Shown: positions 1 to 42,871 of the stretch, in pieces
How the letters are laid out: every line of letters starts with the position of its first letter
Numbering within the stretch: position 1 is the stretch's first letter
Assembly (NCBI GenBank): GCA_009925925.1
Contig: RFQA01000006.1
Coordinates: 1 to 42,871 of the forward strand
Direction of reading: 5' to 3'
Origin: Betaproteobacteria bacterium
GTDB lineage: Bacteria; Pseudomonadota; Gammaproteobacteria; Burkholderiales; Burkholderiaceae_C
DNA length: 42,871 nt
Notes under the pieces: generated by a model
What the model saw: the letters and a program-made list of their open reading frames with translations, nothing else
What the model was told of the DNA's origin: nothing
Databases searched by the model: none
Program-made: the position numbers and the translations under genes

Positions 1-2238
1 TTGGCGAAAGCCTTCGGGCTGAACGCTTTGCCTGCTGGCAAGCAAGCATTCGCCGTCATCTGGACCACCACTGCTTGGACCATCCCTGCCAACCAGGCAC
101 TTAACGCCCACCCTGAGCTGGAATACGCGCTGGTGGACACGCCCAAGGGCGTGCTGCTGCTGGGCGCCAGCTTGGTCGAGAAGTGCATGGAGCGTTTCGG
201 CCTGACCGGCACCGTACTGGCGACCGCCAAAGGCGAAGCCCTGCGCGGACAGGTGTTCCGCCACCCGCTGTACGACCTGCCCGCAGACGTGAACGTGGCT
301 GGCAACGCATACAGCTACAAGCGCCTCTCGCCGCTGTACCTGGCCGACTACGTGAGTGACGGCGACGGCACCGGCATCGTGCACTCCTCGCCCGCCTACG
401 GTGTCGATGACTTCAACAGCTGCATCGCCAATGGCCTGAAATACGACCAGATTCTCAACCCCGTATTGGGCAATGGTGTGTACGACACCGAGCTGCCCCT
501 GTTCGGCGGACAGCACATCTGGAAGGCTTGCGCGAACGTCATCGACACTTTGCGCGAACACGGCCGTCTGATGGCCACCGTGGGCATTACCCACAGCTAC
601 CCGCACTGCTGGCGCCACAAGACGCCGGTGATCTACCGCGCGGCCGCCCAGTGGTTCATCCGCATGGACGCCGGTGAGGGTGTATTCACCAGAGACAAAG
701 CGCCCAAGACCTTGCGCCAACTGGCGCTGGATGCCATTGAACAGACCAGCTTCTACCCCGAAAACGGTCGCAGCCGTTTGCGCGACATGATCGCCAACCG
801 CCCAGACTGGTGCATCTCGCGCCAGCGCAGCTGGGGTGTGCCGGTGCCCTTCTTCCTGCACAAAGACAGTGGCGAGCTACACCCCCGCACCATGGAAATC
901 CTGGACCAGGCGGCCGACATCGTGGAGCAAGGCGGCATCGAAGCCTGGAGCCGCGTGTCTGTTGAGGAAATCTTGGGCGCGGCCGACGCACCCAGCTACA
1001 CCAAGAGCACCGACATTTTGGAAGTCTGGTTCGACTCCGGCTCCACCTTCCAGCACGTGCTGCGCGGCAGCCACAAGGATGCCTACGCGGTGCCCCCCTT
1101 CCACGCAGAAGGCCCCGAGGCCGACCTGTACCTCGAAGGCCATGACCAGCACCGCGGCTGGTTCCACAGCTCGCTGTTGCTGGGCTGCGCGCTCTACGAC
1201 CGCGCGCCCTACCGCGGCCTGCTGACCCACGGCTTTGCCACCGACGGCCAGGGCCGAAAAATGAGCAAGTCGCTGGGCAACACCGTCGAGCCGCAAACCA
1301 TTACGAGCAAGATGGGGGCTGAGATCGTGCGCCTGTGGGTGGCCAGCACCGACTACTCCGGTGACCTGAATATCGACGACAAAATCCTGGCCCGCGTGGT
1401 GGACACCTACCGACGGGTGCGCAACACGCTCAAGTTTTTGCTGGCCAACGTCTCTGACTTTGACCCGGTCAAAGACGCGGTGCCCGTCGACCAATTGTTG
1501 GAGATCGACCGTTATGCGTTGGCCCGTGCCGCGCAGTTGCAAGCCGACATCCTGGCGCACTTCAAGGTCTACGAATTCCACCCCGTGGTGAGCAAGCTGC
1601 AGGTGTATTGCAGTGAAGATCTGGGCGCGTTCTACCTGGACGTACTCAAGGACCGCCTCTACACCACAGCAGCCAACAGCCTGGCCCGCCGTTCCGCGCA
1701 AAGCGCGCTGTGGCAGATCACCCAGGCCATGCTGCGCTGGATGGCGCCTTTCCTCAGCTTCACCGCTGAAGAAGCCTGGGCCGTATTGGGCGCCGAGGGC
1801 AAGACACCCGAGGCCACCAAGCTCTCTATCTTCCTGGATGGTTACTCCACCTTTGCCGCGCCGGACGAGGCCTTGCTGGCCAAGTGGGCCCGCATCCGCG
1901 CAGTACGCGAGGCGGTCAACAAAGACATCGAAACCCTGCGTGCCGCAGGCCAGGTGGGCGCCTCCCTGCAAGCCGAGGTGACGCTCACCGTGCCGGCAGA
2001 AGAGTTCGCCTTGCTGAGCAGCTTGGGTGAGGACTTGAAGTTTGTGTTCATTACCAGCGCTATCACTTTGGTAGCTGGTGGCGCACAATCCATCAGCGTT
2101 ACAGCATCCAACAATGTGAAATGCGAGCGCTGCTGGCACTACCGCGCCGACGTTGGGGCAGATGCCGCGCACCCCACCTTGTGCGGCCGTTGCACCAGCA
2201 ATTTGTATGGCTCAGGTGAAGCCCGGAAGTTCGCGTAA
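1..2238 (+). CDS. ileS: Isoleucine-tRNA ligase, C-terminal 745 residues (5' end outside window)
   Basis: Cytoplasmic class I aminoacyl-tRNA synthetase that charges tRNA-Ile; the frame is already open at base 1, so about 200 N-terminal residues with the HIGH motif lie upstream. Visible are the start of the CP1 editing domain ([12 protein letters not shown], near residue 22), the catalytic segment [10 protein letters not shown], the KMSKS loop (residues 420-424), the anticodon-binding helical region, and a C-terminal zinc finger CERCWHY followed by CGRC. The stop overlaps the lspA start by one base (TAATG), so the two are probably translationally coupled, the usual arrangement in proteobacteria. 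Just before the zinc finger, bases 2059-2104 match the dispersed repeat found elsewhere in this window and encode an [14 protein letters not shown] stretch. Identification is secure. Confidence 0.97.
2059..2104 (+). repeat. Dispersed repeat copy A, inside ileS
   Basis: Reads GCTATCACTTTGGTAGC, then GCGCACAATCC and CAGCGTTACAGC. This follows the shared plan of the window's repeats: a GCTA...TAGC arm pair, GCGCA, then an AGCGCT-like end. It is in frame in ileS, between the anticodon-binding domain and the C-terminal zinc finger. Confidence 0.65.
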
Positions 2239-2762
2239 TGGCCCGCAACAACAAAGGTTTCGGCAAGACCTTCAGCAAGGACTCCGGCAAAAGCAGCGGC
2301 ATGCTGCTGTGGCTGGGTTTGGCCTTTATCTTGCTGCTGGCAGATCAGTTCACCAAAACGCTGATCCTCGGCTATTACCACTTGGGTGACAGCACCTATG
2401 TCACCAGCTTCTTCAATGTGGTCCGGGTGCACAACACCGGCGCTGCGTTTTCGTTTCTGGCGGATGCGGGCGGCTGGCAACGCTGGTTCTTCACGGGACT
2501 GGGCTTTGTGGCAGCAGCGGTCATCGTCTGGCTGCTGCGCTCGCACGCAGGTCAGAAGCTGTTCAGCTTTGCGATGGCCTGCATTCTGGGCGGTGCCATC
2601 GGGAACGTTGTAGACCGCCTGATGCACGGCTATGTGGTGGACTTTCTGGACTTTCACTGGAATGGCATGCACTTTCCGGCCTTCAATGTGGCTGACTGTG
2701 CAATTTCAGTGGGGGCCATGTGCCTGATACTGGACGAACTGTTGCGAGTCAGAAAAACCTGA
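2238..2762 (+). CDS. lspA: Lipoprotein signal peptidase (signal peptidase II)
   Basis: Inner-membrane aspartyl protease that cleaves prolipoprotein signal peptides after lipidation of the +1 cysteine. The 174 residues contain four hydrophobic segments after a basic N-terminus of about 20 residues. The family motifs are present: ADQFTK (35-40), HNTGAAFSF (65-73), GNVVDR with catalytic Asp126, and FNVADC with catalytic Asp153. The ATG overlaps the ileS stop and a GGAAG ribosome-binding site lies 8 bases upstream inside ileS. The length is normal. A lipoprotein encoded in this window (UshA-like, 24827-26464) would be a substrate. Confidence 0.97.
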
Positions 2763-2925
2763 TTTGCGCCACAGCAGGAATAAACTTGCGGTCGCTGAAA
2801 AAGCCGCCCGCTTTGAGGCGGATCAAAGCCAAGAAACCTCGATGGATAAGGGATGACTTAAAATCGGGTCCTACTGGTGTGACCGGCTCTTCCGGTGTTG
2901 CGCACCTCTCGCACCCGAGTCCCCT

Positions 2926-3846
2926 ATGACCACCACAACTAGAAAAACCCTCATCTTGGCCGCCCTGTTGGCGTTGGCTCCTTGTACGGCCTCTTGGGCC
3001 CAAAGTGTGGTCATAGCCCAGAATGCCCAGCCAGCCCCGGAGGCAACACCAGCTGCAAACGCGGTGACCACCAAGTTCGACAAAGCCATCAACAATGATG
3101 AGAACTGGTACTTCTCCTGGGGCTACAGCCGCCAGCAGTACGCACCCTCAGACATCCGGGTGTCCCAACCTGAGCTGGGCAATGACTTCACCATTCGCAA
3201 AGCCAAAGGCAGCGACTTCCCTTCCAGCGTCGGCGACACCATCAGCTCGCTATTCAACCTTGACTTCACCAATCCGCAAGAAAACATCCGGATCGGCAAG
3301 TTCCTCAACCCCGAAAAAACATTTGCGGTTGAACTCAACATCGACCACAGCAAATACAACGTGGACTACGGCCAGACCGTAGCGGTCGATGGCACAGCTC
3401 CGAACGGGATCACGTCGATGGTGGTCACACCGCAGAACTTCAACTACGCACTGCACAACGGCCTGAACCACATCATGATTAACGCGGTCTGGCTGCATCG
3501 CCTGCGGGGCCCGGAGCAAAAGCCGGGTGACTTGCAGCTGATCAGCCGTGTGGGCGCCGGCATCTTGCTGCCCCATGCCGATAACGTGATCTTCGGCAAC
3601 GCCAATGAAGTGGGCCCCAAGAACGAAAACGTCTGCTGCTTCAAGAAGAACGATTGGTGGCAAATCAACGGCTGGACTGCAGGTGTAGAGGTCGGCCTGC
3701 GTTACCGCGTGTACAAATCCATGTACGTCGAACTGACCAACAAAATTGCCTACGGTGTGCTGCGTGGTGTGCCGGTCTACAAGGGCACAGCCGATCAGGA
3801 ACTCTGGATGAACGAGCAGGTGCTTTCCGCAGGCTTCTTGTTCTAA
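2926..3846 (+). CDS. Outer-membrane beta-barrel protein of unknown function
   Basis: 306 residues. The N-terminus is a classical signal peptide (basic TTTTRK, hydrophobic LILAALLALAP, probable cleavage after ASWA at residues 22-25). The mature chain alternates polar and aromatic residues (WYFSWGYS, NIRIGKF, AVELNIDHSKY, LISRVGAGILL, GVEVGLRYRVY) and ends in Phe (SAGFLF), the usual C-terminal signature for BAM-dependent insertion. I do not recognise a named family; an OmpW-like or lipid A-modifying barrel is possible but unproven. It sits 163 bases after lspA with no clear ribosome-binding site and is followed by a strong terminator, so it may be monocistronic. Confidence 0.75.
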   Translation: MTTTTRKTLILAALLALAPCTASWAQSVVIAQNAQPAPEATPAANAVTTKFDKAINNDENWYFSWGYSRQQYAPSDIRVSQPELGNDFTIRKAKGSDFPSSVGDTISSLFNLDFTNPQENIRIGKFLNPEKTFAVELNIDHSKYNVDYGQTVAVDGTAPNGITSMVVTPQNFNYALHNGLNHIMINAVWLHRLRGPEQKPGDLQLISRVGAGILLPHADNVIFGNANEVGPKNENVCCFKKNDWWQINGWTAGVEVGLRYRVYKSMYVELTNKIAYGVLRGVPVYKGTADQELWMNEQVLSAGFLF

Positions 3847-3863
3847 AGGGTCAACACCCCAAC

Positions 3864-3898
3864 AAAAAAGGGCACACCACACGGTGTGCCCTTTTTTT
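3864..3898. terminator. Bidirectional intrinsic terminator
   Basis: A perfect 9 bp stem GGGCACACC / GGTGTGCCC with an ACAC loop is flanked by six A on the left and seven T on the right. It serves both the barrel-protein gene on the plus strand and the convergent quinone oxidoreductase on the minus strand. Confidence 0.93.
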
Positions 3899-3910
3899 AT
3901 TCATCTGGCT

Positions 3911-4906
3911 TTACAGGGTCAGAATAGTGCAGCCCGTCGTCAGGCGGGCTTCCAGGTCTTTATGGGCCTGTTGCACATCCTCCAGGGCATAGCGCTGGGC
4001 GATGTGGATCTTGACTTTTCCACTCAGCACAACGTCAAACAGGTCGTCCGCCATGGCCTGTGTGCTTTCGCGGGTGGCAATGTGGGTGAACAGGGTTTGG
4101 CGTGTCACATAGATGGACCCTTTGGGCCCGAGGATGCCGGGCGAGAACGGTGCTACGGGGCCGGAGGCATTGCCGAAGCTGGCCATCAAGCCGAAGGGGG
4201 CCAGACAGTCCAGCGACTTGTCCCAGGTGTCTTTGCCCACCGAGTCGTACACCACCTTCACCCCTTTGCCGCCTGTGATCTCCTTGACACGGGCCGCAAA
4301 GTCCTCTGCTCTGTAATTGATAGCATGCTCCGCACCATTGGCGAGCGCCAGAGCACATTTTTCTTCCGAACCGGCAGTCGCAATCAGGCGCAAGCCCAGC
4401 GCCTTGGCCCACTGGCAGGCAATCAGCCCCACCCCACCTGCGGCCGCATGGAAGAGCACAAAGTCGCCGGCCTGCAAGCCGCCTTGAGGCAGCGTGCGCT
4501 TGAGCAGGTACTGAGCGGTCAGGCCCTTGAGCATCATGGCGGCACCGGTGTCGAAACTGATGCCGTCAGGCAGCTTGCACACGCACTTGGCAGGCATCAC
4601 CCGTACTTCGCAGTAGCTGCCCGGCGGCTGGCTGGCGTAGGCGGCGCGGTCGCCCACCTTGAGATGACTCACGCCCTCGCCCACTGCTTCAATCACGCCC
4701 GCTGCTTCCATACCCAACTGCACCGGCAGATTCATGGGGTACAGGCCGGAGCGCTGGTACACGTCGATGAAGTTCAGCCCCACCGCATGGTGGCGGATGC
4801 GCACCTCACCGGGGCCGGGTTCGCCCACGGTGACCTGCACCAACTGCAGCTGTTCGGGGCCGCCATGCTGGGCGATGTGAATGGCGCGGGAAGTCACTGA
4901 ACTCAT
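3911..4906 (-). CDS. qor: NADPH:quinone oxidoreductase (zinc-independent MDR superfamily)
   Basis: 331 residues. Reduces quinones or related enones with NADPH in the cytoplasm. The GroES-like half carries the family pattern GLNFIDVYQRSGLYP and GMEAAGVIEAVGEGV. The Rossmann half has AAAGGVGLIACQWAKALG for cofactor binding. No structural zinc cysteines are present, as expected for quinone oxidoreductases. The start ATG (complement of 4904-4906) was chosen because GGAGA lies 7 bases upstream and the family N-terminus begins there; a longer open frame exists but is unsupported. It diverges from the EamA transporter gene. A weak copy of the dispersed repeat (4308-4354) lies inside, within the AEHAINYRAED segment. 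Confidence 0.92.
   Translation of the reverse strand: MSSVTSRAIHIAQHGGPEQLQLVQVTVGEPGPGEVRIRHHAVGLNFIDVYQRSGLYPMNLPVQLGMEAAGVIEAVGEGVSHLKVGDRAAYASQPPGSYCEVRVMPAKCVCKLPDGISFDTGAAMMLKGLTAQYLLKRTLPQGGLQAGDFVLFHAAAGGVGLIACQWAKALGLRLIATAGSEEKCALALANGAEHAINYRAEDFAARVKEITGGKGVKVVYDSVGKDTWDKSLDCLAPFGLMASFGNASGPVAPFSPGILGPKGSIYVTRQTLFTHIATRESTQAMADDLFDVVLSGKVKIHIAQRYALEDVQQAHKDLEARLTTGCTILTL
4308..4354 (+). repeat. Possible degenerate dispersed repeat copy, inside qor
   Basis: Contains GCTCTGTAATTGATAGC, then CCGCACCATTGG and GAGCGCCAGAGC, which resembles the repeat plan with several mismatches. The encoded residues are also typical of quinone oxidoreductases and no length change is evident, so chance similarity is possible. 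Confidence 0.35.
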
Positions 4907-5015
4907 GGTTTTGTCTCCATCGATGGTGGTTGTTATGAACGCACAACATGGTGCCAGAAATCGGCAACAACCGCAGGCCGGCGACAGCTTTGCACTCCTT
5001 GCTACAGTGCAGGCC

Positions 5016-5918
5016 ATGACTCAACGCCTGACCCCGACCGCCGCCCTCCTGTTGGTGATTCCTCCCCTGATGTGGTCCGGCAATGCAGTGGTAGGCCGTA
5101 TGGTGGCGCCGCTGATTTCGCCTATGACGCTCAACCTGCTGCGCTGGGCCATTGCTTTCCTGATTTTGCTGCCCCTGGCCAGCCGCGTGCTGCGCGCCAA
5201 CAGCGGTTTGTGGCCGCAATGGAAACGGTTTGCCCTGCTCAGCCTGTTCAGCATCGGTGGATACAACGCACTCTTGTATCTGGCGCTGAACACCTCCACC
5301 GCCATCAACGTCACGCTGGTGGGTGCCAGCACACCGGTGTGGATGCTGCTCATCGGCCGCTTGCTGTTCAAGGCACCGGTATCGCGCAAACAACTGTTGG
5401 GCGCGGTGCTGTCCATAGGAGGCGTGCTGCTCGTGCTGGGCCGTGGGGACTGGCAGGTCATCACCCATCTGCGCCTGGTGCCTGGTGATTTGTATGTGCT
5501 GCTGGCGTCCATCGGCTGGGCCGCCTACAGCTGGTTGTTGGCCCACCCCACCCCCGAGTCCGAAGAAATCCGCTCCGACTGGTCCACGTTCTTGATGGGG
5601 CAGATTGTGTTCGGGCTGGGCTGGTCTCTGGCGTTTACCAGTGGTGAATGGCTGCTCACTCCCGCACACATCGACTGGAGCCTCGGGCTTGCCGCCGCAC
5701 TGGCCTTTATTGCATTGGGGCCCGCGGTCATTGCCTATGGCACTTGGGGGGCCGGCGTCTCTCGTGCGGGCCCTGCGGTAGCGGGGTTCTTCATCAACCT
5801 CACGCCCTTGTTCACGGCAGTGCTGTCATCCATATTTTTGGGTGAGGCACCCAAGCTGTACCACGCGCTGGCCTTTGTGCTCATCGTCTCCGGCATTGTT
5901 CTCTCTTCCCGCAAGTAA
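5016..5918 (+). CDS. EamA-family (DMT superfamily) metabolite exporter
   Basis: 300 residues with about ten hydrophobic segments arranged as two EamA repeats. The first begins near PPLMWSGNAVVGRMVAP and the second near LASIGWAAYSWLLAHP; the last helices carry GPAVAGFFINLTPLFTAVLS, the usual EamA C-terminal signature. Such inner-membrane proteins export amino acids, nucleosides or other small metabolites; the substrate cannot be told from sequence. The start at 5016 gives the expected family N-terminus (TPTAALLLVIPP); earlier in-frame ATGs exist but would overlap the divergent qor start. The GH13 gene follows after 6 bases, so the two are probably cotranscribed. Confidence 0.88.
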   Translation: MTQRLTPTAALLLVIPPLMWSGNAVVGRMVAPLISPMTLNLLRWAIAFLILLPLASRVLRANSGLWPQWKRFALLSLFSIGGYNALLYLALNTSTAINVTLVGASTPVWMLLIGRLLFKAPVSRKQLLGAVLSIGGVLLVLGRGDWQVITHLRLVPGDLYVLLASIGWAAYSWLLAHPTPESEEIRSDWSTFLMGQIVFGLGWSLAFTSGEWLLTPAHIDWSLGLAAALAFIALGPAVIAYGTWGAGVSRAGPAVAGFFINLTPLFTAVLSSIFLGEAPKLYHALAFVLIVSGIVLSSRK

Positions 5919-5924
5919 GCATCC

Positions 5925-7670
5925 ATGAACGCCCTCACACGCACCGGCACCGCCTGGTGGAAACACAGCACTGTTTACCAGATATACCCCCGCTCGTTCG
6001 CGGACAGCAATGGCGACGGCATCGGCGATCTGCCGGGCATTACGTCCCGCTTGGACCATCTGCAAACGCTCGGTGTCGATGTGGTGTGGCTCTCGCCCAT
6101 CTACAGCTCGCCCAACGACGACAACGGCTACGACATCTCGGACTACCACAACATCATGGCCGAGTTCGGCACGCTGGCCGATTTCGACACCATGTTGGCG
6201 GCCATGCATGCACGCGGCATCAAGCTCATGATGGACCTGGTGGTCAACCACAGCTCGGACGAGCACCATTGGTTCACCGAAGCGCGCAAAAGCCGCGACA
6301 ACACTTACCACGACTACTACATCTGGCGCGAGCCGCAGGCGGACGGATCACCCCCCACCAACTGGGAAGCCGCGTTCACCGGTTCCGTGTGGGAGTGGAA
6401 CGAGCCCACCGGCGAGTACTACATGCACATGTTCAGCAAAAAACAGCCGGACCTGAACTGGGAGAACCCTGCGCTGCGCCAGGAGGTGTATGCCCTCATG
6501 CGCTTCTGGCTGGACCGCGGGGTGGACGGTTTCCGCATGGACGTCATCAACATGATCTCCAAGCCCTGGAATGCCGATGGCAGCCTGCCGCAAGCGCCGG
6601 TGGTACGCGAAGGCTTTTTGCAGCCGGGTTTCGCCCTGAGCTGCAACGGCCCCAAACTGGGTGAATTCCTGCGCGAAATGCGCGAACAGGTGCTGGACCA
6701 TTACGACACCATCACCGTGGGCGAGGCACCGCTGGCCACCATCCGCCAGGGCGTAGAGCTGACCCACGCGCAGGACGGTGCGCTCAACATGTTGTTCCAA
6801 TTCGAGCACATGGATCTGGATTGCATCAGCGGCCACCCCAACGGCAAATGGGCCCTCAAACCTCTGCACTTGCCCGACCTGAAAGCCAGCATGATGCGCT
6901 GGCAAAACGCGCTCGCTGAGCATGGCTGGAACAGCCTGTACTTGTGCAACCACGACCAGCCCCGCCCGGTGTCCCGCTTCGGGGACGACGGTTTTTACCG
7001 GGTGCAAAGCGCCAAAATGCTGGCCACCTTTTTGCACGGTTTTCAGGGCACGCCCTATGTGTACCAGGGCGAAGAGCTGGGCATGACGAACGTGCAGTTC
7101 CCAAGCATCGAGGACTACCAGGACATCGAGATCCGCAATATGTACCGCGTGGCCGTGCACGAGCGCGGCCAGGACCCGCGGCAAGTGATGCAATCCATCT
7201 GGGCCAAGGGCCGGGACAACGCGCGTACCCCCATGCAGTGGAGCGATAGCCCGAACGCAGGCTTCACCACCGGTACCCCTTGGCTGGCGCTGAACCCGCG
7301 CTACCCGGAGATCAATGCAGCCCAAGCTGTAGCCGATGCAGACTCGGTGTTCCACCACTACCGGAAGTTGATTGCCCTGCGCAAGCAGGAGCCTTTGCTG
7401 GTGCACGGCCGCACCGAGATGCTGCTGCCGGAGCACCCCCACGTGGTGGCTTACTTGCGGACCGCAGAGATCGACAGTGTCCGTCTGCTGGTGCTGTGCA
7501 ACTTCAGCGCCGAGCCACAAACCGTGGTGTGGGATGGTGCGTTGAAGTTCGAAACCGCAGAGCTGTTGCTGGGCAACTATCCGACAAACACCGCCGAACT
7601 GGCTCAGCAGCTGCAGAGTCCGACACTGCGCCCCTATGAGGCACTACTGGTCAAGCTGCACCTTCACTGA
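5925..7670 (+). CDS. GH13 alpha-glucosidase, oligo-1,6-glucosidase type
   Basis: 581 residues, cytoplasmic (no signal peptide). The (beta/alpha)8 barrel starts at WWKHSTVYQIYPRSF. GH13 regions are all present: DLVVNHSSDEH (region I), GFRMDVINM (region II, nucleophile Asp206), ITVGEAP (acid/base Glu267), NHDQPR (Asp344), and the QPDLNWEN element that marks oligo-1,6-glucosidase relatives. The residue after the nucleophile is Val207; in this subfamily Val goes with alpha-1,6 cleavage and Thr with alpha-1,4 (established), so isomaltose-type substrates are likely. Trehalose-6-phosphate hydrolase or a transglucosylase is the main alternative. No sugar transporter is adjacent. It converges directly on the MFS gene with no spacer. 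Confidence 0.93.
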   Translation: MNALTRTGTAWWKHSTVYQIYPRSFADSNGDGIGDLPGITSRLDHLQTLGVDVVWLSPIYSSPNDDNGYDISDYHNIMAEFGTLADFDTMLAAMHARGIKLMMDLVVNHSSDEHHWFTEARKSRDNTYHDYYIWREPQADGSPPTNWEAAFTGSVWEWNEPTGEYYMHMFSKKQPDLNWENPALRQEVYALMRFWLDRGVDGFRMDVINMISKPWNADGSLPQAPVVREGFLQPGFALSCNGPKLGEFLREMREQVLDHYDTITVGEAPLATIRQGVELTHAQDGALNMLFQFEHMDLDCISGHPNGKWALKPLHLPDLKASMMRWQNALAEHGWNSLYLCNHDQPRPVSRFGDDGFYRVQSAKMLATFLHGFQGTPYVYQGEELGMTNVQFPSIEDYQDIEIRNMYRVAVHERGQDPRQVMQSIWAKGRDNARTPMQWSDSPNAGFTTGTPWLALNPRYPEINAAQAVADADSVFHHYRKLIALRKQEPLLVHGRTEMLLPEHPHVVAYLRTAEIDSVRLLVLCNFSAEPQTVVWDGALKFETAELLLGNYPTNTAELAQQLQSPTLRPYEALLVKLHLH

Positions 7671-8837
7671 TCAAGCCGCCTTTTCCGGCACAAAACGGGC
7701 ACTGAGGGCGAGGATGGTGGCAGCCACCACCACCACCGCCATGGCAGCGGTCAGTGATGCGTGCTGCGCGATCACGCCTATCAGCGGCGGGCCGACCATG
7801 AAGCCGGCATAGCCGATGGACGAGACTGCTGCAATCGCCGCAGCCGGCGTGGTGCCCGGTACGCGGCTCGCTGCGCCGTAGAGGATGGGAACAATCATGG
7901 CCAGCCCCGCACCCACCAGCCCGCAGCCCACGATGGCCACCCATGGCTGCCCGACGATGAGCACCACCGCCATGGACACAGCGGTAATGGTGCCGCTCAC
8001 CTGCAGCAGCCGCTGCTCGCTATGGCGAGCCCGCAGCCGGTCGGCGGCAAAGCGCATCACCGCCATGGCCCCGGCACAGGCGGAGTAGCCCAAGGCCGCT
8101 AGCTCGTGCGGCATGCGCACCTCCTGCTGCAGGTAGAGCACACACCAGTCAAACATCACACCCTCGGCACTCATGCCTGCAAAGGTAAGCAAACCCATGA
8201 TGAGCAAGGCGCCACGCGGCCAGGTGAAATGCACTTTGGGTTTTGCGCTGGGCGCTGGCGTAGGCAGCATCCAGCGCGAGCCCCCCAGAATGCACAGCGC
8301 CACCAACAAGGCCACCACCGACAACTGCCAGGAGGCAGGTACCCCGGCGCGCAACAGGCCGGACGCCAGCGCCGCACCACCCATGGCCCCCACGCTGAAC
8401 ATGCCATGCAAGCTGCCCATGATGGGCCGCCCGCCTGCTGTCTCCAGCACCGAGCCTTCGGTATTGATGGCCACGTCGTACACGCTGAGCGAAGCACCAA
8501 ACACCAGCATGGACGCCAACACCCACGGCAGCCCCGGCCAATGCAACACCATGCTCAACATGGCAGCCATCACCACCGCACAAGCCGCCGCCGCATTGCG
8601 CGCGCCCAGCCGGCCGATCACCCGGCCCGCGAAGAACAATGCAGCAATCGCCCCCAGCGCGGCTGCCACCAGCACCAGTGAGAGGGCTGCCTCACCCAAG
8701 TCGTACTGCCGCTTGACGGACGGAATGTGCACGCCCCACACCGCGCTGAAGACGCCCAGCACGGTAAACAGCCCCCGCGTCGCCCAAATGGCGTGGCGGA
8801 TTTGCGCGGGCGTGCCGTGATGTTCAGTGGTATGCAT
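7671..8837 (-). CDS. MFS transporter (YbjJ-like)
   Basis: 388 residues with about twelve hydrophobic segments and an MFS signature between helices 2 and 3 (AGRVIGRLGARN). The pattern SVYDVAINTEGSVLE and GSLHGMFSVGAMGG resembles YbjJ-type MFS proteins of unknown substrate. The start at 8837 has a clear GGAGG 8 bases upstream; an upstream in-frame start lacks a site. The gene diverges from an AraC regulator, and a 21 bp near-palindrome lies 24-44 bases before its start, so the regulator probably controls it. The stop abuts the GH13 stop on the other strand. Confidence 0.88.
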   Translation of the reverse strand: MHTTEHHGTPAQIRHAIWATRGLFTVLGVFSAVWGVHIPSVKRQYDLGEAALSLVLVAAALGAIAALFFAGRVIGRLGARNAAAACAVVMAAMLSMVLHWPGLPWVLASMLVFGASLSVYDVAINTEGSVLETAGGRPIMGSLHGMFSVGAMGGAALASGLLRAGVPASWQLSVVALLVALCILGGSRWMLPTPAPSAKPKVHFTWPRGALLIMGLLTFAGMSAEGVMFDWCVLYLQQEVRMPHELAALGYSACAGAMAVMRFAADRLRARHSEQRLLQVSGTITAVSMAVVLIVGQPWVAIVGCGLVGAGLAMIVPILYGAASRVPGTTPAAAIAAVSSIGYAGFMVGPPLIGVIAQHASLTAAMAVVVVAATILALSARFVPEKAA

Positions 8838-8860
8838 AAATAACCTCCAGCACAAAAATA

Positions 8861-8881
8861 GCGAAATTCTTAGAATGTCGC
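8861..8881. promoter_or_regulatory. Near-palindrome, candidate operator between MFS and AraC genes
   Basis: A 21 bp inverted repeat with outer arms GCGA/TCGC and inner arms ATTCT/AGAAT around a single central base, with one mismatched pair. It lies in the 143 bp divergent intergenic region, close to the MFS gene. Its symmetry suits a dimeric regulator; AraC proteins usually prefer direct repeats, so another regulator is possible. Confidence 0.5.
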
Positions 8882-8980
8882 CTGGGGCCCGCGCAAACAA
8901 CGACTGGTGAAAACAGGTTTCTCATAGGTATAGCGTAATCAGCGGGCTGCTACTCTCCGCCGGAATTCGATACCACTCCC

Positions 8981-9940
8981 ATGTCAAAAGTAGTAAAAAT
9001 CCTCGATAGTACCGATGGCGATGGTCCCTGCATTGCCGCCATTGCCTGCGATCACCCGGATGCGCCTGTATACGCCAGCCACATGCGCAGCGCGCTGGCT
9101 GGCTTTATCACCGACGCGGCGTCCGGCACCTTGCGATTGCGCAACCCGCCGCCCCTGCCAGAGGACAGCCTGCGCGGCGCCGGACACATGCATTTGCATG
9201 CCGAAGTGTTTTTGCAGCTGCAAGGGCACACGACCTTCACTTTCCCGCACGCGCAGCTCACTCTCATGCCCGGCGAGGTGCTGGTAGTGCCCCCGAAGCT
9301 GCTGCACGACGAGCGGGTGAGCGGCAGTGAGGGACAGGCTTTTTCCAACCTGGTGATCTCTGCAGACAGCCAGCGCATGTCCTGCCACCTGGCCCATGAA
9401 GACCGGCCCGGCCACCCCGCCAGCTTGTACCTGGAGACTTGCAGCCACCTGGAGGCCATGCGCATTGAGGGCTGGCTGCGCGATGCAGCCCGGCCGCCTG
9501 TGCAAGATTCGCCCGGGCTGTGGCCACTGCAACAACGGGCCTTGCTCGCGGCTGCGCTCAGCAGCGTGGCCCGCTTGCTGGATGCCCCGCAAAAGACCCT
9601 GTCGCAAGAGCCGGCCTTGTTGAACCAGCTGCGCCGTTTGGTGCAAAACCGCATGGGCGAGGTGGACCTGACGGTCGCTTCATTGGCGCAAGAGCTGGGC
9701 TGCACGGCGGACTACCTGTCGCACCTGTACAGCAGCCACACCGGCGAGCACCTGTGGCAGGTCATCCTGCAGCAGCGCCTGGCCCGCGCTGCTCGCTTGC
9801 TGACGGAAGGCGATGCTGCCGTCAAAGAGGTGGCCTGGTGCTGCGGCTTTGCCAGCGCCAGCTATTTCATCCGCTGCTTCCGCCAGCATTTCGGGCTCAC
9901 GCCCAAGGCCTACCGTACGCGCCGAGTGGCTGCAGCCTAG
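8981..9940 (+). CDS. AraC-family transcriptional regulator
   Basis: 319 residues. The N-terminal half (about 55-130) is a cupin-like sensor (HLHAEVFLQLQGHTTFTF, LMPGEVLVVPPKLLHDE). The C-terminal hundred residues are the double helix-turn-helix: VASLAQELGCTADYLSHLY for the first and VKEVAWCCGFASASYFIRCF followed by FGLTPKAYR for the second. Divergent from the MFS transporter, which is its likely target. The start lacks a good ribosome-binding site, so it is tentative. The last four bases overlap the convergent CheW-domain gene. Confidence 0.9.
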   Translation: MSKVVKILDSTDGDGPCIAAIACDHPDAPVYASHMRSALAGFITDAASGTLRLRNPPPLPEDSLRGAGHMHLHAEVFLQLQGHTTFTFPHAQLTLMPGEVLVVPPKLLHDERVSGSEGQAFSNLVISADSQRMSCHLAHEDRPGHPASLYLETCSHLEAMRIEGWLRDAARPPVQDSPGLWPLQQRALLAAALSSVARLLDAPQKTLSQEPALLNQLRRLVQNRMGEVDLTVASLAQELGCTADYLSHLYSSHTGEHLWQVILQQRLARAARLLTEGDAAVKEVAWCCGFASASYFIRCFRQHFGLTPKAYRTRRVAAA

Positions 9941-12459
9941 TCGTACACGCGCTCGAAGCAGGCTTTCACATCCACCACCTGCACCAGTACATCGCCGCCA
10001 TTGGCCTTGATGAAGGCCCTGACCAGCGCGGGCCGGCCAGCGCGGCCGCCGAAGGGGGTGGGAATGATCTGGTCGGTGCGGAACTCGGTCACACCATGCA
10101 GGGCATCCACCAGCAGGCCTAGCAATCGGTCCTGGTGGCGCAGCACAATGATCTGGCTGCTCTTTTGCACCACTGCGCGACGGCCGGTCAGCAACAAGCA
10201 CAGGTCAAACACCCACACCGAAGCCTGCTCGCGGCCGTTTTGCGTCCAGGCCATGAGGCCTACCCGCCCGCGGCCATCGTCGACAGGTACCGAGGTGAGC
10301 TTGGCTGCCGACACGGCTTCCTGCACATGCTCCGCAGAGAGGGCAAACAACTTGCCATCGCCCCAGAAGGTGGCGTACTCCGCGCGCTCACCGCCTTGCA
10401 GGCCTACCAAAGGTAGCTCCAGGTCCGCGCTGCGGCCCTGGCCCTCGCGCACTGCACCCAAAGCGTCGTACACCACGGCAATCACGTCATCGCGGTAGCC
10501 ATCGCTGGTTTTGAATTCCCGATAGCCCTGGGATGCGGCACTGCCCATGATGGTGTAGTTGCCGCCCCGCTCCACCACCTTGGACAGGCTGCGTCCGGAC
10601 GCCAGCTGCTGCACTTCCGTCTGCAGACCTAGTTGAGCGCCTACCGGCATGCCCGGGTCGGTGCTGGCAATGACTTTGCCCGCGCGGTCTACAAACAAGG
10701 CCTGCATGCCCGGGCGCTCGCCCACACCACTGCGCAGCATGGCCGTGAATTCCGGCGCCGAATTGAAGACGATGCCCACACCCCCCACCACCCGGTCCGG
10801 GCGCAGCGGGTCGCGGACGGCCGCGTGGTAGGTGTAGGTGGACTGCCCACCGTAAAAAGGGTCCGGACCGAAAGGCGTGACGTAGTAGTCCTGCTCGGTG
10901 CGCAGCGCCTTGACCCAGGACAGGGTGAGCGCATCAAGTTGCTCACCGGCGATGCCGGGGCCATGGGTTTCATCGAGCTCGGTGCTGGCCACAATGCGCC
11001 CCTGCGCGTCGTACACAAACAAGCGGGTGTATACGGTGTAGAGCGAATTGATGTAGCGAAGGATGCCGGTCACCTCCTCGGCCAGCGTGTCGGTCCACAC
11101 CGGAGCACTAAGTGCCTGGCGCAGCTCCGGTGTCAGGGCCCACCAGCGGCAGTCGTCGGAGCGCTCGTACAAGTTACGGTCCAACAAATCCACCAGCAAG
11201 CGCGCCACAAACTCCGACTTCTGCAGGCTGGTGTTGAGCACGGTTTCATACAAATCGCCAATCGACTTGGCGAACAGCGCGTTGCTGCGGGCACCGGTTT
11301 CGCTGATCTGCGCGAGGATGGCCTTGAGCTTGCTCAGATCGCCCTGCTGACCGGCCGACATGACCTGCCCGTTCCACACCACGCAGCGAATGGTCTCTGC
11401 TGCAGCCATGATTTCAAACAAGGGCCCCGAGAGCGCCTGCGCGTGCGATAGCAACCCGCTGCGCATGCCCGCATCCAGCGCGGCCAGGGCTTGGGTGTCG
11501 CGCCCGGTGAAGGCGATGTCCACCGGAATCATGACCTGCCCCTGCCAGCCCGGCGGGCCGGGGTAGCCCTGATAGCCGCCTGAGCGGAAGGTGCGCACCA
11601 AATACTGCCGCCCCATGAACACCCACAAACGTGGCGATGCGCTGTGATTCACCGGCACCACCGAGCCCAGCGGAATCCAGGTCGGGTCTGAGGACTCGAT
11701 GACGCGGTTATCGCCATCCAGCAGCAGCATATTGGAGCGTTTGGCCGCATCGCGGTGCGAGCGGAAGATGCCCGCCATTTCCTGCTCGAAATGAAAGCAC
11801 AGGCACAGCACGCCGACTACCCGCTGCGTCTGGGGGTGCAGCATGCGCTTGGAGTAAATCAGGGCCAGGCGCTTGTTGGGGCGAAGTTGGCTGAAACGGA
11901 ATGTCTCCACAAAGCCGTCGCTGGCCAGCGTTTGCGCGATCAGCGGGTCATCGCTGCCCTCCATGGGCGTGGTCTCGTCGATCTGGACCAGCACGTTGCC
12001 CGCGGTGTCGAGCAACATGATTTCGTCGTACACGGTGTATTTGGTGGCATAGGCCCGCAAGCGCGCACGTGCAGCGGCCTGGTCGTCGGTGATGCCGGCC
12101 ACAAAGTTGCACAGCTCGTTGTCGGTAGCCAAAAAGCCGACGTCGGCAGTGCGCTCGTACAGATTGCGCACCACGATGTCGATGACGTACTGCGCCTGGG
12201 TGCCGATTTCATCAAGCACCGTGCCCACTTTCTCACTGACCAGGCTGGCCACCAGCTCATGCTCCAGCCGGGTAAAGCCCTCGCGGGTGGCGGCCATGGT
12301 GGGGAGGATGGCCTGCGCCTCGTCCGGGCAGTTCATCTTGGCGGACGACTCGATCAGCCGCCACATCAGGTTGAGTTCGTGCAGGGCGCCTTCACACCGG
12401 ATCACATCCCGCATGTAAGGCAAGAAGGTGTCGATATCCAGCCTGACTGCTTCGGTCAT
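9937..12459 (-). CDS. Soluble double-Cache-like receptor with C-terminal CheW domain
   Basis: 840 residues with no signal peptide or membrane segment visible. Two modules look like diverged duplicates: residues 70-350 (RNLYERTADVGFLATD at 98-113, then VYDEIMLLDTAGNVLV) and 400-680 (RNLYERSDDCRWWALT at 428-443, then VYTRLFVYDAQGRIVA). Each has the pattern of a Cache-type sensor. Residues 690-840 form a CheW-like domain (YATFWGDGKLFALSAEHVQEAV, VWVFDLCLLL, IIVLRHQDRLLGLLVDALHGV). CheW domains dock to CheA and receptor tips, so the protein may feed a cytoplasmic signal into a chemosensory array without a methylated helical bundle. The upstream gene ends 81 bp away and an FNR-like box lies in that gap. 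Cofactor and ligand are unknown. Confidence 0.82.
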   Translation of the reverse strand: MTEAVRLDIDTFLPYMRDVIRCEGALHELNLMWRLIESSAKMNCPDEAQAILPTMAATREGFTRLEHELVASLVSEKVGTVLDEIGTQAQYVIDIVVRNLYERTADVGFLATDNELCNFVAGITDDQAAARARLRAYATKYTVYDEIMLLDTAGNVLVQIDETTPMEGSDDPLIAQTLASDGFVETFRFSQLRPNKRLALIYSKRMLHPQTQRVVGVLCLCFHFEQEMAGIFRSHRDAAKRSNMLLLDGDNRVIESSDPTWIPLGSVVPVNHSASPRLWVFMGRQYLVRTFRSGGYQGYPGPPGWQGQVMIPVDIAFTGRDTQALAALDAGMRSGLLSHAQALSGPLFEIMAAAETIRCVVWNGQVMSAGQQGDLSKLKAILAQISETGARSNALFAKSIGDLYETVLNTSLQKSEFVARLLVDLLDRNLYERSDDCRWWALTPELRQALSAPVWTDTLAEEVTGILRYINSLYTVYTRLFVYDAQGRIVASTELDETHGPGIAGEQLDALTLSWVKALRTEQDYYVTPFGPDPFYGGQSTYTYHAAVRDPLRPDRVVGGVGIVFNSAPEFTAMLRSGVGERPGMQALFVDRAGKVIASTDPGMPVGAQLGLQTEVQQLASGRSLSKVVERGGNYTIMGSAASQGYREFKTSDGYRDDVIAVVYDALGAVREGQGRSADLELPLVGLQGGERAEYATFWGDGKLFALSAEHVQEAVSAAKLTSVPVDDGRGRVGLMAWTQNGREQASVWVFDLCLLLTGRRAVVQKSSQIIVLRHQDRLLGLLVDALHGVTEFRTDQIIPTPFGGRAGRPALVRAFIKANGGDVLVQVVDVKACFERVYD

Positions 12460-12497
12460 GGTTCCAACTCCCTGTGTTCGGGGCCTGGCGAGGCCGC

Positions 12498-12511
12498 TTG
12501 ACCTCCATCAA
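12498..12511 (-). promoter_or_regulatory. FNR/ANR-like box upstream of the CheW-domain receptor
   Basis: TTGACCTCCATCAA matches the FNR consensus TTGAT-N4-ATCAA with one mismatch, and sits inside a slightly larger inverted repeat GCTTGA/TCAAGC. It is about 40 bases before the receptor start codon. It may instead be a weak hairpin at the end of the SDR gene. Confidence 0.4.
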
Positions 12512-12540
12512 GCAAGTCGGATGCCACAAGTTACAAACGA

Positions 12541-13335
12541 CTAAAAAGTGCCGCCGAATGCCCCGCCGTCCACCAACACGTTTTGGCCCGTCATATAGCC
12601 GGCTTGCTGGCTGCACAAGAAGGCGCAGACCTGGCCGAACTCGGCCGGCGTGCCGTAGCGGCCCACGGGAATCTGGGCCTGCTGCAGGCGGCGGATGTCT
12701 TCCACACTCTGGCCGGTTTTGGCCGAAGTGGCCTTCACGGTGGCGGCAATGCGGTCGGTGTCGAACTTGCCGGGCAGCAGGTTGTTGATGGTCACGCCCT
12801 TGGCGGCCAGGCTGCTGCGGGCCACGCCGGCCACAAAGCCGGTCAGTCCGCTACGCGCGCCATTGGACAGGCCCAGAATGTCGATGGGCGACTTCACCGC
12901 GCTGGAGGTGATGTTCACAATGCGCCCGAAACCCCGCGCAGCCATGCCGTCCACCGTAGCCTTGATGAGCTCGATGGGGGTGAGCATGTTGGCGTCTACC
13001 GCCTTGATCCAGGCTTCGCGGTCCCAGTCACGGAAATCGCCGGGCGGCGGGCCGCCCGCGTTGGTGACCACAATGTCAAAGTCCGCGCGCATGGCAAATA
13101 CCGCCTCACGGCCGGCCACCGTGGTGATGTCCTGGGCACAAAAAAGCACCTCCGCGCCCGTCTTGTCTGCGTAAGCAGCTCTTAAATTCATAGCAGATTG
13201 TTCCAGGGCCTGCGCGCCCCGTGCCACGATCAGCAGGTTCACACCCTCGGCGGCCAGCGCTTGCGCACAGCCCAGGCCCAGCCCTTTGCTGGCGCCGCAC
13301 ACCAATGCCCATTTGCCTTTGATTCCTAAATCCAT
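12541..13335 (-). CDS. SDR-family oxidoreductase lacking the YxxxK active-site motif
   Basis: 264 residues. The cofactor-binding pattern GASKGLGLG (14-22) and NAG (92-94) are intact, and Ser144/145 sit in NITSS. Where Tyr-xxx-Lys is expected the chain reads GLSNGARSGL, and there is no Tyr anywhere from residue 140 to 190. A subset of FabG-like SDRs with an LSN..R pattern shares this feature as I recall it, so the protein may still fold and bind NAD(P) but use other chemistry or act non-catalytically. The C-terminus YMTGQNVLVDGGAFGG is typical. A dispersed repeat copy (13146-13194) encodes residues around SAMNLRAAYADKTGAEV. It runs in the same direction as the EamA and DUF808 genes upstream. 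Confidence 0.9.
   Translation of the reverse strand: MDLGIKGKWALVCGASKGLGLGCAQALAAEGVNLLIVARGAQALEQSAMNLRAAYADKTGAEVLFCAQDITTVAGREAVFAMRADFDIVVTNAGGPPPGDFRDWDREAWIKAVDANMLTPIELIKATVDGMAARGFGRIVNITSSAVKSPIDILGLSNGARSGLTGFVAGVARSSLAAKGVTINNLLPGKFDTDRIAATVKATSAKTGQSVEDIRRLQQAQIPVGRYGTPAEFGQVCAFLCSQQAGYMTGQNVLVDGGAFGGTF
13146..13194 (-). repeat. Dispersed repeat copy B, inside the SDR gene
   Basis: On the minus strand reads GCTATGAATTTAAGAGCTG, CTTACGCAGA, then ACGGGCGC. It shares a sub-type with copy C (GCTATG.ATTTA.GAGCTGCTT, CGCAGA, ACGGGCGC). It encodes part of the loop after the second beta strand of the SDR fold. Confidence 0.7.
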
Positions 13336-13369
13336 GTCGAGTCCTTCTCTATTGTTGGTACGCGCAGCG

Positions 13370-14305
13370 TCAGCGCCGGCTGCTCACCACATACACACCC
13401 AGTAGCACCAAAACGGTGCCCGCCACCACCCACAAGTTCATGGGCTCGTCCAGCAGCAACACGCCCATGAGGATGGTGGACATGGGGCCCACCATGCCCA
13501 CCTGCGCAGCCAGGCCCGAGCCGATGCGCTCGATCGCCATCATCACCATCAGCACCGGAACCACCGTGCAGGCTGTGGCGTTAAGCAGCGAGAGCCACAG
13601 CACCTCTGGCGCCACGGCAAACGCAGTGTCCAGCGGCCGCAGCAGCACAAACTGCGCAATGCACAGCACGCAGGCCACACTGGTGGCCAGCCCCACCAAC
13701 CGCAGCGAGCCCAGGCGCTGCACCAGCTCGCCGCTATAGCTCAAATACAGCGCATAGCTGATGGCGCTGCCCAGCACCAGGACCGCGCCCAGCGCCACAT
13801 GACCACCGGCCAAGGTCACTTCATGGCCGAACACCAGCAGCACGCCGCCATAGCTGATGGCCATGCCCACGCCCTGCGGCAGCGTCACCTTTTTGCCATA
13901 CAAGGCCATACCCAGCAACACGACGAGCGTGGGGTTGAGGTACAAAATCAGCCGCTCCAGCGAAGCCGAGATGTAAGCCAGCCCCGCAAAGTCCAGAAAG
14001 CTGGCGAGGTAGTAACCGGTAATGCCCAGGCCCAGAATGCCCAGCTTGTCTCGGGTGGTCAGAGCCACCACGTCCTGGCCCCGCCGGCGTGCACGCGGCC
14101 CGGTCCACCACACGATGGCCAGGAAGAACGGCAATGCCATCAACATGCGCAGCATGATGAGGCTGACTGCATCCACCCCGGGGTAGCGGTAGGCCAGCTT
14201 GACGATGATGGCTTTGCCACTGAAGGCAATGGCACCGGCAATGGCCAGCGCCAGACCGGTTGCTATGGATTTAGGAGCTGCTTGCGCAGATTGCACGGGC
14301 GCCAA
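13370..14305 (-). CDS. EamA-family (DMT superfamily) transporter
   Basis: 311 residues, about ten hydrophobic segments in two EamA repeats (FSGKAIIVKLAYRYPGVDAV in the first; SAISYALYLSYSGELVQRLG in the second), ending GTVLVLLGVYVVSSRR. Inner-membrane exporter of unknown substrate. The frame is closed by a stop just upstream, so the start must be TTG at 14305 (AAGGGA about 9 bases before it) or a GTG at 14296. The first 15 or so residues (APVQSAQAAPKSIAT) are encoded by a dispersed repeat copy, which therefore supplies the start region. It follows the DUF808 gene by 3 bases, so coupling is likely. Confidence 0.87.
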   Translation of the reverse strand: MAPVQSAQAAPKSIATGLALAIAGAIAFSGKAIIVKLAYRYPGVDAVSLIMLRMLMALPFFLAIVWWTGPRARRRGQDVVALTTRDKLGILGLGITGYYLASFLDFAGLAYISASLERLILYLNPTLVVLLGMALYGKKVTLPQGVGMAISYGGVLLVFGHEVTLAGGHVALGAVLVLGSAISYALYLSYSGELVQRLGSLRLVGLATSVACVLCIAQFVLLRPLDTAFAVAPEVLWLSLLNATACTVVPVLMVMMAIERIGSGLAAQVGMVGPMSTILMGVLLLDEPMNLWVVAGTVLVLLGVYVVSSRR

Positions 14306-14310
14306 TGGCT
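14262..14310 (+). repeat. Dispersed repeat copy C, at the start of the EamA gene
   Basis: Reads GCTATGGATTTAGGAGCTG, CTTGCGCAGATTGC, then ACGGGCGCCAATGGC. It covers the initiation region and the hydrophilic N-terminus of the minus-strand EamA gene and abuts the DUF808 stop codon. Confidence 0.75.
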
Positions 14311-15211
14311 AATTTCCCTTCGAACCCTGGCGCAGGCGCTGCACCAGCGTTACACCTGCCAGCACCAGGGCGCCGGCCACGATGCCGACCAAACCGTCCC
14401 ACACAAAGCCCAGTGGCAGGCCTTCCAGCAGGTGGTGCAAAAACGGCAAGCCGTGCACCAGAATGCCGCCGCCCACCAGAAACATGGCCGCGGTACCGGC
14501 CACCGACAGCACCCTCATCAGCACCGGTGCTGCGCGCAGCAAGCCGCGCCCCAGCGCCTGGGTGAAGCCGCCTTCGGGCGTGGCGGAGGGCCGACGGGTG
14601 AGGTAGAGGCCCAGGTCGTCAATCTTCACAATGCCCGCCACCAGGCCGTACACGCCCACCGTCATGATGAAGGCCACACCGGCCAGCACCATAAGCTGCG
14701 TCGTCCAGGCGCTGGTTTGCACCGTGCCCAAGGTGATGGCGATGATTTCGGCCGAGAGAATGAAGTCGGTGCGGATGGCCCCCTTGATCTTGTCTTTCTC
14801 CAGCGCCACCAGATCCACTGCGGGGTTTTGCAGCGCCTGCAGAAGCTCGGCTTCATGGGCCTGATCGTCTTCCGCGCGATGCAGAAACTTGTGGGCCAGC
14901 TTCTCGAAACCTTCAAAACACAAAAAAGCGCCGCCCACCATGAGCAGCGGCGTCACCAGCCAGGGCGCCACGATACTGATGGCCAAGGCTGCGGGCACCA
15001 GGATCACTTTGTTCAACAGCGAACCCTTGCACACCGCCCATACCACCGGAATCTCTCGCTCGGCGGATACACCGGTGACTTGCTGGGCATTGAGCGCGAG
15101 GTCATCACCCAGCACACCGGCTGTTTTCTTGGCGGCGACTTTGCTGAGCACCGCGACATCGTCCAACACCGTGGCAATGTCATCAAAAAGAGCGAGAAGG
15201 CTGCTGGCCAT
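14309..15211 (-). CDS. DUF808 family inner-membrane protein (YedI-like)
   Basis: 300 residues. The N-terminus [41 protein letters not shown] is split by the family hallmarks LLALFDDIA and [12 protein letters not shown], which match E. coli YedI and relatives. About six to eight hydrophobic segments follow, with the soluble stretch [19 protein letters not shown] also family-typical. Function is unknown. The start at 15211 was chosen because AGGA lies 5 bases upstream and it matches the family N-terminus; a longer frame is open. First gene of the probable DUF808-EamA-SDR operon. Confidence 0.88.
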
Positions 15212-15338
15212 GCGGGTCCTGTAAAGCAAGAAAAGCTAGATTGTCACCCGTTTGGCGTACACCCATCAGGGCATACCCCATACGGGCTGGCGCAAAGCTT
15301 GCTGGAGAATGAAAAAACAAAGCGGCAACGCGAACACC

Positions 15339-15860
15339 ATGCCCCCGACTGTCACCTTGGACCGACCCATCACCCACCTCGCCCCCACGGTGCTCGACAT
15401 CGAGGCCTCCGGCCTGGGCCGCAGCAGCTACCCCATTGAGGTGGGCTATGTGTTGCCGGACGGGCACGCTTACTGCACCTTGGTGCAGCCCGAGCAGGAC
15501 TGGACGCACTGGGACGACAGTGCTGCCGCCCTGCACCGCATTACCCGCGAGCTGTTGCATGAGCGTGGCCTGCGCGCCCGCGAAGTGGCCACCCTGCTCA
15601 ACACCCAGTTGGCCGGGCAAACCGTGTACTCCGACGGCTGGGCCAACGACTTCACCTGGCTGAATGTGCTGTATGAAGCAGCCGGCATGTCCCCCCGCTT
15701 CAAGCTGGAAAACCTGCGCAGTCTGCTCAGCGACGAAGAGGCCGACCAGTGGCACGTCGTCAAAGCCCAGATCGCCAGCGAGCGCGGCACCCAGCGGCAC
15801 AGGGCGAGTTCGGATGCGCGCTTGATCCAGCTCACCCTGCAACGCATCAGGGCGGGTTAA
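15339..15860 (+). CDS. DEDDh 3'-5' exonuclease domain protein
   Basis: 173 residues from this start. The DnaQ-like catalytic residues can all be placed: VLDIEASGLG (Exo I, Asp and Glu), SDGWANDFTWL (Exo II Asp), and HRASSD (Exo III, His then Asp five residues on). The protein is a stand-alone exonuclease domain without polymerase or other partner domains, so it may trim RNA or DNA ends. The start is uncertain: an ATG at 15309 would add ten residues but lies too close to its GGAG, while 15339 lacks a strong site. Divergent from DUF808. Confidence 0.82.
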   Translation: MPPTVTLDRPITHLAPTVLDIEASGLGRSSYPIEVGYVLPDGHAYCTLVQPEQDWTHWDDSAAALHRITRELLHERGLRAREVATLLNTQLAGQTVYSDGWANDFTWLNVLYEAAGMSPRFKLENLRSLLSDEEADQWHVVKAQIASERGTQRHRASSDARLIQLTLQRIRAG

Positions 15861-15955
15861 TCCCCAGCCTTTTTGGGGCCCCTCCTCCACGGGCAGCTGC
15901 TGCTTAGGCAGTAACATGCGGCGGTAAAGCACCACCTACAAAGGAGACAAGAGCC

Positions 15956-16426
15956 ATGGCAATCACCGTAGAAATCAACCTGGGTTACGAATTTGATGTG
16001 AAGGCCAAGGCCAGCGAAGTCTTCGCTGTGCTGTCGGATGTGCCCACCTCGGCCAGCCATTTCCCCAAAGTCGATCAGTTGGTCGATCTGGGCGGCGGCG
16101 CTTACCGCTGGGAAATGGAAAAAATCGGTATCGCTTCCATCACGCTGCAAACGGTATACGCGTCCAAATACACTTCCAACAAGGCCAAAGGTACCGTGAG
16201 CTGGACTCCCATCAAGGGTGAAGGCAACGCCCTGGTGGCCGGCAGCTGGAAGATCACCGACAACAAAAAGTCCACCAACATCGTGCTGGAAATCCAGGGC
16301 GAACTTACCCTGCCCCTGCCCGGCCTGATGAAGATGGTGGCCGCACCCGTTGCCGAAGCCGAATTTGAAAAAATGGTGGAGCAGTACATCGACAACCTCA
16401 CCAAACACTTCGGCGGGGAAGCGTAA
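15956..16426 (+). CDS. SRPBCC (START-like) family protein
   Basis: 156 residues. The helix-grip pattern is visible: an N-terminal strand (VEINLGYEFDVKA), a helix SEVFAVLSDVPTSASHFP, strands including YRWEMEKIGIASITLQTVYAS, and a long C-terminal helix EAEFEKMVEQYIDNLTKHF. Proteins of this fold bind lipids or other hydrophobic ligands, or act as cyclases; no catalytic residues are recognisable. The start has a strong AAGGAGA 8 bases upstream. No operon partner is obvious. Confidence 0.82.
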   Translation: MAITVEINLGYEFDVKAKASEVFAVLSDVPTSASHFPKVDQLVDLGGGAYRWEMEKIGIASITLQTVYASKYTSNKAKGTVSWTPIKGEGNALVAGSWKITDNKKSTNIVLEIQGELTLPLPGLMKMVAAPVAEAEFEKMVEQYIDNLTKHFGGEA

Positions 16427-16491
16427 GGGCCGAAAGATCAGGCCGCCAGGCACTTGCTTCTTTAACCGAAGATCAGGACAGGGGTACCGTT

Positions 16492-16779
16492 TTGCCTGCC
16501 AAAGGCCCATCGCGAATCGCGGGTACCTTGGTCCTTGCAGCAGCCCTGTTGTGTCTGGGCGTCTCACTCGCTTGTTGGTTTATCTATTTCACGGTGTATT
16601 GGCCATACCGGAATCTCTTCGACGAAACGGGCCGCTATTTCGATGCGCAAACCCTGGTCGTTTACCAAGAACAGAGCGGCTTGTTGATCTGGCCTGCATT
16701 GGCACTCTCCATGTTGACCGTCATGCTCGGAGTCGCGTGGAAAACCATCCGCAGCACCAATGGACCACGCAATTTATAG
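16492..16779 (+). CDS. Small two-helix membrane protein, hypothetical
   Basis: 95 residues with two clear hydrophobic segments (GTLVLAAALLCLGVSLACWF and LLIWPALALSMLTVMLGVAW) separated by about 30 polar residues. It starts with TTG, preceded by a purine-rich AGGACAGGGG. No family is recognised. The stop codon is two bases before a repeat copy (16781-16835), which may form the end of the transcript. Confidence 0.55.
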   Translation: MPAKGPSRIAGTLVLAAALLCLGVSLACWFIYFTVYWPYRNLFDETGRYFDAQTLVVYQEQSGLLIWPALALSMLTVMLGVAWKTIRSTNGPRNL

Positions 16780-16780
16780 T

Positions 16781-16835
16781 CAAAACCGCCGCTAGCGCTC
16801 ACTGGATATGCGCAAGCAGCTACCAAATCAATAGC
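16781..16835 (-). repeat. Dispersed repeat copy D, intergenic, near full-length
   Basis: On the minus strand reads GCTATTGATTTGGTAGCTG, CTTGCGCATATCC, then AGTGAGCGCTAGCGGCGG. This is the best-preserved copy. It lies between the small membrane protein gene and the broken BASS transporter. Confidence 0.85.
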
Positions 16836-16843
16836 AAATTGCG

Positions 16844-17673
16844 TCAGTCCACCCGCTTCCCATAGCGCTGCGCCAGCACTGCGCAGACCATGAGCTGGAT
16901 CTGGTGGAAGATCATGAGGGGCAGAAGCATCATGCCCACTTGCGGGGCTGCGAACAGCACGCCACAGTAAGGGCTAACAGCATGGGCAAGGGCACGTGGC
17001 TCCACAAGCCCTCGATCACCGCCGCGCTGAAGGCGGTGTAGACCACCAGCAGGATGGAGCTTTGGTCCACCATCTTGAGCGTGGCGGCATGGCGCTTTAC
17101 AAAGCCGCCCACCATCGGCTGCAACAACTGGCCCAGCGCAAAGGGCAGCAGCAGTTGCTCCATGATGTGGATCACCGCATCCAGCGCGCTGCCACCTGAC
17201 AAGCCACCGGGCACCACGAACCAGCTCACCAGCAGGGGCGTGACAAACACACCAATCAGGCTGGAAGCAGACGCGCTGCACACCGCCGCCGCCACATTGC
17301 CTCGCGCCATGGCAGTGAACGCGATGGCCGACTGCACCGTGGCAGGCAAGGTGCACAAAAACAGCATGCCCACTGCCAACTCGGGGCTCAGCGTCCAGGC
17401 GAACACTGGCTTGAGCAGCAGCCCCAGCAGCGGAAACAGCCCGAAGGTAAAGCCCAGCACCAGCAAGTGCAACCGCCAATGGCTCAGGCCCGCCACCACA
17501 TTGGCGCGGGAGAGTTTGGCGCCATGCATGAAAAAAAGCAGGGCAATGGCGGCGGTGGTAATCCATTCAAACGCCTGGGCCACCGCACCTTGGGCGGGGA
17601 ACAGACTTGCCAGCGTGACTACGCCGATCAGGACCAGGGTGAAGTCGTCAGGAAGAAAGCGGGGACGTTGCAT
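16844..17673 (-). pseudogene. Broken BASS-type (SBF-like, SLC10A7/YfeH type) transporter
   Basis: The first roughly 235 codons encode a bile acid:sodium symporter-like protein (RFLPDDFTLVLIGVVTLAS, AIALLFFMHGAKLSR, LCTLPATVQSAIAFTAMARGN, EQLLLPFALGQLLQP). Near 16965 the frame shifts: after LLALTV it runs into a stop at about 16930. The family C-terminus GVLFAAPQVGMMLLPLMIF, then HQIQLMVCAVLAQRY, continues in another minus-strand frame to 16844. The segment that normally joins them, with the conserved FCGSKKSLA...GVPMA motif, is absent. So about 50 codons are deleted out of frame and the protein would lack its last transport helices. It follows the alcohol dehydrogenase gene by 27 bp. A sequencing error could explain a frameshift but not the missing segment. 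Confidence 0.85.
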
Positions 17674-17700
17674 GGGGGCAGAGCATACCTGTGCAGTTGG

Positions 17701-18717
17701 CTAGGCAAAGTCAGCATCCAGCACGACCCGGTAGCGGGCGTTACCACTGCGCAAGTGGGCCACTGCGTCATTCACGCGGGACATGGGGAAGTGTTCCACC
17801 TGCGGAGCAATGCCATGGCGAGCACAAAAGTCCATCATCTTCATGAGCGTGACCGGAGACGGCGTGGGCGATGCCGAGATGCTGCGCTGCCAGGACAGCA
17901 GGCTTCCGGTGCGCAGCTTCATGGCTTCAGTGACCACGCCCACCATGTGCATGCGCCCTTTGGGTGCCAGCGTGCCGAGAAGTGCATCCCACTCCAGGCT
18001 GGCACCCACGGTGACCAGCAAAAAGTCCAGTTGGCCTGCAAAGGCCTTGAGTTCTTTCACATCCACACTCGACACCGTGCGGTGTGCACCCAGCGCGAGC
18101 GCCTCTTCCCGCTTGGAGGGGCTGGAGGTGAACGCGGTCACATCACAACCCCAGGCTTTGGCGAACTTGACGGCCAGATGACCCAGCCCGCCTATGCCCA
18201 CCACACCCACGCGGTCGGTGGGTTTGATGTCGTTGATCACAAAGGGCAAAAACGCTGTGCCACCACCGCACATCAGCGGGCCTGCAGCCGCGGGGTCCAG
18301 CCCCTCGGGAATGGGCAAGGCCCAGCTCCAGTGCGAACGCACCTTGTCGGCAAAACCACCATGGCGGCCGATGATGGTGGGCTGACGCGTGGCGCACAGG
18401 TTTTGCTCGCCCCCCTGGCAGAAGCGGCAGTGCTGGCAACTGTTGCTATGCCAGCCCAGGCCCACACGCTGCCCCACACTGCGCCCCTTGACCTGCGGCC
18501 CCACCGCCACGATGGTGCCCACCACCTCATGCCCGGGCACGACCGGGTAGCTCACCGGAAACCACTCGCTGTCGACCATGGCGAGGTCGGAGTGGCAGAT
18601 GCCGCAGTACTCCACCGCGATCTCCACCTCTTCAGCGCCCATTGTGCCGGGGTCGTAGTCCAGCCGTTGCAGATCAGCACTTTTGCCGGGGGCTGCCCAG
18701 CCGCGAAATGTAGTCAT
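17701..18717 (-). CDS. Zinc-dependent NAD(P) alcohol dehydrogenase (YahK/CAD type)
   Basis: 338 residues. Catalytic zinc site CGICHSDL (with GHEVVG downstream) and structural zinc cysteines in CQHCRFCQGGEQNLC are intact. The Rossmann motif is VVGIGGLGHLAVKFAKAWG. The GLGWHSNSCQHC element is typical of the cinnamyl-alcohol dehydrogenase/YahK group, which reduces aldehydes with NADPH in the cytoplasm. The start at 18717 has AGGAGA 7 bases upstream and gives the standard family N-terminus; the longer frame does not. Upstream of it lies a 12 bp palindrome GCGCCATGGCGC (18747-18758) that may be regulatory. Divergent from the ketoacyl synthase. Confidence 0.92.
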   Translation of the reverse strand: MTTFRGWAAPGKSADLQRLDYDPGTMGAEEVEIAVEYCGICHSDLAMVDSEWFPVSYPVVPGHEVVGTIVAVGPQVKGRSVGQRVGLGWHSNSCQHCRFCQGGEQNLCATRQPTIIGRHGGFADKVRSHWSWALPIPEGLDPAAAGPLMCGGGTAFLPFVINDIKPTDRVGVVGIGGLGHLAVKFAKAWGCDVTAFTSSPSKREEALALGAHRTVSSVDVKELKAFAGQLDFLLVTVGASLEWDALLGTLAPKGRMHMVGVVTEAMKLRTGSLLSWQRSISASPTPSPVTLMKMMDFCARHGIAPQVEHFPMSRVNDAVAHLRSGNARYRVVLDADFA

Positions 18718-18746
18718 AGGGGTCTCCTGCAGAGGTCGTGGCACGC

Positions 18747-18758
18747 GCGCCATGGCGC
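18747..18758. promoter_or_regulatory. 12 bp palindrome between alcohol dehydrogenase and ketoacyl synthase genes
   Basis: GCGCCATGGCGC is a perfect palindrome 30 bases before the dehydrogenase start codon. An operator role is possible, but such GC-rich palindromes arise readily by chance. Confidence 0.25.
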
Positions 18759-18886
18759 AGCGTACCGCGAAGAGGTGGCGCCAAATGTCGACCTTGTAAC
18801 CCCCGCGACTGCCACCGCTTGGACAGATAATCCACCGGCACGGCCCGTTAGCCTGGCCCAGACCAACCCAGCCCGAGAAGACATTT

Positions 18887-20005
18887 ATGCATCGCGTCGC
18901 CATCAGCAGCACCGGAATCTTCACCCCGCCCGAGGTCATTACCAATGCGGAATTGGTGGCCTCGTACAACGCCTATGCGGCCCTGCAGAACGCCCGCTAT
19001 GCCGACGAGATTGCTGCGGGCACCCGGGTAGCGCTCACGGACTCCAGCGTGGAGTTCATTGAAAAGGCCTCCGGCATTCAGCGCCGCTATGTCATGGAAA
19101 AATCTGGTGTGCTGGACCCTGAGCGCATGCGCCCGCACTTCACACCCCGGCCTGACACCGAGATTTCGCTGATGGCCGAAATTGCAGTCAAAGCCTGCCA
19201 GGACACACTCACAGCTGCCGGCAAAACCGCAGCCGATGTGGACGGTGTGATTTGCGCCAGCGCCAACATGCAGCGCCCCTACCCGGCCATGGCCATCGAG
19301 ATTCAGACGGCATTGGGCGTGCAGGGCTACGGTTTTGACATGAACGTGGCCTGCTCTTCCGCCACCTTTGCGCTGGAGCAAGCGGTGAACGCCGTGCGCT
19401 GCGGCAGCGCCCGCGCGGTGCTGGTGGTGAACCCCGAGATCACATCCGCCCACCAGGCCTGGATAGACCGCGACTGCCACTTCATCTTCGGCGATGTGTG
19501 CACGGCCATTCTTGTGGAGCGCCTGGACCTGGCACCCGCCGGCAGCTTTGAGGTGCTGGGCACCAAGCTGCTGAGCACTTTCAGCAACAACATCCGCAAC
19601 AACAACGGCTTCATGTCGCGCTCGGAAGACCGTAACCCGGACGACCGCGATCAGCTCTTCCGCCAGGAGGGCCGCAAAGTGTTCAAAGAGGTGTGTCCCA
19701 TGGCGGCCGAGCACATTGAACAGCACTTGAAATCTCTTGACCTCACGCCGCAACAGGTGCGACGTTTCTGGTTGCACCAGGCCAACCTGGGCATGAACCA
19801 GCTGATTGCCAAAAAACTCTTGGGGCGAGAGGCGACGCTGGACGATGCGCCGGTGATTCTGGACGAATTCGCCAACACGGCGTCGGCGGGCTCCATCATC
19901 TCTTTCCACCGCCACCACGCTGACATTGCAGCGGGTGAGGTGGGAGTGATCTGCTCGTTCGGAGCAGGCTACTCCATCGGTAGCGTGGTGGTGAAGCGCC
20001 TGTAA
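18887..20005 (+). CDS. Beta-ketoacyl-ACP synthase III, PA3286-like
   Basis: 372 residues, thiolase fold. Catalytic triad Cys156 (MNVACSSATF), His297 (WLHQANLGMN) and Asn330 (EFANTASAGS). The long N-terminal region (SYNAYAALQNARYADEI, EKASGIQRRYV) and the motif FSNNIRNNNGF match the 373-residue Pseudomonas aeruginosa PA3286 group rather than housekeeping FabH (about 317 residues). PA3286 condenses medium-chain acyl-CoA, mainly C8, with malonyl-ACP, shunting beta-oxidation products into fatty acid synthesis (established). GAGAAG precedes the ATG by 6 bases. An acyl-CoA synthetase 1.1 kb downstream could supply substrate. Confidence 0.9.
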   Translation: MHRVAISSTGIFTPPEVITNAELVASYNAYAALQNARYADEIAAGTRVALTDSSVEFIEKASGIQRRYVMEKSGVLDPERMRPHFTPRPDTEISLMAEIAVKACQDTLTAAGKTAADVDGVICASANMQRPYPAMAIEIQTALGVQGYGFDMNVACSSATFALEQAVNAVRCGSARAVLVVNPEITSAHQAWIDRDCHFIFGDVCTAILVERLDLAPAGSFEVLGTKLLSTFSNNIRNNNGFMSRSEDRNPDDRDQLFRQEGRKVFKEVCPMAAEHIEQHLKSLDLTPQQVRRFWLHQANLGMNQLIAKKLLGREATLDDAPVILDEFANTASAGSIISFHRHHADIAAGEVGVICSFGAGYSIGSVVVKRL

Positions 20006-20018
20006 GGCCGGGCGCTTC
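19993..20018 (+). terminator. Hairpin over the ketoacyl synthase stop codon
   Basis: Perfect 8 bp stem GAAGCGCC/GGCGCTTC with a 10-base loop containing the stop codon. There is no T-tract, so it may only protect the 3' end. It sits in the convergent junction with the GNAT gene. Confidence 0.35.
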
Positions 20019-20031
20019 GGAAGTGGGACCC

Positions 20032-20559
20032 TTAATTCAGGGGACGCTTAAGGCGCATTTCTTCGATCTTGACGGCACCGAATTGCACGGTCTTGGCGGT
20101 GTTCATTTCGCGCTTGAAACCGGCGAGCTCGTGGAAGCGCATGGCGCGCTCGTTGGCAATCGGCAGCCACACGCTCACGTTGGCGCAACCTTCTTCGAGC
20201 AGACCTTCACGGGCAGCATCCCACAGGGCCAGGCCTACGCCTTTGTCCCAGTGGCTGGAGGCGACGTAAATGGCCCAAATCTCGCCCATGGTGGGTGGGG
20301 TGCCCTTGTCGCGGGAACGGTCAAAACCAACGAAACCGACAATCTTGTCGTCATCCATAGCCACCTGAACCTGGGGTTCGGCGTACTCAATCGCTTCGCG
20401 CCAGTAAGCCTGGCGCTTGTCCAAGGGGGTCACGGGAACCGGTGTATCGGCCAGCATGCTTTTGAAGGCTTCGCGAACAGAAGAATTGTGGAGCTCAGCG
20501 ATGGCTTTGGCATCACGTAGTGTGGCGGGGCGAACCTTGAAAGTAGTCGTACTGGACAT
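20032..20559 (-). CDS. GNAT-family N-acetyltransferase
   Basis: 175 residues. The acetyl-CoA site lies in IWAIYVASSHWDKGVGLALWDAARE, where the Q/RxxGxG/A loop reads WDKGVG, followed by VWLPIANERAMRFHELAGFKRE, the usual motif B and beta 7 end. The N-terminus FKVRPATLRDAKAIAELHN is canonical. The substrate is unknown; PhnO-like and streptothricin-like subgroups are both possible. The start at 20559 was chosen to match the family; an upstream frame adds 20 hydrophobic residues without support. Convergent with the ketoacyl synthase. Confidence 0.88.
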   Translation of the reverse strand: MSSTTTFKVRPATLRDAKAIAELHNSSVREAFKSMLADTPVPVTPLDKRQAYWREAIEYAEPQVQVAMDDDKIVGFVGFDRSRDKGTPPTMGEIWAIYVASSHWDKGVGLALWDAAREGLLEEGCANVSVWLPIANERAMRFHELAGFKREMNTAKTVQFGAVKIEEMRLKRPLN

Positions 20560-20672
20560 GTCTAACGCAAACTCAAGCAAAATTGAAAAAAAGAGCGTGA
20601 TTGTCGCAGCATTCGACAAAGGCCTCTTACGCTGCCATTTTTCAGGGCTTTGACAGCCCGACCACCCACCGG

Positions 20673-20990
20673 ATGACCACCCCCAAAAGCCAAGTCACAC
20701 CTACAGCAAGCCACCAAGTTTCGGTGCTGCCCGACGGGTTGAACTTCGTGACCAATGGGGTGGCCAGCGTGCTGGAATCCGGCCTGCTAGGGGGTGTGGA
20801 ACTGCCGAGCTCTTGCCGCAACGGCACCTGCCGCGAATGCATGTGCCGGCTGGTATCGGGCAACGTACGCTATCGCATTGACTGGCCGGGCCTCAGTGCT
20901 GACGAAAAGGCCGAGGGCTGGTTTCTGCCCTGCGTGGCCTTGGCGCAGTCGGATTTGCAAATCGAACAGCCCTTCGCGCAAGCGCGCTGA
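20673..20990 (+). CDS. Small 2Fe-2S plant-type ferredoxin
   Basis: 105 residues. Cluster ligands fit C48-x4-C53-x2-C56 with the fourth at C87 (LPCVA), the plant-type ferredoxin arrangement; an extra Cys58 sits in CRECMC. Such stand-alone domains carry electrons to oxygenases, desaturases or reductases. No reductase partner is adjacent. The protein begins at the ATG at 20673, giving a short N-terminal tail before the VSVLPDG strand. It shares its 113 bp upstream region with the divergent GNAT gene. Confidence 0.87.
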   Translation: MTTPKSQVTPTASHQVSVLPDGLNFVTNGVASVLESGLLGGVELPSSCRNGTCRECMCRLVSGNVRYRIDWPGLSADEKAEGWFLPCVALAQSDLQIEQPFAQAR

Positions 20991-21095
20991 ATCGGTACAA
21001 ACACGGGGGTCGCAGGCATGCGGCACCTAGGGTCATCACCATTGCCCCGTCCGTATGCCAAAAGAACAATGCCCTGAAACCACACAGGGACCACC

Positions 21096-22790
21096 ATGAC
21101 ACCCATCACCGTACAACCTGCCGACCTGCCTCTGGCCTGCCTGTACCGCTGGGAGAAGGAGCGCCCCAACGAAATTTACCTGTCGCAGCCCATGAGTGGC
21201 GGGCAGGTGCTGGAGATCACCTGGGCCCAGGCCGCCGGTCAGGTACGCTGCATGGCCCAGTGGCTGCAGTCCCAAGGCTGGCCTGCCGGCAGCCGGGTTG
21301 CCATCATCGGCAAAAACAGCGCGCATTGGATTCTGGCTGACATGGCCATTGCCATGGCGGGCTACGTGTCGGTGCCCATTTATCCCACCTTCAACGGTGA
21401 GGCCCTGAGCTACATCCTGCTGCACAGCGAGAGCAAGGCCTTGTTTGTGGGCAAGATGGATGACATTGCCAACTTGCGCACCGGTGTCCCCCCTGAGCTG
21501 CCACTGATTGCCCTGCCCTTGGCACCCAATATGCATGCCCACCAATGGTTGGAACTGGTCAGCGCCACCAGCCCCATGGCTGCGAGCCCTGAGCCCGCAG
21601 GAGAGAACACCAGCACCATCATTTACACCTCGGGCACTACCGGCAAGCCCAAGGGCGTGGTGCACACCTTCAACAGCATGGCTTGGGGCGTGAGCTGCGC
21701 CACGCAGCGCTTCCCCATGAGCAGCGCGGACCGCTATATCTCGTACCTGCCTCTGGCGCATGTGGCAGAACGCATGTTGATTGAGCAGGCATCCCTGCGC
21801 TATGGCGGGCACATATTCTTTGCCGAGTCTTTGGACACTTTTTTGCAGGACCTGCAGCGCGCCCGGCCCACCATCTTTTTCTCGGTGCCGCGCCTCTGGG
21901 TCAAGTTCCAGCAGGGTGTGCTGGGCAAGGTACCGGCCAAGAAGCTGCGCACCTTGTTGAGCCTGCCTGTCATCAGCACATTGGTACGACGCAAGATTCT
22001 CAAGGGCCTTGGCTTAGACCAATGCCGCATTGCTGCAGGGGGGGCAGCGCCCATGCCCGCCGATGTGCTGCAGTGGTACCGCAACCTGGGTCTGGACCTG
22101 GTCGAGGTCTATGGCATGACCGAAAACAGCGGCGTGTCGCACTCCACTTTGCCCGGCTCGCGCCAGACCGGCTCGGTCGGCAAACCCTATGACGGTGTGG
22201 AAAGCAGGATAGACACCGACAGCGGCGAGATACAGATGCGCAGCCCGGGCCTGATGAAAGCCTACTACCGCGAACCTGAGCTCACAGCCGAAACCTTCAC
22301 GCCGGATGGCTGGCTGCGCACCGGGGACAAAGGTCACATGGACCGCGAGGGCTACCTCAGCATTACCGGGCGGGTCAAGGACATGTTCAAGACTAGCAAG
22401 GGCAAATACATCGCACCCGCGCCGATTGAGGACAAACTGGTCACACACAGTTCCATTGAAGCTTGTGCGGTGACGGGCGCCAACTTTGCCCAGCCGTTTG
22501 CTTTGGTCATGCTGTCACCCGACGCTATCGATCTGAGCAAAACTTCGGAAGGACGAAACACCTTGGAAAAGGCGCTGGAGGTGCATTTGCACGATGTGAA
22601 CCAGCAGTTGGAACCGCACGAGAAGCTGGATTTTCTGGCTGCTGTCACCACCACGTGGACCGCAGAAAACGGCATGGTGACCCCTACTCTAAAGGTCAAA
22701 CGCCCTTGCATAGAAACCGCCTACGGCCCATCGTTTGAGCGCTGGTCCCACATGAAAAAAGGGGTAGTCTGGGCTGACAGCACCGCATAA
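21096..22790 (+). CDS. AMP-forming acyl-CoA synthetase (long-chain type)
   Basis: 564 residues. The P-loop-like motif TIIYTSGTTGKPKGVVH (about 175-191), the adenine-binding segment VYGMTENSG, and the hinge region GWLRTGDKGHMDREGYLSITGRVKD, which is split in the usual way, are all present. The C-terminal lysine signature is FKTSKGKYIAPAPIE. This pattern (TSKGKYIAPAPIE) belongs to the eukaryote-like long-chain/bubblegum synthetase branch (FAA1/FadD15 type) more than to E. coli FadD. It would activate fatty acids to acyl-CoA in the cytoplasm. AGGGA lies 6 bases before the ATG. Confidence 0.93.
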   Translation: MTPITVQPADLPLACLYRWEKERPNEIYLSQPMSGGQVLEITWAQAAGQVRCMAQWLQSQGWPAGSRVAIIGKNSAHWILADMAIAMAGYVSVPIYPTFNGEALSYILLHSESKALFVGKMDDIANLRTGVPPELPLIALPLAPNMHAHQWLELVSATSPMAASPEPAGENTSTIIYTSGTTGKPKGVVHTFNSMAWGVSCATQRFPMSSADRYISYLPLAHVAERMLIEQASLRYGGHIFFAESLDTFLQDLQRARPTIFFSVPRLWVKFQQGVLGKVPAKKLRTLLSLPVISTLVRRKILKGLGLDQCRIAAGGAAPMPADVLQWYRNLGLDLVEVYGMTENSGVSHSTLPGSRQTGSVGKPYDGVESRIDTDSGEIQMRSPGLMKAYYREPELTAETFTPDGWLRTGDKGHMDREGYLSITGRVKDMFKTSKGKYIAPAPIEDKLVTHSSIEACAVTGANFAQPFALVMLSPDAIDLSKTSEGRNTLEKALEVHLHDVNQQLEPHEKLDFLAAVTTTWTAENGMVTPTLKVKRPCIETAYGPSFERWSHMKKGVVWADSTA

Positions 22791-22813
22791 GGCAGCTGGG
22801 GTAAGCTCACCCC

Positions 22814-23545
22814 ATGCGAGCAAGCCTGACCTTCCTCCAGCGCAGTGCCATCACTGCGCTTTTTTGTTTCTGTTGCGTACTACTCGCGTGGCCTCTAGCT
22901 GGGCATGCACAGCCCGGCGGCATGGCAGAACGGACACGCGCCTGCACAGCCTGCCATGGCGAGCAAGGCAAGGCCGGGCCTGATGGCTACTACCCCCGAA
23001 TTGCGGGAAAACCTGCCGGCTACTTGTACAACCAGCTGCAAAACTTTCAGGAAGGGCGCCGCCAGTACAGCCCCATGCAGCACCTGATTGCCCCCCTGAG
23101 CGACGATTACCTGCGGGCCATGGCGGACTACTTTGCCAGCCTGCATGTGCCCTACCCTGCGCCAGCCACTGCCATGGTAGCCCCTGATGTCCTGGCGCGC
23201 GGCAAGGCGCTGGTGCTGCAGGGCGATGAAAGCCGGCGCTTACCCGCCTGTATCGCCTGCCACGGCCAGGCCCTAACCGGACTACAACCCGGTGTTCCCG
23301 GTTTGCTCGGCTTGCCACGTGACTACCTGAACGCCCAACTGGGCGGATGGCAAACCGGCCAGCGCAGAGCCCACGCGCCTGACTGCATGGCAACCATCGC
23401 CAAGCGCCTGAGCGATGCAGACGTGAATGCCATCTCCCAGTGGTTGTCGTCCCAACCCGTGCCTGCCAATAGCACGGCGGTATCGGTGCGACCAGCGCGA
23501 CCCGCGCAACTGAGCCCCCTGCCTGAATGCGGAAGCGCGCCATGA
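22814..23545 (+). CDS. Diheme cytochrome c, c4-like
   Basis: 243 residues with an uncleaved-looking or cleavable signal (hydrophobic ALFCFCCVLLAWPLAGHA, likely cleavage after GHA). Two heme sites, CTACH (44-48) and CIACH (146-150), in two similar halves, each followed by a PRIAG or VPGLLGL segment as in cytochrome c4. Periplasmic electron carrier. It overlaps the next gene by four bases (ATGA), so the two cytochromes are cotranscribed and probably form one electron-transfer unit. The 23 bp gap from the acyl-CoA synthetase allows readthrough. Confidence 0.9.
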   Translation: MRASLTFLQRSAITALFCFCCVLLAWPLAGHAQPGGMAERTRACTACHGEQGKAGPDGYYPRIAGKPAGYLYNQLQNFQEGRRQYSPMQHLIAPLSDDYLRAMADYFASLHVPYPAPATAMVAPDVLARGKALVLQGDESRRLPACIACHGQALTGLQPGVPGLLGLPRDYLNAQLGGWQTGQRRAHAPDCMATIAKRLSDADVNAISQWLSSQPVPANSTAVSVRPARPAQLSPLPECGSAP

Positions 23546-24819
23546 AAAAGATTTTTGCCGGACTCTGCGCTGCGGCTTTGTTGTTCGTCGTGGTAGCGGA
23601 ATGGGTGGCACCGGCGGTGCGCAAGCCAACGCCATCGCCACAAGCTCTACCCGCGATCCAAGACGCCACTCAGGTGCAGCGCGGCGCTTACCTGGCACGC
23701 CTAGGCAATTGCGCCCAATGCCACACCGCGCGTGGCGGACAGGCATACGCGGGTGGGGATGGCTTGCAAACACCATTCGGGCGTGTGTATCCCGGCAACC
23801 TCACTTCCCACACCACCGCCGGCATTGGCCAGTGGAGCGAGGGCGATTTCTGGCGTGCCATGCACCAGGGCGTGGGACCTGACGGGCGCGTGCTGAACCC
23901 CGCCTTTCCGTACACCAGCTACACCCGGGTGAGCCGCGCCGACAGCGACGCCTTGTTTGCGTACCTGCGCACCCTGCCTGCATATGACACAAAGAACAAG
24001 TCGCACGATTTACCTTGGCCACTCGGCACCCAGACCGCACTCACTGCATGGCGCATCCTGCATTTCAGCGAAGCGGAAACAACAACCATCGCCCAGGTAG
24101 ATGCAGCCCCTTCGGCACGCCGAGGCTCTGAACTGGTGCAAGGCCTGGGGCACTGTGCTGAATGCCACACCCCGCGGAACCGGCTGGGCGGTCTGCGCAC
24201 ATCCGCCGCTTGGAATGGTGCCACCTTGCCCGATGGCCGCTGGTACGCGCCCGCCTTGAATGACCCATCGGAAGCCGGGCTCAGTAACTGGGAAGCTGCT
24301 GACATCGTCACCCTGCTGACGCAAGGGCAACACGGTCAAGCCTATGTGGCGGGCCCGATGGCCGAAGTCGTGCGCAACAGCACCCAGTACCTGGAACCGG
24401 GGGATGCCATGTCCATGGCGCTTTATTTGCAAACGCTGAACCAGGGAGCGGCCGCCCCCAAACCAGCGGCGGCCTCAGGTCGCGAGAACGCCTTGGGCGC
24501 GAAACTGTACGACAACCATTGCGCCCAATGCCACGGTAAAAGCGGTGAAGGAGTGGAGAGCGCCTACCCTGCCCTGGCAGGCAACCGCACTGTGCTGATG
24601 GACAACACCAACAACCTGGTCCTGATCTTGCTCAAGGGGGCATATGGGCCCTCCACCGCCGGTAAACCACAACCCTTTGGCATGCCGCCGTACCAGTTTG
24701 CACTCAATGATGTGGAGATGGCCAGCGTGCTCAGCTTCATCCGCAACAGCTGGGGCAACCATGCGGCGCCCATGACTGAGTTTGATATAAACAAGATTCG
24801 CAACACCCCCAACCGATAG
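23542..24819 (+). CDS. Triheme cytochrome c (alcohol dehydrogenase cytochrome-subunit type)
   Basis: 425 residues with an N-terminal hydrophobic anchor or signal (MKKIFAGLCAAALLFVVVAEW). Three heme motifs: CAQCH (57-61), CAECH (205-209) and CAQCH (327-331). The flanking patterns (GDGLQTPFGRVYPGNLTS, WSEGDFWRAMHQG, GPMAEVVRNSTQYL) match the triheme subunits that pass electrons from membrane alcohol, aldehyde or gluconate dehydrogenases to ubiquinone or oxidases. No flavin, PQQ or molybdenum dehydrogenase is encoded nearby, so its partner must be elsewhere or be the diheme protein. The ATG at 23542 (ATGA overlap, GGAAG upstream) is preferred over one 15 bases earlier. Confidence 0.92.
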   Translation: MKKIFAGLCAAALLFVVVAEWVAPAVRKPTPSPQALPAIQDATQVQRGAYLARLGNCAQCHTARGGQAYAGGDGLQTPFGRVYPGNLTSHTTAGIGQWSEGDFWRAMHQGVGPDGRVLNPAFPYTSYTRVSRADSDALFAYLRTLPAYDTKNKSHDLPWPLGTQTALTAWRILHFSEAETTTIAQVDAAPSARRGSELVQGLGHCAECHTPRNRLGGLRTSAAWNGATLPDGRWYAPALNDPSEAGLSNWEAADIVTLLTQGQHGQAYVAGPMAEVVRNSTQYLEPGDAMSMALYLQTLNQGAAAPKPAAASGRENALGAKLYDNHCAQCHGKSGEGVESAYPALAGNRTVLMDNTNNLVLILLKGAYGPSTAGKPQPFGMPPYQFALNDVEMASVLSFIRNSWGNHAAPMTEFDINKIRNTPNR

Positions 24820-24826
24820 GCTCACC

Positions 24827-26464
24827 ATGCACACCTCTTTCCGACTGATTCCCTTGTGTTCCGCACTCGTGTTAGCGGGCTGCGCAGGCCTTCCTTCAAC
24901 AGGCCCCCAAGCGGATAAGGAATACGCCATCACCATCCTGCACACCAACGACCACCATGGCCGTTTCTGGAAAAACCGGGATGGCGAATACGGCATGGCC
25001 GCTCGCAAAACCGTGGTGGACCAAATTCGCAAGGAAGTGGCGGCCGCAGGCGGCTACAGCCTGCTGCTCGATGGTGGTGACGTGAACACCGGCGTGCCCG
25101 AGTCGGACTTGCAAGACGCCGTGCCCGACTTCCGCGGCATGAACCTGCTGGGTTATGACGCGATGGCGGTGGGAAACCACGAGTTCGACAAGCCCCCCGT
25201 GGTGCTGCAAATGCAGCGCGACCTGGCGACCTTCCCGATGCTGTCCGCCAACATCTACCGCGATGGCAAGCGCATGTTTGAGCCCTACAAGCTGTTCAAC
25301 CTGGGTGGTGTTCGCGTGGCGGTGATGGGATTGACCACCGAAGACACCCAGAAAATGGTGCACCCCGACAACATCCGCAACATCGAATTCCGCAATGCGC
25401 AGACTGAAGCTGCGAAGGTGGTTCCCGAGTTGCGCGGTAAAGCCGACGTCGTGATCGCTGCTACGCACATGGGGCACTATGCCAATGGCCTGCATGGCAC
25501 CCAGGCGCCCGGCGATGTAGAACTGGCCCGCGCGGTCAAAGGCATCGACATGGTGGTAGGCGGCCACAGCCAAAACACGGTGTGCATGCAGGCCGAAAAC
25601 GTCCGCGATACGGCCTATGTGCCGGGCCAGCCCTGTGCCCCCGACCGGCAGAACGGCACCTGGATCGTGCAGGCCCATGAGTGGGGCAAGTACGTGGGCC
25701 GGGCCGACTTCACCTACAAGAACGGCGAATTCAAGCTGGTGAAGTACGCCCTCATCCCCATCAACCTCAAAAAGCCCGTTAAAACGGCAGACGGCAAGAC
25801 CAGCCTTGTGACCTACACCCCGGAGATTGCCGAGTCTCCAGAAATGCTGCAAATGCTCAAGCCTTTCCAGGAATTCGGGCAGCAAAAATTGATGATGGAA
25901 GTGGGTAGCAGCGATGGCAAGCTCGAAGGCGACCGCAGTGTGGTGCGCAGCCAGCCCGCCGCTTTGGGCGTGATGATCGGCCGATCCATGATGGAGAAAA
26001 CCAAGGCGGACTTTGCCGTGGTCAATGCGGGTGGTGTGCGCGAGTCGCTGCCTGCCGGCAAGATCACTTACAAAGACGTAGTCACCGTGCATCCCTTCGG
26101 CAACACCGTTGCCCTGGTAGATTTCACGGGCAAGGAAGTCATGGATTACTTGGGTGCGATTGCGAAAATGACCCCGGGCTCTGGTGCCTTCCCGCAATTT
26201 GCAGGCATACGCCTTGTCATCGACCAAGGTGCGGTGTTGCAAGCCAGCGTGGCAGGTAAAGCGATCGATCCCGCTGGCAAATACCGCATGGCCATCAACA
26301 ACTTTGTAGCCGCTGGCGGCGACGGTTACCCCAAAGTGGTGGGGCACCCCAGCTACGTGGACACCGGCTTTGTGGATGCGGATGTACTGCGCAGCTTCAT
26401 TGCTGCGCACAGCCCGCTGAAAGCTGCTGATTACCAGCCGGGTGACCAAGTGGTTCGCCGCTGA
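24827..26464 (+). CDS. ushA: UshA-type 5'-nucleotidase/UDP-sugar hydrolase, predicted lipoprotein
   Basis: 545 residues. Hydrolyses nucleotides, UDP-sugars or NAD outside the cytoplasm. Metal-site motifs are LHTNDHHGRF, GGDVNTG, GNHEFDK, ATHMGHYANG and GGHSQN; the C-terminal substrate domain ends with NNFVAAGGDGYP. The match to E. coli UshA runs end to end (EYGMAARKTVVDQIRKEVAA, APGDVELARA, WIVQAHEWGKYVGRADF). Unlike E. coli UshA it has a lipobox (LVLAGC, Cys19), so it is probably membrane-anchored, as in NadN-like enzymes. It begins 7 bases after the triheme gene and its stop overlaps the kinase start (TGATG). Confidence 0.94.
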   Translation: MHTSFRLIPLCSALVLAGCAGLPSTGPQADKEYAITILHTNDHHGRFWKNRDGEYGMAARKTVVDQIRKEVAAAGGYSLLLDGGDVNTGVPESDLQDAVPDFRGMNLLGYDAMAVGNHEFDKPPVVLQMQRDLATFPMLSANIYRDGKRMFEPYKLFNLGGVRVAVMGLTTEDTQKMVHPDNIRNIEFRNAQTEAAKVVPELRGKADVVIAATHMGHYANGLHGTQAPGDVELARAVKGIDMVVGGHSQNTVCMQAENVRDTAYVPGQPCAPDRQNGTWIVQAHEWGKYVGRADFTYKNGEFKLVKYALIPINLKKPVKTADGKTSLVTYTPEIAESPEMLQMLKPFQEFGQQKLMMEVGSSDGKLEGDRSVVRSQPAALGVMIGRSMMEKTKADFAVVNAGGVRESLPAGKITYKDVVTVHPFGNTVALVDFTGKEVMDYLGAIAKMTPGSGAFPQFAGIRLVIDQGAVLQASVAGKAIDPAGKYRMAINNFVAAGGDGYPKVVGHPSYVDTGFVDADVLRSFIAAHSPLKAADYQPGDQVVRR

Positions 26465-28671
26465 TGCCTTCGTTCCCCCGTAACCGCAGGCCACAATTCA
26501 ACCTGCGGACGGTGCCCGCCCCCTGGGCGGAGGGTCGTGCAGGCCAGCACATGATCATCGACGGCTATGCGCCGTCTCAAATGATTGAGGACCTGCGCAA
26601 ATACCAGGCCGAACTGGAAATCCAGAACAAGGCGCTTCGCTACTCGCAGCAGGAAGCTGAAGGCGCCTCGGAGCGATTTGCCACCCTGTTTTCCAATGTG
26701 CCGTTGGCCCTGATGGTGGTAGACGAGGGTGGCCTGGTGCTGGCGAGCAATGCCATGGCACTGCGCCTGTTCCAGCCGCTGGAAAACGACCCGCCCCTGA
26801 ACTTCCTGCTGCCTTTTGTAGGTCCCGAACACACAGATGAAGTGGCAGTGGCCTTCTCCAGCGCGCGCCAGGAAGGTACCAGCGAAGTCAATGAAGTGCA
26901 GTTCCTATCCGGCACACAAGGCACGTTCACCGGCGATCTGCACATTGCCCGCATCGAGAACCCCAGCGACGATCTGGCGCATTTCATTTGCGCCGTGATT
27001 GACCAAGGGCCGCTGCTCACCCAGCGCCATGCCCTTCTGGAGAGTGCGGCCGTTCTGCGCCAGCGCAACGAGGACCTGCTGCTGAGCGAAAACCGCATGG
27101 CGGCCATCATTAATTCGTCGCTGGATGCCATTTTGTGTATCGACGACAAACAACACATTACCGTCTTCAACCCGGCAGCGACCGCCTTGTTTGAATGCCC
27201 GGCGGAGCAGGCTTTTGGCGCCCGCTTGGGGCAGTTTTTGCCGGATGTGGAAAAAGCCCTGAGTGAGGGCAATGTGCCCGCACAGGCCATGCTGGGCGAA
27301 TTCACCGCGACCACTTTGGGTGGTAAACAAATTTATGTGGAAATCAGTGTGTCGCTGGAGCGCCGCTTGCGTACCCGCACGCCCTTTCGCTCAGACGACC
27401 CCAACGCCATTGCCATGCGCGGACAGCCGGGCATGCAGGGCTCCATCACCACCATTTTTGCGCGCGACCTCACCTCCAAAAAGCTGGCTGAAGCCCAGCG
27501 TATTGCGCTGGAAACCCAGCTGCGTGAATCACAAAAAATGCAGGCCATGGGCACCATGGCCGGCGGCATTGCGCACGACTTCAACAACATCCTGAGCGCC
27601 ATTCTGGGCAACGTGGATTTGGCCAAGCAGGACACGCCTGCAGGGTCATCCGCCCTCGTGAGCCTGGTAGAGATCGAGAAAGCCGGCAGGCGCGCCCGCG
27701 ATTTGGTGCGCCAGATTTTGACCTTCAGCCGCAATGAGCCGCCCAAGCGGGTACCCATCCAGCTGGCCGAAGTCATTCACGAGACCCAGCGCCTGGTGCG
27801 CGTGGCCATTCCGCCAGGCGTGGATTTCAAATTGGTAGTGGCCGAGGGTTGCCCCTTGGTGCTGGCCGATGCGACCCAGGTCGAGCAGGCCCTTCTGAAC
27901 CTGTGCACCAACGCCATCCTTGCGCTGGGGCACAACAAAGGCTCCGTGACCATTGAACTGGGTACTACGACCCTCTCACTGCCATTCAATGACCGCATCG
28001 GCGTGCCCCCGGGCCGCTATGTGACTTTGCGCGTGCGCGATACGGGCAGCGGCATGAGCCAGCAAACCATTGAGCGCATCTTCGAGCCCTTTTTCACCAC
28101 CCGCCAGGTGGGCCAGGGCACCGGGTTGGGCTTGGCCGTGGTGCACGGCATCATGCAAACCCACCAGGGGGGTATCGATGTGCAGAGCGCCCCCAACGAG
28201 GGCAGCGTATTCACCCTGTACTTCCCCGCCACAGGTGCCGCACCGGTAGAGGCCTCGGAACCCGAGCCGGTCACCGAAGTAGAAGGTCGCGGCCGGCACG
28301 TCATGTATGTGGACGATGACCAGGCACTGGTTTTTCTGGTGAACCGGGTACTCACCCGCAAGGGTTTCAAGGTCACGGTGTTTACCGACCCTCTGGAGGC
28401 CGAAGCCGCCCTGCGCAGCCAACCCGAGATTTACGACTTGCTGGTCACCGACTACAACATGCCGGGCTACAGTGGCCTGGACTTGCTGCGGGATGCCAAA
28501 GCCATCCGTGCCGACCTGCCCGTGGCGGTGGCCTCCGGCTATGTCACTCCGGAAATTGAGCAACGTGCCCTCCAAGAAGGCGCCAGCGCCCTCATCTACA
28601 AACCCAATGATGTGAACGAGCTGTGCGAAACCGTGCAACGATTGATCAGCCACCCCGATGCACAGCCCTGA
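26464..28671 (+). CDS. Hybrid sensor histidine kinase with C-terminal receiver, cytoplasmic
   Basis: 735 residues with no membrane segment. Order: short coiled region ([19 protein letters not shown]), PAS-like domain (about 70-180, [16 protein letters not shown]), second PAS (about 212-345, [16 protein letters not shown]), HisKA with His371 ([17 protein letters not shown]), HATPase ([31 protein letters not shown]), and a receiver with Asp663 ([17 protein letters not shown]). There is no output domain and no separate response regulator nearby. The start overlaps the ushA stop by one base, so the two are translationally coupled; the kinase may sense internal state linked to nucleotide or redox supply. 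The 3' end overlaps the RluA-like gene by 14 bases. Confidence 0.93.
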
Positions 28672-29332
28672 CGACCACTACAACCCGCCTGCCCAGACCG
28701 AGCTGCCCGTGGTGTACGTAGACGATGCAATGCTGGTGCTCAACAAACCCGCCGGCCTGCTGACGGTACCCGGCCGGGGGGAGGCCAAGCAGGACTGCCT
28801 GAGCAAACGTGCGCAAGACGTGTACCCGGAAGCCCTGATCGTGCACCGGCTGGACCGGGACACTTCGGGCCTGGTGGTCATGGCACGCGGTGTCAATGCC
28901 CAACGGGCCATCAACCTGTCGTTCGAAAAACGGCTGGTGGACAAGCGCTACGAGGCCGTAGTGATCGGCCTGCTGCCGGTGAGTGACGATTGGCAGGAGA
29001 TTGACCTGCCCTTGCTGGTGGACTGGCCCAACCGCCCCAAACGCACCGTCAACCATGCCGAAGGCCAGCAAGCCCTGACCCGGTGGCGCTGCACGGCCGT
29101 GGACGCTGTCCGCGGCTGCTCGCGCGTTGAACTGGAGCCGGTGACCGGCCGCACCCACCAGCTGCGCGTACACATGCAGGCCCTGGGCCACCCCATGCTG
29201 GGCGACACGTTGTACGCCACCCCGGAGGCACTGGCCCTGTCAGACCGCTTGCAACTGCATGCCCGCACCTTGTCCATCCCCCACCCGGTCAGCGCTCAGG
29301 TGGTGGAATTCACCGCGCCCGTGCCGTTTTAA
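28658..29332 (+). CDS. RluA-family pseudouridine synthase
   Basis: 224 residues without an S4 domain. The catalytic motif HRLDRDTSGLVVMAR holds the essential Asp; VNKPAG is replaced by the equivalent LNKPAGLLTVPGRG, and GRTHQLRVHMQALGHPMLGD completes the fold. Length and lack of S4 are closest to RluA, which modifies 23S rRNA U746 and tRNA U32, but RluC/D-like substrates cannot be excluded. It overlaps the kinase gene by 14 bases. Confidence 0.92.
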   Translation: MHSPDDHYNPPAQTELPVVYVDDAMLVLNKPAGLLTVPGRGEAKQDCLSKRAQDVYPEALIVHRLDRDTSGLVVMARGVNAQRAINLSFEKRLVDKRYEAVVIGLLPVSDDWQEIDLPLLVDWPNRPKRTVNHAEGQQALTRWRCTAVDAVRGCSRVELEPVTGRTHQLRVHMQALGHPMLGDTLYATPEALALSDRLQLHARTLSIPHPVSAQVVEFTAPVPF

Positions 29333-29377
29333 GCCCCCTGCGGCAGTGCAGGTGGGGGCAGCGCCTAAAATGAAGCG

Positions 29378-30232
29378 GTGACCAACATACTCAACGCTGA
29401 CCTCCATTGCCACTCTGTGGTGTCCGATGGCACGCTCACCCCGGAAGCCCTGGCCGAACGCGCCAAGTCCAACGGCGTGGAACTCTGGGCCCTGACCGAC
29501 CACGACGAGATCGGCGGTCTGCAACGCGCCCGTGACGCCGCGCACGCCCAAGGCATGCGCTACCTCACCGGGGTGGAGATTTCGGTCACGTTTTTGCATC
29601 AGACCGTGCACATCGTCGGCTTGGGCTTTGATGCTGAGAATGACGATTTGCGCCATGGCCTGCAACGCACCCGCGGCGGACGCAAAGAACGGGCCATGGA
29701 AATGTCCGACGGGCTGGCCAAAGTCGGCATCAAAGACGCCTTTGAGGGTGCCCTGAAGTTTGTCGGCAACCCCGAACTGATTTCGCGCACCCACTTCGCC
29801 CGCTTTCTGGTTGAGACCGGGGCCTGCAAGGACACCAATGAAGTCTTCCGCAAGTACCTGACCGAAGGCAAACCGGGCTATGTGCCCCACCGATGGGCGA
29901 CCCTGAAGGACGCCGTGCAATGGATTACGCAAGCTGGTGGCATGGCCATCATCGCGCACCCGGCGCGCTACAAGTTCAGTCCGAACGAGGAATTCGCCTT
30001 GTTCACCGAATTCAAGGGTCACGGCGGCCAGGGCGTGGAAGTCGTGACCGGGAGCCATTCCGCAGCCGAATACGTGACCTACGCGGGCACCGCCAAGGAA
30101 TTCGGCTTGGCGGCCTCGCGCGGCAGCGATTTTCACAGCCCACTGGAGAGCCACACCGAACTGGGCACCCTGCCCTATTTGCCGGGTGGCCTGACCCCTG
30201 TGTGGGAATTGCTGAGCGCACGCATCCAGTAA
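29378..30232 (+). CDS. rnm: RNase AM (PHP-domain 5'-3' exoribonuclease, YciV/TrpH)
   Basis: 284 residues. The PHP metal ligands are in ADLHCHSVVSDG, LTDHDEIGG, GVEIS, AHPARY and SRGSDFHSP. E. coli YciV matures the 5' ends of 5S and 23S rRNA and also hydrolyses 3',5'-nucleotide bisphosphates (established). The start is GTG at 29378. As in E. coli, the next gene is yciO, which supports orthology. A GC-rich hairpin (GCCCCC/GGGGGC, 29333-29359) lies in the 45 bp before it, without a T-tract. Confidence 0.92.
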   Translation: MTNILNADLHCHSVVSDGTLTPEALAERAKSNGVELWALTDHDEIGGLQRARDAAHAQGMRYLTGVEISVTFLHQTVHIVGLGFDAENDDLRHGLQRTRGGRKERAMEMSDGLAKVGIKDAFEGALKFVGNPELISRTHFARFLVETGACKDTNEVFRKYLTEGKPGYVPHRWATLKDAVQWITQAGGMAIIAHPARYKFSPNEEFALFTEFKGHGGQGVEVVTGSHSAAEYVTYAGTAKEFGLAASRGSDFHSPLESHTELGTLPYLPGGLTPVWELLSARIQ

Positions 30233-30274
30233 CCCGACAACCTTTGAGGACCGGCGCTTTGGCGCCACCCCGCC

Positions 30275-30898
30275 ATGGCGCAGTATTTCGAAGTTCACCC
30301 CGACAATCCCCAGCCCCGCTTGCTCAAGCAGGCCATCGCCCTGCTGGAAAAAGGCGGCATTCTGGCCGTGCCTACCGACTCCAGCTATGCACTGGTCTGC
30401 CACCTGGACGACAAGGCTGCGGCCGACAAGTTGCGCAGCATCCGTGGCGTGGACGACAAGCACCACCTGACGCTGCTGTGCCGCGACCTGAGTGAACTGG
30501 CCAACTACGCGCGGGTGGACAACAAGCAATACCGCCTGCTCAAGGCAGCCACACCCGGCGCCTACACCTTCATCCTGGAAGCCAGCAAAGAAGTGCCGCG
30601 CCGGGTGAGCCACCCCTCCCGCAAGACCATAGGTCTGAGGGTGCCAGAGCACCAAGTGCTCCAGGAGCTGTTGGCGCACTACGGATCTGCGCTACTTGCT
30701 ACTACTTTGATAGCAAAGGGCGAGTCCGAGCCACTCAACGACGCACAGGACATACGCGAACGCTACGAGCACCAGATCGCTGCCGTCATCGATGCAGGTG
30801 CCTGTGCGCTGGAACCCACCACCGTCATTGACCTGACCGGCGATGAGCCGGAACTGATCCGCCAAGGTGGCGGAGACCCCGCATTGCTCGGGCTCTGA
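30275..30898 (+). CDS. yciO: YciO-type L-threonylcarbamoyladenylate synthase-like protein
   Basis: 207 residues of the Sua5/YciO/YrdC family. The N-terminal half has GGILAVPTDSSYALVCHL and the conserved KLRSIRGVDDKHHLTLL; the middle has ATPGAYTFILEASKEVPRR. YciO proteins bind RNA and ATP and can make threonylcarbamoyl-AMP weakly; their cellular role is debated. Residues in GSALLATTLIAKG are encoded by a dispersed repeat copy (30667-30714), apparently with no length change relative to other YciO proteins. The gene follows rnm by 42 bp and precedes the peptidase M50 gene. Confidence 0.9.
   Translation: MAQYFEVHPDNPQPRLLKQAIALLEKGGILAVPTDSSYALVCHLDDKAAADKLRSIRGVDDKHHLTLLCRDLSELANYARVDNKQYRLLKAATPGAYTFILEASKEVPRRVSHPSRKTIGLRVPEHQVLQELLAHYGSALLATTLIAKGESEPLNDAQDIRERYEHQIAAVIDAGACALEPTTVIDLTGDEPELIRQGGGDPALLGL
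30667..30714 (-). repeat. Dispersed repeat copy E, inside yciO
   Basis: On the minus strand reads GCTATCAAAGTAGTAGC, then TAGCGCAGATCC and GTGCGCCAAC, aligned end to end with copy D. It is read antisense to the repeat's own orientation by yciO and keeps the frame. Confidence 0.72.
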
Positions 30899-30957
30899 AG
30901 CCGGCGGGGTATCCTGATTTCACCGCCCTCCCCTGACCAACTGAGAAAACCTCCCCT

Positions 30958-31626
30958 GTGGACATTGCCAACCTGATCCAAACTGTCGCCATCTACGCAT
31001 TGCCGGTGCTATTTGCCATCACCGTGCACGAAGCGGCTCACGGCTATGCGGCCCTCTACTTCGGCGACAAGACCGCTGCCATGCTGGGGCGCATCACCCT
31101 CAACCCCGCCAAACACATAGACCCGGTAGGCACCATCCTGATGCCGCTGCTGCTGTACTTTGCGACCTCCGGCGCCTTTTTGTTCGGCTATGCCAAACCG
31201 GTACCCGTGCGGTTTGGAAATTTGCGCAACCCCAAGCGCGACATGATCTGGGTGGCCCTGGCTGGCCCGGTTGCCAACTTGGCCATGGCGCTGGCATGGG
31301 GCATTGGCATGTACCTGCTCAGCGGAGCCGGTGTGACCGAGCCCTTCTTCCTGAAAATGTGCGAAGGCGGCGTGCTGGTCAACGTAGTGATGTTCGCGTT
31401 CAACCTCTTCCCCCTGCCCCCGCTGGACGGCGGGCGCATCATGGTCGGGCTGCTGCCGCTCAAGCAGGCCATGGCCTTCTCGCGCATTGAGCCTTGGGGC
31501 TTCTTCATTGTGATGGCGCTGGTGATTGCCGGTGTGCTCAGCGCAGTGTGGATGCAGCCCGTGATGTCGCTGACCTTCGGCTTGCTGGACTTGCTGCTCA
31601 CCCCTTTTTCCATGTTGGCGCGCTGA
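30958..31626 (+). CDS. Site-2 protease family protein (peptidase M50)
   Basis: 222 residues. Inner-membrane zinc metalloprotease: HEAAHG (His24, Glu25, His28) in the first helix and LPPLDGGRI with the third ligand Asp in a later helix. About six hydrophobic segments, no PDZ domain, so it belongs to the small FtsH-unrelated group often placed next to trpS. The substrate is unknown. The start is GTG at 30958, preceded weakly by GAGAAAA. Neighbours yciO and trpS run in the same direction with short gaps. Confidence 0.92.
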   Translation: MDIANLIQTVAIYALPVLFAITVHEAAHGYAALYFGDKTAAMLGRITLNPAKHIDPVGTILMPLLLYFATSGAFLFGYAKPVPVRFGNLRNPKRDMIWVALAGPVANLAMALAWGIGMYLLSGAGVTEPFFLKMCEGGVLVNVVMFAFNLFPLPPLDGGRIMVGLLPLKQAMAFSRIEPWGFFIVMALVIAGVLSAVWMQPVMSLTFGLLDLLLTPFSMLAR

Positions 31627-31662
31627 AGCGCCCACCCTGATTCGACTGATAGATTTGCACCC

Positions 31663-32997
31663 ATGAGTACTGTTCGCTTCCTCACCGGCATCACCACCTC
31701 CGGCACCCCGCATCTGGGCAACTACGTGGGCTCCATCCGCCCCGCCGTGCGCGCAAGCAAGGCGCCGGGCGTGGAGAGTTTTTACTTTCTGGCGGACTAC
31801 CACGCGCTCATCAAAATCGACGAGCCTGAACGCATCCAGCGCTCCACGCTGGAGATTGCCGCGAGCTGGCTGGCCGCGGGCTTGGACCCTTCGCATGTGA
31901 CCTTTTACCGCCAGTCGGATGTGCCTGAGATTCCGGAACTCTGCTGGTTCCTGACCTGCGTGACCGGCAAGGGCGTGCTCAACCGCGCCCATGCCTACAA
32001 GGCCTCGGTGGACAAAAACACCGCTGCGGGCGTGGACCCGGATGCCGATGTAACCGCCGGCCTTTTCATGTACCCGGTGCTCATGGGCGCGGACATTTTG
32101 ATGTTCAACGCGCACAAGGTGCCCGTGGGGCGGGACCAGATTCAGCACATCGAAATGGCGCGCGACATGGCAGCGAGCTTCAACCACCGCTACGGCGAGC
32201 ACTTTGTAGCGCCTCAGGCCGAGATTGAAGAATCAGTCGCCACCCTGCCCGGCCTGGACGGCCGCAAGATGAGCAAGAGCTACGACAACACCATTCCGCT
32301 GTTCAGCAGCCGCGAACAACTCAAGAAGCTGATTGCCGGCATCAAGACTGATTCGCGCGCACCTGGCGAGCCCAAGGACACCGAGGGCTCGGCCCTGTTC
32401 CAGATCTACCAAGCGTTTGCCTCGGAAGAAGAGACCGCGAAGCTGCGCCAGGCGTATGCCGACGGCATTGCCTGGGGCGACGCCAAAACCATGCTCTTTG
32501 AGCGCATTGACCAGGAAATTGCACCCATGCGCTCGGCGTACGAAGATTACATGGCGCACCCTGAAAAGGTGGAGGCTCTGTTGCTGGCCGGTGCGGCCAA
32601 AGCGCGCGCCATTGCCACGCCTTTCATGACCCAGCTACGCAGCGCCGTGGGCCTGCGCCGATTGAGTGCCACGGCACAGACCGGCGCAGCCAAAGCAGAC
32701 AAGGTCGCGCTGGCAACTTTTAAGCAATACCGCGAAAAAGACGGCCAGTTCTACTTCAAGCTCGCCGCGGCCGATGGGACGGTGTTGCTGCAAAGCAAGG
32801 CCTTCGCATCCGGCAAAGACGCAGGTCAGACCATTGCGCAATTGCAGCGTGAAGGCGCTGCCGGGCTCCCCGGACTGCAATCCTTGTTGGAGCCCGTGGA
32901 TGCTACAGGCGTGGCAGCCGCAAGCGCTGCCTTGGATGCACTGGCAGCCGCTGCCGCTGAAGCCGCCAAAGAAAAGGCAGCCAAGGCACAGGGCTGA
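31663..32997 (+). CDS. trpS: Tryptophan-tRNA ligase with C-terminal YegP-like extension
   Basis: 444 residues, about 100 longer than E. coli TrpRS. The class Ic catalytic domain has TPHLGN (15-20) and KMSKS (202-206), and residues up to about 335 match the usual enzyme. The added C-terminus has FKQYREKDGQFYFKLAAADG followed by LLQSKAFASGKDAG, resembling one copy of the DUF1508/YegP fold, then a Gly/Ala-rich lysine tail ending KEKAAKAQG. I recall longer TrpRS proteins in Burkholderiales, so the extension may be lineage-wide; it could bind RNA. A repeat copy follows the stop directly. Confidence 0.95.
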   Translation: MSTVRFLTGITTSGTPHLGNYVGSIRPAVRASKAPGVESFYFLADYHALIKIDEPERIQRSTLEIAASWLAAGLDPSHVTFYRQSDVPEIPELCWFLTCVTGKGVLNRAHAYKASVDKNTAAGVDPDADVTAGLFMYPVLMGADILMFNAHKVPVGRDQIQHIEMARDMAASFNHRYGEHFVAPQAEIEESVATLPGLDGRKMSKSYDNTIPLFSSREQLKKLIAGIKTDSRAPGEPKDTEGSALFQIYQAFASEEETAKLRQAYADGIAWGDAKTMLFERIDQEIAPMRSAYEDYMAHPEKVEALLLAGAAKARAIATPFMTQLRSAVGLRRLSATAQTGAAKADKVALATFKQYREKDGQFYFKLAAADGTVLLQSKAFASGKDAGQTIAQLQREGAAGLPGLQSLLEPVDATGVAAASAALDALAAAAAEAAKEKAAKAQG

Positions 32998-33000
32998 CTT

Positions 33001-33051
33001 GCTATTTATTTGATAGCTACCCGCGCAGTAGCGACGAGCGCTAGCAGTCGA
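33001..33051 (+). repeat. Dispersed repeat copy F, intergenic after trpS
   Basis: Reads GCTATTTATTTGATAGC, then CCGCGCAGTAGCGA and GAGCGCTAGCAG. Begins three bases after the trpS stop codon and ends 29 bases before the next gene. Confidence 0.82.
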
Positions 33052-33080
33052 TTTAACCCCCAACCGGACGGAGCAAGACC

Positions 33081-33710
33081 ATGAGTGACTTTCCCAAAGA
33101 CATTTACACCGAACCGCATCCGGTTGATGTGAACACCTTAGCCAACCTAGGCCCGCTGCGAGGCATGGCAGGCGTCTGGGAAGGTATGCGCGGTCTGGAT
33201 GTGAAGCCCAAAGCCGAAGGCCCCAAAAAGCAGGCGTTTCACGAGCGCATCGAGCTGCAGCCCATAGACCCGCAAACCAACGGCCCGCAGCTGCTCTACG
33301 GCCTGCGCTACCACACCCATGTCACCAAGCCGGACCAGGTCAAGACCTACCATGACCAGGTAGGTTATTGGCTGTGGGAGCCAGCCACCGGCACCATCAT
33401 CCATACGCTGACCATTCCGCGCGGGCAGGTGGCCATGGCGGCAGGACAAGCCAACGCCGATGCCACCGAGTTTGAGCTGGTCGCCACCCACGGGCTGGAC
33501 ACCTACGGCATTTGCTCCGCGCCGTTTTTGCAGCACGCCTTCAAGACCACCGAATTCCGCATCAAGGTAACCATCCACGCCGATGGCACCTGGAGCTATG
33601 ACGAAGACACGGTGCTCCAGATTCTGGGCCGCGACGAGCCCTTCCACCACACCGACCGCAACACCTTGCACAAGGTGGCGGAGCCCACGCCCAACCCGCT
33701 GGCCCGCTAA
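33081..33710 (+). CDS. Heme-binding beta-barrel (FABP/nitrobindin-like, DUF1794) protein
   Basis: 209 residues. The barrel pattern starts at LGPLRGMAGVWEGMRG, matching the GxWxG entry of nitrobindin/THAP4 C-terminal barrels, and continues through alternating strands (LLYGLRYHTHV, YWLWEPATGTIIHTLTIPRG, TEFRIKVTIHADGTWSYDEDT). Family members bind heme or fatty acid-like ligands and can handle NO or peroxynitrite. A His pair near the C-terminus (PFHHTDRN) is a candidate ligand. Start has GGAGCAAGACC upstream. It converges with the secreted protein gene across 35 bp. Confidence 0.83.
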   Translation: MSDFPKDIYTEPHPVDVNTLANLGPLRGMAGVWEGMRGLDVKPKAEGPKKQAFHERIELQPIDPQTNGPQLLYGLRYHTHVTKPDQVKTYHDQVGYWLWEPATGTIIHTLTIPRGQVAMAAGQANADATEFELVATHGLDTYGICSAPFLQHAFKTTEFRIKVTIHADGTWSYDEDTVLQILGRDEPFHHTDRNTLHKVAEPTPNPLAR

Positions 33711-33745
33711 ACATGCACGGGCACCCGGGGGCTATCTGAGCGCAC

Positions 33746-34360
33746 TCAGGGGGCCAGCACCCGCACCTGCAACAGGCGGCGAGCCTCGGCGCTGCCCTCG
33801 CTGCTGAAACTGCCTTGGCGAGCCGGAGCGTTGCCTGTGGCGGCAATCGTGACCCACTGGCCCAAAGGCGTGGTTACCGTGGTGCTGAGCTGGTTGCGGG
33901 TCTGGCGCGGCATGTCGGCGTTATTGCGCACTGCCATATCGGCTTGCTGGACATCGACTTCTACCGTCGCATCTTTGTTGCCGCCGGGCCAGCGCGGCGT
34001 GACCGTGATGCTTTGGCCCACGTCGAACCACTGCACGGACTGCGTGACACCGCCCCCGCTGCTGCTAACCGAGGTGCCGCCCGCGCTGATGCTATTGCTC
34101 TGGCTATTGGTGGACTGCACCCACTGCATGGGCACGGACTGGTTCATGCGCAGGCTGCCCTTTTCGCCATTGCGGACCTGAATCTTCTGGGGTGCCATCA
34201 AGGGCGCATCGGGCTTGGTGCCCAAGCGCATAGCGCCGTCTTCCCGCCCCTCCTCCACCTGACGCAACTCCACGGTCAAGTCGCGTTTAGGCAGCTGCGC
34301 GAACACTGCCTGCGCACACAGAGAAGAAGCGAGGCCCAGAAGAAAAAAACGGCGGAACAT
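33746..34360 (-). CDS. Secreted beta-rich protein, function unknown
   Basis: 204 residues. Signal peptide MFRRFFLLGLASSLCAQAVFA with likely cleavage before QLPKR. The mature part is Ser/Gly/Thr-rich in the middle (SAGGTSVSSSGGG) and then shows VGQSITVTPRWPGG, ATVEVDVQQAD and LSTTVTTPLGQWVTIAATG, ending RRLLQVRVLAP. This resembles the beta-domain rhythm of secretins but is too short to be one and lacks N domains, so the likeness is only suggestive. No secretion genes are adjacent. Transcribed away from the TetR gene. Confidence 0.65.
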   Translation of the reverse strand: MFRRFFLLGLASSLCAQAVFAQLPKRDLTVELRQVEEGREDGAMRLGTKPDAPLMAPQKIQVRNGEKGSLRMNQSVPMQWVQSTNSQSNSISAGGTSVSSSGGGVTQSVQWFDVGQSITVTPRWPGGNKDATVEVDVQQADMAVRNNADMPRQTRNQLSTTVTTPLGQWVTIAATGNAPARQGSFSSEGSAEARRLLQVRVLAP

Positions 34361-34475
34361 GCCAGCATTGTTCCACGCCCTCCCGTGTCAAGCCAGTGCC
34401 GGCGCCCGCCCTTAAGCATTGAACAGCACCGTGAATACCCGCCACACCCTGCCGACACACGCTTTGCAGCGCAGC

Positions 34476-35081
34476 TCAGCGCGGGCGTCGGGTCAACACC
34501 AGGCGAATCATTCCCATCATGAAGTCTTGCGAATGCTCCCGTACACCATTCGACAACGCGACATGTTGGAGCGCGTGGGACTGATTGAGGCTGGCCAGAC
34601 CATGCAATGCAGACCAGATACACAAGGCCTCCTGCTCGGCCTTTTGGTGTGCATCGACATGCAAACCATGTTGCTTGAGCAGGTGCTGCCTGAGCAAGTC
34701 AAACGCATACGTCGCGCACTGCACCAATTCAGGATGCGATGCAGGCTCGGGCCAGGGCGTACCGAACATGAGTCGATATTCCAGCGGCTTTTCAGAGGCA
34801 TAGGCCAGATAGCCCTCCCCCATGCCCCGCAAGGCATCCGCTTCATACGCCTTGGAACTGAAGTCCAGAAAAAAAGCAAAGTCTTCAAAGCACCGCCGCA
34901 TGATTTCTGCCAGCAAATGATCTCTGCTCGGGAAATGGCGGTATGGGGCCTGGTGCGAAACGGACAGCTTTCGCGCCACATCGCGCATGCTCAAGCCCTC
35001 CACACCATGCTCTGCAATGACTTCCCGGGCCGCCTGGATGCAGGCTTCCTTCAGGTCGAGCTCATTGATGGATTTGGCCAT
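34476..35081 (-). CDS. TetR-family transcriptional regulator
   Basis: 201 residues. DNA-binding N-terminus CIQAAREVIAEHGVEGLSMRD then VARKLSVSHQAPYRHFPSRDHLLAEIM is the canonical TetR helix-turn-helix. The C-terminal part (YRLMFGTPWPEPASHPEL, IWSALHGLASL) matches the WHG/TetR_C_33 type of ligand domain. It lies 14 bp downstream of the SDR gene in the same direction, so the regulator is transcribed from the SDR promoter, which carries two candidate TetR operators; autoregulation is likely. Confidence 0.92.
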   Translation of the reverse strand: MAKSINELDLKEACIQAAREVIAEHGVEGLSMRDVARKLSVSHQAPYRHFPSRDHLLAEIMRRCFEDFAFFLDFSSKAYEADALRGMGEGYLAYASEKPLEYRLMFGTPWPEPASHPELVQCATYAFDLLRQHLLKQHGLHVDAHQKAEQEALCIWSALHGLASLNQSHALQHVALSNGVREHSQDFMMGMIRLVLTRRPR

Positions 35082-35095
35082 GCAGTCAGACGCCT

Positions 35096-35899
35096 TCAGG
35101 AGGGCAGCTGCTGGGTCATTCCACGCATGACCATGCCCATGATCTTGACGCGGAGCGATCTTGGCGCGGTGGACAAAGCCAAGGACAGCAGTTTCGCCAG
35201 CCAGCCCGGGTGAACTACCGCTTGACGGCCCAAGGCCCTGAGCGATTCAGCCGCCACGACATCCGCATCTGCGGCGTTGGAGAGCTGCATGCGCGAGCGT
35301 ACGGCAAAACCGGTGGCTACGGGGCCGGGGGCGACGATCAATACATCGACACCACTGCCCTTCCATTCATGCCGCAACGCCTCACCCAGGGTGTGAACAT
35401 ACGCTTTGGAGGCTGCATAGTGGGCGGAGCGCGGCACGCCTTGCGTGGCCACAATGGAACTCAACAACACCAGACCGCCTTTGCCCCGTGCCCGAAGCTG
35501 ATGACCCGATCGATACGCCATGGTGGTCACTGCCGCGCAATTGACACGAAGCAGATTCATCTCAGTGGGCAGATCACCATCAAGGAAGTTGCCGGCAGTG
35601 CCGAATCCGGCGTTACACACCACCAGACCGATGTCCAGCGCCTGTATCTGCTGGTAGAGACTATCCACATCTTCGGAGCGGGACAGGTCAGCAGCAATCA
35701 CCAGACAGCGCACACCATAGGAAGCCTCCAGCGTCTTCGCCAGTGCCTGCAGAAGGTCTGCCCGTCGCGCTACGAGCACCAGATGAAGACCGGTCTTGGC
35801 CAATTCCATGGCAAAACTGCGACCAATGCCCTCAGAGGCGCCGGTCACCAGGGCATAGGGGCCATAGCGTGCTGCGAATTCTTGCTCCAGGGTAGACAT
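35096..35899 (-). CDS. SDR-family oxidoreductase (DltE/DHRS-like)
   Basis: 267 residues. Cofactor motif TGASEGIGRSFA, NAG at NAGFGTAG, Ser in LLSSIVATQG and the catalytic YAASK are intact, in contrast to the SDR at 12541. The segment GPYALVTGASEGIGRSFAME and late PGPVATGF resemble DltE-type or 17-beta-hydroxysteroid dehydrogenase-like SDRs that act on lipophilic carbonyls. The C-terminus is hydrophobic and may associate with the membrane. First gene of the SDR-TetR unit, divergent from the membrane protein at 35975. Confidence 0.92.
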   Translation of the reverse strand: MSTLEQEFAARYGPYALVTGASEGIGRSFAMELAKTGLHLVLVARRADLLQALAKTLEASYGVRCLVIAADLSRSEDVDSLYQQIQALDIGLVVCNAGFGTAGNFLDGDLPTEMNLLRVNCAAVTTMAYRSGHQLRARGKGGLVLLSSIVATQGVPRSAHYAASKAYVHTLGEALRHEWKGSGVDVLIVAPGPVATGFAVRSRMQLSNAADADVVAAESLRALGRQAVVHPGWLAKLLSLALSTAPRSLRVKIMGMVMRGMTQQLPS

Positions 35900-35913
35900 G
35901 GCGATCCTTTTGA

Positions 35914-35928
35914 GTTGACACTGTCAAC
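35914..35928. promoter_or_regulatory. Candidate TetR operator 1 (perfect)
   Basis: GTTGACACTGTCAAC is a perfect inverted repeat with 6 bp arms and a 3 bp spacer, in the divergent SDR/membrane-protein region. It contains the TTGACA hexamer proposed as the -35 of the rightward promoter. Centre 31 bp (about three helical turns) from operator 2. Confidence 0.7.
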
Positions 35929-35943
35929 ATCCTAAATAAAAAT
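35915..35943 (+). promoter_or_regulatory. Candidate promoter for the 35975 membrane-protein gene
   Basis: -35 TTGACA (35915-35920), 17 bp spacer, -10 AAAAAT (35938-35943, 4 of 6). The -35 lies in operator 1 and the start point would fall in operator 2. Confidence 0.5.
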
Positions 35944-35958
35944 GGTAGACAGCGTCAA
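35929..35958 (-). promoter_or_regulatory. Candidate promoter for the SDR-TetR unit
   Basis: -35 TTGACG (complement of 35953-35958), 18 bp spacer, -10 TAGGAT (complement of 35929-35934). The -35 lies in operator 2 and the start point would fall in operator 1. Confidence 0.45.
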
Positions 35959-35959
35959 C
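35945..35959. promoter_or_regulatory. Candidate TetR operator 2 (one mismatch)
   Basis: GTAGACAGCGTCAAC repeats the operator 1 pattern with one altered arm base. It contains the TTGACG hexamer (minus strand) proposed as the -35 of the SDR promoter, on the same face of the helix as operator 1. Confidence 0.65.
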
Positions 35960-35974
35960 TTCAAGGAAGAAAAG

Positions 35975-36769
35975 ATGTCTCTGCCGGCGATGAATGAATG
36001 GCCTTCATGGGCATACGCGCAGTGGTCTGACTGGAGCCTGCCTAGCAAAGTACTGATCGCCTATGGCAGCTTGATGGCATTGGCGCTCGCCATCACCTAC
36101 TGCATATCTCTCTATGACTCCCGAACGTTGAGAGAGGTCGGCGTCTGGATCAAGCCCATGAAATTCATGGCCGCCACTGCGGTGTTTGCATGGACCACCG
36201 TGTGGCTCACAGACCTGACCGGAGGCGCAGTGGCAAACGGGAGCGCTTTCCCCTGGATTGCGGCATTGCTCATCGTGACCTCGCTGTTCGAGGTGGCCTA
36301 CATCACCTACCAGGGCTCCCGGGGGGAGGCTTCGCACTACAACACCAGCGACCCTGTTCACGCACTGCTTTTCGGCCTCATGGGAATTGCGGCGGTGGGC
36401 CTGACAGCGTCGCAAGCATGGCTGGCTTGGGAAATCTGGAAGCTGCAGGACTCATGGACAACTCCGGTTGCCGCACTCGGTGTCGTCGTCGGGCTATTGC
36501 TCACCTTTGTGCTGGCGACAGTCAGTGGTTTTCTTTTGGGGGGTAACCAGCCACCTGCGGGGCAAGGTCTACCACTGCTTGGGTGGCATTTGCACAAAGA
36601 CATCCGGCCATCCCATTTTCTGGGCGTGCATGCCCAGCAATTCATTCCCTTGATGGGTTTGTTCGCAGAGCGATTTCTAGGTAGCTGGGCCGCCTATGGG
36701 TTCGGCGTGGGGGCAACCTTGTACGTGGTGACATGGGCACTATTGACCTGGACCGGCCTTAGCGCGTAA
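35975..36769 (+). CDS. Seven-helix membrane protein, function unknown
   Basis: 264 residues with about seven hydrophobic segments. Conserved-looking polar patches lie between helices: VWIKPMKFMAATAVFAW, GSRGEASHYNTSDPVHA and HLHKDIRPSHFLGVHAQQF, the last rich in His, which could bind metal or heme. I do not recognise the family. The start at 35975 has AAGGAAG 6 bases upstream; an earlier ATG at 35942 lies inside the proposed promoter and is unlikely. It is divergent from, and probably co-regulated with, the SDR-TetR unit, and ends in a terminator. Confidence 0.78.
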   Translation: MSLPAMNEWPSWAYAQWSDWSLPSKVLIAYGSLMALALAITYCISLYDSRTLREVGVWIKPMKFMAATAVFAWTTVWLTDLTGGAVANGSAFPWIAALLIVTSLFEVAYITYQGSRGEASHYNTSDPVHALLFGLMGIAAVGLTASQAWLAWEIWKLQDSWTTPVAALGVVVGLLLTFVLATVSGFLLGGNQPPAGQGLPLLGWHLHKDIRPSHFLGVHAQQFIPLMGLFAERFLGSWAAYGFGVGATLYVVTWALLTWTGLSA

Positions 36770-36788
36770 GCGGTCAACGCATGAAAAA

Positions 36789-36817
36789 AGCCTGCAACCC
36801 ATTCGGGCTGCAGGCTT
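36789..36817 (+). terminator. Intrinsic-type hairpin after the membrane-protein gene
   Basis: Nine-bp stem AAGCCTGCA/TGCAGGCTT, extended inward by CCC/GGG, preceded by an A-run and followed by a weakly T-rich CATCATTT. It starts 20 bases after the stop codon. Confidence 0.75.
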
Positions 36818-36881
36818 CATCATTTGGCGGGTCAGAAGGGATTGTATAAATAACTTGCTCAGTTTTTTGACCCCCTTTTTT

Positions 36882-36905
36882 TGGTGGGGTCGGGGATTCG
36901 AACTC
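36882..36905 (-). other. tRNA 3'-end-like fragment, possible attachment-site remnant
   Basis: On the minus strand the sequence reads GAGTTCGAATCCCC then GACCCCACCA, like a T-loop, T-stem 3' strand, acceptor strand and CCA. The 5' T-stem and the rest of a tRNA are absent, and the acceptor part is two bases short, so it is not a working tRNA. It lies 22 bases from the stop of the hydrolase gene and marks the point where gene content changes. Integrases commonly use tRNA 3' ends, but no integrase is seen. Confidence 0.35.
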
Positions 36906-36927
36906 ATGATCGAGCCGCATCTGGCTG

Positions 36928-37815
36928 TCACCCGTTTAGGACAGCAGCCTCAAACATTGGCCAAAGTACATCAGCCGCCTCACGTCGGAAGGCGCCTGCA
37001 TGTCCGATCCTGGCCAGGCCCCTGTCACCCGGTTTCACCACGATAAGCTTTGATGGTGCATTGGGCGTTGCGGTCAACAACTTGCGCGTGCAGTTCTCAG
37101 TCATCGCGGCGTCGTCGGTAAAGCTGAAGGCCTCGATACGAAAGCGTGCCGACTGCAGACTCGGCTGCACGAGATCTGGCTCGGCACCCCAGGCAAAGCC
37201 AGGATGCCGGCACCAGCGGGTCCACTGCCGCATGGCAGGTCCAGGCAAGTCGCCCACCATGCGCAGGGCCTTGCCCGGGAAATAGCCCAGCAAGGGCGTG
37301 AGCAACGGTGCAGCCAGGTGAAGCATCAGGGGTGCCACACGGCGCGACGGCGCTGCCCAGTCGCGCCAGTATCCCGACCCGGCCGCAACGGACACCAACA
37401 TTTCGATACGGGCCTGGGTGTGGGCATCCGTCATCACAGCGTGGTGAGCGCCCAAGCTGTGACCGATCAGGACGATTGAATCTTCATTGACCATGTCCGA
37501 CAAGGCCTGCACGGCGGCGGGAAAGTCCTGACGCGCCCAGGTCAGCATGTCGGCGTCCAAGCCCCGCAGAGACCAACGGTGTTCAGGCCCGCGCGAAGCA
37601 CCGATGCCTCTCAGATCGAAGGTCATGACAAGATGCCCGCGCTGAGCGAGCCAGGTGGCGAAGGGCGCGTAAAAGCGCTGCGGTATGCCCAGACCACCCG
37701 CGACCAGCACCGCGCGACGGTGCTGCCCCGTTGGCCGATACAGCACCCCCTGAAGATCCGTACCGTCAGCGGTCCGCAATTCGACCGGTTCGCCACCCAC
37801 GGCCTGAGGTGTCAT
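36928..37815 (-). CDS. Alpha/beta hydrolase (COG4757-like)
   Basis: 295 residues. Nucleophile elbow GHSLG with Ser120, the oxyanion region VAGGLGIPQRFY, and a C-terminal His in RIGHAGAF. The pattern of an early VAGGxG and MTFDLRGIGASR matches the predicted alpha/beta hydrolase group COG4757 with unknown substrates. The ATG overlaps the sigma factor stop (ATGA), so translation is coupled to the sigma gene, and the start was chosen for that reason although the frame is open further upstream. Last gene of the ABM-sigma-hydrolase operon. Confidence 0.85.
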   Translation of the reverse strand: MTPQAVGGEPVELRTADGTDLQGVLYRPTGQHRRAVLVAGGLGIPQRFYAPFATWLAQRGHLVMTFDLRGIGASRGPEHRWSLRGLDADMLTWARQDFPAAVQALSDMVNEDSIVLIGHSLGAHHAVMTDAHTQARIEMLVSVAAGSGYWRDWAAPSRRVAPLMLHLAAPLLTPLLGYFPGKALRMVGDLPGPAMRQWTRWCRHPGFAWGAEPDLVQPSLQSARFRIEAFSFTDDAAMTENCTRKLLTATPNAPSKLIVVKPGDRGLARIGHAGAFRREAADVLWPMFEAAVLNG

Positions 37816-38711
37816 TGGGGTTGCTCGCGCTGCATGAAACCCTCCTGTCTGAGCACGGCCAGTATGGCGGCGCGCTGCGCCTGCGGCGCCCGGTAGTCTG
37901 GATGCGCGCGCAAGATCGCTGCCGCATCGGTCAAGCGTGTGAACGAGGCGAAGTGCCGCTCGGCTTCGTCCAACTCCGGCTTGTGCAGGGCCACCACAGC
38001 GCCGCTGTCTGGTCCGCGCACCTTGGCCAAGTGACGAACAGCGGGCAGCTGTCGTTCGCAGCGGCAAGCCGCCTCGCTGTTGGCCAGACCGCAAGCCTTG
38101 CTCATGAACGCATCCAGGCGCGAACGCGCACGTGACAGCCTCTGACGGTAGGCCTCGGGGGAGATTCCTATCACCGCCGCAGCCTCGCGCGAGTCAAGGT
38201 CAAACACGGTGTCGATCACATAGGCCAGACGCTGTTCACGGTCCAGTGCCATCAGCATCGACTGCGTACAGGCCAGGGCGACTTGTCGCGCCTCGAGCTT
38301 GTCTTGCGGACTCAAGGGGCCGGGCTCGCCTCTGTCGTGAGCCAGTCTTGCGGCGAACTCCAGACCCTGCCCGAGATGTTCGGCGATTCCATCGAGCGAG
38401 ACCTCCGGTGACTCGGCCTTGCGCGTTCGAGCCGTCATCAAGTGGTTGTATGCCACACGCCATACCCAGGTCGCGAAGGCCGATTCAGCCCGGAACCCAG
38501 ACAGGTGCGTGACGACCTTGAGGAGGATTTCTTGCGTGGCATCGGCCGCGTCGTCGCGGTGGCCCAGTATGTGCACGGCCAACTTGTAGATGCCAGGCTG
38601 AATCGCCGTGATCAAGGAATCCACGGCCTCTAGGCTCCCCGCGAGTGCATCGCGCAGCGTCGCGGCATCAGGTTCGCAGATCTTCAAGATGAATTGGCCC
38701 CCTTCACCCAT
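37812..38711 (-). CDS. ECF-type RNA polymerase sigma factor with C-terminal extension
   Basis: 299 residues. Sigma-2 (about 35-95: YKLAVHILGHRDDAADATQE, FATWVWRVAYNHLM) and sigma-4 (about 145-203: ALDREQRLAYVIDTVFDLDS, REAAAVIGISPEAYRQRLSRARS) are clear. A further 96 residues contain a Cys cluster (Cys207, Cys216, Cys218 in CGLANSEAACRC), which might bind metal or regulate activity in place of an anti-sigma factor; none is encoded nearby. The ATG at 38711 overlaps the ABM gene by 28 bases. Probably autoregulated from the TGTCACA promoter before the ABM gene. Confidence 0.9.
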   Translation of the reverse strand: MGEGGQFILKICEPDAATLRDALAGSLEAVDSLITAIQPGIYKLAVHILGHRDDAADATQEILLKVVTHLSGFRAESAFATWVWRVAYNHLMTARTRKAESPEVSLDGIAEHLGQGLEFAARLAHDRGEPGPLSPQDKLEARQVALACTQSMLMALDREQRLAYVIDTVFDLDSREAAAVIGISPEAYRQRLSRARSRLDAFMSKACGLANSEAACRCERQLPAVRHLAKVRGPDSGAVVALHKPELDEAERHFASFTRLTDAAAILRAHPDYRAPQAQRAAILAVLRQEGFMQREQPQ

Positions 38712-39445
38712 GCCCCGCCCGCATCCTGGCCGGGCAGCAGGATGGGTGTGTCGAACCACTCCAAACTCGCGGGCTGACCATATTCCTTCAGCACGCGGTC
38801 GCGCCAAGCCGGCGTGAACCAGGCGTTAGCACTCGCTTCATCTTTCCAAATGTAGATGCCTCCGAATTTCCCGTCGGCGGTTGTGATGAAGTACTTGCGC
38901 AGAAGGCCGGGCACCTTCTGAAAACCGGGCACGGCTGTAGCAAAGCCTTGCGCTATCCGCTCTTTGCTGACGCCCGCCGGTACAGGGATCTCAACCATCG
39001 TGGCGACAGCGGAACTGTTGGCGTTGGCCGGCGTGCCACCGGGCGTGTTGTCCAGGGCTAGCACCACCTCGACGACCCGCACATTGGCCGCCGCCCCGCG
39101 TTCCTGTTTAACCCGCTCGAACCACTGGGGGGTGAACCAGGCTCGAGCAGCGTCAAGATCTTTCCAAAGGTAGATCCCACCGTAGTGCCCATCGGACTTT
39201 GCAAAGGAGAAGGCCTTGAAGTTCAGTCCTGCAATCGCCTGGTACTGAGGGATGGTGTCGCGCATCTTGCTCGTCACCAAGAACCGGGGGGCATACCAGG
39301 GCGTCGGAACCTTCACGATAACTGCAACGGGCGAACTCGCCGAAAAACCAACCCCAAAGGTTTGCTCAGCCATGGCTGGCATGCTGAGGGCAGACACTGC
39401 GGTTGCGACAGTGGCTGCGGCTGCGAAAGACCTGAAACCTGCCAT
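38684..39445 (-). CDS. Secreted protein with two ABM-like (dimeric alpha/beta barrel) repeats
   Basis: 253 residues. Signal peptide with cleavage after AMA (residue 26). Two similar halves follow: FKAFSFAKSDGHYGGIYLWK then AARAWFTPQWFERVKQE, and RKYFITTADGKFGGIYIWK then ANAWFTPAWRDRVLKEYG. The (G)GIYLWKD...AWFTP pattern is that of YdhR/ABM-type monooxygenase folds, here fused as a pseudo-dimer and exported. Whether it is catalytic is unknown; no cofactor is predicted. The start has AAGGAGA 7 bases upstream. First gene of the operon with the sigma factor. Confidence 0.85.
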   Translation of the reverse strand: MAGFRSFAAAATVATAVSALSMPAMAEQTFGVGFSASSPVAVIVKVPTPWYAPRFLVTSKMRDTIPQYQAIAGLNFKAFSFAKSDGHYGGIYLWKDLDAARAWFTPQWFERVKQERGAAANVRVVEVVLALDNTPGGTPANANSSAVATMVEIPVPAGVSKERIAQGFATAVPGFQKVPGLLRKYFITTADGKFGGIYIWKDEASANAWFTPAWRDRVLKEYGQPASLEWFDTPILLPGQDAGGAWVKGANSS

Positions 39446-39491
39446 AAAAGTCTCCTTTACGACGGGGCCGGTTTGGCCCATCCGAAGACTT

Positions 39492-39519
39492 AGACAAGGG
39501 ACGAAGAGGCTTTGTGACA
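39492..39519 (-). promoter_or_regulatory. ECF-type promoter before the ABM-sigma-hydrolase operon
   Basis: On the minus strand TGTCACA (39513-39519) is followed after 17 bases by GTCT (39492-39495). This resembles TGTCACA-N16-CGTC promoters known for some ECF groups such as ECF41. It is 47 bases before the ABM start codon. Autoregulation by the sigma factor is inferred. Confidence 0.55.
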
Positions 39520-39661
39520 GGTGCATGGCCCCCTTGGTTTTCGGTCACAGCATTAGCTTGGGTGCAGGCACCCGCCTTGACACCAAACTTGGCAACATCA
39601 TGGACACGTGAAATCGTCGGATGTTCTGGGTCGCCCATGAGGGGCGATTTGAGCCGTTCGT

Positions 39662-40678
39662 TCACCCAATCGACCGATCATTCAAAACCGCTGATCGAAA
39701 GTCGTTGGGCGAATGCCCTGTCGCTCGCTTGAAAGCACGCGCAAATGCGGAAGCACTTTCGTAGCCAACCGTCATCGCGATCTCACCGACACTTTCTTGC
39801 GTCTCCCTCAGCCTCTGGGCGGCTAATTGGAGACGCCACCACTGCAGATATTCACCTGGAGTCTGCCCAAGGCGCGCCTGGAAACGATTAAAAAATGCAG
39901 TTCGGGACAAGTGGGCAAGCTGTGACAGTTCCGCCAAGGTCCAGCGATGCTCAGGTCGCGTGTGCATGGCAATCAAGGCACCCGTCAATCTTTCGTCTGC
40001 AGCGGCGGCCAGCCAACCGCTGTCAGCTTGAACATCCATCAAGGCTCGATGCAAGGTCTGAATGAAAAGGATCTCGGCGGCTCGACGCAGCACAGCCGAT
40101 GACACGCCTGCGGCCTGAGATGCTTCCTGCCTGACCAGTGTGAGCATGGCCGAGATGCGATCACTGCCTGCACTGCCGTGGCGTAAAACCACCATGGCCG
40201 GGGGTGCCGATACGATAGCCTTGGCCATTGGGGCGTCGCTGATGAAACTCGCCGTCAGCAAGCGTGTCAGTGCTCCCCCACCGTCGTGGGTAAAGGTCGT
40301 CGCGATACGGTCACGCCGGTCAATCGCAGCCACCGCCTCAACCGGAACGGCTGCTCTGCCCGGACGGTCTGCGACCGCGTGAACGTTGTCACGGGGCAGC
40401 AGCACGATGTCTCCAGCACCAAGCCGAGCGTAATCTTTTTGACCGGCGAGGTGAACAACACACTCCCCCTCTAGTACCGCATGCAGCGCAGCCAGACGAT
40501 CGCCAGGGAGCTTGAACGCCCAAGGTGATCTCAGTTCGCTGATGCAAAAAGTCCAGCCCTGGAAACGCAAGGTATCCAGTACCTGTCCGATCAGCTGCGC
40601 TTTAGGTGAACGCTCGGCATCAAGTGACGTACTTTCAGGCGCACGCTGCGACGCCTTGATACCTATCCTTGAGGCCAT
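39662..40678 (-). CDS. AraC-family transcriptional regulator (cupin_6 type)
   Basis: 338 residues. N-terminal cupin sensor (WTFCISELRSPWAFKLPGD, LHAVLEGECVVHL, LGAGDIVLLPRDNVHAV) and C-terminal double helix-turn-helix (LAELSQLAHLSRTAFFNRFQ, then IAMTVGYESASAFARAFKRA and HSPNDFR). Members of this type often control neighbouring oxidoreductases. The ATG at 40678 has GGAGA 6 bases upstream, but it is only 20 bp from the start of the divergent dioxygenase, so a later start is possible. Upstream lie 216 bases without a gene, before the ABM gene. Confidence 0.9.
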   Translation of the reverse strand: MASRIGIKASQRAPESTSLDAERSPKAQLIGQVLDTLRFQGWTFCISELRSPWAFKLPGDRLAALHAVLEGECVVHLAGQKDYARLGAGDIVLLPRDNVHAVADRPGRAAVPVEAVAAIDRRDRIATTFTHDGGGALTRLLTASFISDAPMAKAIVSAPPAMVVLRHGSAGSDRISAMLTLVRQEASQAAGVSSAVLRRAAEILFIQTLHRALMDVQADSGWLAAAADERLTGALIAMHTRPEHRWTLAELSQLAHLSRTAFFNRFQARLGQTPGEYLQWWRLQLAAQRLRETQESVGEIAMTVGYESASAFARAFKRATGHSPNDFRSAVLNDRSIG

Positions 40679-40698
40679 CAAAAGTCTCCGTTAAAACC

Positions 40699-41382
40699 AT
40701 GACGCAATTTTCCCATGATGATCGCCGCAAATTCATCGGCTGGCTCGCACGGATATTCATGTTGGCGCCGCTGGTTGCGGGAGCGTCCACGAAGCTCAAG
40801 CCCACACCCGCTGTTACTGTTGGACCTTTCTACCCGCCGCAGCCGATGGGTTTGCCCTTCTTCGGGGCCAAGGCCCTGAGTCCTTTGCCCGAGGGCAACG
40901 ATTTGACGATCGGCCCCGGTGGCAAACAGAGCGAGGGGGAAAAGATCAGTTTGAGCGGCCGCGTGATGAACACTGCGGGACAAGTTCTTCCAGGAATTCG
41001 AGTCGAAATCTGGCAAGTTGACGCCCGTGGCCATTACGTCGTCGAGAAGGCGGCAGATAAGGATCCGGGTTTTGCAGGCTACGGCGTAGTCAGCACCGAC
41101 GCCGCAGGACGCTACGTATTCACCACCATTCGGCCCGAGGGTTACGCACGCTACGGCGGCTTGATCAAGCGCGCGGCTCACATTCATCTTCGGGTTTCAG
41201 GCCCGGGCCTGACGCCCTTTGCAACCGAGGTCTGGTTTGCGGGCGCCCCCGGAAATGAGCGCGACAGTTTCGTCAGCAGAATAGACGACCCGCAGCTGCG
41301 CGACCGGATGCTGGTGCGTCTCTCAAAGCTCGAAGGCGCTCACCCGAGCGGTACTTTTGATGTGGTCGTGCCAGATGCGTAG
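40699..41382 (+). CDS. Intradiol ring-cleavage dioxygenase with probable Tat signal
   Basis: 227 residues. The Fe(III) ligands can be placed as Tyr113 (ARGHYVV), Tyr149 (EGYARYGG), His161 and His163 (AAHIHLRV), as in protocatechuate 3,4-dioxygenase. The segment VTVGPFYPPQ and LSGRVMNTAGQVLPGIRVEIW is family-typical. The N-terminus DDRRKFIGWLARIFMLAPLVAG looks like a twin-arginine signal, so the enzyme is probably exported folded with its iron. Substrate may be catechol-like or hydroxyquinol-like; no beta subunit partner is present. Only 20 bp separate it from the divergent AraC start. Confidence 0.85.
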   Translation: MTQFSHDDRRKFIGWLARIFMLAPLVAGASTKLKPTPAVTVGPFYPPQPMGLPFFGAKALSPLPEGNDLTIGPGGKQSEGEKISLSGRVMNTAGQVLPGIRVEIWQVDARGHYVVEKAADKDPGFAGYGVVSTDAAGRYVFTTIRPEGYARYGGLIKRAAHIHLRVSGPGLTPFATEVWFAGAPGNERDSFVSRIDDPQLRDRMLVRLSKLEGAHPSGTFDVVVPDA

Positions 41383-41391
41383 GGAGTGAGT

Positions 41392-42042
41392 ATGAAGTTG
41401 CTTGTCTTAGGCGCGTCGGGTGCGACTGGCCAACATGTTTACAGGCTTGCACAAGAGGCCGGTTGGGGGGTGCACGCGTTTGTTCGATCCCAAGCCGCCG
41501 CATCTCGACTTGACCCTGCGCACGAACATTCGATCGGTGACCCCACGGATCCCAAGGATGTGGCTCGGGCGATGGTCGACTCAGATGCAGTGGCGGTGTG
41601 CTTGGGTATATCTCGGCGAACACGATCACCATTCGCAACACCAGTATCTCCCCTGGACCTCACCTCGCGATCCGTCGAGGCGGTCCTACAGGCGATGCAT
41701 GCGCAGAAAACTCGGCGGATTGTTTACGTCAGCGCTTTTGGTGCCAGTGAAAGCTGGTCATCCATACCGTGGTGGGGACGAGCATTTCTCGGTCTGACGC
41801 AAGTGCGCCACTCCATGGTCGACCACACACGAAGCGAAGCTCTGCTGGCTCGGTCTGGCCTCGATTGGACGGCTCTGCGTCCCATGATGCTGGAAGATGC
41901 TTCGAGTTTGGACGCCGCGCGAGAGATGAAGTCAGGAGACTCTCTGCTGAAAAAGGTCTCTAGAGAGGCACTGGCTCGTACAGTGATCCAGGCGCTCAAC
42001 GATCACTCGACCATCGGACGTTCGATCGCCCTTGTCCCATGA
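41392..42042 (+). CDS. NAD(P)-binding atypical SDR (NmrA/YwnB-like)
   Basis: 216 residues. The dinucleotide-binding start KLLVLGASGATGQHVYRLA is canonical, followed by HSIGDPTDPKDVARAMVDSDAV and VYVSAFGASES. The pattern is that of NAD(P)H-binding proteins of the atypical SDR type, which include flavin reductases and sensor proteins. The ATG at 41392 follows AGGGAG by about 7 bases and is 9 bases after the dioxygenase stop, so the two are cotranscribed; an in-frame GTG 6 bases earlier is less likely. Confidence 0.87.
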   Translation: MKLLVLGASGATGQHVYRLAQEAGWGVHAFVRSQAAASRLDPAHEHSIGDPTDPKDVARAMVDSDAVAVCLGISRRTRSPFATPVSPLDLTSRSVEAVLQAMHAQKTRRIVYVSAFGASESWSSIPWWGRAFLGLTQVRHSMVDHTRSEALLARSGLDWTALRPMMLEDASSLDAAREMKSGDSLLKKVSREALARTVIQALNDHSTIGRSIALVP

Positions 42043-42077
42043 AATACGAAACCTGAACCAGAAGGGCAGCAAGACCC

Positions 42078-42614
42078 ATGACCATCCATCGTTACCACGC
42101 GGCGCTGGTGGTGCTGCATTGGCTACTTGGTTTCATGATCCTGCTGGGACTGATCATGGGGACTTTCTCCCTGGAACGCCTGCCAAATTCTCAGCCGGAA
42201 AAGCTCGACAGCCTGAGAGGCCACATGATCAACGGCCTTGCGATCGGAGTCCTGATGATCGTTCGACTCATCGTGCGCTCACTGACGCACCAGCCCGCGC
42301 CGCCAAGCACTGGCTTTTCTTGGACAAAACGAGTGGGTCGGCGGGTCCACCTGACGCTCTATGTCCTTGTCTTCCTCATGGTCGGGAGCGGCTTGGCACT
42401 TGCCCTTGAGGCCCATCTTCCATCCATCCTGTTTAGCCAATCTGCGCAGCCTCTGCCGGGATCCTTCGACGGATTCTGGGCCCGGACGGCTCATGCCATT
42501 CTTGCAAAGCTGTTGATGGCTTCCATCCTTGTTCATGTGGTGGCCGCTCTCTGGCATCACTACATCCTTCGTGATGGGTTGCTGAAGAGAATGGGCTTCG
42601 GCTCGCGGGAATGA
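42078..42614 (+). CDS. Cytochrome b561-type membrane protein
   Basis: 178 residues, four hydrophobic segments. The pattern starts IHRYHAALVVLHWLLGFMIL (His14 in the first helix), RGHMINGLAIGV, HLTLYVLVFLMVGSG and LVHVVAALWHHYILRDG, which match YodB/CybB-type cytochrome b561 with heme-binding His in the helices. It would pass electrons between quinol and periplasmic acceptors. It begins 35 bases after the NAD(P)-binding gene and probably belongs to that operon. Confidence 0.9.
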   Translation: MTIHRYHAALVVLHWLLGFMILLGLIMGTFSLERLPNSQPEKLDSLRGHMINGLAIGVLMIVRLIVRSLTHQPAPPSTGFSWTKRVGRRVHLTLYVLVFLMVGSGLALALEAHLPSILFSQSAQPLPGSFDGFWARTAHAILAKLLMASILVHVVAALWHHYILRDGLLKRMGFGSRE

Positions 42615-42722
42615 TCGGGCTGTCAGAAATCGCAGCGAGATGCTCCGTCCCATATGGCGCTCTACATTCTTTGCATCTTGGCAGATAGATCTAAGATGTC
42701 TTGACATGCAAAAAAAGCTCTC

Positions 42723-42871
42723 ATGAAACGGCGCGAATTCCTCGTCCGATCTTTAGGCCTGTCCATCGCTGGGCTCGGTCTGCCGTTCGGCGCTTCAGCC
42801 GGGCCGTCGGAGGCATCACCCGCGCTTGGCCATCGCGTCCTCGATATCGAGTGGCTCGACGCCGACCGGCA
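42723..42871 (+). CDS. Tat-signal protein, N-terminal 49 residues (cut by window end)
   Basis: Starts MKRREFLVRSLGLSIAGLGL and is open to the window end. RREFLV with a following hydrophobic stretch and the end FGASAGP is a typical twin-arginine signal. The mature start RVLDIEWLDADR resembles exported alpha/beta hydrolases I have seen, but this is a guess from 15 residues. No ribosome-binding site is clear. The 108 bp upstream contain an interrupted repeat CATCTT/AAGATG and a TGTCAGA-N18-CGTC that loosely resembles the ECF promoter. Confidence 0.6.
   Translation, partial: MKRREFLVRSLGLSIAGLGLPFGASAGPSEASPALGHRVLDIEWLDADR

Follow-up and report, generated by a model that had tools for sequence, protein, structure and literature searches.

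A 69-bp motif dispersed through Comamonadaceae genomes and overlaid, without added length, on conserved coding sequence

The stretch of DNA analysed here (42,871 nucleotides; hereafter, the window) carries copies of a 69-bp repeat, which was confirmed to be real and to occur genome-wide. We give a probability of about one half to the reading that the repeat is the recognition motif of a chromosomal protein, most likely a RAYT, and that its copies have been built and kept in place.

Profile alignment yielded an essentially ungapped unit of 69 bp with 69 informative columns, sharp ends, and a GC content of 49%, whereas a sequence-only reading of the window had estimated about 50 bp. All seven copies proposed by that reading (A to G) were present (Table 1), including the "weak" copy G, which reached E = 2.7e-8 in a later search of the window alone; E-values vary with the amount of DNA searched in each run. 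Copy E is the least certain, given its E-value with the 38-seed profile and values of 7e-5 (window alone) and 6e-4 (larger set) with an 83-copy profile excluding it.

Table 1 Copies of the 69-bp repeat in the window. E-values are from the 38-seed profile searched against 460 kb; copies A, B, C, D, and F were themselves seeds.
Copy	Position	Strand	Location	E-value	Remark
A	2057..2104	+	in ileS (1-2238 +), sense	3.7e-10	69-column register 2055-2123
B	13137..13198	-	in SDR gene (12541-13335 -), sense	3e-10	
C	14258..14326	+	spans start of EamA-type gene (13370-14308 -) and preceding gap	3.5e-16	
D	16771..16839	-	intergenic	6e-17	
E	30667..30718	-	in yciO-like gene (30275-30898 +), antisense	0.03	weak
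F	32997..33065	+	intergenic, directly after gene 31663-32997	3.7e-14	
G	4305..4372	+	in quinone oxidoreductase (qor) gene (3911-4897 -), antisense	7e-4	non-seed

The profile built from 38 seeds gave 86 matches at E<=1e-3 in 460 kb, a search set that includes loci chosen because they carry copies, whereas the same profile on the reversed sequence of the same DNA gave no match up to E = 1 and six up to E = 10. The earlier description of a dispersed, often coding repeat in Comamonadaceae, in excess over a control, was thus borne out. In the window's own genome, a 27-base core pattern matched 150 times forward and 151 times in reverse, with none in the reversed control, and in the window GCTA(8-30)TAGC was found 12 times against 3.8 expected. 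Extrapolation gives roughly 400-570 copies per genome. The motif was present in many Comamonadaceae; of 41 same-genus genomes sampled, 19 were without it. Within the genus, 115.7 kb of DNA from motif-poor genomes gave no hit, against 30 in 191.4 kb of motif-bearing DNA. This on/off pattern within one genus supplies natural controls.

In three sets of copies, 31 of 87, 23 of 61, and 18 of 48 (about 36-38%) lay in genes predicted with a custom-made gene finder. Two stop-free phases held 68 of the 72 in-gene copies, divided equally between sense and antisense (34 and 34). Copies between genes were in 4-5 fold excess, and convergent gene pairs held 27 of 89 non-genic copies while making up 13.6 kb of the 100 kb between genes.

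The proteins encoded across the copies were then compared between motif-bearing and motif-less genomes. No gap was found at the motif in ileS (copy A) across 17 same-genus proteins, and the alignments were gapless for qor (copy G, 16 proteins), the SDR gene (copy B, 11 proteins), and the yciO-like gene (copy E, 5 proteins); at copy C, the length of the EamA-type N-terminus varies among proteins. Outside the window, LpxB, IcmF, RfbD, NadB, and ManC likewise aligned between genomes with and without the motif with no gap of about 23 residues, and seven Pfam domains spanning a copy had no insertion of that size. Across 25 comparisons between genomes, protein length changed by a net -11 to +7 residues. 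At 34 sites, 150 of 189 comparisons with motif-less homologues had a net change of 0 (range -8 to +18), although only copy-spanning alignments were counted there and alignment-breaking insertions would be missed. The absence of the expected gap suggests that the coding copies are not insertions; the genic copies tested appear to overlay existing code with no added length, as if built in place. The observation that the reading frame is kept in either orientation stood, but arrival by insertion was not supported, every conserved gene examined being length-neutral.

The earlier reading was to be refuted if orthologous genes showed the same bases through protein conservation, and this is half the case. 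The proteins are indeed conserved, but the same codons scored +10 to +59 bits in motif-bearing genomes against -35 to -74 in the others, so that the bases match only where the motif occurs; the exception is the motif-rich genome G164, which scored -34.6 at qor. With copies lying over LpxB, IleS, NadB, and similar genes and no residue added, the choice between insertion and evolution in place can be put to the test on sequence.

Upkeep was examined at orthologous sites between two comparison genomes, G156 and G150, each taken as reference in turn (copies at E<=1e-5, intergenic and edge copies pooled, pairs with more than 6 gaps left out). Where orthologous copies lie outside genes, the informative columns had identical consensus bases in 937 of 1000 cases (94%), against about 61% identity at four-fold sites, and identical non-consensus bases in 128 of 184. 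Low-information motif columns were identical in 573 of 813 cases (70%) and other intergenic sites in 77.7%; the former thus turn over faster. Gene conversion between copies may contribute but is not needed for this fast turnover, given that four-fold sites are themselves at 60.5% identity (30068 of 49716, about 61%). Thirty-eight of the 47 alignable G156 copies sat at the same site in G150, while no alignment covered 14 of 61 G156 copies and 9 of 48 G150 copies, and anchor distances were uninformative there. A 47-bp indel was found at one of the nine non-shared sites, and some non-genic copies may accordingly be insertions. In the analysis that supplied the 25 net length changes, sharing stood at 48 of 73, a figure inflated by the choice of named loci for a motif match. 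Between the window's genome and G156, two of ten pairs were burst-like, as conversion might leave them (11 differences against 3.7 expected and 12 against 5.7); copy D differed at 1 of 69 positions, and copy F at 11 of 69 where its flanks predict 3.7.

The motif was located at the stop codon of the single-copy RAYT gene in 11 of 20 motif-rich genomes (14 of 20 counting weaker matches) and in none of 19 motif-poor genomes; for comparison, it occurred at 19 of 367 gene ends in G156. A RAYT match was obtained in 37 of 38 motif-rich genomes of the family, and in the window's genome the gene lies on contig C7, a contig other than that of the window. RAYT presence did not serve as a discriminator, PF01797 being found in 39 of the 41 genus genomes, motif-rich or not.

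The best explanation of these findings is a recognition motif whose reader would most likely be the single-copy RAYT, a relative of Y1-type HUH transposases. Genic copies, at least, would arise and persist by site-by-site change of DNA already resembling the motif; bases towards the motif would be favoured by drive or selection and bases leaving it purged, with no length added, so that the motif would evolve in the manner of an uptake sequence, though about six times longer. As for the force, we infer a sequence-biased drive instead of ordinary selection by the host. If this reading is right, coding sequence has been remodelled by a signal in the DNA at some two hundred places within genes in each genome, by extrapolation. 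The most specific form of this proposal is more doubtful: a domesticated RAYT would read the 69-bp signal, and the signal would convert DNA that already resembles it in part, within genes as well, into copies of itself in a length-neutral manner. Repeats would then have a third means of spreading, intermediate between transposition and molecular drive through uptake. The following were counted against a RAYT as reader: PF01797 does not track the motif, motif-rich G196 has a RAYT fragment only, and six of the 20 motif-rich genomes have no motif at the RAYT end. The 47-bp indel, and a spacing that is even in G156 and not in G150, were also counted against the reading as a whole.

Among the alternatives, a REP/REPIN- or MITE-like non-autonomous element inserted by the RAYT is unlikely, though the most probable of them. 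It would explain the sharp ends, the position at the RAYT stop codon, the intergenic excess, and the 47-bp indel; with 69 = 3 x 23 and two open frames, genes could tolerate a copy. Like REP/REPIN and RAYT systems ("REPtron", TnpA-REP), the motif has hundreds of short, imperfectly palindromic copies, more intergenic than chance, and one beside a single-copy RAYT gene. The spread of REP-type repeats and the role of the RAYT enzyme are described as unresolved in PMC8266576. Against insertion stand nine conserved genes and seven Pfam domains with no ~23-residue insertion, the small net length changes, and the unequal upkeep of columns at orthologous sites. Sections of PMC3116915 and PMC3733652 place REPs outside genes, in clusters or pairs, and treat those within ORFs as insertions; more than one third of the motif copies, in contrast, lie within genes with no length added, and adjacent copies less than 800 bp apart were rare (0, 0, and 2 against 6.6, 4.0, and 6.3 expected in three sets). 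REPs have a conserved GTAG-type tag at one end; the RTAG of the motif (columns 12-15) may correspond to it, although it is internal. REPs can also fold as hairpins, and the motif may do so, its central helix being 82.3% paired over 61 copies, but without covariation above shuffles. Rickettsia palindromic elements (RPE) and other intragenic REPs are similarly small and lie within ORFs in permitted frames, but are described in part of PMC3733652 as insertions encoding extra residues; unlike RPE or MITE, the motif adds none in the conserved genes tested, and intergenic copies may differ. The Beta-proteobacterial repeat element (BRE), according to PMC3110155, is reported in Comamonadaceae and sometimes lies entirely in coding sequence, but is about 90 bp long, 69% GC in Bordetella, tandem, and present in at most 29 copies; judged by these described properties only, the motif (69 bp, 49% GC, dispersed, hundreds of copies) differs from it. 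Among the papers listed by our literature searches, which covered few subscription papers, none described the 69-bp repeat.

A DNA uptake signal, read by a surface receptor rather than a RAYT, with preferential uptake of motif-bearing fragments in natural transformation and recombination driving sites towards the motif, is a still less probable explanation. Uptake sequences, as described in sections of PMC1939737 and PMC3630211, change where they stand through point mutations, whether or not the DNA is coding, in both orientations and in related dialects, and the motif resembles USS/DUS and DUES in these respects, with balanced strands and a genus-specific middle part. The second replicon of G150 has few copies (2 against 29.8 expected), and a consensus query had no match in 50,697 phage records. 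Known uptake signals, however, are 9-10 bp in H. influenzae and 12 bp in Neisseria; the motif is about six times longer, partly palindromic, and found at the RAYT end. The competence protein ComEC (PF03772) was not discriminating, 35 of 41 genus genomes being positive, motif-free ones included, and motif-rich G191 (99% complete) had no PF03772 match.

Less probable again is a site that a nucleoid, topoisomerase, or chromosome-organising protein binds and that is selected for host benefit. The spacing in G156 is even (CV 0.66 vs 0.98), close pairs are few, and convergent gene pairs are enriched, but whole same-genus genomes are without the motif, the G150 spacing is not significantly even, and helical phasing of A/T tracts was not significant (290 of 2000 permutations equally good). 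A terminator, stabilising hairpin, or other signal acting at the RNA level, suggested by the imperfect palindromes and the excess between convergent genes, is very improbable, considering that 61 copies had no covariation above shuffles (central helix 82.3% paired), there was almost no consensus structure, single-strand folds of 12 sequences gave z from -2.1 to +1.8, sense equalled antisense in genes, and Rfam had no match in the window.

The earlier interpretation of the repeat is partly supported. Its suggestion that copies B and C form a sub-type reflecting several lineages was not upheld by column linkage, which was at or slightly above shuffles: long-range mutual information was 0.0494 against 0.0487 +- 0.0005 in the own genome and 0.0757 against 0.0731 +- 0.0011 in G156 (12 shuffles each), which argues against strong sub-families. 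Relative to shuffles, pairwise differences had 1.76 (own) and 1.55 (G156) times the variance, part of the excess being strong-versus-weak heterogeneity (mismatch variance 23.0 vs 11.7 and 16.0 vs 12.3), and weak sub-family structure may exist. Ongoing loop inversion was rejected, no clean flip occurring among the orthologous pairs listed and the tracts being independent (Fisher p 0.18). TTT and AAA do swap at two motif tracts, and C at column 5 was found in 9 of 20 flipped copies against 8 of 62 others.

The genome to which the window belongs as contig C411 comprises 3.86 Mb in 465 contigs. The pattern GCTATNNNTTTNNTAGCTGCTNGCGCA, allowing up to 3 mismatches, matched 150 forward and 151 reverse places in this genome, and the reversed pattern used as a control gave zero matches. 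Alignment of 83 copies defined a 69-bp unit that runs from column -4 to column +64 relative to the G of GCTAT; the flanking sequence was at background level. In the relatives G156 and G150, 61 copies in 420 contiguous kb and 48 copies in 440 kb were found, respectively (E <= 1e-3), which extrapolates to about 410-570 copies per genome; the corresponding pattern counts were 354 and 242, with 0 for the control. In loci L036-L055 and in G156, T and A tracts were interchangeable at columns 7-10 and 50-53, each place independently, as if any A/T tract suffices.

Comparison of the encoded proteins indicated that the copies in the genes compared are not insertions, which is the central result of this study. 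In ileS, for which 16 of 24 relatives were drawn on, zero gap was observed at the motif among 17 same-genus proteins, motif-bearing and motif-free alike; 4 additional residues in three of them lay downstream of the motif. Likewise, qor (16 proteins), SDR (11), and yciO (5) were gapless at the motif. The ileS, qor, and SDR codons scored +10 to +59 bits in motif-bearing genomes, motif-rich G164 (-34.6 at qor) excepted, vs -35 to -74 in the others, which include G172 (20 matches genome-wide) and G151 (two); scores at random positions had their median at -87 bits and their 99.9% quantile at -35. Stronger copies overlie conserved protein cores, as listed in the table. When ten proteins were scanned with Pfam, a domain spanned the copy in seven, with net differences of -2 to +9 residues, and a difference of about 23 residues was never seen in these seven. 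Furthermore, 25 cross-genome comparisons with a motif-free homologue showed net differences of -11 to +7 residues. In RfbD, the family sequence appears to us to have already resembled what the motif encodes.

Motif copies overlying conserved protein cores
Protein	Copy score	PDB entry compared	Alignment at the copy
LpxB	42 bits	5w8s	gapless
IcmF	47 bits	4xc6	gapless
RfbD	40 bits	1kbz	gapless
NadB	28 bits	5kxj	gapless
ManC	32 bits	2x5s	three gap residues in and just after the copy

Orthologous sites were compared between G156 and G150 (82.6% identity), where 47 G156 copies were alignable. A copy was present at the same site of G150 in 38 cases, 29 of them with no net length change; eight of the remaining 9 sites were length-neutral and one carried a 47-bp indel. 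Such length-neutral loss between sister species cannot alone separate decay of an old insertion from gain in place, whereas conserved genes such as LpxB and IcmF can. At informative columns of the non-genic copies, consensus bases were identical in 937/1000 and non-consensus bases in 128/184; at low-information columns, the values were 269/357 and 304/456, respectively. The reference identities were 77.7% at other intergenic sites and 60.5% at four-fold sites. A decaying repeat would not retain its consensus bases to this extent. For the intergenic copies, insertion is possible.

With gene calls from a home-made gene finder, 31, 10, and 46 of the 87 copies in the own genome were in genes, at gene edges, and intergenic, respectively, vs 83%, 7%, and 10% for random placement. 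The corresponding numbers were 23, 13, and 25 in G156 (n = 61) and 18, 11, and 19 in G150 (n = 48). When in-gene copies of the three genomes were pooled (n = 72, including sites common to more than one genome), 34 shared the strand of the gene and a single phase, 34 ran opposite to the gene, again all in a single phase, and the other 4 lay elsewhere. Among non-genic copies of the own DNA and G156, 27/89 lay between convergent genes, the gaps of which account for 13.6 of 100 kb intergenic DNA. The copies were more evenly spaced than random in G156 (CV 0.66 vs 0.98, with a fraction of 0.001 as even or more so) and not in G150 (CV 0.89, fraction 0.27). Neighbouring copies less than 800 bp apart numbered 0 vs 6.6 expected in G156, 0 vs 4.0 in G150, and 2 pairs vs 6.3 in the own stretches, these counts being non-independent; tighter pairs occur elsewhere, such as a G156 pair separated by 358 bp.

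In a family-wide draw of 150 genomes scored under strict filters and up to a maximum of 32 matches per genome, 59 had a motif match, 38 of these at least 26. Among the 80 matching stretches listed, of at least 117, the exact core occurred in Comamonadaceae including Rhodoferax, Polaromonas, Acidovorax, Curvibacter, Giesbergeria, Simplicispira, and Variovorax, as well as in MAGs without assignment, in two MAG contigs of Rubrivivax, and in a Colwellia contig to which just 23 profile columns fit. The spacing within the motif was constant between these genera (133 copies compared), whereas the middle was genus-dependent: a central pattern gave 131 hits in the own genome and between 0 and 8 in each of the other 149. 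Within the genus, 22/41 genomes had a match (at least 120 in 17 of these) and 19/41 had none. The consensus query gave 0 matches in 50,697 phage records and 3 in 72,556 plasmid records. The same search placed three consensus-matching sites on a 32-kb Rhodoferax antarcticus plasmid (NZ_CP019241.1) and one on the 305-kb OS-4 plasmid. The second replicon of G150 (305 kb) had 3 copies at E <= 1e-3 and, at 25 bits or more, 2 vs 29.8 expected from its chromosome.

The candidate reader is a RAYT (PF01797, a family that includes IS200-type transposases as well), found in 112/150 family and 39/41 genus genomes, usually as a single open frame about 240 residues long. A match was present in 35 of the 38 motif-rich genomes of the family; a protein search showed a homologue in two of the remaining three, and the last genome is 74% complete. 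Motif-rich G196 of the genus retains only a 33-residue fragment. The RAYT of the own genome retains HFH and YVRYFN, the catalytic motifs. RAYT ends were read in 20 hand-picked motif-rich genomes of the 38 (19 genera) and 20 motif-poor ones (0-2 matches). The motif (score above 0) was on the opposite strand in 11/20 motif-rich ends, its start lying 6 to 23 bases short of the frame end; three more had a weaker match at this position and six had none. It was present in 0/19 motif-poor ends (one locus yielded no RAYT and one had a poor match only) and, on that strand, in 19/367 gene ends of G156. A GTCCC-like box lay 41-59 bp past the stop codon in 18/20 motif-rich loci, five motif-free ones included, and 43-53 bp past it in 8/19 motif-poor loci; the motif may thus be length-neutral at the RAYT end as well.

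Taken together, we consider the repeat a recognition motif, most likely RAYT-read, that is built and kept in place by sequence-biased drive or selection; its evolution is that of an uptake sequence and its company that of a REP. The RAYT would recognise the motif, and the drive or selection would build and maintain it at its site; we infer both this reader and drive as the force.

Several minor observations were also made. At the RAYT 3' ends (L233-L272), many stop codons have a GTCCC box and a TCTGACCCC box downstream, with little variation in the distances, and GGGGTCAGATTCCAATT-like boxes occur upstream in some loci. Motif-rich G015 has twenty Y1_Tnp matches, several equal in score, where most genomes have one; we read this as an IS200-like burst alongside the RAYT. 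In three motif-poor genomes of the same genus (G151, G168, and G170), the Competence (ComEC) domain match is in two pieces, within one open frame in two of them; this would be either an inserted stretch inside the domain or a divergent version of it. Colinearity of the window with G156 and G150 stops near 34.3 kb (34300-42871), and the next 10 kb of either relative gave no alignment >300 bases with the window; the break may reflect a rearrangement, the acquisition of DNA, or a contig misjoin.
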